The notes under the pieces: generated by a model | Database searches by the model: none | What the model saw: only the letters and a program-made list of their open reading frames with translations | What the model was told of the DNA's origin: nothing | Position numbers and translations under genes: made by a program | Assembly: GCA_001414485.1 (NCBI GenBank) | Contig: LLEY01000013.1 | Location: forward strand, 434,001-498,000 | Reading direction: 5' to 3' | Origin: Calycina herbarum | Lineage: Eukaryota > Ascomycota > Leotiomycetes > Helotiales > Pezizellaceae | DNA: 64,000 nucleotides | Shown here: positions 1-64,000 of the stretch, one piece after another | Layout of the letters: every line of letters starts with the position of its first letter | Position numbering within the stretch: the first letter of the stretch is position 1

Positions 1-59
1 AAAAACGGCTCGCAGGTACTTGCAAGTGGTTCTAGAACAATAGAGTATTCAAAGAATGG

Positions 60-1500
60 GCTGATTATAGTTCCCAAGATCCATTGCACCAACCCTTAAA
101 TATACATAGCATTCACGGGTGCGGCAAATCAGCGTTTGCTTCCTGGATCGTCACGCACTACCGAGACCCACCTGCATGGTGATTGCACTTTCTACGCCTT
201 TTCCGGAACAGACGGAAATCGAAGAACAGAAATTCTATTTGAGACCTTTTGTGGCTGCATCTTGATCTATCTCCCACGGTTGATGGCTTGCATCCGATGA
301 GAGAGCTGATCGCTAAACCAGAATCATTGAAATCCGAATTCTGGGAAGCATCCGGTACCATGAAAACGTCATAACCAATGATAATAGTCATATGTGGTAT
401 AGGCGAGACTACTGATTCATATAAGATCTTGTTCTAGCGTTTGTCAGCGCTCCTTACAATGCAAACTACATGCTGTGTTATTGTCCGCGGTCGGTCGCAT
501 TCATTGGAAGGATTCGCAAGCAAGTTTTCAATTGAGATGTCGCCTGGTATGGTAAAACGAGATATTGATGCATTCATAGCCTTCGAAGTGAGCTTTTGAT
601 GGAGCCTGAAATCAGACATACTGTTTTGGCGACTTTCCAGGAGAAAGCGGACGGAATGTTTCTTTAGGTGAAACTAATGTTGGAGCACTTAGGACGCTCT
701 GCGAATCAATGCGAAGTCATGAATAGCATTTTAGACTTGCCGGAGGGCCTTGAAAAAGCATATGTTTTGGTACTCTCCCGGATTTTGGACTCATACGACC
801 TCAAATTTATCAAAAAGCTTCTTGAAATTAGCAGTATTGCATGTCGACCTCTAACTACAGAGGAAAGACTTTATACACATGCTCTATCCTTAAACCAGAT
901 GCTGGCTGTGAAACCAGACTCGAAAGATGAATGGAGCAAAGAGTGCTTAGAACTCGTGCTGGCTTGTCGTTTCTGGTGCTTCGAATGAGAAACATATCAC
1001 TTTGGTACATTTTCCGCTTAAAGAATCCCTGACACAATGACTTATGGATTGGCCATCAGTAATGAGTCCAAAGGTGGTTCAATTCCACATCCAAGTTGAG
1101 TTGGCCAACCAACATCTGAGTTCAGGGCTTCTCACTTACTTGAGTTCGCTTGACTATGGATCCACACTTTCGAACGGAAACTCTTTTATGACCCTTTCAA
1201 CCAACATCAATACATATCTCAACCACTCTGGTAGATGGCCCAAACATCTTGTTGAAAAACTCCTGGGATTCCTAGATTGCAAGGAATTTCTCTTTTGGCT
1301 TGACTACATGCAAATGGTCTTTTTCGAATCCACAGGTTGTCTGGAAAATGAATTATATAATCTCAACGAAACGGCACGGTACGCCGAATATGCTTCTACG
1401 GCGGATTCAAGCATATTCCGAGAAAGCTTCAGAACCCGGGAATAAAAGCGCCTAGCTGCCATTGGAGTAGGTTGCTTGGAACCCGAAACACTCACAGGTA
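60..1500 (+). pseudogene. Decayed NACHT-domain (NLR-like) NTPase gene
   Basis: A Walker A P-loop (IHGCGKS) is readable at 111-131 and runs on as FASWIVTHYR. A second frame at about 178-290 carries DGNRRTEILFE, typical of the NACHT segment after the P-loop. From 668 a further frame gives LPEGLEKAYVLVLSRIL and SIACRPLTTEE, which are winged-helix-region motifs of fungal NACHT proteins. From 1044 another frame continues the helical region with HLSSGLLTYLSSL. No single frame joins these pieces. A TAG at 665-667 stands where the family has Trp (FLWVKLMLEHL), which a G-to-A change would produce. Related intact proteins are non-self-recognition or cell-death receptors. No ankyrin or WD repeats can be read downstream. 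The 5' part may continue outside the window. Confidence 0.75.
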
Positions 1501-2267
1501 AGAAACCTATCTTGCTTAACTACTTAGGCAAAGAATGATACTAGTGGGGAAAGGTACTGCGTGTAATATCCGCAACGCGCGCCGGCTAGAATGGTTTTGT
1601 AACTATTACAGTGGTTCTGGGAGGTGCCTCTTTTTCTACCTCCTACGAACGCATCATCTCTGTCATCATGCCAACAATCAATGTTTTTTTATGACACTGG
1701 AAGAATGCGTGAAAAGAAACACGTCAGTATTCAGAGACGTGGCCGTATGAAAATACCAGCTCAAGAGGGCACTCCAAGGTTGAAGGTCTGCTTGAAACAA
1801 GTGCATCTGGAAGGAGGTGCTTTTCAGCTCATTCGGAGGACTTGAAAGTGCTGCAAAAGGAACGACAGGAAAACTATAAATGCTGCACTTGTCCCTCTAA
1901 TGAAGTGATAGAGAGAAATGGCATCGAAGCATTGTTACTGTGAAGCAAAGTCCCGCTGCAAGATAGCCGCAAGGCGCGTCCAACTATTTGGTTAAAGACG
2001 GGTGTATTCTCAGATAATGAGAATTTGAGAAATAGAGTAACCTTGAATTGGAAGCCGAAGTAGAACTTACCTGATTGGTGCAGTATTGGTCAATGATTTG
2101 TGTGATGAATAGGTAGATCTACCAGAGATCAACATTCGACTACCGCTCGTGAAACCTTTTCAAGTCTCCCTGACGCTTTCACTCTTTGAAAAGTTGGTAC
2201 GAGTAGAATAAGATGTTTGGTATCCAACCTGAAGTATGTCATCTAAATTGGGTGATATTTGAAAGTA
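1501..2267. other. Intergenic, no gene recognised
   Basis: Only short overlapping frames without recognisable domains occur here. It may contain eroded 3' sequence of the NACHT pseudogene. Confidence 0.5.
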
Positions 2268-2482
2268 CCGTCAAGACTCGATTCGGAGGTTTGAATTCGC
2301 AAGCGTGGTAGGGGGGTACGTAGGCGTGCAATGACCAATTTGAGGCCCCGACACGGTGCTGAGCCTCTGAAAAATACACCTCTTCCCCAATCTAGTCGCA
2401 TTTGAGCTGTCCCACCCTCGAAAAGGAGAATACAGAAAGGACGCTAGTTGCTAGTTTAAACCTCCGAGTCGAGTTTTGACGG
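2268..2482. mobile_element. 215-bp MITE, Tc1/mariner-like, TA target site
   Basis: Terminal inverted repeats of about 28 bp begin CCGTCAA(G/A)ACTCGA(T/C)TCGGAGG. The two ends differ only by transitions. The element is bounded by TA on both sides (2266-2267 and 2483-2484), the target duplication of Tc1/mariner/Fot1/pogo transposons. The 215-bp length leaves no room for a transposase, so this is a non-autonomous MITE. The assignment rests on ends and target site only. Confidence 0.75.
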
Positions 2483-3436
2483 TACGGAAACTTGGACTCA
2501 AATTGCAATTAGCAACTTACAAAGAGTGGTACCAACTATGGAATGCCATTCATGATGCATCCTGATTTGGATTATTCAAAACTCCAGCAGAACTCTTTTT
2601 GAATCACCACCAGTTCTCATCTATAACCGAAATAATGAAAAATACTAGGCTTTGTAAGGGTCGTGTTCGACTCAGCGGTGAAAATTTCAAATCCGAAGGG
2701 TCGAAAAATACGAGCCAGAATTGAAGCTCCCTCCCGAAACGATCTCGCTTGTGCGGAATAAAAGCTCACGTTGACTAGGTTGATTACAAATGGACCGAGT
2801 CCCACTTAACACCGACATCCTTTTGTAAGTCTTGGGTTTCAAACGGAGATGTTCCGTTTGGGTAAGGACTTCGTTCAATGTCAATTAAATCCGTTGATTC
2901 ACCTCTTAGAAAATCGGCGTTAAAGAAGGACGTCACTGATCATTTCTCGTTATGACTGAACAATAATAGGCTACTGCAATAGGGTTTGTCTCCAACAGTC
3001 TTTTATTTTGCCATGCAGATCTACTTTTCTTGTGGTCATTGCGCTGGAATGAACGTCAGGCCGGGGTACTGTAAGCCAAAAACGGATCTTTTGTGGGGCA
3101 TATATGCTGACATACATCTAGCACAGGGAGTATCAGAGGTCTATACTATTTTCCTTTTACGCACTGGCGTGATGCGGAAGGATGACAACTTAGCGGGGCG
3201 TGGAAAATGTACCTTGGCGATCAACCACATTTGATTTGTTTCCCCAAACGACAACCATGCTGTAGTGTGCATGTGTGAGGCACAACTTGCATTATTAAAG
3301 GGTTATGTAGATTTCATGTCAGCCTCTTCCACCAAAATGGCAACTCCGGTACACACATTTTTTGTGCCTCAACGACTTACCAATTTTATAGTTGCCGGCT
3401 GAGTGCAAAGTATAATGAACGATGATGGAAAGTGAA
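2483..3436. other. Intergenic, no gene recognised
   Basis: No open frame here has a recognisable domain. It ends in the promoter of the beta-propeller gene. Confidence 0.5.
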
Positions 3437-3445
3437 GTATAAAAG
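3437..3445 (+). promoter_or_regulatory. TATA box of the secreted beta-propeller gene
   Basis: GTATAAAAG lies 135-143 bp upstream of the ATG at 3580. A CT-rich stretch follows it, as expected for a fungal core promoter and short leader. Confidence 0.55.
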
Positions 3446-3579
3446 CAAGAGCCTCCCCGTTCAAGTAAAACTCTCTCATCATCACCATCATCCTCTTCAA
3501 ACTGGTTCATCTTTTCAATCACCTCCGCTTTTCTAGCCACGCCAGCCAGAGGTCAAACTCAAGAATCTGTACTTTCAAG

Positions 3580-4623
3580 ATGCTTTATCAATCGACCATT
3601 CTTGCAGGTGTTCTTGCGATCACTCAAGTCACCAATGCTCTCACACTACCAACACGCCAGCAACCCGCAGTCCGAGTAATCCATCAATTTCCCAATCTCA
3701 CTGTGGCCGAAAACATCGCCGTTCGACCCAATGGAAACCTCATTGTTGACATCCTCACTGCGGCAGAAATGTACCAAATCGACCCTCAAAACCCAGAAAA
3801 AGCCACACTGGTTGCCCAATTTCCCGGTTCAGCAAGCGTGCTTGGAATAGCAGAAATAGAACCTGATGTATTCGCTGTATCTGTCGGAAACTTTTCTCAG
3901 GTCCCTGCACCCCCGCACTCAATTCCAGGAACATTTTCTCTTTGGAAGGTTGACTTCCGATCTCTCGTGTGTTCCGAGAATGGCAATGTGATCAAAAAAG
4001 CCACCACCACGAAGATCACGGCTATTCCGGAAGCCTCCCTCGCTAATGGTGTAACCGCTCTAGGGGGACCATATGTTCTCATTGCAGATTCCGCCCTCGG
4101 GCTTGTATGGAGAGTAAATACATGGACTGGGGAATACAAAACCATCATCGAAGATCCGCTCCTGTTACCAGAAGCCGGCAACTCATTCGTGATCGGAATC
4201 AATGGACTCCACGTTTTCAAAGAGTTCCTCTACTTCTCCAACTCACTCTTGAATGGAGGTTTTATTGCAAAGATCCCAATCAACCTACACGGTCCCAATG
4301 CTGGAGCTGCGACAGGAGAAGTTGAAATAGTCGCAAAGAATGGTGCGAATGACGACTTTACTTTGGATAAGAACGGTGTCATTTACGCGGCAAGCGATTT
4401 CACCAACGAATTGCAGCGTATTGACTTGAACGGAACCGTGACCACGATTGCTGGAGGTCCAACTGAAAAGATTCTGGAAAGTGATACTTCTGTGGCTTTT
4501 GGCAGAGGAAAGACTGATAAGGGTGTCTTGTACGTGACCACTGGGGGTGGATTCGCTGGAACAATTCCTGGAACTTATCGTGAGGGTGCTAAGGTTGTGG
4601 CTGTTGATCTCAAAGCACTTTAA
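3580..4623 (+). CDS. Secreted SMP-30/gluconolactonase-like six-bladed beta-propeller protein
   Basis: A single intron-less frame of 347 residues starts at the ATG at 3580. Residues 1-20 (MLYQSTILAGVLAITQVTNA) are a clear signal peptide. The rest shows repeated propeller-blade patterns such as ENIAVRPNGNLIV, LGIAEIEPDVFAV, NGVTALGGPYVLIADS and FTLDKNGVIYAAS. These match the SMP-30/gluconolactonase/LRE-like superfamily, whose characterised members hydrolyse lactones. Length and domain layout are ordinary for fungal secreted members, many of which have no known substrate. Several N-x-S/T sites suggest N-glycosylation. A TATA box lies about 140 bp upstream. The fold is well supported, but the substrate cannot be read from the sequence. 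Confidence 0.88.
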   Translation: MLYQSTILAGVLAITQVTNALTLPTRQQPAVRVIHQFPNLTVAENIAVRPNGNLIVDILTAAEMYQIDPQNPEKATLVAQFPGSASVLGIAEIEPDVFAVSVGNFSQVPAPPHSIPGTFSLWKVDFRSLVCSENGNVIKKATTTKITAIPEASLANGVTALGGPYVLIADSALGLVWRVNTWTGEYKTIIEDPLLLPEAGNSFVIGINGLHVFKEFLYFSNSLLNGGFIAKIPINLHGPNAGAATGEVEIVAKNGANDDFTLDKNGVIYAASDFTNELQRIDLNGTVTTIAGGPTEKILESDTSVAFGRGKTDKGVLYVTTGGGFAGTIPGTYREGAKVVAVDLKAL

Positions 4624-6540
4624 AGTGTAGATTTCAACCTTTGTATACAAACCCAATTTGGATACTGTAGATGGAACGTTGAAGAGTTTCGAGAGAGCGT
4701 TCCTTCTAGAAAATACAACTTCCCAAAGTAGATTGCAGCTGTTATCTTTGAATGAATATGAATTCACAAACTAACAAGGGAGTCATGTGCCCTGTAATTT
4801 AGACGTCCTGAACTTAACGTTATCTTAAAGCCATGCTCCGCCACTCGAACAATGAAAACAAAACCTGTCATATCATGTAATTTTCGTTCTCAAGCATCCA
4901 ACCCCTCAACCGGGTCGACGACATCGGATCCGCTGGTGCCATCGTAGCACCACCCATTTTCTCCGTCTCGATGGATTGAAACGATACTGAGTGCTATGAG
5001 TGGCTGTAAATGTTTAAGATGGTATACAATATTTGTTCGGTGCGCAAAAGGACAGCCCAGGTGGGCGGCGGAGGATACAGTGCGGTGAACTTGTACTCAA
5101 AAGTGTACTGCTATCAGAAAGTCACAAAGTTGCATGCAAAACTCTTTTCGAGATATCGTCACGTGTTAAAGAGCAAATACCTGTTTTGCGACGAGGCAAG
5201 TTCGATAAATCAGCGGTAGAAAATTATTAGAGAAGCTTCCGGGTAACAAACCATTTTCAAGGAGGTTGGGATATTTTCAAATCTCCTCCGATCACCGGCC
5301 TCATATTTCAGGAGGTTGGGAGAGTTGATATCCCCACTCTATTTTTGTCTAACTGTTATGGAGTAAGCTGTTTCTTTATCGGGTAAACTGTTATCCGTCG
5401 AGTAAGCCACTATTAACCTGTGGTAGGCTGCTAGAATATATCGGTCCCTCACGTGTCGTTTACCCCTCTTTTCCCCTTTTTGGAATGGGGTGCATATTTT
5501 GTTACATGTCGTTTTTGGTTGACTAGAGCGTAGAGACTCGGGGATGAAAATGGGGGGGATGGTGGTGAGTGCACCGTGGGTGAGTGAGTGAAACGATACT
5601 TTGATAATGTTATTCTGCAACATTACGACCTACCTCACTGAACAGTGATGCGGCCCAGGTTGCATAACCTTACTAGACAGAGCTATGCATTGAGGGCGTG
5701 TATCAAGTATATGAAATGCGGAAAAACTACTTTTCAGAGCAACGCCATCCTCACATGGTTGCTTTAAAAGCCGTTGAATTAAGCATAAGTCATCCACTTG
5801 CGGAAGTCAGCACTTCCGTACGTACAGAAATAAAAACCTGGGAAATAAACTTAATTTCCAGAACGTTGGGTTTAACCTTGGCATCACGGGCTGTGGGAGG
5901 AGTTCCTTGGGCGTGGTGGGCGTATAGGCGCAGCTTGCTCCCTGAGCCACAAAATATCCTAAAGCGTCACCGACAATCCCCATTCCACAGACTTGGTCCA
6001 TAACCTAAATATCGTGGGATTAATTAGTGCAAAAACTCAAAAACATCTGAAACAACCAAAATATTATCACTTCGTGTTGTGGTTCGCTCGTTCGTAATTG
6101 GATTCCCGGTTATGTAAGTCCACGCCGCACCCAGCCTTACATTAACCGCGCCCTAAAGATTTTGCTTATGGGGCTGGAAGGATCTGCGGTCAGACCAAAT
6201 ATTTTGCGATTACGCTCTACAACTCTTGACTGGACTGTGGCAAGCTCGCTTATTTAGGCCACATTCATTTGTCCCTGTTCTTGGGATCGTGGGAATGTAC
6301 GATGCTCCACTGCTGTGTTTTCTTCGTGTAAGCCGATATCTTGAGAAGGTCCAAGTGCTAGAGTTATAATTTTGAAAAATGGTATAAGTATATGGTATAG
6401 AACTTTGGATTTGTCGGCCATCTCCTTTGGTTTTATCTCATTAGCATTTCATTTTCTCCTTTTAGAAAATTATATCTTTCCTTGTTTCTTTTAAAGTCAT
6501 AATTATCATATACACCAAGCAACGTATACCTTTTTTCAAA
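4624..6540. other. Intergenic with short repeat clusters
   Basis: No gene was recognised. There are two copies of AGGAGGTTGGGA (about 5261 and 5311) with an opposed CTCCTCC between them. A small GAGTAAGC/GTAAAC cluster lies at about 5355-5435. A TATA-rich stretch at about 6380-6400 probably serves the gene at 6541. Confidence 0.5.
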
Positions 6541-7266
6541 ATGTTTACCTCCACCATCATCGCCGCATCGCTTCTCGCCATCGCCTCTGCTTCACCCGCC
6601 GGCAACTATTACACACCTGCTTCTTCACCTGCACCCACCACCTCTTCTGCTGCACTATCAGCGCCTACTCTCGACCCCGTAGTCCTTAATCACGAAGTTC
6701 AGCCCGTCCAAGCCATACCTGGCCTCACCAAAGCGGAACAGTCAAAGACGGACAAAGAAAATGATCCTCACTGGATACAACTGACCTACAATGGCGGACC
6801 TTATTTGGAAGTATATGTCAACAAACTCACTTATGTAAGTTCCACTTCTGATAAACCCCCTCCTTCTTGGCATCCTTTTCAGTGTTATTACATAGATTCC
6901 TTTCGAGAACATCATGCTAATATCCTTTAGATCAGCGGAAATGCCAGTGTAAATAATGCAGTTAACATCTGGAGTATCAATATCGCGGGTGGAACTGGCA
7001 ATTACGACGGTACCCAGGTTCATGAGTGCAAGGCTTTCTTGGACAACAATGGAGTGGCTCCCTATGGGCAAGCATTCGGTGCTAGCGACAACTCCTACTT
7101 GCTAGGGGGTGGCCACAAAAATGAACAAGGTCAACGTGTGGAGGGCCCAGGAATTGCGCTAAGAACCGTTTTGTGTTATGCCAAAGGAGCTGTCGCCGTG
7201 CCAGCAAATTCAACAACCGGTCCAACCGGCGGCCAAAACTCAACTAGCACATGTGACGATGCTTGA
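6541..7266 (+). CDS. Small secreted protein of unknown function (209 aa)
   Basis: Two exons, 6541-6834 and 6931-7266, are separated by a 96-bp phase-0 intron (GTAAGT..TTTAG, branch site TGCTAATA). The joined frame gives 209 residues. Residues 1-18 (MFTSTIIAASLLAIASAS) form a signal peptide. A Pro/Ser/Thr-rich linker follows, then a compact C-terminal domain of about 140 residues with PHWIQLTYNGGPYLEVYVN and GGTGNYDGTQVHECKAFLD. The C-terminal domain has three cysteines, the last in a STCDDA tail. I recognise no family. Size, secretion signal and lack of a known domain fit a secreted effector or cell-surface protein, but that is inference. Confidence 0.75.
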
Positions 7267-7595
7267 GATTGATGTATGGGAGAGAGTAGAGCATGAGATG
7301 GAGTTTGAGAGATAAATATGGGGTTTCTCTGGTCGTATTTTTTGTATTACAGGGGAAAGACTTTCCCTAGCCACTCGTTTAGTATATAGCATAGAACAAT
7401 GTAATACAAAAAGATTTGGTATGGAGAATTGATCGTGAAGCTCATTGATTCTCATGCGATAGCAATCGTAATTAATTAAATGGAATAATTAGTCGATATA
7501 GATTCGAGATGTTATTGAATAATTAATCACTTAATATTGAGTTTCACAGACCAACCGTTATGACAATGACTTCGATGTCACGGCCACAAGTTGTA
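7267..7595. other. 3' flank of the small secreted protein gene
   Basis: AT-rich, with no gene seen. It ends at the TA that flanks the 513-bp MITE. Confidence 0.5.
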
Positions 7596-8108
7596 CAGTG
7601 AGTTGCGAGTTAAGCTTGAATTTGCTTACTTTTTTTGTAATCCGAGCTTTTTTTTTATTAAGGCTTCCTCCCTCTTTTCTTTAGAAGACAGAAAATAAAA
7701 GTACTCTAAAAGAGACAAGGCCTAGCTAGAAAGAAGCGCTATATCTAATTATCTCTCTTCTATATAATTTATTAATTTAAAGTAAGTATAACAAAAGTAA
7801 ACTAAAAGATAAATAATTCTTAAAATAACCCCTTTTCATGAAAAAAATTTCACTACCCCTGTAAGGTCGACAGGCCATGCCAAGACCCTATAAAAATCAA
7901 GACAGATATAAAATTGTCTGTTTTTGTCCTATAAAGTTTATAGAGTACAAGGGGAGATATAAGCCTCTTCTTTCCTGTTCTTATAAATAGTATATCATAT
8001 ATTGTTGTTAATTAATAGGTAAAAGAGTGCCTAAAAAGGGGGAAAATCTCAAAAAGCTCGGTTTACAAAACAAAGTGGGCAAATTCAAGCTTAACTCGCA
8101 ACTCACTG
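7596..8108. mobile_element. 513-bp pogo/Fot1-like MITE with about 60-bp terminal inverted repeats
   Basis: The left end starts CAGTGAGTTGCGAGTTAAGC and continues into AATTTGC. The right end is its reverse complement, ending at 8108, and the match runs about 60 bp with a few differences. TA flanks both sides (7594-7595 and 8109-8110). CAGT termini and a TA target are typical of pogo/Fot1-class elements. The interior is very AT-rich and has no transposase frame. The family assignment is inferred from ends and target site. Confidence 0.8.
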
Positions 8109-8498
8109 TACCAGTCATAAAAGCGGTGCTCGTGAAGCAAAGTTCTTCGCATCTTTTTCTGAAGAGGATAAATGAATACAATATACTAAGTAGAAGATGT
8201 TGTTGTTATGAATGACTTAATATTTAGCCTCCATTTCCCCCCGTTTCGGTAAGTGTGTGAGAAGATAGTAATATGGTATATTGTACTCATCCAAGATATC
8301 TGTACGATTTTCTTATCGACCCATTCTTACTGATGTAGTTCCGAGGAGCAGGAATCAACGAATCATGCGTTCACGCTTGCCGCCTTACTGCCCATTTCAG
8401 GCTGTTTGCTTATTCCAACAAGCCACCAACTCCATCACCACCGATCATCAAAAGACTTTCAGGATCGAGTCACAAACAACAATGGTTTCTACAAGAAA

Positions 8499-9150
8499 AT
8501 GTCACAAGAGTCGACAGTTCCAATTCTATACTTGGCTTTCTGCGGGAATTTCACAGGCATAGCCGATAACCGGTTATGGGATTTCTACTTCGTAGAGCAA
8601 GCCCCGGCATCCATTTGCCAACCACACACCATCACCGAAGAGCATAAATACGCCGATCCAGATCCCATTGCCACTAAGGTCTTTATAAAGTCACTTATTG
8701 ATCGCCATAATGAGAAAATTCTATATGATCGAACTTGGCAATGTGTTAAATGCAACAAGCCCGCGGAAGAGCTCCTTCACGCTACCCTATCGTTCCTCTC
8801 CCCAAATGCCGAGGTCACCGCGCCAAACTTCGTACCTAAGATAATAGACTACGTTCTACCGATCTGTGAACTTGGAGGAGCCTGTTGCAGCCACGCAGAA
8901 AAGTGTGTAAAGGAATTTGCGAAGGTTCCGATGCGTTCTCACTTGGATGTTTCGAAGTCGTGTGAAAATGCTGCAAGAGGTCCGAGGTCAAATTGTGCGG
9001 TGGATGCAGGGTGGCTGCGTATGTCGAAGTCACTACTCGAATTTTGAATAAAAACTGACAAATCTCTTAAGTTATTGTTCCCAGGAATGCCAGGCTCAGT
9101 GTTGGCCTTCCCACAAGAAGAGATGCGAACGCGTGACAAGGGGCTAGGCT
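8499..9150 (+). pseudogene. MYND zinc-finger protein gene with single-base losses inside the finger
   Basis: An open frame from the ATG at 8499 (MSQESTVPILYLAFCGNFTG) runs about 150 residues to a C-terminal MYND finger. The finger is spread over more than one frame. SCEN is in frame 1, while EVKLCGGCRVAAY is in another frame. ECQAQCWPSHKKRCERV with stop TAG at about 9146-9148 lies beyond an apparent intron ending in CCCAG near 9085. The two breaks fall next to zinc-ligand Cys codons near 8968 and 9024, and each is explained by loss of one T. MYND fingers bind two zincs and mediate protein contacts. Either the gene is a recent pseudogene or the assembly has two base errors. The conceptual translation otherwise ends at the in-frame TGA near 9045. 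Confidence 0.65.
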
Positions 9151-9169
9151 TTGCAGTGTTTGCAATTTA

Positions 9170-9602
9170 TTTCAAATGTTCTGTGAGTCGAAGTAGCAAC
9201 CCAAGTACCTATGAACTTGAACTGAAGAGACATAAGGTAGCGAAAAAAAAGTAAAAGAAGCGAAAAATAAACATCAACAGCAGATATCCGTTGGTTGTCA
9301 CCTCCCCCCCTGACTATGGCAGAGCGGACAGGATTCTTAGTCTATGGTCGGGTGTGCTCAGCCTTTCACTCCCTTGTATCATGACGAGAATTCTTGGAAC
9401 CTGGGTGAGGTTGGATGCACAAATTCTGGGAGGGATTTCTGTATTTTTTGTACTGTCTTATCAACTCTGAAGGAACAATCTTGGTACTTCTCTTAGAAGA
9501 CGGCGAGAGATGAGAAAATGAAAAAAATCTTGTGGCAGTCTTGGTTAATAAATCGGGAATCAAGTTGATTGAATTATTTAGTCGCGCCAGTGGTACTGAA
9601 GT
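9170..9602. other. Intergenic, no gene recognised
   Basis: No supported gene. It lies at the 3' end of the esterase gene on the minus strand. Confidence 0.5.
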
Positions 9603-11231
9603 CTACTTCCGGTCTCCACTCCATCTCGCTCTCAATTCCCTCTCAGCCTCTACCCTCCAGCGCTTCTGCTCTTTCATTGCCGTCTCCACAAAGTAATCAT
9701 CCAACTCAGCCCTACCACCCCTCACCCCTTTAACCTCTAATCCCAGCCTCTCAACATCTACTTCTGCAACCCCTCCGTCCTTGCTTATCCAAACAGCCCA
9801 ATCTTTCTTCACTTCGTCATTTCCAACAACAAGAGCACAAAACTCCCCCCATCCCTTCATTGCTCTTCTTCCCATCCAGTTCCAAGGGACCATTCCAAAA
9901 CAATGTGGCATTCCCACAAACCCTTCAAATACGACTTCGCAACCCGCTTCGTAGAATCTTCTCGCAAATACTTCTGCTTCATCTTGCATTCCTTCCCACC
10001 CCACGCATATGTAAAGTGGTGGTGCGCCGGCCCAGAGATGTGGTTTAGCAGCTAGTGGAGACACAAGGGGATGCGAGACCATAGTAGCCTCGCAGTAGGT
10101 CTCAACTCTGGGTGGTCTCGTCGGCCAGATGGAATCCGCTGGAAAATTAGGTGTCATTGCAGAGGGAGTTGGGATTGCAATTATGTCGTATTTCGCGTTA
10201 CGTGTTACTGAAGGTAGAGAGCGTGTGATATCTAGCCAAGGGGACGTGAGAGCTAAGCCAGCGATTGGTTGTGTTGGGGGTATTGCAATATCTCTATTAG
10301 CGATACGCAGATGCGTTATGCCAATACGTGGAAGTGTCAGGAGTAGGAGGAGAAGAGAAGCTCCAATCCCGGCACCAGAAGAATCTCCAGCAACGACAAT
10401 TTGGGAGGGTGGAACCGGTGCATGAAAAGCACCTGGGGGAGGTGAGATGAGATAGAGGTAGCACATCAATGCGTCTAGAAGTGCAGCTGGGAATGCGTCT
10501 TGTGGCGAGAGACGGTACCGGATCGTGAAGCATCTACCACCTGACACCTTTGCCAAGTCAGAGGTTGTCCATCTGTGAGTAACTGGATCCATTAGACTGC
10601 CACGAACATCAGTAAAGAAGTTTCCAAAATCTCCCGCGACTTCCAATATACACAGATGACTGGCTCATACATACCACATTGCACCCCCGTGAATATACAA
10701 CATTGTTGGCGCATTATTCTTGTTTCCCACCTCCTCCATCATCGCCTCATATTGTTCTCTTTCCGAAAAACTCGGTTTTCGAGCAGTATGCCATACTCCA
10801 GCCCGGTAACCAACCCACTCAGCTTCTACATCCACAACCTCGGGTATTGTGTAGGTACCAGCTTCACTCTCATTCATATCATCTAACTCCTTAATCGCTA
10901 ACCGCAAAGCATCTCTCACCCCAACCACATACTCTCTCCCATCAACAAGAGAAGTTACATCCTTGAAACTAGGCACGCAACATCTTGCAACCCACATACG
11001 ACCCCAGACCCCATAGTCGTAATTCAACTGAAGTTGCGATTTCAAGAGTGAAGCTGGAGTCCCTAAAATCGGCCTTGCAAGAATCGTGATGATCTCTGTG
11101 ATAGTGTCTTGAACATCCGCGTTGGGTGAAATACCGAATAATGATAGGAATGCAGTTTTGACGGCTAAAGGGATTACTGGCAGCGTATTCCTGAGGATGC
11201 CGTAGACGCTAATGTCCATGATTACTTGCAA
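9603..11231 (-). CDS. Alpha/beta hydrolase, hormone-sensitive-lipase-type esterase
   Basis: Two exons on the minus strand, 11231-10675 and 10596-9603, flank a 78-bp intron (donor GTATGT, acceptor GGCAG). Joining them turns the oxyanion motif YIHGGAM directly into LMDPVTHRWTT, as expected for the family. The protein is about 516 residues. The nucleophile elbow is GDSSGAG, the acidic region DEAEVFARRF, and the catalytic His lies in GMPHCFG. HGG plus GDSxG is the signature of the HSL (bacterial type IV) esterase family, which hydrolyses short acyl esters. The start could also be the Met at 11219. The gene shares a roughly 500-bp divergent promoter with the gene at 11734. The natural substrate is unknown. 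Confidence 0.88.
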
Positions 11232-11733
11232 AGTTGATTATGTTGATGATGGATATGGATGCAAGAGGAAGGCTGTAATTCATATGCCACTGAAACCAAT
11301 TCCAAATCACATGACAGTAACCGCCCTGTCTAGCCTGTGCCGCATTAAATGCGGGTTGATGCCTTCGCGAACCCCTGTCAGGTGGCACAGTTAGCGCTGA
11401 GGCTTTTTATAGGATCAAAGTTAAGCGAGATGTTGGAAAATGGAAATTCAATTTTCATCGATAGTAGACTATTAAATTGTAATATGAAGGAGCTCCATTA
11501 GTGAGAAGACGCTTAATTACTTACCCTTTTGTTGAAACCAAAAAGCTGTTTGATATGTGGCTATAGGTGAATTTGACATCCTAAGTTGGCCCCCACGTTC
11601 TCAGCCGTCAAGGACCTGCAGCCTCAACTTGGCTGCAGGAATAGCTGTGAATTATAATTAGCCTAGCCGTCTCACGGGTTTCTCTTCTCTTCAAACATAT
11701 TTCATCGTCAGAAACCGATGGTTGTCCAGCCTC
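11232..11733. promoter_or_regulatory. Shared divergent promoter region with a 9-bp-stem hairpin
   Basis: This stretch separates two divergently transcribed genes. It contains a perfect inverted repeat, CCTGCAGCC (11615-11623) and GGCTGCAGG (11631-11639), with a 7-nt spacer. No gene was seen. Confidence 0.5.
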
Positions 11734-13173
11734 ATGACAGACCTTCTTCAATCATCTGCTGGTCAGTATGTGGTTGATTACGGCAGAGCCAACATAACCC
11801 TTCTTTCAGGATGGGTCTCAACTCCAAACGTCCGGAGTACAATGGATATCGTCTGGTCTTGTACTTTCACTATTGCTCTCTCCAGTTGGTCAATTTTGTG
11901 TCTCAATTTACCTGCGCAAAGCGACACTTTCTGGAGGCGTATGCGACGGAAATTCCAGTGGACCCTTCTCACTATCATGGGACCAGAGATTGTAATTCAG
12001 TTATCACTCGGAGAATGGCTAGTGGCTCGAAAATGGTACAAGGAGTTTCAAAAGAATGGCCACCTGGAGTGGACAATGACACACAGCTTCTACGCAAACA
12101 TGGGCGGGATCATTATCCGGACCCCTGATGAGGGCAACTTTCCAGTCAACGCTGGCCAACTACATTATCTGATCAAGGAAGGGCACATCGAATGCCCAAA
12201 GATCACGAAACGCTCAATCCAAGACAGGAACAAAGCCGACGCTTTGATTCGAATACTCACGCTCGGACAAACCCTCTGGTTTCTCTTCACCTGCGTCGGC
12301 CGTGGCATTCAAGGGCTCACTATCACCACTCTTGAACTCTCCACCTTAGCATTTATTTCCTCTGCAGTTGGAACTTTCATATTTTGGTACCACAAGCCCA
12401 TGGACGTCGAAACCTTTATCACAATCAACATGGAAACAACAATTGCCGAGATACACGCCAAAGAAGCATGGCATGGCCAATGGATACAAACTCCATTGGA
12501 GTTTGTCGGGCTCAAACGCGAATGGCCTTGGAATATATATTGGCGATATGGAATCACGATTCTCCACAAACTGCACCTCGGAAAGTTTGTGTTGCAACCC
12601 GAAAGACGCCCTATCGAGCGTGTACCCGACGACCATTGGCCTGAACCAACTCTCAAATCTCTCCCAATTCTCTTCTTCTTCCACATGGCATACGCCTGCA
12701 TCCTCATAGCAGGATGGAACCTTGACTTGCCAACCAACTTAGAGCTGTTACTTTGGCGAATCGCCAGCTGCATCCAACTTGGTACTATATTCTCAGGATG
12801 GGTCACAATGCCATTGCATATCAGTGACGCACCACCCATTCTGCGAAGGTTGATGAGATTTTTTGAAGAGCGAGAATGGCAGCGGACTCAAATGTGGAAA
12901 GAACGAGCTGCAGCGGACCCAGGGGGAAGATGGTATGAAAACTACAAGGTGGTAATTAGTGCAAAGAAGAAAATGCATCAAGTTCGAACACTTATTAGTG
13001 AAGATCCGGACTGGACTGTAAGCTTGCGCACGATTTTGGTTTATGAGATAGTTTGGATGATTTATTTGGTGGCCAGGATGTATATTATAGTTGAGGATGT
13101 GGTGTCTTTGAGAGCGATGCCTGTTTCCGCTTACCAGACAGTAGATTGGTCGAGTTATCTTCCACATTTGTGA
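11734..13173 (+). CDS. Fungal multi-pass membrane protein of unknown function
   Basis: One uninterrupted frame of 479 residues starts at the ATG at 11734; the codons just before it use a TTG. Hydrophobic segments include MDIVWSCTFTIALSSWSILCLNLP near the N-terminus, a mid-protein pair around ILTLGQTLWFLFTCVG and LSTLAFISSAVGTFIFWY, LPILFFFHMAYACILIAGW, and a C-terminal segment in LVYEIVWMIYLVARMYIIV. The DIVWSCxxT motif after a short lumenal N-terminus recurs in a large uncharacterised family of filamentous-ascomycete membrane proteins. No transporter or enzyme motif was seen. It is the divergent neighbour of the esterase. Function is unknown. Confidence 0.8.
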   Translation: MTDLLQSSAGQYVVDYGRANITLLSGWVSTPNVRSTMDIVWSCTFTIALSSWSILCLNLPAQSDTFWRRMRRKFQWTLLTIMGPEIVIQLSLGEWLVARKWYKEFQKNGHLEWTMTHSFYANMGGIIIRTPDEGNFPVNAGQLHYLIKEGHIECPKITKRSIQDRNKADALIRILTLGQTLWFLFTCVGRGIQGLTITTLELSTLAFISSAVGTFIFWYHKPMDVETFITINMETTIAEIHAKEAWHGQWIQTPLEFVGLKREWPWNIYWRYGITILHKLHLGKFVLQPERRPIERVPDDHWPEPTLKSLPILFFFHMAYACILIAGWNLDLPTNLELLLWRIASCIQLGTIFSGWVTMPLHISDAPPILRRLMRFFEEREWQRTQMWKERAAADPGGRWYENYKVVISAKKKMHQVRTLISEDPDWTVSLRTILVYEIVWMIYLVARMYIIVEDVVSLRAMPVSAYQTVDWSSYLPHL

Positions 13174-13805
13174 TAATTCCTCCAGACAAAATGTAAGATA
13201 GGAATAGATAAATAATTCTCGTGGAAGGGATTATCTGGTTGGGAACACGAAAAGTAGAAACAGTAGTCGATAAGGACTCCCAGATGCTTAGGATGAATGA
13301 GTGGAGCTATTAATCAAGTAGAGGGGATAGTAAACCTCACAATAACCTCTATTCTGTGGAAACGGCTATCTTAGTTCAAGGAAGATCAAGAATCAAAGGG
13401 CAGGGATTGAACTCGGCAGCCCACTCATTTGTACAATTAAATTCCCCAAATACATTCAGCATCATGGTATCGTACTTTTCATGATCACTCCCCAGGTATA
13501 TTGCAACAGTTAGGATGGAACAACCACGGGGAAAGCAGTAGGTAGAAATACCTTGTAGACCCGTGACACCCAAAATGAAGGGCCGCATGTTCCCCTCACA
13601 AGCATTTTCCGAATGACATTTTACACGCGGTAGAACAATCTCTAGAACACCTCTGCTCGTGCATCTTCACGCATGTTGAGAACGATTCACACAGCTTTCC
13701 AAACATCAATTCTTCTTCAACCTGCAAGTTATATGATTCCATCATAGTAAAGTATGTCTGAGAGAACAAGGGTGGGGTACTTTGGAGTGACCCCTGTCCG
13801 GGAAG
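13174..13805. other. Intergenic, no gene recognised
   Basis: No supported gene. A 70-codon minus-strand frame at 13376-13588 has no recognisable features. Confidence 0.45.
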
Positions 13806-13850
13806 CGAAACCCCGGCTTCCCCTCCTTCCCAAAAAGAGCCGGGGTTTCG
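13806..13850. promoter_or_regulatory. 13-bp perfect inverted repeat with CCGG cores upstream of the dehydrogenase
   Basis: CGAAACCCCGGCT (13806-13818) is repeated inverted as AGCCGGGGTTTCG (13838-13850) across a 19-bp spacer. A TATA-like CATATAAAAAAC follows about 28 bp downstream, and the ATG lies at 14002. Paired CGG/CCG triplets are what Zn2Cys6 regulators bind, so an operator-like role is plausible but inferred. Confidence 0.5.
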
Positions 13851-14001
13851 TTGCTCCTACTGGGTCGTTCTTTGATTCCATATAAAAAACTCACTCTGCA
13901 TCTGAAAAAGAAAGAAATCAGTACGCGCATACTTCAATTTTCAAATCAAACAACTTCCACCAACCTCGAAGGGAAAAACAATCTCGCTCGATAAACCCAC
14001 G

Positions 14002-15273
14002 ATGAGTCCTTCAACTCTCCAAGAACGCCCCAGCTACCGAATCGCCTCTATCCCGGCTGATGGAATTGGTCCTGAGGTCATCGAAGCTGGAATCACAGTA
14101 TTGAAGAAACTCGCAAGCACTTTGAAAACATTCGATCTCGAATTCACGAACTTTGATTGGAGTAGTGACACATACAGAACCACCGGAAAGTATATGCCGG
14201 ATGATGCTCTTACAACCCTCAAGAAATTTGATGCCATACTTTTCGGTGCTGTTGGTGCACCTGGTACGTACTCGGACTGTATTTTGTTTGTTAAAAACAT
14301 GGGCTGAGATTGTCATAGATGTACCTGACCATATTTCTCTCTGGCAACTCCGCTTAGCAATCTGCCAACCGCTGCAACAATACGCAAATGTCCGTCCAAC
14401 CAAAGTCTTTCGGGGTACGCAGTCTCCTCTGAGAAATTGTAAAGACGGCCAATTGGACTGGGTCATCGTGAGAGAGAACAGCGAGGGAGAATACGCTGGA
14501 CATGGTGGAAGATCCCACATTGGTCAACAATGGGAGACTGCAACTGAGGTCTCAATCTTCACGAGACATTCTGTCGAGAGGATTTTCCGATTTGCTTTTG
14601 AGGTTGCGAGAGGCAGACCAAAGAAGCACCTCACGATGGTGACCAAGAGTAATGCCCAACGAAACGGAATGGTTATGTGGGACGCGGTTGGTTATGAAGT
14701 GGCACGAGACTTTCCCGACGTCGAGTTTGATAAGATGTTGGTGGATGCCATGACAGCCAGAATGGTATTGAAACCAGAAACCCTTGACACGATTGTTGCT
14801 ACCAACTTGGTATGTTATTCGGACTTCGAATACGAGGATGGCTGGTACTGACCGATGGATAGCACGCCGACATTCTCTCTGACCTGGCGGCAGCGCTTGC
14901 TGGATCGATTGGTATTGCACCTACAAGCAATCTTGATCCTACTCGTGAAAATCCTTCTATGTTCGAGCCCATTCATGGTTCTGCATTCGACATTACAGGA
15001 AAAGGAATTGGTGAGAAAATGCGCCTCTTTAATCAAAACCATCTCGCTAATAAACTACTAGCAAACCCTGTTGCAACCTTCTGGACAGCTTGTGAAATGC
15101 TGACCTGGATTGGACAGAAGGAAGCAGCGGACCAGCTTCTTAACATCGTTGAGAATGTCTGTGAGAAAGGCATCATAACTCCGGATCTTGGGGGTACGTC
15201 TACCAGTTTTGAAGTGACGAATGCTGTTTGTGAAGAAATCGAGTTGCAGCTGGGCAAGGCCAAGACCGGATAA
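14002..15273 (+). CDS. Tartrate/D-malate dehydrogenase-like enzyme (isopropylmalate dehydrogenase superfamily)
   Basis: Four exons (14002-14263, 14319-14809, 14863-15010, 15062-15273) join in frame to 370 residues. The introns are 55, 53 and 51 bp. The N-terminus carries IPADGIGPEVIEAGI. FDAILFGAVGAPDVPDHISLWQLRL and the WVIVRENSEGEYAGHGG segment are diagnostic of the tartrate dehydrogenase/D-malate branch rather than of leucine-pathway IPMDH. NAQRNGMVMWDAV holds active-site residues, and the Mg2+-binding aspartates lie around VDAMTARMV and LHADILSDLAAALAGSIG. EPIHGSAFDITGKGIANPVAT is the NAD-binding signature. Characterised members oxidatively decarboxylate D-malate or oxidise tartrate with NAD. 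The preferred substrate cannot be decided here. A conspicuous palindrome sits in its promoter, and a regulator gene converges from downstream. Confidence 0.88.
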
Positions 15274-15699
15274 GCATAAATAGACGCTGTATTTAGCCCT
15301 TTTAATGTTAGAAAACAAATTCATTTGAGAGTACTTACCATCCTGTGCTGGCAACGATAGTATAATAGACTCTCTCTTTTATCGACATTCTTTGAAAAGG
15401 TCTCGAACAATTAAAGTCATTATGCGAATGGTTTAGGAAATCAAAGCTCGTTGCTTTCATTATTCCAAGTCTCCTAGTACAATGAAACGAAATATTAAGA
15501 GGACGTTTAGTACGATTGCTTTCGCGGGTGCAGGTGGAGGCAGAAAAATGGCGACGACCCATCCTGATATATTTGCTTTAACAGTAGTGAGACTTTGCCC
15601 TTTTCCATTGACCTGGTTGGTATGATACTTGGTTGACAACATAGGGTTTGATCTAACAAAGAAATTCTTCATCATAGCCGAACCAGATGACTAACCAGC
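15274..15699. other. Convergent intergenic region
   Basis: It lies between the 3' ends of the dehydrogenase gene and the minus-strand regulator gene. No gene was seen. Confidence 0.5.
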
Positions 15700-18223
15700 T
15701 CAAAACATCTGCTCACTGAACTGATAAGAAGCATCTAAAAGTTCAAAAATGTCACCAACACCATCGAATTGGTCACCAAACAGGTCTAATGGCCCCACCA
15801 ATTCCGGAAGAGACTCAAAATTAGTGGACCAATTCTGAGGAGCCTCGCCTGGTTGAAAAGATGACCTGTTTTCCGAACTGTTCATTTGAACATCCCGGTC
15901 AGCTTGCGGAGCTTCCCGGGGTTCTGTCATTTGAGATTGCGGGTGTTGTAAAGCTGAAGAGGGGTTTTGCTGCTCACCCTCAACCAGTTTTGTTCCTGGA
16001 TTTTTTCCGTTCGTGGCTTGACTCGACGAATGAGGGCCATGCGCTTCTCCAAGACCACTGCCAGTCGGGCCATCTGTAGATGATGATTCGAAAAGCTTGT
16101 TTCCGAGGGATTTCTGGAGATCATTCAACGCTGTAGCACACGCCCCCGGCCAAAAGTTCCCTCGCAAGGACAGATTCTCCAGTATTTTAACACATCTTTC
16201 GGCTTCTCTGCAGGGTGTCAATAAAAGTACAACAAAATACATGCAACAGTTTAACTTGCCTTTGAGCTGTTCCGATGGCATAGTGGTTTTTTGAGGCAGC
16301 ATAAAGCAATATCAATCCACTAAAATATGTAACGTTAAAAACATTTGCAGAGCAATTCGTTAAGAGATTTGGAGTTTGTTCCGCGAACAGCCATCCCCTG
16401 ACCTATTACTCCAGCGTTTCTAGGAAAATTATAAAAATTCTCCGAGAACGTTTGGGAGAACGAGAGAACACAGCTCTTCATTCCCCTAAATCATCTTGGA
16501 AAATATCTACAATTGTCCTAGACATTTAGCACATCCATACTATAGGAAGCCACAGGTGTACTGAAAAGAAAGCCCGTTTATCTTACCTCATCCAGATGCA
16601 CCAAGCAAGCCCTGGCCAGCATAATGGGCTTTTTATGCGCCCATTCTTCGACCCCGCCTCGCTTATTCCTGTAGATAGGTGCCGATACACAGCAGAAATT
16701 ATTTGTTTAGAAGCCCCTATACACTTCTGGATTGCTGCCGCATATAGAGAGCTCTCTTCTGCCGCTGCCGAAGTAATAACGGGTCTGTTCAATAGAATAA
16801 TTGATTCGTGTTGCTGCACGATTAGCCAAAGCTTGTGAGAGTCTTGGAGGCTTCCACCTTGGCAGTTGGTCTCACTGCCGGTCTCATCATCTATATACTG
16901 AGGCTCTAAGAGGTCTTGAGCCTCATTCCACCACTTTGAAATTTCCGCTTCGATTTGCGCGACATCGAGAGGATCCGTATGGCGGTGCTTCAAGGTTTTA
17001 TGTCGCAGCTCTAGAATGAGACCTTTAATATACGCATGCCGAGCGAGAAATGTTGGTAGTAATAGTAAGCGTGGGTTTACTGGTGAAAATTAGACAGAGG
17101 TGACAATGGGGCGCGCTTTCCTCTAAGGAAACCTGTTTTAATAACGAATGTGTGGAGGGGTTTGGGACAATTACATGTATTGTCCGGGGAGGTTTAGAAG
17201 AATTAGAAAATCGACTTCTCAATTCTTCCAAATGCCCCCGCACAATACTTATAAATTTTCTCAGAGTTTCTGAAGTAATAGAGGAGGTGGGTATGTAAAC
17301 CTCAGGATTCTTACCACGAGGTTTCTGACATGTGGTGACCAACTCGGCACCTTGGAGATGGTGTTCCTTGTTAGGGTAGCATACATCGACATCATCGTCC
17401 TTGATCTCGAGAGGCAGCCCAAGAGATTGAGATAGAGTACGGGAAAGACTGTAAATGGCCCAGAAGACCCTACTCCCCAAAATTTCGGGGTTAGTTTACC
17501 ATGACAATGTGTGAGAAAATTGAAAGTACTCTTCAAGAAGATTTAGGAGAATTAGAAACTCGATTTCCTAATTCTTCTAAATACATTCGAAAAATCGCAA
17601 ATAGCCAGGACTCTGACTCACCTCCGCCTCGTGTCCGAATCGTGGACGTTAAACTGCTTGTACTTCGAAGGACAGCGATGGAGTCCTAAATGAAAAACGA
17701 GTCGAGTTATGAGACCTCCAATTCTGGAAGCAGCATTAAGTCGCAACATGGAGATCAAAAAAACTTGGATAGCAACAGCGGCCTGGAGTCCGACCAAAGT
17801 AGATGGTCGTAAAATAACGGGCGTGAGGCAGGTTATGGCCTCATCGATCGTGTTGAAGACCAGAGTGGATGGGACGGGATTTTCGTCACCCAGCAGCATC
17901 TGTCTTCGATCTGCTATTGAGATCGATAATACTGAGCGAGCTATCATAGCCTCAACATCAGTCAGACTCTGTATGCCGGATACTGAAGTTTTCTCTAGAA
18001 TGTCTAGGACGGTGGCTCCCTCAAGAAATGGAAATGGCGGATGCCAATTGATGAAATAGGGTTCGCTCCAACGGACCAGATGATCGAACGGTATCTGGTT
18101 GGGGAGGACCTGTGCAGCAGCAGACACTTCGTTTGGGTGCCAGAGGGAGGCTTCTTCCAAGGCCTGCACCTGCAACTGGTCATCTTCGCCAGGCAAGAGA
18201 GTCGGGATTTTCTCTGGGTACAC
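15700..18223 (-). CDS. Fungal-specific transcription factor (Fungal_trans domain); N-terminus unresolved, introns carry hairpin elements
   Basis: Exons on the minus strand are 18223-17622, 17469-17315, 17022-16587, 16319-16260 and 16207-15700, joining in frame to about 586 residues. FINWHPPFPFL, ISMLRLNAASRIGGLITRLVFHLGLHR and RRVFWAIYSLSRTLSQSLGLP are hallmarks of the Fungal_trans (middle homology) domain. AWCIWMS-GLILLYAASKN and a Ser/Gln-rich acidic tail follow. Introns are 152, 292, 267 and 52 bp; the last uses GC..AG. The three long introns each contain a copy of a 40-nt hairpin element. Upstream of 18223 another related element (18253-18389) probably sits in a further intron. No Cys6 zinc cluster is readable up to about 18690 in any frame, so the DNA-binding part is missing, degenerate or further upstream. 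The gene may be non-functional. Confidence 0.75.
16451..16490 (-). repeat. 40-nt hairpin element, divergent copy in intron 16320-16586
   Basis: On the plus strand the arms are TTTGGGAGAACGAGAGAA and TTCATTCCCCTAAA. Element sequence with GACAATTG lies alongside at about 16510-16530. Relative to the copies at 17193 and 17542 it is in the opposite orientation. Confidence 0.6.
17161..17260 (+). repeat. Introner-like hairpin element in intron 17023-17314
   Basis: The element begins TTTGGGACAATTACATGTAT and has the 40-nt hairpin at 17193-17232 (TTTAGAAGAATTAGAAAA / TTCTCAATTCTTCCAAA). Outer complementary arms, ATTGTCCGGGG and CCCCCGCACAAT, enclose the hairpin. It sits wholly inside an intron of the transcription-factor gene. 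Confidence 0.75.
17501..17600 (+). repeat. Introner-like hairpin element in intron 17470-17621
   Basis: The 40-nt hairpin at 17542-17581 has arms TTTAGGAGAATTAGAAA and TTTCCTAATTCTTCTAAA around CTCGA. It is preceded by CATGACAATG, matching the leading part of the other copies. It fills most of a 152-bp intron. Confidence 0.75.
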
Positions 18224-18252
18224 CTGCTTTTTGTAAGTCGTGTGCAAAAACC

Positions 18253-18389
18253 CCCTGGAACAATTTCGTCCATTGTCCGGGAAGATTTAGAAGAACTGGC
18301 ATTCGTTCTCCGAGACCGTTTGACAGAATTTGGGATCCAGATTTAAATTCTTTCAACGCGCTCAGAGAATGAATGTAATTGTTCCAGGG
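18253..18389. repeat. 137-bp element with 13-bp terminal inverted repeats, related to the hairpin family
   Basis: CCCTGGAACAATT (18253-18265) is repeated inverted as AATTGTTCCAGGG (18377-18389). Inside are ATTGTCCGGGAAGATTTAGAAG (18271-18292) and an imperfect version of the hairpin arm, so it belongs with the intron-borne elements. It lies just upstream of the first supported exon of the regulator gene. Confidence 0.65.
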
Positions 18390-18689
18390 TGTCAAGGCAA
18401 AGGAGGAGTTGTAGGCCAGGTCAGAGGAGAGCGTGGGGTTCATACAAGGTTACGATTGTGAGAAAAAGCTGACTGAACTGCTCGAACGAAATATATTCCG
18501 CTTCCGCTCCCGACGAAGCTCGACGAGCCTTGAACTCGACTTGGCCTCATGTGGCCATGTTCTTGCGCGGTGTTTGCTTCATTTCCTCGAAGTGCCGATG
18601 TGTTGGAATGTCTACGGCGTTTCCTTCTGGACTGGGTGGAAGATGACTCCATCGCGCATTGTGTTGTGGAATTATTGGACATGATTTTG

Positions 18690-19384
18690 AAGCTTCGTCG
18701 GTCCGCGGTTGCACGGATCTATCACATGACCTATTTTAGTCTCCCCAACCCTGCAAGAAGTAAGAATTTCCTATCATTTATTGTTCATATTGGTCTTTCT
18801 TTAAAATAGGTACAGTCTTGTATCCCTTAGGATCAATGCTAAACAAGTGCTTAAGAAAGAGCCCTGGGCCGTCACGTCAGGCAAACCCAGGAAATCTTTC
18901 CGGGCTCATTTCCAGGTTGTGATCCGTAATAGGTGTATGGTCGCATGTCACATGTGATGAATCAACATAAAATGCGAGGAAAATGAGCCTATATGCATGT
19001 AAAAACTACCAAGTGTTGGTGAAGCAGTTAGTATTTTTAAGGTGTTAGACAAACCATCGAAAGGTCGTGGTTGGTTGATGGGGAAAATAATTGCATATGC
19101 TAACTCTGCTTATTCGTTCAAACTTGCGAGCTTGCGAGTTTGATGCTTGAGAGAGAGAATAATGGAGACATACCTACAAGTCACTTACAAAAAGTCCATC
19201 TGAAATAATTTAATGCGTGTCGGACTACGGCCGCCGGAAAATGCCAAATTTCAAGTATTAACTTGATATTGTATTGCTTTGAATGAACATCGAACCGGCC
19301 TGATTTCAGATTCTCATTTCTCACAAAAGGGTGGATACCATTTCCTAGGCTGCTCACAAAATACAAGTTTGCCAAAGTTCACAT
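18690..19384. other. Intergenic, no gene recognised
   Basis: No supported gene was seen between the regulator and the P450 relic. Confidence 0.45.
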
Positions 19385-20867
19385 TCATGAAACCCTCTTC
19401 AGTTGAACCTCCAGCGGTTGCTTCTCCCATGTCCAAAATATCTTTTGGTCAGTCCAGCTCGGCAATTTGTCCCCATCAGGTACACTGATATCAAAGTTCC
19501 AGAGTATTCTTGCTAGAATGATTCTTAATTCGACCCATGCCAAAGGCTGTCCCATACAGTTGTGAGGACCCATAGAAAATGGATGGAAAGTTGACCTATT
19601 GTCATTTTTATAAATTGAGTCGGAACTCTCATCGAGCCATCTTCCGGGCAAAAATGTATCTGGAGACAAAATTGGTTTTGGAGTAGAAAGTTGCCCAGCA
19701 TGGAACACCAACAGTCATCTTTCCGGGGATCATATAGCCACATATTGTGACACCCCCCTTGGGAACTTCGCGTCGTAGGTTATCCGGAAGTGGTGGATAC
19801 ATACGCAATGTTTCGTTGAGCACTGCTGTGAAGTACGGTATCGAAACTATTGCAGATGCTGTGATTTGGTCTTCGGAAGGAAATTTGGAACGTATGACGT
19901 TCACCAATTGCTGCGCAATGTTTGGATTCTTGAGAAGATGATAAATAGCTCCAGATAAAGCAGTGGTGATTGTTTCGCTTCCTGCTACAACGATTGCCAT
20001 GGAGTTCGCTTCGATTTCTCCCGGAGTAAGTCCAACTTCTGGGTGTGCCTTGTTGTACTCGATGATATGAGCCATGATATCTGGATGATCTGCTTCTCGT
20101 GCTAGGCGAGCTTTGACTTTATTGTGGGCGTGAGAGAGAGCTCTTTGCAAGTCCGCAAAAGCGGCTTTAGGCAAGATGCTCATCAAGAATGCATCTAACC
20201 ACGGATAATAGCGTACAGAAGTTCCCTTGAGGACTTGTTTGAAATGAAGCACAACCTTGACCCAAGGATGATAGGTCTGTTCTTGCAAACAGTCGAAAGA
20301 AGCCCCTCAGCCTAAATCTCCAATAACATCAAACACAGTGAAATTGATCCACTGAACCAAATCAATTCTACCAGGCTTTTCTTCACTCTTATTCGTAGCT
20401 TCCTTTAGTCGCTTGATTAAAACGTCCACATATTTATTGACGGTATGTTCGTGCTGTTGGGTGGCTTTCTCGGAGAATGCGGATTGAAAAGCTCGACGGA
20501 ACCGAGCATGATCGGCCACCGGCGCCGAGATAACATTATGTGCCTTCACATCTAGAGGACGAGAGCCCCAGATTTTTGGTCGAACAAAATCCTTCCTCAG
20601 ATAAATGTCTTTCCAAGCGCCGGAATCTATAAAAGATAACTCGTCGCGAGTAACTCGTACAATGTTGCCATATTCGCATGGAGACTCTTTATGCGGTAAG
20701 GGAGACTGCCACCAAGCATCTCGGTAATGAATGGTATTTTGGAGACTGCCCATAGTTTTGGGCCTGGGAATTTGGCAAGTGGATGGAAGTAGAGATTGTA
20801 AATTGCGCTCATAGTAATATAAGAAACGTACTATGAAGCTGTTAACCTTAAACACAGTTAAATTCAT
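19385..20867 (-). pseudogene. Cytochrome P450 pseudogene with several frameshifts and a stop
   Basis: All P450 landmarks are present in order on the minus strand. They are an N-terminal hydrophobic segment (FIVRFLYYYER), YNLYFHPLAKFPGPKL, I-helix VAGSETITTAL, the ExxR motif ETLRMYPPLPDNLRRE, DTFLPGRW, and heme-binding FSMGPHNCMGQPLAWVELR. The reading frame is broken near 20805 (before the YNLYFHP segment) and near 20672 (before YGNIVRV). A TGA interrupts it at about 20301-20306 (DVIGDLG-stop-GASFDC), and another break lies near 19660 before DTFLPGRW. No intron can repair these. The architecture resembles CYP65-type secondary-metabolism P450s (inference). The intact ancestor would have been about 495 residues, an ordinary length. 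Confidence 0.85.
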
Positions 20868-21849
20868 ACCTGGGATTTACTTACGCTCAGAATGAGGAGG
20901 ATGGAACATTGCGTAGCCAAAATTTGGAATTCTCTGAAATATTGTGGGGTTTGTTGATGGTGGGGATTTCAAGATTTCTCAAGACTCTCACTTTTTGTGC
21001 CAAAACAGAGAGACAAACAGTTTTGCCAGGGGAAGTGCGGCAGAGCTCTGCCTTAAAAGTGGAAGGTGATACCCATTTGTACTCGGTGACAACACTGGTA
21101 AAGACATCGTAAATTACCAACAATTGGGTATTGGATATACTACCTGGCAGCAGGGGATGGGTAGGAATGTGCCTTAACCAACAAGCGAGCTTACCCTGGG
21201 GGAGAATTGGCAGAATCGCATCAACTTTGATGGAAAAGGAATGCATCGGCCACAGGTGTGTATTGCATATTAGCACAATCCTTCTACTCTGTCCACGCAC
21301 TCTGTGCCACACAGTGGTATGATGATTCTTCCTAGACCTTTGACGGAAGGTTGTAAAGTTGTTTGTTGGTTGGAGGTTGGAATTTTGAAGCCCAATGTCC
21401 AGCTCGTCCAGGGGCGACTGTACGGACGGGTACCTGTCACATGATATCTCGTTACCCCAGCATGTCGTTCGTGTTTCCAAAAAAAAGAGAAAAGAGAAAA
21501 GAGAAAAGAGAAGTAAGAATTTTTGTTTACGTATTGTTCAGCGTTCAAAATAAGGACTCTTTTATTCCCCTCAGGGGTATGATAAGGATCACGTGATATA
21601 CACAGAAGAAGTCCTGCCTTAATCTCGGCCCCTCCTCCCGTCAACCCGGGAAAGAGAAAAAAAAGCAATACTTGATACCTCCTATTATTCTAAGCTTCAG
21701 TACAGTTATGTCCAGTTGCTAATACTCTCCTTTTGGCCAGCTCTCATTATCGCAATGCGGAGAGTGGCGTGGGCCGTGACAAACGCGATCCACTTCTCCC
21801 CTTCTGCTGTCAAATTACAGCATCTCCCACTCCACGAGCAATCAGCTCC
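20868..21849. other. Intergenic with an AAAAGAG tandem repeat
   Basis: No gene was recognised. A purine-rich tandem of AAAAGAG lies at about 21480-21512. Confidence 0.5.
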
Positions 21850-23007
21850 ATGAATAAAAAGGGCGCTCGACTGGAAGGCCTGCGAGGCCTCGAAACTACC
21901 GGTGATGAAAATAATATTAGGGCACATGTGAATGAAAGCACCACAAACATGGCCGACAACACATATATTTCTCCAGCTTGCGAGGCATGCAAAAGAAAGA
22001 AGTGCAAAGTACTACTCCTTGAACTGCATCAAGATCTCCAAGCTAACTTTATTTTAGTGTGATCGACAAGTGTAGGGAAACGCGGCCCTTCTACTTCCCC
22101 TTCATTGAGATGGACTCTATTATTGACTTAGTCAGGCCTACCTGCGGTCAATGTGAATCTTCACGAATGCTGTGTAAATATGCAGAGAGTAACAAGAGGT
22201 CAGTGCCTTTCGTGGTTATATTTGGACAGTGCTGATGACACTAGGGGCATACCAACAGGCTATCTCGGATTGCTCGAACAGAGGCTCCAAAAAACCGAAG
22301 AAGCGCTGTATAAAACACTTTCCGAACTCAACTTGTTGAAAAGCAGTGGTCATTCCTCAGATTCCGGCAACTTTGTCTCCCAGGAGCTGCTTCGCCGCGA
22401 TTTAAACGCAAACAAGCATGCAAGAATGGAAGAGTGGAAAGAGTACCCACTGGAAGGTCCAGGTGCCATCGAAAAATGGCAGCGATATATGAGAAGAAGC
22501 GAAATAACTTCTGATGGTAATTTTCCATTGTTTTAGTTGATCCAAACAACTGACACCTTTCGAAGGCGAACCAGAAATCCCAATTGAATCCAACCGACCA
22601 TATCAGAACCCAGCACCAATACCATCAACACCTATTTCCGAAGTGAGATCGTTATATTATGATATCAATATGAACTTACCTCCCCATTTCCTGGCCGCAA
22701 CCCAAAATCATTCCTCAGGAAACTTTCGTCCGTTTGTAGACAATGCCTCGTCACTACACATTCAAGCTGATTTAACAACCCACGAACACAATCAGCATTA
22801 CAACAAAGCACCTGCTACGGCCAATGAAGAGAAGAGATTGGTGAAAGATTTTCAAAGTAACAGTGCTGAAGCCTGGCAAGGTATGTCCCATCCCATTTTC
22901 AAGTCGATCCTAACCATCGCACAGGGCAAGGAGAACAATACGAGGAAGAACCCCAGTTGACACAAGCACAACTATTATATTCAACAATGAAGCACATTTA
23001 TTATTGA
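21850..23007 (+). CDS. Zn2Cys6 transcription factor; N-terminal half clear, remainder degenerate or truncated
   Basis: Exons 21850-22008, 22058-22071, 22136-22198, 22245-22516, 22566-22880 and 22925-23007 join in frame. Together the first three encode a perfect binuclear zinc cluster, C-x2-C-x6-C-x6-C-x2-C-x6-C (ACEACKRKKCKCDRQV then PTCGQCESSRMLCKY). A linker and a short coiled coil (GLLEQRLQKTEEALYKTLSEL) follow. Introns are 49, 64, 46, 49 and 44 bp. The second exon is only 14 nt and lies within the zinc cluster. The start could be 21949 (MADNTYIS) instead of 21850. The frame stops at 23007 after about 301 residues. Downstream to about 23900 I can find no convincing Fungal_trans domain, so the protein is either short or truncated. 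Its neighbour is the GMC oxidoreductase. Confidence 0.7.
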
Positions 23008-23998
23008 AGTCCCGCGAGCGAAATCAGATAACGATTTCTGTTAATAAAAAAATCCCCATTCAGATTGCCGGCCACGAGAACTTCAGTACTTGTCGGAAGG
23101 TATGTGTATTAAATTATTTGCAAATGTCAGCCCTGATTTAATCGCGGATTGGAAACCCAATGTCACGTGGTGCTCGTTTTGTGGGTGCCCGGTGAGTCTA
23201 TTCGAATTAATGACTGTTTTTCTTGTTCTCATTTCTTTTTACCTTCCCGAATTCCGTCGGGAGCTCGTATCCAATATCACAATATGCTTCTCATTTGTAC
23301 ACCTAGGAGGTAGAGGAACTTCTTGCTTTCCCAGTTTAGCAGCACGTGTTTGTGAAAATCTCGATGGGGATACCATTATGCTAACCCCATTGTTGATTGA
23401 ATGCCTATGGGCTATCCATCTCCGGTATCCCCAAATCCCGGCAAGACGACCAGATGCGCAGGACTTGCAATCGAATGATTTGGCCAATCAAAGTAAGTTT
23501 TGTACCTTTTTCTGAGTTTCGGGGTTCCGGTAATGCATATCTCGTTTCAAATTTACATGCACCGGGCTTCTGTTTCTCGTCATCTTCGCTGACTGCTGCA
23601 CCAGACTCACCCGTTGCATTGCAGTATTCATTAATCAAGGCAATTGTATGGTTTACCAAGGGTAAGCACTTACGACGAAGCGAATTGGATCAACTTTTTT
23701 ATGACAAAAGATCTTACTCATCTTCAAGCAGGTTACATTCATCCAATCCTAAGTTGCACGACATATCCCATCAGTGGACGTTGTGGGTCACTGTGTCTGT
23801 GCAAGTCAATAAGATCCGTTCCTCCTTGGAGATGCTAAAATATCATTGGCTCTATTCTCTGGCACCAGCCACATTGACCCACAATGTCCACTGCCGCACC
23901 TGATGGGATACCCCTCAATTACCCCATACCTCCCCGCTACCCCGCCAACTTCTTTCAAACAATCTACACAAATCCAATCGAATTGCAGTTGTATCGAA

Positions 23999-25941
23999 AT
24001 GACTGAAGTTTATGATTTTATCGTTGTGGGGGGTAAGTTAAACCTACCAAAGCTGCAAGTATCAAAACTAATTAAACTTCCAGGCGGGACGTCAGGCTGC
24101 GTAGTAGCAAGCCGGCTAGCCTCTTCTCCCTCTGCGCCCCGAGTTCTCCTCATTGAAGGCAAGTGATCCTACTACTAGAAATGAAGATTGAAACTGACAA
24201 TAATTTGCAGGCGGTGGTGCAAATTCCAATCCCGCATTTCGAACACCAGAGAATCGCTGGCCGCTAGTATTTACCGAGCCATCTGTCGAATGGGGCTACG
24301 TATCTACTCCGCAGATGCATCTCGCTGGTCAACAAATCCCCGTCCCTAGAGGTAAAGGCCTAGGAGGCACCAGTGCCGTCAATTTCGCTTGCTGGTTGAT
24401 TGGAGATAAAAATGATTTTGAGGAATGGGCCGAGTTGGTAGGCGATGATGATTGGAGATGGGAAGGGGAAAACGGAGTCAAGAATCGATTTAGGAAGATT
24501 GAGAACGTGCATGAGGTTGGTGAAGGTGTCAGCGAAACTCAAAAGGTTTTGGCAGATAATGAGCTATTGAAGTTGCATTCCAAGGAAGGAAAGGTTGATC
24601 TATCTTATGACCAGTTCTGGGAGGGTCGTGAGAGTATGGCTATTCAAATTGCACAAGAAATGGGAGTATGTTTAGTCACATTTCATTCGTTTCTTAAGGG
24701 GAACTGCTGCTAATATAAGATAGGTTCCAATTAACGGTGATAACAACTCTGGGACCCCCCGCGGCCTTGGACTATCCCCTTCCACATTTTACAAAGGTGC
24801 TCGTGTCACTTCTGCTTCGGCATACTTGAGTTCACCGCCAGCAAACCTTACCATAGTCACGGACAGCATTGTGGACAAGGTCCTTTTCGATGAATCTAAG
24901 CGAGCGACCGGAGTTGTGACCATTGAAGGGACAATCTACAATGCATCTAAAGAAATTGTGGTTTCCGGTGGTGCTTTCGATTCTCCAAAAATCCTCCTTC
25001 GATCTGGAGTTGGTCCAACAGATGAACTCAAGGATCTTTCGATTCCGGTTATTCATCATGTTCCGGGTGTCGGAAAGAACCTCATGGATCATTGTCTCTG
25101 TATCACGACTCATCTTCTGAAAGAAGATTATGAACCGGTTATCAACCCAACCCGAGACCCGCTATTCAGCACTAGCGGTCAATGTCCCATGGCTTGGGTC
25201 CAATTACCAAGAATTCTCGAGTCAGAGGAATGTAAGAAATAACTACATCAAGAACATGTATGTTGTCAAAGCTAACACTCAAAATACAGTTCACGAGCTC
25301 CCCGGAAATGTGAAAGCCCACATCTCCAAAGTGCCAACAACCGAAATCATGATCTTTGGCGTCAACCTAGGCCTACAACTACCAAGAGAAAACGCCGAAC
25401 TCCTCAACATCTCCATAGGTCTCATGAACGGACAATCAAAAGGCACAGTGAAACTCAGCTCCTCAGATCCAAAATCCCCCGCACTCATCGATCTCCAATA
25501 TCTCTCACATCCATACGATCGTCGAGTTGGAATCGAAAGTATCCGCAAAGCCATGGAATTTGGAACAGCACCTACTGTGAAAGCTCTGTCCGAAACTGTG
25601 CTACAAGCTCCAAAGAGCGACAGCGATGAAGATATTTGGGAGTATCTCAAGGAAAAGATTAATCCCATTTTCCATTTTGCGGGGACTTGTAAGATGGGGA
25701 AGGAAGAGGATGATTTGGCGGTTGTGGATAAAAATTTTAGGGTTCGGGGTTTGAATGGCTTGAGGGTTGTGGATCATAGTGTTGCGCCTTTGATGGTTAA
25801 TAATCATGTACAGAGTACTTGTTACCTCATTGTAAGTCTTTCTATTTCTCGTTTCGATAACTTTGATGGAGGTTCTCTCGCTAACTTCTTGGATAGGGAG
25901 AGACTGCTGCCGAGAAAGTCATTAAGGAGTATGCGTTGTAA
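23999..25941 (+). CDS. GMC-family FAD oxidoreductase (choline dehydrogenase/aryl-alcohol oxidase-like)
   Basis: Six exons (23999-24032, 24084-24158, 24211-24665, 24724-25231, 25290-25831, 25897-25941) join in frame to 552 residues. The second intron uses a GC donor. The FAD-binding motif is VVGGGTSGCVVASRLA near the N-terminus. GGTSAVNFACWLIG is the first GMC signature and GAFDSPKILLRSGVGP the second. HFAGTCKMG and the C-terminal VVDHSVAPLMVNNHVQSTCYLIGE contain the catalytic His region. There is no signal peptide, so the enzyme is probably intracellular. The family oxidises alcohols or sugars with FAD. The substrate is unknown. It is the only intact redox enzyme in the 15.7-26 kb accessory block. 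Confidence 0.9.
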
Positions 25942-28851
25942 TATGTGTGGTGATATCACATAGATTGTATGGTTTGTGATTCGATAGAGACAACGATGGA
26001 AAGGAGAGACTCTACCTTTTAATGATTCTCTATTCTTCTACCTTCTTGGGAACCTAGTGTTTCTTCTTTTTTTCCAAGTGACCGCAAGTACTTTTTACCT
26101 GTCGATCTTCAGTCAGCTCCAAAACTGTTCATACCTTAGACATTGAAATCTCGCCTCAAGTTTTAGCCACTGCTTTGCTTATGGCCGCGTTCTTCGTATT
26201 AAGTATCTAAGAATGTCTAAAAGAGCCTAAATCTCCATGTCTTATTTGTTGCAGGCCTTTAAGGATCATCACATCACACTTTCTTTGAACATGCTAGCCC
26301 CGTAAACAGGAACTAGAACCACAGCATGCTGTGTTAAGAGGGTTAAATTGTGTTTAAGAACCAGGCAGTTATTAGGAAGTTGCTTTCTATTTTTTTTTTA
26401 GTAGCTCGCTCGTTGATTTACCAGCTTGCCCGCTGGCTCCCAACCTAGGTTGCAAACCTTTCTTTACTAGGCAGTCTCGACGGGTGCAGCTCAGCACCTT
26501 GCAGCTTGTTCCGCCCCAAAAGAAAATCGCAAAAGAATAATAAAAATCCGAGAGAATCCAATAGCTAATAAATAGTCACTATCTCAAAGGATCTGGATTT
26601 TCGGTTGGGATTGTGGTTTCAATGGAGTTTTGCGACAGTATCTCATGTACAAGAAATCCGGCGTACGAGCCGTACTCGTATAGGCTGTAAGTACCCTATC
26701 TCAGTTTCTAGGTTTATCGTCACGTTACAGACCTCGAATTTCAGAGCCGAGCCCAGACCACGGTCGAGGTCGACGCGGTGCTGGTCGTTCGCGTGTCGTT
26801 CTTTCCTTTTCAGTGTCTTGTGTTGACACTCCGAGGGAAGGAGCGAGGACAACCGCAGTGGCAGGAACAACACACTTCCCAATACGGAAAACTCCGAGTA
26901 TAAGCCCCCCCCCCCTTTCAGATCCCTTCCATATACATTAGCTACTTTTTTGTCATTGAAAGTGAATCGCGGGGGGGCGGGGAACGGGGCGGGATTATTG
27001 AAGAGACAATTGTCCCTCTTTTCATACTTCATCCATACTGGAATTTTCGTACACATGGCGATGTGTTCTCCAGGACCTAGAGGCTTGAACTCCCAGGATT
27101 ATTGTTGTGCCATCTGGCGGGCCTGCAAAGCTGTCCTTCTCAGCACACGAGTAAAACCACCTTACCACCAACAAGATTAAATATACACTTTAGTTGCTTT
27201 TCCCTTGAGTAATCTCGAACGTCCCATAAAACTTATGCACGTTTTGAGGATATATATGAAGGTTGGGGACTGCTTAAGCAGAAAATCCGCTCATGATTGG
27301 AATTCGTGCCCGTACCTATTCTTTGCCTTCCCCTAGGATTTTCACGGCAGAATCACTATCACTTCTCACAACTTATTCAAGACAATAAACCGGAGTTCAA
27401 TGCTTCTGCGAGGGATTGCATTCTCGCTAGCTCTAGTAATTGAGAATGAAGGATGGCCATTGACTTCATATATCTGAAAACTTTTGAGGTCTTTTGTGTC
27501 TCTTTATATAAGTAGATTCAAGTATATTAACTTTCATAGCCAAGACACAAAGGATAAACACAAAGCGGCAATAACAACAACAACCATGGAAGTCTTTCCT
27601 TGCTGCTCTGGTAAGTACAAACTCAATTTATGGTTCCAAATTTCCAATCTTAGTTTGGTGGATTAATCACCAATTAGTTGATTAGATCGCAAAGCAAACC
27701 GCAACAAAGACCTTCACCGGCGCAATTTACAGACCAGCATCCGCCGTGTCACGATTTGATGCAAAAGACGGAGCTGGAATTTCAGAGGGCCTAGGACATA
27801 TTGTAGGTGTTCTCCGAGGATCTCTTTTTTCTCTTCCTAGTTGTTAAGAGAGGGTTGAGATACAACCGCAGTTTTCGCCCCCTTCATCCTCGGACGCACG
27901 TGTAGAAATGACACTACTAACTCCGAGATCCTCTGCAGTCTGGTGCTTGATTATGTTTTTGAGAGAGTTTTTAACAGGGGAGGTTTTGGGTAAGGGATAA
28001 AAGTTCACTTGGTCCACCTACTATCTTGCTGTATAGCTAAATTTATATCAATATTTATTTTTGGCTTGATACTCTTGTGGAATAAAATGAAGTTTTTGAG
28101 GTAGATCTGAGTTAGTTCTCCCTTAGCAAATAATTGAATCAGTGGTAGTAGCCCGCGCTCATATACGCTCTCTCTGCTACAGCCTTCACTTCTTCACGAG
28201 TCAATTTTCTTCTCCATCGACTAAAATATATTATCCGACAATATCTAGAACATGAAAATAAAAACATAAAACTTAGAAGAAACATATCAAAAATCAAAAG
28301 TCGTTGATTTCAGTAACGCTATTCATTCAACTTAATTGCTCTAGATAATCTATTAGGATTTTTCAAGTGAAAACTATTCAGATATTCATAGAAACAATAC
28401 TTCCAAACAAACCTAATTCATTCTAAATACCTCCATTCAATCCACCTAATTATCTCAAACTATCTCGTAAAAGATTTTTAAACAAATAATATTTCAACAT
28501 CCACAAGAGTAACAGGCTCGCCCACTATCGAACAAATATCCCATTAATATCCTAACTATTCATTTCCAAATAACAGATAGAATAAACAAGAGTAAGAAAT
28601 CCGAAGTCCTTTACAACCCACTAGTACTTTCACTATCAACTCAACCGCCATCGTTTCAGAGTAATCAGACTTCTATAAAAATATACAAATGAAAAAGAAA
28701 TTAGCCTAGCATATTTAATGCAATAATGCGACCGTGGAGAGAAGAGGAGAATAAGTCTCGATCTTGCAGCCGCACAGCCGAGACGATCCGAGACGTGGAA
28801 GAAGACAGGGACAATTCCAACGCCGACTCGGAAATCATTGTATTTTTCAGT
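25942..28851. other. Long intergenic region, partly AT-rich
   Basis: No firm gene. A 14-bp palindrome CACAGCATGCTGTG lies at 26320-26333. A degenerate GCTCGCTCG/GCTTGCCCGCTGG stretch is at about 26403-26440. The stretch 28200-28700 is strongly AT-rich. A possible small gene at 27585-27840 is described separately. Confidence 0.5.
27585..27840 (+). other. Possible small spliced gene, unresolved
   Basis: CAACAACCATGG resembles a fungal start context and is followed by a GTAAGT donor and a TTGATTAG acceptor. The downstream frame IAKQTATKTFTGAIYRPASA is open but is not in phase with the ATG. It could be a small gene with an indel or simply chance. Confidence 0.25.
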
Positions 28852-29000
28852 GACTATTTGGCTTATTGGCTTACTCGCTGGCTCACTCGCCGTTTACTAG
28901 CTTACTTATTAATTGCCCAGCTTACTCTCGCCAGCTTAACCGCTGGCTTACTAGCTCTTATAGCTTACTAGTTGTCAAAATTTCACCAGCTTACCCTCTC
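28852..29000. repeat. Degenerate GCTTACTCGCTGG repeat field
   Basis: About ten imperfect units of GCTTACT(C/A)GC(T/C)GG occur head to tail. The same heptamer (AGTAAGC) recurs at 5355-5435 and 53680-53994. The open frame across it is a by-product of the repeat. Confidence 0.6.
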
Positions 29001-29309
29001 AAATATGAAATCAAAGTCGAGAATGAATTTTGGAAATCACATCAGTCACATAATAAATACACCCTCATTTCTCATCAAACTCACGTTGAGACTTCTCACT
29101 AATACCTATGAGCCTCTCTACAATACACAAAATATCCTTTTGATCTTATTCCCAAATCCTCGGCGCGAAGGCCACGTGTGACTCCATAACAAACCCTCCC
29201 ATCGTTCCAAGGATAAAATAAAACTCCGGAAACAAAAGAAAACCCAATCCTAAACACCAAAGCCCAAAGGCTTTCTTGTTCCCTGTGATGCCTCTCCCCC
29301 ATTACTAAT

Positions 29310-31076
29310 TCAGCTCGTTGAACTGATGGTGTTTATGAAACATTGGTATTTATCCTGTTGCTGACCCATAGGTTTCTTAGTCTTGCTTATAATCTTCGTG
29401 ACTGGTGATGGGCCGTTGGTCGTCGCCCAGATGACTTGCTCTTCAGGCTCAACGACTTTCTCTGCTTGTACTATCTCTTGTTTTTCTGCAGGAGGTTGCT
29501 CTGTATCCCTTGGGAGTCGCATGGCTAGAAGCACGTATTCTGCTCTAGTCATGTTGTCCATGACGTCTTCCATATATCTTCTGACTTCATCAGGTGGAGC
29601 AACCACCCTTTGCAATGCCTCGATATATCTGGGGTTTGCATAGAGTCTGATGGTAATGGGTTGGTAGTAATCCAAATTTGGGTCGTATGTTGGAGAATCG
29701 CTGCTACTGCCCTTGCGTGCGATTAAAAATGAGACAATGACCAGACCATTTCCTGTATACGGATCAACCCCTTTGTACTCTAAAATACTGAATTTTGGAA
29801 ATAGATAACGGTCGCCATTGCCACCCGTGAACTCGAAAGCCATGCCAGTAACATCCCCCTTTGAAGGGACTGGGCCTTTTGACCGCAGTGCCTGTGGTTG
29901 AGCTTGAGCTACAGGTTTAGGGGGTGGTGGGGTTGGCATCGCGCGGACAACCGGCGCAGGACTTTGAGCAGGTCGTGATATGTGATTGCCTTGAGGCGTT
30001 GCGGTCCCTGAAGGCGATGGCGACTGCATCGCTGTTGGGGGTTGGCTCGGAGCAGTTTGTCGAGCTTTTTGTAACCGTGTGAGATCGTCAATGTGACTTT
30101 GGAATTTCTTCAGCTCATCCGATGACGCCTGTCCCTGCGCTACAATTTTCATGAGTGCTTTCAATTCGGGATCGTTGGCTGCTCTTTCAGCCAACATTTG
30201 TATGACGGGGTCCTTGCTTTTATCGGTTGGATCAGCAGGATTTGGTAAGATCTGGTATGGCTTGGGAGTTGCTTGTCCATTTTGAAGAGTTCGTGATTGT
30301 CCATTCGCATGGGGAGAAGATGATTGAATGCTGTTTGGCGCAGGAGCTGGACTCATAGGAGTCTTCTTTACTTTATCTTGAGCATCAGGCGAGGGCCGTA
30401 CTGCTGCCTGTGGTAGAGGGAATTGTTGATGTTGTGGAGGAGGGGTAGGCGCTGGAGGAGGCATCATGCCATTCGGTGGGCCATATTGCATTACTGGCGG
30501 ACGAGACATAGGAGGAGGAGCTTGTGTGGACGCTGGGCGCATGTTCGGATCCTTAATCGTCCACATTACAGCGTCGAAACCGTGTGGTTCTACCACTATG
30601 GTACATCCTCCCAGTCTCGTCATGGTGTCCCGGGAGGGATTGTTGGGAGGCTCTTCACATCCCTTTCTCTTCGTAGTCTTCGTCCAGTATTTCTCGAATA
30701 TGCCTTCGCTGATCCATTTTTGTCGTGATCGTTGGAGGGAATCTGCTAAAACGCCGCTGTAACAAGATATGGGGTCAGCCTGAAATTCACATATACGACA
30801 CCAGCAGAGAGCTTACCTCTCAGAGACGGACTGGAATTCTTTCGACGGTAGGTTTTCCGGCTGTGGCTCGTCGACGGTAGGTAATGGTTGGCCAGGAGTG
30901 ATGGATTTTGGCAAGCTCTCCTTCTCTTCCACGATGGGTGAGGGAGCTGCTACAACTGGTGTTGGGGTTTGTCGCTGCTCTGGAGTAATGGATGTCGATG
31001 CGGATGCAGCTCTTTTTTTGGTCGCCGGTTCAGCTCTCGTAGAGCGCGAAGGAAGCTTCCTCTTCCTTCCCTCCAT
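29310..31076 (-). CDS. swc3: SWR1-complex subunit Swc3
   Basis: Two exons, 31076-30817 and 30756-29310, flank a 60-bp intron and give 568 residues. The N-terminal part carries a basic, probably nuclear-localising stretch (GRKRKLPSRSTRAEPATKKR). After it comes the Swc3 domain: LPKSITPGQPLPTVDEPQP, GVLADSLQRSRQKWISEGIF, EKYWTKTTKRKG, then MTRLGGCTIVVEPHGFDAVM. The middle is Pro/Gln-rich and disordered, and a conserved C-terminal domain begins near DRYLFPKFSILEYKG. Swc3 is a subunit of the SWR1 chromatin remodeller that exchanges H2A for H2A.Z. Length and architecture fit filamentous-fungal orthologues. The gene is divergent from the hydrolase at 31631, with 554 bp between start codons. Confidence 0.88.
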
Positions 31077-31630
31077 GTTTGCTGCCTCGCTGGTCGACAG
31101 CGGAATTAAATGGTGCGTTGTTGCCAAAAACGCGTCCCGGCCGCGATGGTGTAAAGTACTTTGCTTGGGGGGTGTGCAGCAGGTGGATTTTGACACAGCC
31201 CGAGTCTTGATGTGTTTGCAACAGCTGCAGCCCAGCCCTGACAATTGCGTGAACGGCCTTTTTCAATAGGATTTCTCTTTTCAATATTTCATCAACAATT
31301 CAAGTCGACGATTGGAAATCGGAAAATAATCATCAGAGTAGGGAGGTTGTGAAAGTGGTTGTTGGAAACTGGTACAAGTGCTTCCTCCGGAGAGCTAGGC
31401 AGGTAGCTTCAAAGTCACGTCACGTAATCGAGCTCTCCCAAATCATCTCTCTCTGTAGACATCCCCAAGGGAGGCACCAACCTGGCACGTGAGAAGTCTC
31501 ATGCTCCACAGTCTCAATATTGCAGTCCGTATGTTTTAATCTTTTTGTTCTTTTACTGCATTCCAAGTACGCTCGTTGGCGCATCAAGCGGCCTATTCTA
31601 ACATATATTCAGTTGCGTGTTCTCGTCGAG
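31077..31630. promoter_or_regulatory. Shared divergent promoter of swc3 and the ABHD12-like gene
   Basis: 554 bp lie between the two start codons, with no gene inside. I see no unambiguous TATA box. Confidence 0.4.
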
Positions 31631-33052
31631 ATGCCAGCTATTGCGCTTATATTTAAAAGGGCCTACTGGTCACTTTTGCTCGGAACTTTGTTTTATGTCT
31701 CTGCCCTGATAGCATTTACCAATCCATGGCTGCAAAGACAGTAAGCATTGTATCATATTGGGGTTTCATGGCGAGGCTGAATACTAAATAGCATTTTGTA
31801 CTGCCATAAATTCCATACAGCCTGGTGGCAAGATATCAGTAAACCGGAACAATTCGGCTTTGCTAGTATGTCCTAAAAATCTATTTCCTTTTGTTCAATC
31901 TAATGATGATTAGAAAATCAGATTACCCCTTTCAATTTCACGACTACTCCAGACAATGAAGTCCTCTATGCGTGGCATGTAATGCCCTTGGGTCTGTACG
32001 CCAAACATGAGTCTACAATACTGGGCCAACCACCAGCAGAGGATATCACTCGCACGAAAGCTTTCCAGCTTCTACGCGATGACCCTGATTCAAGGCTGAT
32101 CATAAATTGTCAGACTCCTTTCCGTCCCTTTACTGCTGTCTGCTTATACTTCTTAGTTCATGGGGTATTTGCTTCAATCCCTCTTCCAACACCAGACTAA
32201 CGAATATCAGAACGCGGGCACAGTCGCTCAAGGCTGGCGAACCGACAGCTACCGTGCTTTATCTGATGCCAACACCAACAATATTCATATTTTGGCTCTT
32301 GATTATCGTGGGTTTGGCCTCTCGACAGGCTCACCTACTGAGTCTGGACTTATTATCGATGGCATTGCAGCCGTGGACTGGGCTTTACGTATTGCAAAAG
32401 TCCCCTCTGACAGAATCGTTATCCTCGGCCACAGTCTTGGGACTGCAGTGAGTACGGCGGTTGCAGAACATTACGCTCTGAAGGGTATCGAATTTGCCGG
32501 CGTTGTCCTGATTTCGGGTTTTACTTCTATCAAGGAGCTACTTCCTGATTATTCGATTGCTGGATATCTCCCTGTCTTGTCACCGCTCAAATCATCTCCA
32601 GCTCTACTGAAACTTTTCAACAGTTTCGTGGTAGACAATTGGCCCTCGGCGACCCGACTGGCAAACTTTGTGCGAGTAAGCAAAAAGATGCGTCTTTTCA
32701 TATTACATGCCAAAGATGATTATGACATCCCATGGTTTCACTCAGAAGGATTGTTTGCCGCAGCTGCAAATGCTACGATTGAGGGAGGAATGGAATCCTC
32801 GTTACTCCAGAAGATGAAGGCAAGAAACACGATCGATATGGGTGACGGGGCATTTATCAGCACATGGAAAGCCGGACCGGATAATATTATACGAGAAGAG
32901 ATTGTTGTTTATGGGGGTGAGTACTCTTGTGGCTATTAATACCATCTACTGACCATCTTTAAGAGCACAACAGAATCCTGACATATGCTACTGTTTCATT
33001 GGCCGCATTGAAGGCGTTTGGATTTGATGAGGGGGGTGTTTTGCCGCTGTAG
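31631..33052 (+). CDS. ABHD12-like membrane-anchored alpha/beta hydrolase
   Basis: Six exons (31631-31740, 31792-31865, 31914-32108, 32157-32164, 32211-32916, 32964-33052) join in frame to 393 residues. Exon 4 is only 8 nt (TTCATGGG) and supplies the HG of the LIINFHGNAGTVAQGW oxyanion segment. Residues 11-30 (AYWSLLLGTLFYVSALIAF) form an N-terminal membrane anchor. NQITPFNFTTTPDNEVLYAWHVMPLG precedes the hydrolase core. DYRGFGLSTG, the nucleophile elbow GHSLGTA, an acidic region in LHAKDDYDIP, and the catalytic His in YGEHNRI follow. Mammalian ABHD12 hydrolyses monoacylglycerol and lysophosphatidylserine, and fungal orthologues are presumed lipid hydrolases. Without the micro-exon the protein would lose its oxyanion motif, so annotation software may misplace this region. 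Confidence 0.88.
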
Positions 33053-33382
33053 ATAATCTTTGGGCGCTTAGAATATGTACTGTAGATTGTTCGTTGTATG
33101 TGTGATGTATGTTGATGTGAATTTGAATGAAGTCTTTATAACTTTCTAGCCTTGAGAGAAGGAGCTTGCCATGCACAACGAAATAAAGCAGCAGTACACC
33201 TAAGTTTCTAGTATATTTTAAAATTCACTGAATTCAATGGGGAAGGTGCCGCTTTTAACGTCTATTTGAGTTAGGATCCTCCAATCGGACATAATCTCGG
33301 AACAACCCCGCCATCCCACCAGAATTCTTGCAGGCGACCAAGTTCCACGTCAACAACATACATCCTAAACCAAGGCACAACA

Positions 33383-35193
33383 ATGGCAGACAACTCCAAA
33401 ATTGACGACCCTGCGAGCTCGCGGGAGGCAGCGAAAGAAGTGATTGAAGAACCAAAAGCAACAAGCTCCACCACGGCCCAAGTCGAATCCGAAAATGAAG
33501 ACGAAGAGGACGAACACGAACCCGCTGCCGCAGGACCAGCAGCTTCCAGTTCCGCAGCAAAGAAGAAGAAATCCAAGAGGAAGCGCATAAAGTCAGCACT
33601 CACTGGAGCTGCAGGTAAATCAACAGAAGCTTCAGGCAGCTCCCCGAAGGACGATGCGTCGAAAGCTATTGGGGCGTTGAGCAAAGCGCAAATACAAGAT
33701 ATCCTCAAGATGAATCCCGGCCTGGCACAAGAATTGGGAGCGGGCAGTAAGGACGATGCTAAGGTGGCAGAAGAGTTCAAAAAGTTGAGCTTGGAGGAGA
33801 TTTTGTCGGGGCTGGCTTCAAGTGGGAAGAATGTTAAGGATATGGCGGGTTACAAATTCTGGCAGACACAACCGGTTGGCAAGCTTGGTGACAAGGAGAG
33901 GATTGAGAAAGAAGGGCCGTTCAAGGAGATTGATATTGAACTTGTTCGGAAAGAGCCATACCCGATGGCTGATGGATTCGAGTGGGTGACCATGGATCTA
34001 TTGAACGACGAGGAATTGAAAGAAGTATTTGAACTGTTATACGGTCATTACGTTGAAGATGACGAGGCCATGTTCCGGTTCAACTACTCGAAATCATTTC
34101 TCAAATGGTAAGACTTGCTTGTACAGTTTTTTCAATACTGTGCTGACCAAATCAGGGCTCTTCGTTCCCCAGGCTGGAAGAAAGAATGGCACGTTGGGCT
34201 ACGTGCTACGCAGTCCCGTAAACTTGTAGCATTCATCTCAGCCATCCCCGTCGAGTTACGAGTCCGAGACAAGGTCCTCAAGGCATCAGAAGTTAACTTC
34301 CTTGTCGTACACAAGAAACTCCGATCAAAACGACTCACTCCAGTACTGATCAAGGAGATTACTCGACGATGCTACCTAGAAGGTGTTTTCCAAGCTATCT
34401 ATACTGCTGGAGTCGTGTTACCAAAACCAATCAGCACATGCAGATACTTCCACAGATCGATAGATTGGCAAAAGCTAAATGATGTTGGATTCAGTCCTTT
34501 ACCAAAGAATAGCAAGCCACAATACCAAGTTCGTAAATACCAGCTACCAGATCACACAGCCACCAAAGGACTACGGCCGATGGAGCTCAAGGATGTTGAT
34601 GCTGTTCATGGTTTACTCACTCGTTATTTGAAGAGATTCGACATGTCTCCTGAATTTAGCAAGGTAGAAATTGAGCATTGGCTACTCCATAAACCAAAGG
34701 AGTTTGAGGAGCAGGTTATTTGGTCATACGTGGTAGAGGTAAGTCTCAAATGTGCCAGTATGATATTTTACAGAAGCTAACAGTATCTCAGGACCCCGCG
34801 ACCAAGAGCATCTATGATTTCTTCTCCTTCTACTGCCTCGAGTCCTCCGTCATCAACAACGAAAAACACAACAACGTCCGAGCTGCCTACCTCTTCTACT
34901 ACGCCACCGAAACCGCCTTCTTCCCCGATTTCACTCAAGCTGACCTTAAGCTTCGGCTCAACGCCCTCATCAACGACGCTCTCATCCTTGCTAAGAAGTA
35001 CAAGTTTGATGTCTTCAATGCCCTCACCCTACAGGATAATAATCTGTTCTTGGAACAACAGAAATTTGGGGGTGGTGACGGACAACTCCATTTTTACTTG
35101 TACAATTACAACGCGAACCCGATTTCTGGTGGAGTGGATGCACAGAACAATATTGATGAGAAGTGCAGTGGCGTAGGGGTGGTTATGTTGTAA
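33383..35193 (+). CDS. nmt1: Glycylpeptide N-tetradecanoyltransferase (N-myristoyltransferase)
   Basis: Three exons (33383-34107, 34156-34738, 34792-35193) join to 569 residues with introns of 48 and 53 bp. An acidic N-terminal extension precedes a lysine-rich polybasic block ([14 protein letters not shown]), as in eukaryotic NMTs that bind ribosomes. The catalytic core starts at [39 protein letters not shown] and [17 protein letters not shown] are in the acyl-CoA part. [44 protein letters not shown] and the C-terminal peptide-binding half follow. The chain ends in GVGVVML, fitting the family, whose terminal carboxylate acts as the catalytic base. It transfers myristate to N-terminal Gly of client proteins. 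The phosphatase at 61971 bears a candidate client sequence. Confidence 0.96.
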
Positions 35194-36006
35194 TTGGACT
35201 GCATTGTACCGTTGATTTGGAGATTGTGATGCCGCAATACCTAAGAATACGCCTAAAAAATATAAACCTTTACCCAAGAACTATTTCGCCTTGTTGTCCT
35301 TTGTCACAAAACAAGTATCTGAAATTCAACCCTACACCAAGCGTTACAGTCAATCGTGACCTAATAACGAAACTCGTATGGTAATGAATCATTCCAATTA
35401 TTTTAACCGTACAGAGCATTTGAACATATCATTCTCAGACATTGGACAATACATATATACCAGGCTACAAGTGCTATGATAGGTTGATAGAGAATATACT
35501 CCTATAAATGCGTAAAAAGACCCAAATAAATTGTATTTGCATCTCAGGGCTCAACAAAAAAGACCCAAAAAAAGCTCAACACTGCCCTTCGGTCGGCGGG
35601 TTACACCACAGTACCAAGTTTCCTCGGCGGCTTATACCACAGTACCAACAACACCCCCGTTTCCTTTTTTGAGTATTAATTCCCTTTTGTGGGGTATATA
35701 ATTGGGGCGTGCTATATTTTCCCCAATAGGGCGGCTGATGTTGAGAAAATAACGGGGCGAAAGCATATGAAGGTTTTCAAATTGCTGGAAGTACTTCACT
35801 CAAATGAGTAAATATATCTAGATGAATCTTCTAGAACCAACGATCCTCCTCTAATCTTGCGATCTGCTGTATGAACAAGTTACAAGTAGATACGAAGTGA
35901 AGAAAAACTTAAGCCAGCTAATATAACTCCGCAAATCTCGGCTCTAGGAGTATTGTGTATGGGCGAAACAAATATGAAGAAAAGAACTTAAATGGAACCC
36001 AACCCT
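35194..36006. other. Convergent intergenic region with a 24-bp direct repeat
   Basis: No gene. Two copies of TCGGCGGSTTAYACCACAGTACCA (35593-35616 and 35624-35647) differ at two positions, and only 7 bp separate them. Confidence 0.55.
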
Positions 36007-37372
36007 CTAATTAACACCCTCAGCAGTCAACCTCAACCCCCTCTCCACTCCTTCCTTCACAACATTATTATGCCACCTCCACTCCTCCAACATAAACACA
36101 TGTCCTCTATCTTCAACAATCTCCGGGCGTCCAGGCTCCAACATAGCAATCAATTTCCTCCCTAGCTGGATCGAAATCATGTTATCCTTCGTCCCATGCA
36201 TAACACAGATCCTTTCCCTCCCAACTTTATCACCCAATTCCTTTAATTGAGCTGCACTTTTATAATGCCAACCAGCAGCAATAGCCTGAAGAATGAACCC
36301 CAAACGAGTAAACTCATCCTTCCTAGCCCTCTTATCCAATTCCTGCGCCGCAAACCTTTCGTAATTCGTCCCAAATCTCGCATATTTCCCGGAAGGCGGT
36401 AAAACCACACCGGGTGTCGAAGAAGTAGGAAGCACAGCATCATCCGGACCATCCAACCACTCAGCATTAAAGAGACGCAAGGCTGCGTCTTTGATAGTTG
36501 TATCCATGCTTTTGGGGATAAACATGTTTGCACGCGCCCAGACGTTTTCGAGCCAGGTTGTGGTGTTTTCTATGTTTGCGGCTGTGGAGATTAGGTTTAG
36601 GGAGTTGATGCGGTTGGGAATTAAAAGTGCAACTTCTTGGGCTATCATTCCGCCCATTGAGACGCCTGATATGTTGAGGGAGCGGGGGGAGGTCCAGCCT
36701 AGGTGGTCGAGGAGTTCGATGAGGTCGAGTGCCATTTGGGAGGTTGAGTAGCGGCAGAGGGGTTTGTCGGATTTACCCATGCCTGGGGATGTTAGTGGGG
36801 GTTCTCTTAAATTGGGGGATGGGAATATGAAAATGGAATTGCTGATGGAGTCTCATATCACTCACCTCGGTTATCATAAATGAGAGATGAGTATTTGTCT
36901 CCTTCTTCATGTCCAAATTCCAACGTTTGTCTTTGCCACGCCGTCTGAACCATAAGTCAGATATAATTTTCAATCTCAGAACTATATCAACCTACCTTAA
37001 TAGTACCCAACCCCATAATCCACTATCAAAATATCAGTCACGTGTCCTCTAAACTCCAGAAGATCTCTCGCTCTAGTCTAGAATCAAGGAACATACCACA
37101 AGCTTGATATCTCCATGTCCGTGAATCTCCCAATCAATATTTACTGGTCCTCCTCTCCCCTTCGCAGCGGGGAATTTCCCGCTTTTGGTCGGGGTGAGAT
37201 TCCATATCGTGTCGGGATATGAATCGTGTTTTAGAATCTCTGCAATCGTGGGTCGGGATTCAAGAACCCTTCATCGTCGTTAAAATAAGTCCTCTTGAGA
37301 AGAGGAAAGGACTTACATCTTTCTGATAGCGTCGTTTTCAATAGCGTTATGTTTGGTTGGAAGATGAGGTTT
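36007..37372 (-). CDS. Alpha/beta hydrolase (epoxide hydrolase/esterase-like fold), N-terminus unresolved
   Basis: Exons on the minus strand are about 37372-37317, 37268-37097, 37022-36996, 36944-36866 and 36782-36007. The introns are 48, 74, 51 and 83 bp. Joining gives IAEILKHDSYPDTIWNLTP, INVDWEIHGHG-like sequence leading to IMGLGTIK (oxyanion region), YDNRGMGKSDKP, the nucleophile elbow GVSMGGMIAQE, HGTKDNMIS (acid) and RGHVFMLEE (catalytic His). The third exon is only 27 nt. No ATG is in frame in the first supported exon, so a further 5' exon or different start is needed. The supported part is about 370 residues. The family includes many hydrolases of unknown substrate, and no specific enzyme can be assigned. 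Confidence 0.75.
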
Positions 37373-38162
37373 CTGGTTGATGAGGTTTTATGCTGTGTTA
37401 CATTTCATGCCGAGGTGTGGCGTTGCAATTGTGGCTCGAGAAAACTGATTAAATCACGTGAGTGTATATTTAGCCAGGTGTTAAAATTGCACCCTCCGCT
37501 CCGACCGAAGTCGCAACGCCATGTTTTGGACTTCAACACCACAACCAATCTACACAATCGTCTAGATACTTCTCCATCTCACGATTAACTACAAGTGAAA
37601 TTCTTTTTTCAGGGCCAATGCATGACATCACCTAATTCAAGGGATCCTGAAAGTGATCCGAGACTATTGCTTCGGGCACGAGTCAGGCTCAATTGTTCGG
37701 CAAGTATTCGATGTGTTCCTTCGGCGTTTGTTCTCGCCTGCTTTTCGAGTTGTAGTTAGAAGTTTTTTAGACGCAATTGCGCTAGAAAACAAGTGTCTCC
37801 CGTATGGGTCTGCCAAGGCCAGCTGTAGTTTTGGTGATGGTGTGAATGGTCTAACGAAGACGCAGAACTCAATACTACTTTTGCACACCCATGATTGGAT
37901 GATTGAGAGTACCAGTGTTGTGAATTTCTAGTGCTCATTTTTATTCGCCGACAATTGTTGACAATAGGAAGCGGTTGTCGGACACAATGCATCCTCAAGC
38001 GAGAAAAACAATTGATTGTCGTCTATTGAATGGAAAATACCAAGTTATTCCCCTTTCGAATCTCTCCAGTGTATATACTTTCATCTTGCACTTGAATTTT
38101 CATCAGCCTCAGCATCAGCACACAAACCACAAAAGTAGTCGAGGTCAGCTTCAAAAGCCACC
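37373..38162. other. Intergenic, divergent promoters
   Basis: No gene. GTGTATATAC at about 38069 is a TATA-like site roughly 90 bp upstream of the ATG at 38163. Confidence 0.45.
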
Positions 38163-39077
38163 ATGATAGCCATCAAAGCTCTAGCTCTACTCGTCGGGAG
38201 CTACTTTCTTCAACGGGCCTCCGGTCAAGGAAATCCAGTGCTCCTTCCTGGCACTTCCCACGAGCGAGATATCGCAAACCTAACCTTCTACACCCTCTCC
38301 TTCGACACTCCACAAAACGCCCCAATATACCGCTTCGAATCCACCCTAATAATCCCCGCCGGTTCCCGACCAGACGCCAAACCCGACGGAGCCGTGAACG
38401 CCATCTGGCCCGGCCTCCAAGAAGGCGATCTACTCCAAAACGTCCTCACAAACCAAAAGATCAGCTCCGGAAACAAGCCCGCGCAATGGTTCCACCTCCC
38501 CTTTTTCTGCTGCTCCAAAGCCGGAAATATTTCCGAAGAAGTACAAGTCTACCCTGGCGATGCTTTGACGAGTATCTACGTTTGGGATATACCGCATAAT
38601 GTGTGGTTGGATAGTTGGACGCTTGCTACTGCGAATGAGGCTGTGAAGGCGGGGAAAAGTGGGTTCACTGGTGGATTGGTTTATGATCCGAAGACTGGGG
38701 GTGGGAAGGGGAGTTATACGCATGCTATTTTGGCTATTGAGTTGCAGGGGTTGGGGAAGTGGGATTGGGGTGCTTTTACATGGAGGAATGTTATCGTGCA
38801 AGCAAAGACGAAGGAGACCGAGGTGAGTCAAAGAAGTGTTTCGATTTTTGGTCCCACCTCACCTTGTTTGTATAGCAATGCTTTCTTGAACTCATCTCTC
38901 AGTTTTCCAACCAGAATAGCAACTAACATTTCTACTTTCTAGTGGTGTACGAAATTCTCATCTTCCGACTTACATTACCACACCAGTGCACCAGTCGCAA
39001 CCACCGATGGTGATCTAACCACTTGCTATATTGCTACCGTGGTATTTGACGGGCCGATTGAAAAGGGGAAGAATTGA
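38163..39077 (+). CDS. Secreted glycoprotein of unknown function
   Basis: Two exons, 38163-38822 and 38943-39077, flank a 120-bp intron and encode 264 residues. Residues 1-21 (MIAIKALALLVGSYFLQRASG) are a signal peptide. The mature chain has NAIWPGLQEGDLLQNVLTNQ, PAQWFHLPFFCCSKAGN, VQVYPGDALTSIYVWD and a C-terminal disulfide candidate (WCTKFSSS and DLTTCYIATVVFDGP). The order W-x-GLQ, LLQ, W(F/Y), PGD is reminiscent of beta-sandwich secreted proteins of the peptidase G1/concanavalin-like superfamily. I cannot match the catalytic Gln and Glu of G1 peptidases, so a function is not assigned. Confidence 0.75.
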
Positions 39078-42000
39078 ATACCTAGTGACGAGCAAGATAA
39101 CCGGGGAGACTTTCTACTATGTCGCTAGTTGGACTTCTGATGGAACAATGTTTGAGTATATAATTTTGGCAGAGTGAGTTAGGCAGGTTGAGATAAAAAG
39201 GGGTGTTTCAATGATCACATAGACAATGGCTCAATGTACCAAAATACCGAAAACCTTGATTGACGTTCATCTCTTGTATAGTTTCCTGATCATGACCCCA
39301 AAATATATTCGGCAAAGCTCTTACAAGTCACCGCATCTTTGTCGAGAACTATGAATAATAAATGACCATATAACCACTCACTCACTCACTCACTCACTCA
39401 CTCACTCTTCTATAGATGAATACAATCTATGCTCCAATCTTAGATCGAAGAAAACCTCACAAGTAGATTATGGCTTTCCATTCTTCCAGTCCTCACTATT
39501 TAGTCTCCTATCACCAGCTATGTTCCACTATAATGTTCTCCATATGCGTCAGACGTTGAACTTTGGGATATCTGAAGACAGAAACGCATTCACAGCCACT
39601 AGCTTGCCAAAGACTGAGATCTACTAAGCCTAAATAGGAAGCTTTTGTCGCACATTGCAAGCTTAAATGCCGAATTTCTATGTCTTTTTCTATCAAAGAA
39701 GAAACATCTAAAACTTCTCCATGTAACAACCCCTCGCAAGCCTCGCTTAGTCTAAGCTCCCATAAATGAGCCCCTCTCTCTCTCCAGAACGAGTCTACCC
39801 TCTACATAAAGTTGCAAATTCAGCAATATAGATAGTAAACAAAATTACATACGAAACAACCACCATACAAACTGGATAGAAGTTCTGCTTTTATATTCTC
39901 ATAATATGCCCCCTTTAAAATTCTTGAGTTGTAAAAATTACTCGTTACTCTATTCAAGACCCCCGCTATCTTTCGAGTTAGATTACTAGAAGAATTCCCG
40001 TTATAAGCTATGAGCCTCTAATAAATCAACGAACGTAAAGCCAGTATTGAAAAGAGGGTGTCTAGTTCTAACTCATCTCGAATAAAATAAACGACTGTCA
40101 GAGATAATGCACCGGATTCTTATCATACTCATACTCGTAAAGTAATCTACTAATATTCCATCCAAAAAAAGTGTGAGAACGAAGGAAGAAAGAAAGAAAG
40201 AAAGAAAGAAAGGAGAGAGACATACATGAATAGAGTAGAAAAAAAGAGAAGCCTCCCCCCTTTTAAAATCCCCTGAAGAGTCAAGAGAAGATTGGAACCA
40301 ATAGTCCAGTCCTCAGAAAAAAACTTATAATGTCTTACATCCCCCAACAACAGCTGTTGCCCCCTAACACCATGCACAACACCAAAAGATAAACAGAACT
40401 CGGCGAGACAACATAACATAGCTCTGAAGTAACCTCACACACCTCACACACGACAAGAAGGACAAAAGAAGAGCCCAAAAAGCAACCAGACAGAAAAGAG
40501 TAACAAAAACAAAATCACTCATGGCGAACTGCTGTATACAAGGAGGGAATAGCCATAGACAACCTCTTTGAAATTTCGCCACCCTCAATAGCAAGAGCAA
40601 TAGACACAGATCACCAATCAAAATCCAAAAATCTCAAGCCTCAGATCTCATAGCATGTAGACAACCCAAGTAAACAAATCGCCACCATTATCAAGCAATC
40701 TACCAAATCATTATTACGCCACAAAGTCATCCATCCCCAAAGGAAAATCTTGAAACATCCGTCCGGAGCAAAAGCAGAACAGAAGAAAAGTGACATAAAT
40801 CCCAAACGTAAAAAAGAAACAACCATCATGAGACCATGAGCCAGAGCAGAAGATTTGGAATGTTGCCCTATCGCGTAATATCAAAGTGGCAAAAAGGGTC
40901 AACGTCGTCACACCCAACCGGGCCAGACTTCATACAGCCCGAGACGACCAATCACCCATCAAGGCCGCAACAAAATAGGAAAAACCCAACAATGAAAGAT
41001 AACCCTACCCTAAATAAACCTTCGGGCCCCCTCGCCTTACGAATTTGATTGAGCCAGACCCCTCGGACGGCAAAAAACCCTCCCGACTCCCGCCCTCGGA
41101 GTAGGAAGCCCCTCCGACAAAAGTCTACCGCCAAATCTCACTCAACACCACCCATTCGGAGAAAGCAAACTACCATTCTACCAACCACATGACCATCCAG
41201 TAAAACATACAAAACTCTAATTCCACTTCCGAGTCTCCCCCTCCACCGCTCCCCGTCCGTTTGACAAGCATGAAATACAAGACACATGCATTGCCTCCAC
41301 AACATCACACCCCTCCAACGTCTGTCTCCCTTTCACCTCAAGTTTCCAAAAGGATATCGATCGGGAACTCGGAGATTCTCCAACGTGGCAAGGGGAAAAG
41401 GGAGAAAGTTTCCCAGCCAAGAAACCAAGCGGTGTAACGAGTGACCCCCCTTTTCGAAAAAAAAAAGAAAGAGCCAACATAACTCAACCTTGTTCCTTCC
41501 CACGTGCAGAGAAAAAAATGTCTCTTACTGTATACGGAGCTGTCTACCCCATACTCGCGCCAAGAAGCGAGGACATCATCCATGCCATATGCTCATACAG
41601 GCCCATCCAGTAACTAGCAGGATGTTCCGTGAACCCCAAACCCTTGGAGTTGCTCAAATCGCACCAAAAAGCACCTTGCAAAATACCCTGCAACGCACTG
41701 GTTGTTGCTACCCTTGGATCCTGCTAATCACTTGGACAGGCTGGCTATATGAGGTAAAGAAACGCGGTGTGTCAAAATTCAAAAATCCAACGGCCAACCA
41801 TTCAAAGTAAGATAACATTCTCGTGGCACATGCCAAAAAGGCGTGCGTAATTCTCATGCCTTGGGACTCTCCTTGGATGAGGTGGTGAGTAGAGAAGACA
41901 AGACAAGACAAGGGAAGGCGTGCGAGAGGTCGAAAAGTAACCAGTAGTACACTCCATCTCCAAGGGGGGGATTGGTAACCGAATGATGCCGGAGACCCAA

Positions 42001-45000
42001 GGGGAATAACGGGTAGCATGGAAGCTGCCAGACAATAGCGCAGATCCTCAAGACAAGTAAAATGTGAAAATAGCCAGCAAATCAAATATAAAACCAATCG
42101 AAAAATTGCATGCGAAGCTAGCACAAACACCTCCCCCTTGAAACATGATTTAGTGAACAACCAAGTGTTTCCCCTTCTCAGCACATCTCACCATAGTATC
42201 TGTTCGTCCTCACCACCTCCACCACCGAAACAGGGACACGAAAAAGATCCAATCTAGCAAACTTTCTGGAATAGCCTTAGAAGAACCTTAAATTGTGTTG
42301 TGCTGTGAGAAAAGAAGAGATGAATTTGCCCCAGGTTTTGACTGTAAATATCCGATTGGCTGTAATTTTTAGGAAATGATTCGCATTAGCGCATTAGCGA
42401 GACTGGTGAAGCAGGTGTGTGTAGCGGGTAGTCCACATCTCTGGAATGGTCGTCAATTTGAAAGCGCCGTAGAAACCCGAAAAAGGAGAGGAGAGTGTGT
42501 TGTGATTGGATACAATAGAAAGAGGGATGCAAGAAAGTTCCCTCCGTATTTTCCCCGTCAACAAAAGAGGGGTATTTCGTATGCAAAAGGTAGGACCTTG
42601 TAGAGTGGCAGAAGACGAATACGCCGTATTCCTCGTACTTGAGCTTCTATTTGCGAATTGAAAACATCAGCTTTGAGGCCTCCAGGCGATGCCACCCAAA
42701 GCAAGTAACTTTACCGAAAAAAGGTAATCATCGTTTGACCGCTTGAGGATCTTTTTCGAAAGGAATTCGGGAACAACGGTCAACGTTTCGCTTAGGAGCC
42801 GATCCATCCTGTTTTGCAGCAACTGGGCCTTTGGCAAAGACCAGGCAAAACTTTGCCAAAAGCCCGAGTAGCTTCGTTTCGAATGATGTCGGTATCAATG
42901 ATTGCCGGGAGTGAATGGCTCCACAACTCGGCTGTTCAGCCTTGTGTAAAACTAGTTCTGATATGGGCGATAATAGTCCCCCGTAGCGCTCTGCAGCTGA
43001 GCCGAATTGCTTGGTGGAAGTTATGTAATCCACCCCAAACAAGCAAGAGGCGAGGACGCTTTTGATGGTGATTTTGTCTTTCTTGCCGAGATACCAGTAA
43101 GATATCAAACAGAAAGCGTTGGTATATCGATGATTTTGTTACCCCTCCTTCCCCTCCCCTCGGGGCAGCGGAACATAAGACGGCAAGCAGCTGGCGGTAT
43201 ATAAAGGAAAAGAAAACCAACACCCTTCAACCCTTATCACTCCTTCGGAAACCGGTAGAGCTGCTGATTGGCTTTACGTTCTCGTAGGCGGTGAACTGGT
43301 TTGTGTAAGGTTGGCTTTCTTCATTGCCTAGTGTGCTTCTCGAAACGGCAGAGCTAAACTTCAAGTCCAGCTTTCCGCTGTGGCTGTTTCTGCTATGCTT
43401 CTGCACTATTTGGTGGCTATTTTTCGTATCGAGCTCATCTTTACGATTGGCTACAGGGAGGGGCGATTACCGCGTCCGCAGATGAAAAATCACGCCTATT
43501 TGTTGATTTCGAAAGTCTAATTGGGCGCGGAGGCGGGCTGGAGTGGTGAAGTTTGTAACGTTATATCGGGCGAGACTTGACTTAGCAAGGCAAGTGATGC
43601 TGCCCGATTGCCACGGCACGCCCTCCTCTGCTCCCCTCAGAGGGCAGGATTTGAAGCATGTCCATTGTCCATGGCCAACTCGACAAGGCTTCTTGTTTAG
43701 GCATAGGCGGTAGAGTATGCTTGTTGTTCTCTCTTCTCTGCATGCTTAGACGAGAAGATGTGATGTCCCTCTGATCCACAATACAGCACAGTAACTGTTG
43801 ATCCAGAGGGCAAGCTTCTCGGGGAGATAACATACTGTAGCGGCGGAAGGGTAAATAGGAAAGCAGCGGTCTGCCTGCTTGGTGTGAGCTGAGCAATGCC
43901 ATGTTATTTCCGTACGGGCCGCACTCTGGAGAGAATACACGTAGGGTATAAGGTAAGAAGATCAGTTCAGGGTGGACGGGGACGGGGACGGCCTGAGAGG
44001 TGGCATAGCGAAGTAGCGCCTTTGTGGTTGGAGTGGAAGAGGAATAGGCCGCGGTAGGCAGGAGCTAGTTTGTTTATAGTTGCTGACAATATCTACCCGC
44101 GTGGAGGCTGGTGGGCAGGAACGCTCAATAGAAGGCGGATTTGAGACAGCTTGGAAAGGTATAGTAGGGTAGAGTAGAGCAGAGTAGAGTAGAGTAGGCT
44201 ATGCTATGCTATTGCTCTCGTAGAGTAAATACGTCATGGGGTGGATGAAGAGAGGATTCATGGAGTGCTACCTAGGTACGGAGGGGGAGAGCGAAGAAGC
44301 GGTGATGAAGCGGTGATGAATATCACCAGCCCGAGAAGATTGGGCGAGGTGGACCCCGGAACCTAAAAACCCTAGGGACGTCGATAGCCTGCTCTCAGTG
44401 GTCTACCCGTGTTCCAGTGTGTCCCACAGGCCCCATAGCCAAGCTCTCTAGGCTGTCAAAGCAGCACCAGGGGCCTGCTTGCAAGGCCGGTGTAGGGTAG
44501 TACCAGGGTAGTACCAGGTTCATCGACACCACATCGGCCACATCGCGATCCCATCTCTCACGTTTTACTCTTCAAAAGCTTCCTCAGCACCGTGACCACG
44601 TACTCCTCCTCCACCACCTCCACCACCTCCTCCACCTCCTCCTAGTCTCGCAGCTAGTCGATCCAGCTGTACCTCCGTAGCAGTAGCACCACGATGGAGC
44701 AGATCTGATCTCGTAGACAGCAACCGCAACAGCAACAGCAACAGCCCCTACCTCCCCCCCTCTAGCGCCTCTCCTGGTATCTGCACGCCCCTGCCCCGCT
44801 GCCCGATGGCCAAATGGAGGGTCTCAGCCATGAAGTGTGCTATGATTTGATCAAAGTCTCAAAACGGCCGTGGCCCCCGAGTCGAGTCGAGTCTTCCATT
44901 GAATTGAAGATCAAAAGGACGACTCCACTCCATTGTACTCCCTACACTGTACACCACGCAGACCCAAAACTCCGATCAGATTCGTAGTGTACTAGTTGTC

Positions 45001-45354
45001 CCCGCACCCAACTCAACCCAACCGACATCTTACAAGATATCGTGGAACAGACATCAACACCCTTAGCTGCCCTGTGTTCAATCCTCACCTCAATTGCATA
45101 AGCAATCCACCCTCCGAGAACACCAAAAGCTCCAATACAAACCCCTCCCCTCCATACCCGCCGGGCCCAATCTCAGTCTCAGTCTCAGTCTCAGTCTCAG
45201 GCTTCCCCATCATCATCGTCAACACCCATCTCGGAGCACCAGGTCGGCACGTCCTCAGTGTCCCACTTGAACCCGACGAAACCCCAATTCTCCGCAAGCG
45301 ACTTGGTGCGTGTCAAGAAGGTGTGGATTCGACAATCTCCCCAACATCCAGAGC
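39078..45354. other. 6.3-kb gene-poor region upstream of the bZIP gene
   Basis: No frame in either strand has recognisable domains. Microsatellites include (CACT)n at 39375-39407, (GAAA)n at 40186-40212, AGAGT/AGGGT repeats at about 44164-44207, CCACCT/CCTCCT triplets at about 44605-44645, and five TCTCAG units at 45171-45200. A strong TATA box (TATATAAAG, 43198-43206) followed by a pyrimidine-rich stretch suggests a transcription start 2.1 kb upstream of the bZIP ATG. Confidence 0.5.
43198..43206 (+). promoter_or_regulatory. TATA box 2.1 kb upstream of the bZIP start codon
   Basis: TATATAAAG is followed within 25-60 bp by CAACACCCTTCAACCC, a plausible initiation region. No coding gene begins between it and 45355, so it may drive a long-leader bZIP transcript or a non-coding RNA. 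Confidence 0.4.
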
Positions 45355-45477
45355 ATGATTCATGATTCTTACAACATGCCACCAGCCTCAGCAACCGACA
45401 CCATGTCCAGCGCGTGTAGCTCAATCAGTCCTGCTGCCATGGAGGAGGAGGAGCCCCGGAAGAAGGGTCAGTGGAGC

Positions 45478-45520
<43 letters not shown>

Positions 45521-46908
45521 CGCCAAAGAAAAAGAAAAAGAAGAATTGGCTAACATGAAATGCAGGCGCCCGAGGAGGAAAGCGATCCGTCACCCATCTA
45601 AGCAAGGCTCAACTTGCCCGCAAACGTGCCAATGACCGCGAGGCTCAGCGCAACATCCGTCAGCGAACCAAGGAACATATCGAGAATCTAGAGAAGAAAG
45701 TGAAGGAACTAGAGGCCGGCCATCGCGCCAGTAGTATGGACCGGGTGCTGAAGAGGAATAAGGAACTGGAAAGAGAGGTCGCTCAACTACAAGCTCAGGT
45801 GGCAGCAAGCTCACGACCAAACTTGGAACCATCGTCTGCCCGAGGCTCCATTGGACCAGAGGATGGGGTGGGAATGGCCCGCCCAGGAGAATGGATGCAA
45901 GAACCACAAATGTCAACGGGCTGGCAAGCACATACAACCGTCACCTCCAACCCACAACAGCATGGCTTTCCCTCCGCAAGTGCCAACATATTCGAATCTG
46001 AAGACGGACTTGCATCCACAGCATCCGGGCTCGCAACTGCGACACCCGTTTGGGAAGATCCCACGGTGTTTGGTAACACTTCACAGGCACTTGCACAACC
46101 GACACCTGCTTGGGCACCCTTCCACCCCGCCTTCAGCCAGCCATCTCGATTTGCAGATCTTCAACCCGCAGGCTTCACCGAACTAGTGAACCAACCCGGA
46201 TATCAAACTACTACCTGCTGGCAACAACAACCATCCATATACGCCTGGCAGATTTCGACGAAACTAAAAGCACCAGTCACTTTGGTCGATCAATTGATGT
46301 TTGGCGTAATTCACTCGCAACGACACCTCGCGCTTCACTCGGATGCCACAGGGGAGGACCTTCTTGGCCCAAGCTTCCCTCCGGTTCATATTCTATTTAA
46401 CCACCAACCCCCGGTAATTACGAAACCACCATCCAACATCGCCGAAGTGATGAACCGCTATTCCGAAGTTCTTTCAAATCGTGGATTTGCTCTCATCCCC
46501 GAGAAGCTTGCTTCGTTCATGTGCATGTATCGATTCGTTCAATGGCAAATCTCGCCAACGTACCAAACTTATCAGAAGCTACATGATTGGCAAGCACCAC
46601 GCCCCTCGCAACTTGTAATTCCACATCCAGCATGGATGGATCTTCCTCCTTGGGGCAAGGTCCGTGAAATGATGATTGAAAACCAAGACCGATACGACAA
46701 CCCAGAATTTCAAAACGATTATGCTTCCAATCTCTCCGTCAACTTCCCACACGACCCAATGAAGGCCCTTATATTTGAAGATGGTCAAATCATGGTCAGC
46801 CCTCTGATGGAGAGACATCTCAGCGACATCAACAACATGAGCATGAAGAAACCTTTTGCGGACAAGTACCCGGAATTCCGCGACGCTTGTCGATTCGAGG
46901 AGGTATAA
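45355..46908 (+). CDS. bZIP transcription factor with C-terminal DUF3425
   Basis: Exons 45355-45466 and 45566-46908 join in frame (G|GC) to 484 residues. The 99-bp intron holds a (CT)n tract and an AAAG-rich run. The basic region AQLARKRANDREAQRNIRQR with TKEHIENLEKKVKELE, then NKELEREVAQLQAQV, forms a bZIP domain. The C-terminal 170 residues (YAWQISTKLKAPVTLVDQLMF, RYSEVLSNRGFALIPEKLASFMCMYRFVQWQI, HPAWMDLPPWGKVREMMIEN) match DUF3425, which accompanies bZIP domains only in filamentous ascomycetes. The start could also be Met-8 at 45376. The protein is nuclear by inference. It stands isolated between very long non-coding flanks, typical of heavily regulated developmental or stress regulators. 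Confidence 0.9.
45483..45516. repeat. (CT)n microsatellite inside the bZIP intron
   Basis: A 34-bp CT run begins 16 bp after the donor site at 45467. Confidence 0.9.
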
Positions 46909-49900
46909 AGAAGCCTTTGCAAAGTCATCATCACGAATTTTCTTTTTCCGCAACTCCGGGCAAAAAATGATGAATGAACTATTGTATTTATGCCTGTATT
47001 CATGGGTGGTGGGACAGTTATTATAACAGGAGGCCGGACTCTTTTTTTCGTATAATATTTTTACATATACCGCTTTCTCTTTTTGCTTTCCTCTTCTACT
47101 TTTTGTTGGATTATGGAAAATGAAGAAAATAGACATTATTAGATGTCGGTCTACAGAGACAATAATCTGCTACTACGGTATTGGGCGTTGGCAGGGATCT
47201 TTTTTACTTGGAAGCGAAACGAAGGGTGACTTTTTGGGAGTTACCTGGTATCGCCCACGGCTACTTTTTTCTTTCAATGTATTTTGGAGATATCCCTGGG
47301 CGTCGGAGGCTTATTTGTTTGAGTTTTGATTACTTTTGCTCTTGCTCTTGCTTTTGCCTCTGGCTTTATATCCTCTCGCACTAGGCGCGGAAGGCGCGGA
47401 AGATCATTTCTGCTGAAGAGGCGGGAGGTCTTTGGTAGGAGCGTGAGATGTCCTCCAGATCTCTTTTCAGATGCATAACGAACAGACTAGTTACTACAAT
47501 TGTATTTTTTGTAATTTTGTTTATGAATCTCGGTCTACTTACTTGGTCACCGCTACCACATTGGCATAGTCCATATAAGAAGGTTGGTAGTTGCGAAGGA
47601 GTCTAGGACAATTACATTCTCCAATTCTTCACTTCACAACTGTCCAAGGATTTTCTGAGTGTACGCAGAGCATGAAGTCGTACCTCTCATCAGAGTTCAC
47701 ATGAAGTTATGCGACAACCGGTTTCCGAATGCGAATGGCCACGGGTTACGGGCGTGTGGCCATCGGGGTATGTGTGTCCGTCCCCTTTTAGAGTTTGATT
47801 CTTTGGTTTGGTTTTGGAAAGGGTGGATCTTTTGTGGTGGTGTTTCTGGAAGGAAGATCGGATGTTTGTAGCCGAGCCGATAGATACTTCTTTGTGGGTT
47901 TTTTTGGTAGGGACCGACCTGAGGGAAGGGCAACATTTGAATTTTTTTTTCTTCTTCTTCACAACTTTCGTTCTTTCTTTCTTGAGGAATGGAGTTTTTT
48001 TTTATGACGAGTGTTCTGATGGGATTCAAGAAGATGATGGGTCAAGTTGGGGGATTCCCATGGGCGTGTGTTGATTGGTTGGTAGGTTTGCGACGTGGGG
48101 GGAATCGATCGGGATTTGACGGCTTTGCTGACCGTTCCCAAACTCTAAAACAAGAATTCATGGGACGCTTTCGGGTGTTGTGCTTTTATATGAAGGGTGT
48201 TTTTTAATAACCGTGTTATTCCCAGATTAATAGGCGGTACTTCCTGGGTTTATCAGGGTTGGAACCTATCTGAGCGGGTATTTCCCGAAGGCATCGACTG
48301 GTATTGTTGTCTTCTTTAGGAAGAGGGAAACGTGGGCTTCGGAGGGAGGACTGTTGACTGTTGACTGATGGCTGGGATAGGGGGCGGTGGGAAGAGACGG
48401 GAAAGCTTGTTGTTGGTTTAGAGTTTTTATTTAAGTTTTTTTTGTTTTTGGAGTGTTTGGCATGGGGAGGGATGGTTGTGACGATGTGGGCTGTGGGCTG
48501 TGGGCTATGATGGGTGTTAGCCGTTGGGGTTTTTACACATGGGGTTGGGGATCGACGGATTAAGTGGTCTTATTTTTGGGGGGGAGAAGTTTGAAATGAA
48601 GGGGTGGTGGTGATTCGTTGCTCTTTTCTATTGGTTCTAGGGGGTGTAGTACTGGGTGGGGGCTTTACAAGGGGGATCCGAACCATGAATGATGATATAA
48701 GAACTTTCGCATTATCAGGTTTATTATGGATGACGTACTCTTGGAAAGAGGGAGGTATACAGATAAGCAAGATGACGAAAGACATTCGAGGGATTCTTGA
48801 TTGTTGGACCCTGGAAATCTTTGGCGTGGGCGGGAAAGTATAATTGAGTGAGTGCAGCAGGATGAGGGATTGTGGGGCGTGGTGGGAAGTTAGTTCTTGG
48901 AGTCGGGTGTTCTTCTTCCTCTGTTCGTTCTTTTCCTCTTCTGGACCTTCACTTTGTCACTTTGTGAGGGAATGCAAGCCACGTGTTCCTCCTTTGTTTT
49001 GTAGCTTTTCCTCCTAGACCTTTTAGGTTGAAATCCTGTTGGTTGATTAGGTAAATATTTGATGTTCTGGGGAATGCCCGTCTCGCGTTCTGTCGGTCCG
49101 TCGGCCGACGGTCCTTGTTAAGCGAACAGAAGTCATAGACGCCGAATCTATACTTTTTCGATTAACTTTTATTCGACATCTGAAGGATGTCCCCGTTTCC
49201 GATGGTGCTGGAAGTCTTCTAGACCCGTGTCATTCGACTGGGTTGTCACGTTGTTTTAGCATCTGGGGCATCCCCGTCGACGACGGTATTTGTTAAGCGA
49301 CCGCGACCGCGACGCGAGACGGGGATCCAAGGGGAAGGAAGGGATGGGCTGGTTGGTTTGCATACTTATGCCATTTTGAGTTGGCGTTCACCACGTTCCG
49401 TAAAGCGACAGACTGTTCTTGGAATTCAGCCTGAAAAAGGATAAATGAGCACTGCTTTTCCGCTAACCTAAACTCGCATGAAACCATCATTTTGGTGACA
49501 AGGGTTTTGATGACTGGAAAAGGGCCCTATGACTTTAAACTGGGGTAATAGACTTTTACGGTGAAGTGACCGAGTCATCTGTAGGTGACAGGGCTTTATT
49601 TGTATGACTGTTTGCTTTACACCCGTTTAGGTGTTGTACAAGATGCGTTGTTGAGCTGGGACGAGAAAGGTCGAAAATCTTTGCGGTCGAGAAAGAATTG
49701 GAAGATATGTTTTCAGTCTATAATTCTTATTTAATAATGACCTGCCTCGTCTCAAAGCCTCTTTCTTATGAAGTTATCTCCGCAAACACGGTCATTTCCC
49801 AGAAACCCATCCGTAGTTGAAAGTCCCCTACGTAAGAAAGTTGGATACCTCTTTGGGCTAGGTCAATCCCGTCATCTAGGTCAACTCACTTCCCCAGGTA

Positions 49901-51064
49901 CTTACAAACAACGGGGTTGGAAATAAAGATATTATTTGAGGTCTACAACAAAATAGGATCTGGGATATCCCCGAAGGTGTGGCGGGGGAAAGTTAGCCGA
50001 GATATGTGGGGATATCAAGTGCATTACAATTTTGCGAGGCATTATTTCCGTGTTCGCGGTGGAGAGAAAACTTTCTGTTTGCATTGTGCGGATGATGATT
50101 GCACTGAGAGGTTGTCCTCTGTTGTCCTTTTTTGAAGAAAAATCGTGGCACCAGGGGGTCTAGGAATTCGTAACTGGTCAAGAGCAGAGTAGAGTGAGTA
50201 CCTTCACGCTGCTCTCTCAACTGTTCGATGAGGACTTGGAAAATTAATTCGATTATCCCACGAGACTAGGACAATATGATTCATGTTGTATTCATTGTTC
50301 TAGAAGAGTTAGGAGAGTTGCAGAAGAGGAAGGTGCCTTGGACTATAGTCACGAATTCCTGCCGCCCCTGGTGGTGGTGTTCATAGCTGTGGCTTACGTT
50401 GAGAACGTGTTATCAGGCTTGTGCTACTTATCTAGAGATAAGCCTAAGCGTAAGTCCCCTTAATTTGTCTGTTATCATAGTCGCAGAATTAAGAAATTAT
50501 CACTTTTTTTTAGCATCGATTAAGGCCATTTACCCTACCTTGATATCGAAGTAGAGGCTGAAACCTCGCGAGTAGGCCATGAGTTTGCAACTTATGAGCA
50601 AGGTGGGGCAATCCCCTCTTGAGTAACTCACTCCCTTGAAATTGGAGACCAAACCCATTACAAGTGCTCGGCTATAATCTAAACAAAGGGGCGTACTCGG
50701 TTGATTTTTAAACCAAAAGGTTGTCCAATTTAAGCGAAATACTTCTAGGGGCATGAAGGGGTGTAGTTATACGTGGCTACCATGGCCTTTTGACTTCCCA
50801 TTTCACGAATGATTTCTGAAAATGACAACCGTAAGATACTGATTACTCGAGACTAATCCGCACAATAACTGATGTTGTGTAAAGTGGTTTGCAAGATCAT
50901 ATAGCACAACGTTTTTACTGACCCCCACGAATCGCTACATTCACTGGTGGGGGCACGCTCAATTTATCTTTCACTCGCGTGTTATGCTCTTCCCCAAATG
51001 CTGTGCTTTCTAGAACTTAGTACAACTGCAGATACGAAAGTAAAAGTTCAAACAGGAAGACCCC
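46909..51064. other. 4.2-kb gene-poor region downstream of the bZIP gene
   Basis: No gene was recognised. It contains a palindromic repeat element at 49077-49323 and two weak matches to the hairpin element family (GTCTAGGACAATTACATT at about 47602 and ACTAGGACAATATGATTC at about 50265). Confidence 0.5.
49077..49323. repeat. 247-bp structure with terminal inverted repeats and internal palindrome
   Basis: CCCGTCTCGCGT (49077-49088) is repeated inverted as ACGCGAGACGGG (49312-49323). Inside are the 12-bp palindrome CGTCGGCCGACG and two direct copies of TTGTTAAGCGA. Three diverged units resembling CATCTGGGGCATCCCCGTC are also present. No clear target-site duplication was found. Confidence 0.5.
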
Positions 51065-53105
51065 TTACTTAAACCACATCATTTCACACTTCCTTTCGTC
51101 GAAAGCCTCCCCAGCCATTACACCATGTAAATAACAATCTCCAACCAACTCCAAAAGGACGTCTCTATTTCTCACAACCAAAGGAACTTTACTTCCGGCG
51201 AAGAGCGCGACCAAGTCCCCTACTTGCATATCCCGAGGCCCAATACCAATATATCCCGTTTCGGTACGAAACATTCTCCTGTGAGGTACTCTGGTAAGCC
51301 TCAACCCTGGAATCATGGCACCCGAAGTGCGTTCGTGATAGACATCTGCCATAAGATTATACATCATCACACCCCATGAAGCACCCAGATAAGTCTTTTT
51401 GTGGTTGTGCAGCCCCATCTTGTGTAAAAAGCGGAAACGTTGTGAGTTCTTATCCATTTGTTGACGTAGAGCACTTGTACTCTCGAATTCTTCAGCTGGA
51501 TTTCCCGCTTGGAGACATTTGTAGTATGCGTCTAGGATAGGCTCATCTGTTGCTGTGTATCTGGATATAGAACGTGCTTTTGCTACCGCTTCCCAGCTAT
51601 TGTATATTGTTTGGGCTTGTGGAACACTTATATAGGGATTGGAAGTCGGGTCGAGGTCCCAAAGTGCACCAATGTCAACAATTCTGTCCAAAATGAACCC
51701 AGAGATACCCAGAAGTGGAGCTAGATCTGTTGGAGTCTCACGTACTAGAATCTCTGGTGGGACAAGTTCGTGAGACTGGGCGAGTGGGGAGGAAAAAACT
51801 CTAGGCTCCTCCAAGTTGGAATATTTGACAATATGTACATTAGGAATGGCCCCCCTACATGCATCAAACCCATAGTAATTGTCGCAAAAGGTTTCCGCGA
51901 GGTCGCACTTCTTCCAATCAGATACCCAAGATGGCAAATCTAAATCGTCCGACAACTCTGGTGGGGATATAACTCGGGGAACTGCCAGTATGTTGAGCTC
52001 CGCTGACCGCAGTAGAATTGCCATTGCTGTCTCTATATATACATCCTTCGTTTCCAGACGGTAGTCTAAATTGAGATCCAACATCTCTGGGCCACAATCA
52101 TTTGCAATTCCATGAATTGCAAAGACCTTGTCTTTGGGGAGTGTTGCATCACATGGCCGATGTTGTTGGAGTAATGTGAGAATTCCTTGGCCCTCTTTGT
52201 ACTTGAAAGAAACAAAACCAAGAAGCAATCCTGTAACTTGTCTAAACTGCAGACTTCCAACTGGATAGATGGCCTTCAAAGCTGGTGTTGAGGTGAAATA
52301 AAGAAGAGCTTTGGTAAAATCGATCCACGAAACGGAGGAATCACCACAATCAACAATGGCATCCGAAGCGACAGAAGATTCTTGGATGATCCAAACGCGC
52401 CCAAACTGGAGAAGAGAGTTAGAGATGTAATGACCTGAATAGTTGAACTTGACATACCCATGGTCGGTCAAGCAACTGAACGAAATCATCCCACGGGTCC
52501 TTTATCAGCTTCCCATCCGGACCCTTCACAACACCAGGAACACGACTTGAAATCTCAAAAATTTCTTTCGGGGTCCCTTTGAACTTATCATCATACGCCT
52601 TGACAAGAAGTTCCACAAGACCAAACGCTCTCTTTCCACTATCCGGTCCACTATCCTCATCTGGTCCATCGTGACCTAACCATATAACGACCCTGTTCGC
52701 CTTTTCGTAAATTTTTCGCATAAGAGGGACTTGTTCTGCCTTTTCATCGTCATCCTTTTGATTGATACAAATTGCATCTGCCCATATCGTCCTCGGCTTG
52801 TCTGGATATCGCAGGTGACACAATGCAATATTCAAACTGTTATGGATAACAAGATTCTGGTTGTTGCATCGAATCGTGATTGGAAATGCTGCGTTTTTTG
52901 TTCCACCCCAGCAGTAGGAGAGAGCTTCGAAATTAGGGGGCTCTTTGATATTGTCGAGAGGTATAACTTTCAGTTGAAGTCGCAGCATTTCGGTCGTAGA
53001 ACCTGGGAACAGCTCAACCACGCGAATAGAGGTCTCTCCTTGTGCACCAAGCGGCACAGCTGAATAATTGAAATCATCGACCATAATTCTTCTATCCAAT
53101 TTCAT
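51065..53105 (-). CDS. HET-domain (heterokaryon incompatibility) protein
   Basis: Two exons, 53105-52458 and 52405-51065, flank a 52-bp intron and encode 662 residues. The HET domain (about residues 55-235) shows the three classic blocks. These are FEALSYCWGG, TIWADAICINQKDDDEKAEQVPLM with RKIYEKANRVVIWLG, and after the intron GRVWIIQESSVASD. The C-terminal part has the usual GDLVALFAGSKVPLVVR and GDCYLHGVMAGEAFDE segment. HET proteins trigger regulated cell death when genetically different hyphae fuse. The gene is intact. A decayed fragment of a related gene lies just upstream at 53460-53620. Confidence 0.93.
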
Positions 53106-53459
53106 GTATCTTTCAAAACAATCTTCATTACAATATTTTAAGGTGCTTATCGGATTATAATTGCTTCTTCAGCCGCACCTTGCCCGCCCTGTGCTCAACC
53201 CCATGCTCAGCCATTGGTCGTTATAAATAGATAATATCAGAGCCTGCACTATCTGGGTGATGAAAGTGTCTTGTTTGAATTGATATTAACCACTGGACGA
53301 GAGGGACCTCGGTCGCTTCGTGGTGCTTGGGTCAAGTCGTCAAAGAGGGAAGGAACTCCTCACACTCCTTCACACGACCCTCCTGAGTTCGAGACCTGCG
53401 TTTCGGCGAGGGTGAGACTCATGTGATTCCAACCTCAAAATATCCAGCAACTGCGCTGA

Positions 53460-53620
53460 TTCATCATCGTCATTTTGGCCGACACAAATGACATATTGTC
53501 CTCGTTGCAGCCCGCAAGTGGCACAGTGCAAAGTTCAAACTGTTATGGACAACAAGAATCGACTCGTGGTTGGATGACCAGCATTCTAAGTCCTACTCTA
53601 GCCGCGGGTCACCAAAGGAG
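53460..53620 (-). pseudogene. Fragment of a second HET gene
   Basis: The minus-strand translation includes HNSLNFALCHLRAATRTI, aligned with HNSLNIALCHLRYPDKPRTI of the intact HET gene. The frame then runs into several stops. DNA identity is visible over AAACTGTTATGGAYAACAAG and TCATCRTCGTCAT. It is a partial duplicate or relic of a paralogue. Confidence 0.65.
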
Positions 53621-53679
53621 AAGTACATTTCAGCTCACACTGCTTGACCATTTCGGTTGTTTGGTATTTATTGAGCGAC

Positions 53680-53994
53680 CAGTAAGCCAAACAAATATCG
53701 AGTAACTCGTACAACATCTGGGGGTCAAAAGAAGAGCCCCGAGTAAGCCACCAACTAAGCTATACGAATATTTGGAGGCCAAAAAGAAGTCGCGAGTAAG
53801 CCAGCAATTAATCAGTAGGCCCCCACATCGAAAGGCTGAGTTACTTACAACTCCATAGCTTACTCAACAAATCAATGAGTTGCTCCCAAATCTACAGCTT
53901 ACTCGCAACGGTCTTGGCCTCCACATGCTGTGGGTTACTTATGAGTAAGCCGCCAACTATCTTGCGAGTAAGCCGCGAGTTACTCACGAGTAAC
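53680..53994. repeat. Field of (C)GAGTAAGCC heptamer repeats in both orientations
   Basis: GAGTAAGCC or close variants occur repeatedly in direct orientation, and AGCTTACTC occurs inverted, separated by 10-50 bp. CGAGTAACTCG and CGCGAGTTACTCACGAGTAAC create small palindromes. No coding frame runs through it. Confidence 0.6.
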
Positions 53995-54941
53995 CACAGC
54001 AACAACCATCTAACCCCTTTCGTATCAATTAATTGTAGTCTTTTCTGCGTAATTTGCGATGCATCGGTCTTTATATATATTGAATAGACATTGGTAGTGC
54101 CCTATTTGATTGAACTGAACTCTGAGTATAACCGTGGTTTGGGGATCCCAATTCCGATTCGGACTCTTTTTGTTTTGTTTTGTTTTTGAGGAATCACCGT
54201 ATCAAAGAGGTCATCATTCTAGTCATATCTTAATCCTAGAATTATTGAGATGATGGAGGAACGATACAAGCGGAATAACCCTAGGGGGAGTTCTTATTGC
54301 TACCTCGCCGTTTTTGCAGCGCATTGAGTAGCTCATAATTATTTCAATTTGGGATCTTTAACTTCAAATTAATAGGACAAACTCTTTCAAGTACTTCCTG
54401 ATGGATTAACCTATATAGCCTTCATCTTGAATCAAGTACATTGGTTGCAGCGTTGAGGTGAAATGGGTGGAATCCTAAACATTTTATTAAGCGAGGTTGT
54501 TTGACCTAGGTTGGAATGCGTGAACATAGTCTCGAGGCACCCTCTTCAACCTGTATAAATAATAAAGAAAGACAGACTACCAGAAGTTCAGAGAATCATG
54601 AAGATGGGCGTCTTGACCATTAATCAGTACATGTTGAAAGTTAAAAGAAGAAAATTATTCTAATCGTTCTTGAAAAATTTGAAAAATCAATCACGCAAAA
54701 GTAAAAACAATCAATTCTCTCAACTCAATTTGAGGATGTAAACTCTCTTGTAAGTTTAGAAGAATATTTTTGTGTGAGAATTGTTACGAGGATAAACCTC
54801 AACTTCATCCTAGGAAGTGTCTCGGCATAGGCTCTCCTAACTATCCACCCCATATGCAGTATAATAAGACTTCGCAGCCTCGTCTCAACCTTCTCTATTA
54901 CAACAATTTTACCTTGCTTGCACAGCAAGTATATAACAACC

Positions 54942-57152
54942 ATGGCGCAACCAACAGAATACCTCGCTCTCTCCCCCACTCAATATCTCCTCATCCTCCT
55001 CTCCCTCTGGCTCATCTTCGAACTCCAAAGAAGTTTCCGAATCTTCTTCATCGGTCGTCCCGTGGGCCTCACCTTCACCCCAATCTCCAATTCCCTCTCT
55101 TCTAACAAAACACCAGAAAAACGTCCCAGTCTTCAGTCTCCCAACCTATCTCGGCCGATGGCTTACCTCACTACTCAAAGGCTGGAACGCAGAAGCCATG
55201 CACCACTCCGCATACCTGGCTTCCAACCATTCAACCTACGCCATACCAGCTAGAAACCAATATCACGTCTGTGTCTCGACTCGAGAGATGATCGAGGAGG
55301 CTATGAATGCCCCGCATCGGTATCTTTCACTGCAAGGAGCTTTCTTTGATGTTTGTGAGCGATCTCTTTAATTTCCTTTTAGCTAGAAATGGATGTGCTA
55401 ATGTCTAATGGGAATAGAGGATCTTCCTAGAACAAATCATGAACGGTCTGAAGATCAATGATACGGATAGTTTTGAGGGTGTTTCTCAGAATGTGTTTGG
55501 CCAGCACCTTAGAAAGAATTTACCGGATATGGAACCGTTGGTTAATCGTACTTTGAATGAGGCATTCGTTGTGGAGGTTGATTCGGGGAAGGTGGTTGGA
55601 GATGGTGAGGGCTGACTCTATGAGCTGGGTTAAGTGTTGTTGTGATGTGCTGATGATAGTAGGCTGGCATTATATATCCGCAAATGCATCGGCTAGCTCT
55701 ACGGTTGTCAGACTTGCCGCTCGTGTCAACAATGTGGTCTTGGTTGGTGAGAAGTTGGGTAAGTGTTTTGAACCTTTGAACCTTGGGGATTCCTATGGAC
55801 TTACATTCGCTTAGCAAGCGACCCCGTATTTTTCGACTGCACGATGAAGTATATAAAGTGGTAAGTTGACCTTTACTATTTTTATGTTCACTTTTGCTGA
55901 TCTTCAAACTAGGTCCGTTATATGCGCTGAAACCTTATCAATCACCCCAAACATCTTGTTCCCGTAAGAATTTCCCTGGACCTGCCGGGTACAAGGAATA
56001 ACCAGCTAAAATGATAACCAAAGATTCGTGACTTGGTTTACCATGAAGCGAACTGGTGCCACCGCCAATCTCTGTGTTCAACTTTCTGCCCTCATCGACG
56101 AACGTCTCGAAAACCGATACGAGAAAAAGGAAGATGCTGTAAGTATCACTATCCCCACTATCACCACTTCCCCATGAACTCCCAAATTCATCATCCCTAG
56201 GTCGATGTCGCACAATGGACTGCAAACTGCGAAAGAAAGACTACACCCGGATGGATTCTAAACCAAATGCTCGTCTACATCTTCGGTTCCGCCCATCAAT
56301 TACCTCTCGTAAGTACACCCCAAGAACTTCGAATATTTGCTGATGGAACAAGTTGGTCTGTTACGCTCTCTACAACCTCTGCAAATATTCAGAATACATC
56401 CAGCCTCTCCGAGAAGAACTCCTTAAAGAAGGAACTGATTTCGGTCTCAACAACACTGAATTACCACTCGTGGATAGTTTCCTCAAGTACGTCTTCGCTG
56501 CCCGATTCCCACCCTTCCCATACACACTACAAACTAACATCCCTCGTCTCCAGAGAAACAGCCCGTCTCTACCCAACAACCTACCTATGAATGTCCCGCA
56601 AGGTCCTCTCCCTCTACACCCTCTCCGACGGCACCCATCTCGCCCCCGGAACCTGGCTAGCAGTTCCCTCCATGGAACTAAACACCGATCCACAGAATTA
56701 CCCCGATAACCCGCTCGCCTTCAATGGTTTCCGATTCGTCTACCAGAAAGAGGATGGTGATAAGGGTGAGGGCGAGGGAAAGGCAAGTGAAAGTAGACTT
56801 ACACATCTGAGTTGGAAATTCCCATTTTGGGGAGTATGAATCATGCTTGGTATGTTGTTTTCCCTTTCTTCTTCCTTTGACTCGTTCCTTTGCAGAGCCC
56901 TAGTTTGTAGGTTGCTTGGCTCGTGGTGAATCAATCGTTGGTTGGGTTGACGATAAAGTGGACTGGCACCAAATCAGTCCCGCAAGAATGTACGCCTCCA
57001 TCCTAGTAAAGAAGATCCTCGCAAAATTCATCATGGAATACGAAATGAAGCTTGAGATCCCCGAGATCCCTGATACCTTCACCTGGGGCATGGCCAGGCT
57101 TCCACATCCAAACTTGGGCTTCTTGGTTAGGAAGAGGGGTGTTGAGGCTTGA
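54942..57152 (+). pseudogene. Multi-intron cytochrome P450 gene inactivated near its 3' end
   Basis: The ATG at 54942 starts MAQPTEYLALSPTQYLLILLSLWLIFEL, an N-terminal anchor. An intron at 55062-55116 (branch CTAAC) leads to KNVPVFSLPTYLGRWL. Further exons spell HRYLSLQGAFFD, LRKNLPDMEPLVNRTLNEAF, LAARVNNVVLVGEKL, DPVFFDCTMKYIKWSVICAETL and FVTWFTMKRTGATANLCVQL. TPGWILNQMLVYIFGSAHQLPLL and the ExxR segment KETARLYPTTYL follow. A TGA at 56589-56591 interrupts YPTTYL-MSRKVL, where the family normally has Ser. The heme region SMNHACPARMYAS needs a one-base frame change near 56830 and a 128-bp intron at 56850-56977. The protein resembles CYPs of the ent-kaurene-oxidase-like fungal group (inference). 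Two lesions near the end suggest recent loss. Confidence 0.75.
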
Positions 57153-57925
57153 TTAATCGTTGGGGGGTGGGGTTAGTGTGTTACAGGGCTTGCAAGTATA
57201 AATCGAGATGATAGAGCGATATGGGGATGTCTGAAGGAAACGAGAACGGATAGCGAGCAAGCAGCTTGTGGGCAAGTGGTGGGGTAGTGAGCGTAATAAA
57301 AGTTCACTTCAACATCGGGCAAGAGAGAAACTCATGGCTACGTGGACCTTTTTTTCTTGCGACTCGAGTAGATCTTCATAACTGTTTGAGGCCCTTGAGG
57401 AGAATGGATTCTCGCAAAACCTCTCGCACCATCAAAAGCAAAGCAAACTTGCAGCCAAACTGCAATATAGGGGTAGGAGAGTTAGTCAGTCATTTTAGGA
57501 GAATTGGAAAGTCGAGTTCCTCATTCTCCTAAAGCCTTCAAAACAATACTTTGCATTGTCCCAAACTGTTTCACACAATCAAAGTAAAGCAGATGCCCAT
57601 GCAGCAATGACCAAAACTCTTACAAGAAGTCAGATAAAAAAAAAGCCAACTAGTGGTAATCAGATAGGAATCATGAAAAGAGCAAGTTCAAGGTGAAGTA
57701 AACAGGAATGCAAGGGTATATTCTACCTCTCTTCCTAAAACAATCTAGAAGAAAAGAAGTTCTCTCAAGCTTTTCGCATAGATGTACAATATCGTTCAGA
57801 TAATACCCCAATATTATATCCCAACGCCTCATAAAATGCAACGCCAAAAGACCAATATCCACCCCTTCGCTCCCACTATCTCATCCTATCCCCTCACCAC
57901 CACCACCACCATTATATGTCGCCAT
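57153..57925. other. Convergent intergenic region containing a hairpin element copy
   Basis: No gene. The hairpin element copy is listed separately. Confidence 0.5.
57470..57562 (-). repeat. Intergenic copy of the 40-nt hairpin element
   Basis: The hairpin at 57494-57533 has arms TTTAGGAGAATTGGAAA and TTCCTCATTCTCCTAAA around GTCGAG. Read on the minus strand it is preceded by GGGACAATGCAAAGTATTGT, matching the leader TTTGGGACAATTACATGTAT of the copy at 17161 about 40 kb away. Confidence 0.75.
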
Positions 57926-58909
57926 TTAGATGGCAGCGTGAGAATATGGCTCATAAGCACCATTCTTGTGCGCAGTAGGTTTTGGAATACCACCATGGGC
58001 GAAAGCACCAGCAGATCCGTTGTTGTAGTGGGTTGGCTCATCAACACGGTGGTATTGACCAGTTGGGATAAGCTTCTCGTGATCTCCGCTCTTGCGGCTC
58101 TTCTTGGATCCGTGGCTAGCGGCACAACAGCAGACGCTGAAGAGCCAGAAAAGACCAGCTCCCATGGAGAAAGCAACAGCCAACCAGGTGGCGGAAAGCC
58201 ACGAGGTGTTGAGGTGTGCCTTGACGTTGTAGGACTTCTCGACGGATTTGATGGCTGTGACGACGACGGAGCTCTCAATGGTGGCCATCAAGGAGGCGAC
58301 AAAGATGGAGGTTGATGCGAGACCGGAAACGATGTAGGTGACGCATGATGCTCCACGGGAGAAGACTGCAAAGATACCGAAAAAGAGGGTAACGGCAGCA
58401 GTGAGGATGGAAATGATATAGACGACCGAAGTCCACTTGTGGACCTTTTGGAAGGTATTGAGAGCGCCTCTGAGCTCGGTTGGGAGGGTAGCGTTGTTGT
58501 AGTTGGTCATAACACGGACTTGCTCACGCATAGCAGTGACATTGGTAGCCTCGGCAGCCCAGTTAAATTTGCCCTTGGTGCAAGTGGTGGTGGTGCCATT
58601 GGTAGCACAGTAGTTCCAGAGACTGACTTTGTATGAATCTGCGAGTCCAAGTGAGGATGCGGTAATGTTTCCTGGGGTTGGTCCCTGGGCGGCGACAATT
58701 TGTGCTCCCAGACCTGGTCCCGCATTGCTTGTGAGATTGGCGATGTTAAGGAGAGTTGAGGTGGAGACGGAGAGGTTCTTGGTTTCCAACTCAAACATAT
58801 CGAGCCCTTTGGTGGTGATACCAGCCAACATGGCAATCATGATGCAAACCAACGAGGCCACGGTGAGCGCGGCTGGCAATGCCACGCAGGCAAATCTTCC
58901 AACACCCAT
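57926..58909 (-). CDS. SUR7/PalI-family plasma-membrane protein
   Basis: A single exon encodes 327 residues from the ATG at 58909; the two codons upstream use a TTG. The layout is the family's four transmembrane helices. TM1 is in FACVALPAALTVASLVCIMIAMLAG, followed by a long extracellular loop with LWNYCATNGTTTTC, the conserved W-x-Y-C and second Cys of claudin-like SUR7 proteins. TM2 (SVVYIISILTAAVTLFFGIFAVF), TM3 (VTYIVSGLASTSIFVASLM) and TM4 (WLAVAFSMGAGLFWLFSVCCC) follow, and a polar cytosolic tail ends in GGIPKPTAHKNGAYEPYSHAAI. Several N-x-T sites lie in the loop. Relatives mark eisosome/MCC domains and affect wall integrity and endocytosis. Confidence 0.88.
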   Translation of the reverse strand: MGVGRFACVALPAALTVASLVCIMIAMLAGITTKGLDMFELETKNLSVSTSTLLNIANLTSNAGPGLGAQIVAAQGPTPGNITASSLGLADSYKVSLWNYCATNGTTTTCTKGKFNWAAEATNVTAMREQVRVMTNYNNATLPTELRGALNTFQKVHKWTSVVYIISILTAAVTLFFGIFAVFSRGASCVTYIVSGLASTSIFVASLMATIESSVVVTAIKSVEKSYNVKAHLNTSWLSATWLAVAFSMGAGLFWLFSVCCCAASHGSKKSRKSGDHEKLIPTGQYHRVDEPTHYNNGSAGAFAHGGIPKPTAHKNGAYEPYSHAAI

Positions 58910-61900
58910 TTTCAATGTGTTTCGGAATGTGAACGAGAGTTATTCGGAGGTGGTCGAACGAAAGTCGACTGAGGGCTCAACGAGTGAGGAGACGCGATCG
59001 GTGGTTCGCAGCGCGTCGAGATTCGATTCGGAGATGATATCGAGGGACGGATGGAGAGAGTTGACGGAAGAGAAAAAATGGAGATGGAAGTGCGAGGAGG
59101 AAATGAGATGGCACAGAGGTGTTTATGTACGGGAAGGGGTTTGTTTGAGATTTGGTTGCCCCTTGGCAGGGTATTACGAGCTGGGCGCAGTCAGCCTGGC
59201 CTGGCCTGCTTCTATGGCTCTGGGACCCGTGCACAGGGCTCTGGTTGGGCTGTGGCGATGACGCCGCAAAGCTGCGTGAGAAGGAAGAAAAGGAATATTT
59301 CCTTTTTCGTGAATACAATCTTTTCTTCAGCCAAATTAGAATCTCCTTGAATTATTCATCTTTTCCAGAATCAATCTACAGCACAATCACTTGTCTCATT
59401 CATAAGTACTTTGTTCCCTCTCTGAGTCTCTCATGCTCCTGCCGATCGTCCCAGCACGAACCCGCCAGTGGCTTTGTCTTCACCAACACGACCCCAAGAC
59501 CCCAAAACAGGGGAGGCCTCGCCAAATCTTCCATTTCGGGGTCCCGTCGTTGATCGTGCTCCACTGGCAACCACTTCCGATCCTACGCCGAAGCCCGTCG
59601 ACGAAAACAGCGCAGGCCATCTATTTTTATAGCTCGTCTTCATTCGCCAGCCACATCACTCCACGAGCGTCAGAGCCTTGTTATTGGCCAGAGATGAACG
59701 ATTTATCACCTAGGCATACGGTAGGTCTGAATGGGTACTGGTTATCGATAAGCCTGGTCACTAGTGAGAAGGCTAACTCCACGTAATCATCAGCAGCGGC
59801 CGAGAGGCTGAACATCGTGAATGGAGTCTCGATAGCCAATTCTACAATAACTATTTTGATACAGGAAAATCTGATATCCGTGTGGATAGAGAAGACGGGA
59901 ATACCGACGTTTTATATTCCATATCAAAAGATAAGTTAAAGAAGGTTTAAACAGGGCTTTGCTACACGGCTTGGTGGAGGATCGTTGGTGTTTCACGTTA
60001 AAACCATTTCCCTTTTCGGCTCGCGCTGTCCGAATCCCTGCTCACGAACACGTTGTTGGTTCACGTGATGCAGTATTGAAGGGGATGAAGGCATTTTACG
60101 TAAGTGACATTTTTGTGAGAGGGTATTGCAAGGCGGGCTTGCGAGGCTGAGTTCTTCAGTGTACGCAACGCTTTGTTGGCAAGGCTGGTTGTCTTATAAA
60201 ATGTGGATGTCGCTTGCAGAATTTCTCAGACACAGATGAACTTCAATATCAGTGGTGCGTTCATATTTTCTCTCTTTTCGCTCGGAATTCCAAACCGCAT
60301 TCATATCCAGAATGATGAATGTTTCCCGGTACATCATATGCAACACGTTGGTTGTAGAAGATAATATTGGTTAATTTCAACAAACTGAAGGGATCTATCT
60401 TATTGACATGGCCATCCTTCCCAAGGACTTCAACTGCATATTGATGCGAGAGGCAACTTTCTCTGGTCTGCTGAAGATGGCATGACCCATAGGAGATGTA
60501 TCATTCAAAGGAAGAACACTTCCTATGCGTCTTGTGATGATGGATTCCGAGTGGCTTCAGGAAGTGTCGTATGGAGGCATGAGTCTGGCATCCAATATAG
60601 CCGAAAAGTAATGGCAACAACCAATTTGTACGAGTTGACAGAAAATCAAAGCAAAGGATATTAACATGCTGACAGTTGAAGTGCCAATTGCATGTCAATT
60701 TTGATTCTCTTGATTCACTAGAATCAAGAGAACGCTAAACTTAAGAAGGATAGTCGGAAGCGCTCAAGCTATTCTTCTTGGTACGGGTGTTGGTGAAGCC
60801 AAAATTGATCAATCAACATCAAACTGGCAGCCACTTGCCTCACCACTTTGAAGACGATAATCTTCAACCTTGTCAAGGTATATCGTGATGCCTTGCAACG
60901 CAAGCACAAACAACCATCGAAATTCCGGCATCAATATCCTCACATCCGCAGCGATAGCATTGGGTAGAGAACCTATTCAACGGCTCCCGAGATCCACGCG
61001 TGCCCAACGTTGCGCCGGGGTACGAGTACAGTACCCAGACCAGACCTGGACCCAACGAAGATTTTGCCTCTATCTTTTGCCCTGGGACCTCTGTGCGAGA
61101 TCAACCTTGCGAGCTCTTTGTGACGGTACTTGAACCCCACAATCGCGGCCAGCCACAGCCTGACGACGTTTGCCGGTACAAGAAAAAGGCCGCAACCGCG
61201 AGGCGGAGTAGGGAGTATTGAGAGATATCTTGGTCAACTGCTTCATTTTTGCTGTGGTTGTCGCTGAATAGAATACGTGTTGGTGCAGTTTGCAGATTGA
61301 GATCAAGCAAGGTGATTACATCGAATCTTCGTTACGCTTCTTCCCCTTCCCTTCCACAGCGACACCCCTCAAGGGTCAAGGTCCCCCACGCCCCTGGCAA
61401 GAACCACCGACCGACTGGACCACTCCCACTCCCTTCTAGAACACCACCAAACTCCAAGTTTCTGCAAAACTCACTGCTCAGCAGATGCTCAGCAGAAAAA
61501 GAAAGCCAGCATATTCACCGTCTAGACATTTCCTTTTTGTGTCTCTCTATGCAATCTCGCTGGCGTACTTTCCACTTGCGAAACCCTCGCTGACAAGGAA
61601 GCCAAGAAAGACTCGATACGACTCTCCTCTAGGTTAAACATCTCCGAGCCTCACCCAACAACAACACCCCCGAGCCTTGAACCTCAATCATCAACACCAC
61701 CCGTGCTCTGCAGATTGAACGCTAATAGCGAGACTCACGCACAAGGAGACGCAGGCTTTTGCAGACGCGCAAGAACAAAGCTGTGCCGCCCTGGTCCGAT
61801 CTATCTCCGCCATTCTCAAATCGGTGAAGACAGCACTCCTCCACTGATACACAATCAAACCCACACTCGTCATACCCCGAATTGCCCAAAACGTATATGA

Positions 61901-61970
61901 TTCCGGTCACATTTACAGGTCACAGAAACATTACAGTCGCTACCACATCCGCACACGCAATTAGGTGACG
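58910..61970. other. 3.1-kb divergent intergenic region with a perfect 12-bp hairpin
   Basis: No gene was recognised. A 12-bp perfect stem with a 4-nt loop lies at 60705-60732. The CT/AC-rich stretch at 61330-61960 probably contains the leader of the phosphatase gene. Confidence 0.5.
60705..60732. repeat. Perfect 12-bp-stem inverted repeat
   Basis: TTCTCTTGATTC (60705-60716), loop ACTA, then GAATCAAGAGAA (60721-60732). It is not adjacent to any gene end, so a terminator role is not supported. Confidence 0.7.
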
Positions 61971-63685
61971 ATGGGAAACCAGAACTCCAAGGGCTCTGGG
62001 TCCGCCACACCCGGCCGAAGCGCATCACAAACATCTCTGGAGAAGAATACAGATAATCTTCAATCATATCCTTCCTTCAGCAAAGCCGATACTAAAGAAT
62101 CTACGCGATCCCTCCGCGGAGCTTTGAGATCGAAAATACCAGGCAAGACAGATAGCCCCCGAAACTCAACCTCTGGATTAAGCAATGGAGATACAGTAGT
62201 CGCAGACAAATCGGATGCTGCTTCAGTCCGATCTGGGCGAAGTGGAAGATCTGCCATGTCTAGATCAAGCAGAGTTGAGGCTCCTGACTCACCGCAGACA
62301 GCATCAGCTTCAACACCAGCACTTGTCACACAAGATTCCTCAATGGATGATTCTCCCTCCTTAGATGATCCAAATCCACCCCCATCCCCTGTTCAATCGG
62401 CTTCTATCATGAAAGGGCATCATGATGTTGACGCTGCTCAAAGGAGTGGGGAGGTCGACCAGGTTTCCGATCAGCCGCCGACTGGGGGAAGTTCACCCAA
62501 TGGACACTTGCAACGCGCTGGACAGTCCATTCTTGTCAAGCGGGCAAACATGATCAACCCTATCCAGCAAGATGTCCTTTCAGCAAATAATGCAGCAGAA
62601 GCTTCAGCCTCAAACCCATCTTCCATTGGTATGGATGAGATGAAAGACGCGGATGTAGACGACTATATCAAGCGCCTCTTGGACGCTGGCTATGCTGGCA
62701 AGAACACAAAGGGTGTTATTTTGAGGAATGCCGAAATCACTTCCATCTGTACGAGAGTACGAGAAATATTTCTTGAACAACCTCCACTGATTGAGCTGGA
62801 TGCCCCAGTCAAAATCGTGGGCGACATTCATGGGCAATACTCAGATCTCATTCGTATGTTTGAGATGTGCGGTTTCCCCCCTTCTTCCAATTTCCTGTTT
62901 CTCGGAGATTATGTTGACAGAGGGAAGCACTCTTTGGAAACCATACTTCTCTTGATGTGCTACAAGATCAAGTACCCGGAGAATTTCTTCTTACTACGAG
63001 GAAACCACGAGTGCGCCAATGTGACACGAGTTTATGGGTTCTACGACGAATGCAAGCGCAGGTGTAATGTCAAGATTTGGAAGACCTTTGTCGACACTTT
63101 CAATTGTGTAAGTGGTAATCGCGCGTCCCTATATTTATGGTATGCTAACATCTGCGACAGCTCCCAATTGCTGCAATTGTGGCAGGGAAAATCTTCTGCG
63201 TACACGGTGGTTTATCGCCTGCCCTTAGTCACATGGACGATATTAGACACATTGCTCGACCAACAGACGTACCAGACTTCGGATTATTGAACGACTTGTT
63301 ATGGGCGGACCCGGCGGATCAAGAAAAAGATTGGGAATCCAGTGAGCGAGGAGTCAGTTATTCTTTTGGGAAGAAGGTTATCACAGAGTTCTTGGCTAGG
63401 CATGATTTTGATCTGGTGTGTCGGGCACATATGGTGGTAGAAGATGGATACGAGTTTTTCGAGGACCGAATTCTGGTAACGGTATTCTCGGCGCCCAATT
63501 ACTGCGGAGAATTCGATAATTACGGTGCGGTTATGAGTGTTTCTACGGAATTACTTTGTAGCTTTGAGCTCCTCAAACCTCTCGATTCGAGCGCCCTTAA
63601 GAGTCAAATGAAGAAGAGTCGAAATAAGCGCAATAGCATGGTCAACAGTCCTCCACCGGGAGGTGCTTATCCTCAAAGCGTCTGA
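61971..63685 (+). CDS. ppz1: PPZ-type serine/threonine protein phosphatase
   Basis: Two exons, 61971-63107 and 63161-63685, flank a 53-bp intron and give 553 residues. The ATG at 61971 is chosen because it yields [11 protein letters not shown], a canonical N-myristoylation signal shared with yeast Ppz1. About 235 Ser-rich disordered residues precede the PP1-like catalytic domain. All metal and catalytic motifs are present: [56 protein letters not shown] and [29 protein letters not shown] lies near the C-terminus. PPZ enzymes regulate cation transport (Trk/Ena), pH and wall integrity at the plasma membrane. The long Ser-rich N-terminus separates it from the housekeeping PP1 catalytic subunit. 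Confidence 0.95.
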
Positions 63686-64000
63686 TCGATTTCGCCTCAT
63701 TTCAAACCCCAATTCAGACAGTCGACAAAGACTACACAACGGTGTGAAGAGAGAGAGATCCAACGGCCGAACCACAGATACGAAACCTCTAGGTACATAT
63801 TGGAGAAGATGCTTGGCGCCGGACAAAAAGATTACATTTATATGCGAACTGCTACACATGATGATTGCACGACAGATGATAACCTGATGGCTTTCTGGGG
63901 GACGGCAAATTGGGCATTCATCATGCTTGCATACCAAAAACACAAAATTACAACGGATCGCACCTTTATACTAGCCCGGACCCGGGGCATTTTGCGCACG
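63686..64000. other. 3' flank of ppz1
   Basis: The remaining 315 bp contain no recognisable gene. Confidence 0.5.

Follow-up and report, generated by a model that had tools for sequence, protein, structure and literature searches.

The 40-nt hairpins first seen in a 64,000-nt stretch of the Calycina herbarum genome (contig LLEY01000013.1, positions 434,001 to 498,000; hereafter the window) lie at the centre of a foldback element, roughly 218 nt long, whose inverted ends start with GTAAG. The element is probably a TA-type non-autonomous cut-and-paste DNA transposon, a foldback MITE, that acts as an introner (probability about 0.68). An earlier, sequence-only reading had proposed a non-autonomous introner-like family. 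This agrees with the high copy number, the inverted ends, the TA duplication and the 5' splice sites at the element edge, and with coding insertions whose predicted splicing is in phase.

All four hairpins (16451-16490, 17193-17232, 17542-17581 and 57494-57533) are present where they were reported, with 65, 85, 100 and 88% identity to the reference copy, and each folds alone (shuffle z -2.3 to -3.8). The hairpin is not an exact 40-nt unit, as had been claimed, but the middle of a longer foldback element, which measures 208-221 nt in 27 of the 34 copies with both ends found (217-218 nt in 14 of these). The CTCGA loop ascribed to all four is missing from the copy at 16451. The leader said to be common to the copies at 17161 and 57470 contains a shared GGGACAAT..ATTGT block, but in the second copy this block is on the opposite strand at about 57542-57562 rather than at 57470. 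The hairpins at 17193 and 57494 have opposite orientations.

The window matches are not isolated. A search of the 68.8-Mb genome with window positions 17140-17270 returns 46 matches, some of them the same copy counted on both strands, with a best non-self E value of 2.2e-22. The 32-nt end pattern GTAAGARWCCYGRGCTTTGCTCTGNGTACACC, allowing up to 3 mismatches, has 111 matches in the genome and none in the control, and its opposite-end variant has 17 and none. In total, 105 distinct copies are called; these counts are lower bounds because they are based on patterns and one DNA search. The sequence model was built from 18 copies. The two element ends match each other and read AGAA...TTCT, with TA at the flanks and usually G and C outside, although the template used to place the ends began with GTA and biases the frequency of these flanking bases. 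Both orientations occur, and similarity spans the whole inverted-repeat element as far as its TA-flanked ends. Self-palindrome identity is 0.62 (0.51 in shuffled sequences) and the median fold z is -5.75 (46 copies). Dispersed copies are up to 96% alike; two of them, L067 and L072, are 96.3% identical, which may point to recent activity and is counted among the supporting observations.

The element is short, non-coding and uniform in length with terminal inverted repeats, as MITEs are. Stowaway-like and other Tc1/mariner-derived MITEs are short, with a TA duplication, inverted ends and many copies, and the element resembles them in these general features. TA target duplication marks the Tc1/mariner group, and the duplication found here fits derivation from it. 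Transposase domains of the DDE_1 and DDE_3 types are common in the genome. Among the DDE matches listed (150 of 801 candidates, and 115), comparison by eye places none closer than about 5 kb to a listed end match, and no autonomous partner with these ends was found among them.

The host gene in the window (15700..18682, minus strand) is predicted to encode a fungal-specific transcription factor (PF04082 in homologs). It has five predicted introns and an otherwise intact frame, and its closest homolog is HYFRA_00008154 of Hymenoscyphus fraxineus (Helotiales; 72% identity). Three of the four hairpins lie within introns of this one gene, as the sequence-only reading had stated; that reading missed a further copy in the same gene. 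The additional copy is in forward orientation in the coding sequence (18193..18445, minus strand) and has model matches and both ends. Its predicted intron (18445-18224, minus strand) reads GTATGA ... GACTTACAAAAAGCAG and is in phase 0 on both sides. After predicted splicing, a 31-nt element tail (18193..18223, minus strand) would remain in the exon, reading VYPEKIPTL and joining LPGEDDQ. At the tail position, 15 aligned homologs have other residues. The nine added residues do not lengthen the linker, which is also 13 residues in the nearest homologs, and a compensating deletion must therefore be assumed.

The other three predicted introns with copies are all on the minus strand. The 152-nt intron at 17470..17621 (GTGAGTCAG..GGGGAGTAG) contains a decayed copy with its core at about 17507-17597 around hairpin 17542-17581, and predicted splicing restores RRR^VFW, matching the nearest homolog (other homologs have RRRLFW). 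In the 235-nt intron at 17080..17314, the 5' splice site GTAAGAATCC is an end of the element (copy at about 17102-17314, hairpin 17193-17232). Its predicted acceptor AATTTTCACCAG is about 22 nt past the element, and the junction has one residue more than most nearby homologs. In the 267-nt intron at 16320..16586, the copy (about 16361-16586, hairpin 16451-16490) is reversed relative to the gene. Here the opposite end of the element supplies the 5' splice site GTAAGATAAACGGGC, and predicted splicing gives WM^SGLILLYAAS, the sequence that the nearest homolog has. The fourth hairpin is part of a partial copy (57494..57623, plus strand) that does not reach into the adjacent coding sequence (ORF 57926-58939, minus strand). 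A weak partial copy (15376..15558, minus strand; model matches of 24.9 and 19.3 bits) lies just past the 3' end of the host gene.

Five of the 105 copies are recognised in coding sequence, four forward and one (L029) reversed. Splicing at these copies is predicted from reading frames and homologs. The predicted introns interrupt unrelated genes, as is expected of introners: the transcription factor gene, a polyketide synthase gene (L008), the genes holding L006 and L019, and a TolB-like gene (L029). The four forward copies are all in phase at the homologous GCAG, and all three phases are used: phase 0 in the window copy and L006 (277/253 codons open), phase 1 in L008 (461 and 467 codons open) and phase 2 in L019 (141/166 codons open). 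Four in-phase copies would occur by chance about 1 time in 81 if phases were random, a figure to be read knowing that the result partly follows from insertion into an open frame and that the acceptor motif was picked after inspection. In forward orientation, the type-1 subfamily carries a branch-point-like TTACTTAC, followed after a few nucleotides by GGCAG 31 nt before the right edge. A strict CTTAC-N-GCAG is present in 4/4 coding copies (L006 entered by hand) and in 5/31 other right arms of that type. The reversed copy L029 splits its gene where homolog length is near constant and needs a weaker acceptor, TTAAGTAATAG. Retention would lead to a stop within 29 codons or fewer in all five coding copies. 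For L008, the junction falls between aligned blocks in two polyketide synthase alignments, and the nine residues are neither confirmed nor denied. An acceptor supplied by a flanking AG past the element was considered and rejected; it fits L101 (CTCTCTTAC+AG) and the intron at 17314 but fails for all four coding copies in forward orientation.

The insertion site is G-TA-C with the TA duplicated, as in the target duplications of MITEs. In two genes, joining the flanks at a single GTAC restores the homologous protein sequence. The joined L029 site reads WSPDG-TPLV-YYE. Of the 120 homologs listed, 99 had a motif that a script could parse; it has 4 residues in 94 of them and 3 in the other 5, and of these five at least two had matched a different repeat. 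P0145, a relative with 90% identity, reads through the site. The window copy joined at G-TA-C reads LVPGEDDQ, and 15/15 aligned homologs read VPGEDD or IPGEDD there (LVPGEDD in 9). The homologs run through both sites as proteins, and presence and absence between species are compared at the level of proteins rather than of DNA or gene structure. The L006 gene has no homologs at E 0.001 and the L019 gene has no Pfam family; empty-site support from homologous proteins covers L029 and the window copy.

Across the genome, 5 of the 105 copies are coding, 13 are read as intronic and 87 are not placed in a gene. With 18/105 copies in genes, the family does not have the gene bias of ascomycete introners. 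The claim that it is enriched in introns holds only in part. The intronic share (13/105) exceeds the 1.4% that, on a crude estimate, introns make up of the fetched sequence, the test itself having been run with 9 and 12 of the 105 copies, but 87/105 copies are unplaced and exons are strongly avoided. Coding copies are 5/105 against a coding share of 0.40 of the sequence (0.33 by random positions, 92/276). This avoidance is about eightfold and suggests that being spliced as an intron seldom saves an insertion. The idea that each intronic copy is a new intron was dropped, since L014, L021, L022, L037 and L060 are read as lying inside older short introns with their own splice sites. L004 is read as lying on an older GTAC-type 5' splice site. 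An automatic scan for flanking coding sequence put 10/103 copies in genes, of which eight were kept (L014, L019, L021, L022, L026, L029, L037 and L060) and two, L045 and L100, were left unplaced. Copies that escaped the scan and were placed by reading are L006, L008, L018, L023 and those in the window.

Under the favoured transposon reading, insertion into G-TA-C duplicates the TA, and G, TA and AG spell GTAAG, a consensus 5' splice site, at the left edge in either orientation. The spliceosome would remove GTAAG...GGCAG and keep the last 31 nt, so that, whatever the phase, an exon insertion would cost nine codons (+27 nt) and cause no frameshift. The palindromic middle may shorten the intron by folding. 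With age, copies would come to use ordinary acceptors, as in the other three element-bearing introns of the host gene. Copies would also land in existing introns, where they should be harmless, and likewise L004 on its GTAC-type 5' splice site.

The main competitor, with perhaps a quarter of the weight, is a plain TA-type MITE that does not make introns. In that case GTAAG would be a coincidence of the TA duplication, coding copies would mark damaged genes, and other copies would be tolerated in introns and between genes. The unplaced majority, the five copies inside older introns and the avoidance of exons all fit this. It accounts less well for five coding copies in otherwise open frames, and for four forward copies in phase at one internal acceptor that is kept far more often there than in other right arms. 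RNA copying of a Dothideomycete-like introner-like element, by reverse splicing of excised introns, is very unlikely. Near-symmetrical fungal introns are known in many genes (PMC8469720, available text), but this route predicts neither copies running 31 nt past the predicted acceptor with inverted ends and a TA duplication, nor the many copies outside recognised coding sequence.

Least probable of all is that the copies are conserved, structured non-coding RNAs of one family that reside in introns. The hairpin is stable, the median fold score is low and some stem changes are two-sided, but an Rfam search of the window found no family at gathering scores, and similarity extends to the TA-flanked ends in both orientations. 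The proposed stem covariation gives a mixed result (18 copies, 20 pairs). Two measures exceed shuffles: two-sided cells (13 against 5.8; 0/500 shuffles reach 13) and the covariation score (0.253 against 0.192; 0/500 reach 0.253). Pairs with two-sided change are a weaker signal (5 against 2.7; 22/500 reach 5), and further pair types show no excess (20 against 19.5; 252/500 reach 20). The alignment holds two diverged subfamilies, which confounds the measure. The suggestion that the fold is maintained as RNA is not borne out, because palindromy is already expected of a foldback DNA element.

Introners with DNA-transposon features are described in algae, dinoflagellates and others (PMC9860276). 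As far as the available text of that survey of 175 introner-bearing genomes goes, ascomycete introners stand apart, without marks of DNA transposition, and their families are without inverted ends or target duplications; both are present here. The element shares inverted ends, target duplication and a splice site at the element edge with the transposon-type introners of the survey, where Aureococcus introners likewise contain the two splice sites and contribute extra codons (12 bp). It differs in that the duplication is TA only, the added tail measures 31 nt (+27) and the majority of copies are not placed in genes. Dothideomycete introner-like elements, in the portion available (PMC4457414), are likewise repeated introns in unrelated genes with several copies in one gene; they are described as near-identical introns in genes, whereas the copies here extend beyond the predicted intron and are transposon-like. 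The internally symmetrical stwintrons of Hypoxylaceae are also palindromic, spreading fungal introns, with inverted ends of 45-55 nt. In the sections available (PMC8469720) they are described as seamless insertions without duplication, whereas TA is duplicated here.

A broader proposal is tentative and rather less likely than the reading above. The family may be an ascomycete DNA transposon that brings a whole phase-neutral intron with it, with a 5' splice site rebuilt by target duplication in both orientations and a stop-free 31-nt tail costing exactly nine codons, and it may have been shaped by selection to survive in genes. Symmetrical ascomycete introner-like elements and stwintrons might then descend from such transposons and not from RNA copying. 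How ascomycete introns multiply is unsettled. An ascomycete family with inverted ends, a TA duplication, non-genic copies and a built-in intron would link ordinary transposons to new introns directly, and this step would become testable, both in transcripts of the five coding insertions and at the matching empty sites of related strains.

The four 40-nt hairpins described by the sequence-only reading (16451-16490, 17193-17232, 17542-17581 and 57494-57533) are present, and each folds better than shuffled sequence. The element itself is longer, and the hairpins form only its core. When the copy at 17140-17270 is searched against the genome that contains the window (68.8 Mb, 379 contigs), it returns 46 matches, some of which are one copy on both strands, and bears out the proposed dispersal. 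The 30 loci from this search, in 28 distinct places, were read outward for ends, and a recurrent pair of inverted ends is seen at many of them, GTAAGAATCCCGGGCTTTGCTCTGCGTACACC... with ...GGTGTACCCAGAGGAAAGCCCGTCTCTCTTAC at the opposite side. In a larger set of loci, 27 of the 34 copies with both ends found are 208-221 nt long (217-218 nt in 14), and the remaining seven are 177-200 or 245-253 nt. Across the genome, an end pattern of 32 nt with up to three mismatches has 111 matches against 0 for its reversed control. A second end variant has 17 and a core pattern of 35 nt has 50, the latter including some copies matched on both strands, against 0 for their controls. The 17-nt hairpin arm by itself is a weak probe (281 matches versus 200). 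Copy calling over the fetched loci together with the window gives 105 distinct copies at E up to 1e-5 with exact duplicates removed; copy counts are lower bounds.

Two subfamilies are present. Type 1 combines end A with end B (GTAAGAATCCC.. and GTAAGAGAGACGGGC..), and type 2 combines end D with end C (GTAAGAGTCCTGAGC.. and GTAAGAAACATGGGC..). The closest pair of copies, L067 and L072, is 96.3% identical on different contigs, so the family has moved recently. The entire element is a decayed palindrome. Among 46 copies, mean identity to the element's own reverse complement is 0.62 (0.51 in shuffled copies), and the median fold z-score is -5.75, 43 copies scoring below -2. The compensating stem changes noted earlier are upheld in part: two-sided cells number 13 against 5.8 in shuffles, but pair types number 20 against 19.5. 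Subfamily structure by itself can give such a signal, and a selected RNA fold is not claimed.

On the simplest reading, the target would be G-TA-C, with the TA duplicated and the element proper running AGAA...TTCT. Insertion in either orientation would then create a 5' splice site, because G + TA + AG gives GTAAG. No repeats beyond GTAAG...CTTAC are seen in the copy flanks. The left flank leans weakly to ATAT (13-15 of 32 at each of four positions) and the right flank to ATA (11, 15 and 10 of 34).

Empty sites are read from two coding copies. In L029, a locus whose gene encodes a TolB-like protein with PD40 repeats, the flanks joined at a single GTAC read KWSPDG-TPLV-YYEITREETWNAHRPED. The motif is parsed by script in 99 of 120 listed homologs. 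Exactly four residues separate DG from the aromatic-E motif in 94 of the 99; the other five have three, and at least two of these are matches to another repeat. P0145, a 90%-identical relative, reads KWSPDGTRLVYYEITREQTWNAHRPED. For the window's transcription factor gene, the joined flanks of the copy at 18445-18193 read NRNLVPGEDDQ. All 15 aligned homologs, of 120 listed, carry VPGEDD or IPGEDD, and nine carry LVPGEDD.

In forward type-1 copies, the right arm contains CACATTACTTAC-AAAA-GGCAG|GTGTACCCAGAGGAAAGCCCGTCTCTCTTAC. A cut at GGCAG would exchange the 4-nt GTAC for 31 nt, adding 27 nt, or nine codons, in every phase. The tail in L008, whose gene has PS-DH and PKS_DH_N domains, is by reading stop-free in all three frames. 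Four forward type-1 copies are seen to interrupt coding sequence (L008, L006, L019 and the window copy). All four are flanked on both sides by long open frames, and the predicted GGCAG acceptor is in phase in each (phases 1, 0, 2 and 0, respectively). The strict motif CTTAC-N-GCAG occurs in all four but in just 5 of the 31 remaining right arms of the same type; the L006 arm escaped the end-caller and was entered by hand. This contrast is suggestive because the motif was picked after looking at the copies. L029 is a reversed type-2 copy whose in-phase acceptor, TTAAGTAATAG|ATGG, is a weaker match. In each of these five coding copies, a retained element leads to a stop within at most 29 codons.

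Of the 105 copies, these five are placed as interruptions of coding sequence. A crude scan assigns 0.40 of the sequence to coding and 0.014 to intron-like gaps, and 92 of 276 random positions fall in coding segments. By these shares, copies are some seven to eight times rarer in exons than expected. Thirteen of the 105 copies are intronic by reading; three of them belong to the window gene, and the others are L004, L014, L018, L021, L022, L023, L026, L037, L060 and L101, the last being least sure. The intron enrichment noticed earlier holds as a several-fold over-representation (13 of 105 against a share of 0.014) that is overstated by some amount, because reading identified the intronic copies, whereas a stricter script supplied the intron share. 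Joining the exons around L023 and L004 yields ABC2_membrane and 2EXR domains, respectively, that continue unbroken through the junction. At least five of the 13 are, by reading, nested in an older, short intron that has splice sites of its own. The remaining 87 copies, without gene placement, are outside recognised coding sequence or in an ambiguous setting. An automatic scan for flanking coding sequence by itself places 10 of 103 copies in genes and finds coding sequence on one side only of 38, of which some are placed by reading.

Two loci show other arrangements. In L004, a 2EXR-family gene has an older intron (GTACGAATAAG..AAAATAG) whose GTAC-type 5' splice site is, by reading, occupied by the element (1450-1664), which regenerates GTAAG there. 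In L101 (G000:C336:126000-127020), the right edge of the element (408-623) is CTCTCTTAC, followed by a flanking AG. Together these would give TTACAG, a polypyrimidine acceptor within an open frame, a second route by which the element end could take part in splicing.

The window gene (18682-15700, minus strand) encodes a fungal-specific transcription factor whose homologs carry PF04082; the best is Hymenoscyphus fraxineus HYFRA_00008154 (Helotiales), at 72% identity. Its four predicted introns with element copies are, in order on the minus strand, 18445-18224, 17621-17470, 17314-17080 and 16586-16320. The predicted spliced products have RRR^VFW and WM^SGL in common with the nearest homolog, and at the third junction the product is approximately one residue longer. 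At the first junction, the tail-encoded VYPEKIPTL stands in for a linker whose length in the nearest homologs is the same (13 residues to PGEDD), so that insertion needs about nine residues lost nearby. This is compatible with insertion, yet counts against a clean nine-codon gain. A fifth intron (16208-16259, minus strand) is apparently of GC-AG type (GCAAGTTAAAC..ACCCTGCAG) and, when joined, gives AQREAERC as in homologs.

Matches to DDE_1 transposases (the best 150 of 801 candidates scored, many with TAG stops) and DDE_3 transposases (at least 115) are abundant. By eye, none of those listed lies within approximately 5 kb of a listed element-end match. Many of the 150 listed DDE_1 (pogo-type) matches contain in-frame TAG and TAA stops but few TGA stops. 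This bias would fit repeat-induced point mutation. A 44-nt inverted repeat in the window (7593-7636 and 8068-8111; 93% complementary, 431 nt apart) is possibly a different small inverted-repeat element.

According to the Gozashti survey (PMC9860276), introner families of ascomycetes lack inverted ends and duplications, and Aureococcus introners supply both of their splice sites and lengthen the product by 12 bp. The nearest fungal cases are Dothideomycete elements (PMC4457414) and symmetrical stwintrons (PMC8469720). In the open-licence literature, as judged from listings and some passages, no introner of an ascomycete is presented as a transposon that duplicates TA. The present elements make up a foldback family, scattered through the genome, that has inverted ends, a G-TA-C target and splice-donor edges; in two genes they interrupt sites that homologous proteins read straight through. 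From their sequence, we infer that forward type-1 copies would be spliced out as new introns, leaving a frame-neutral tail.
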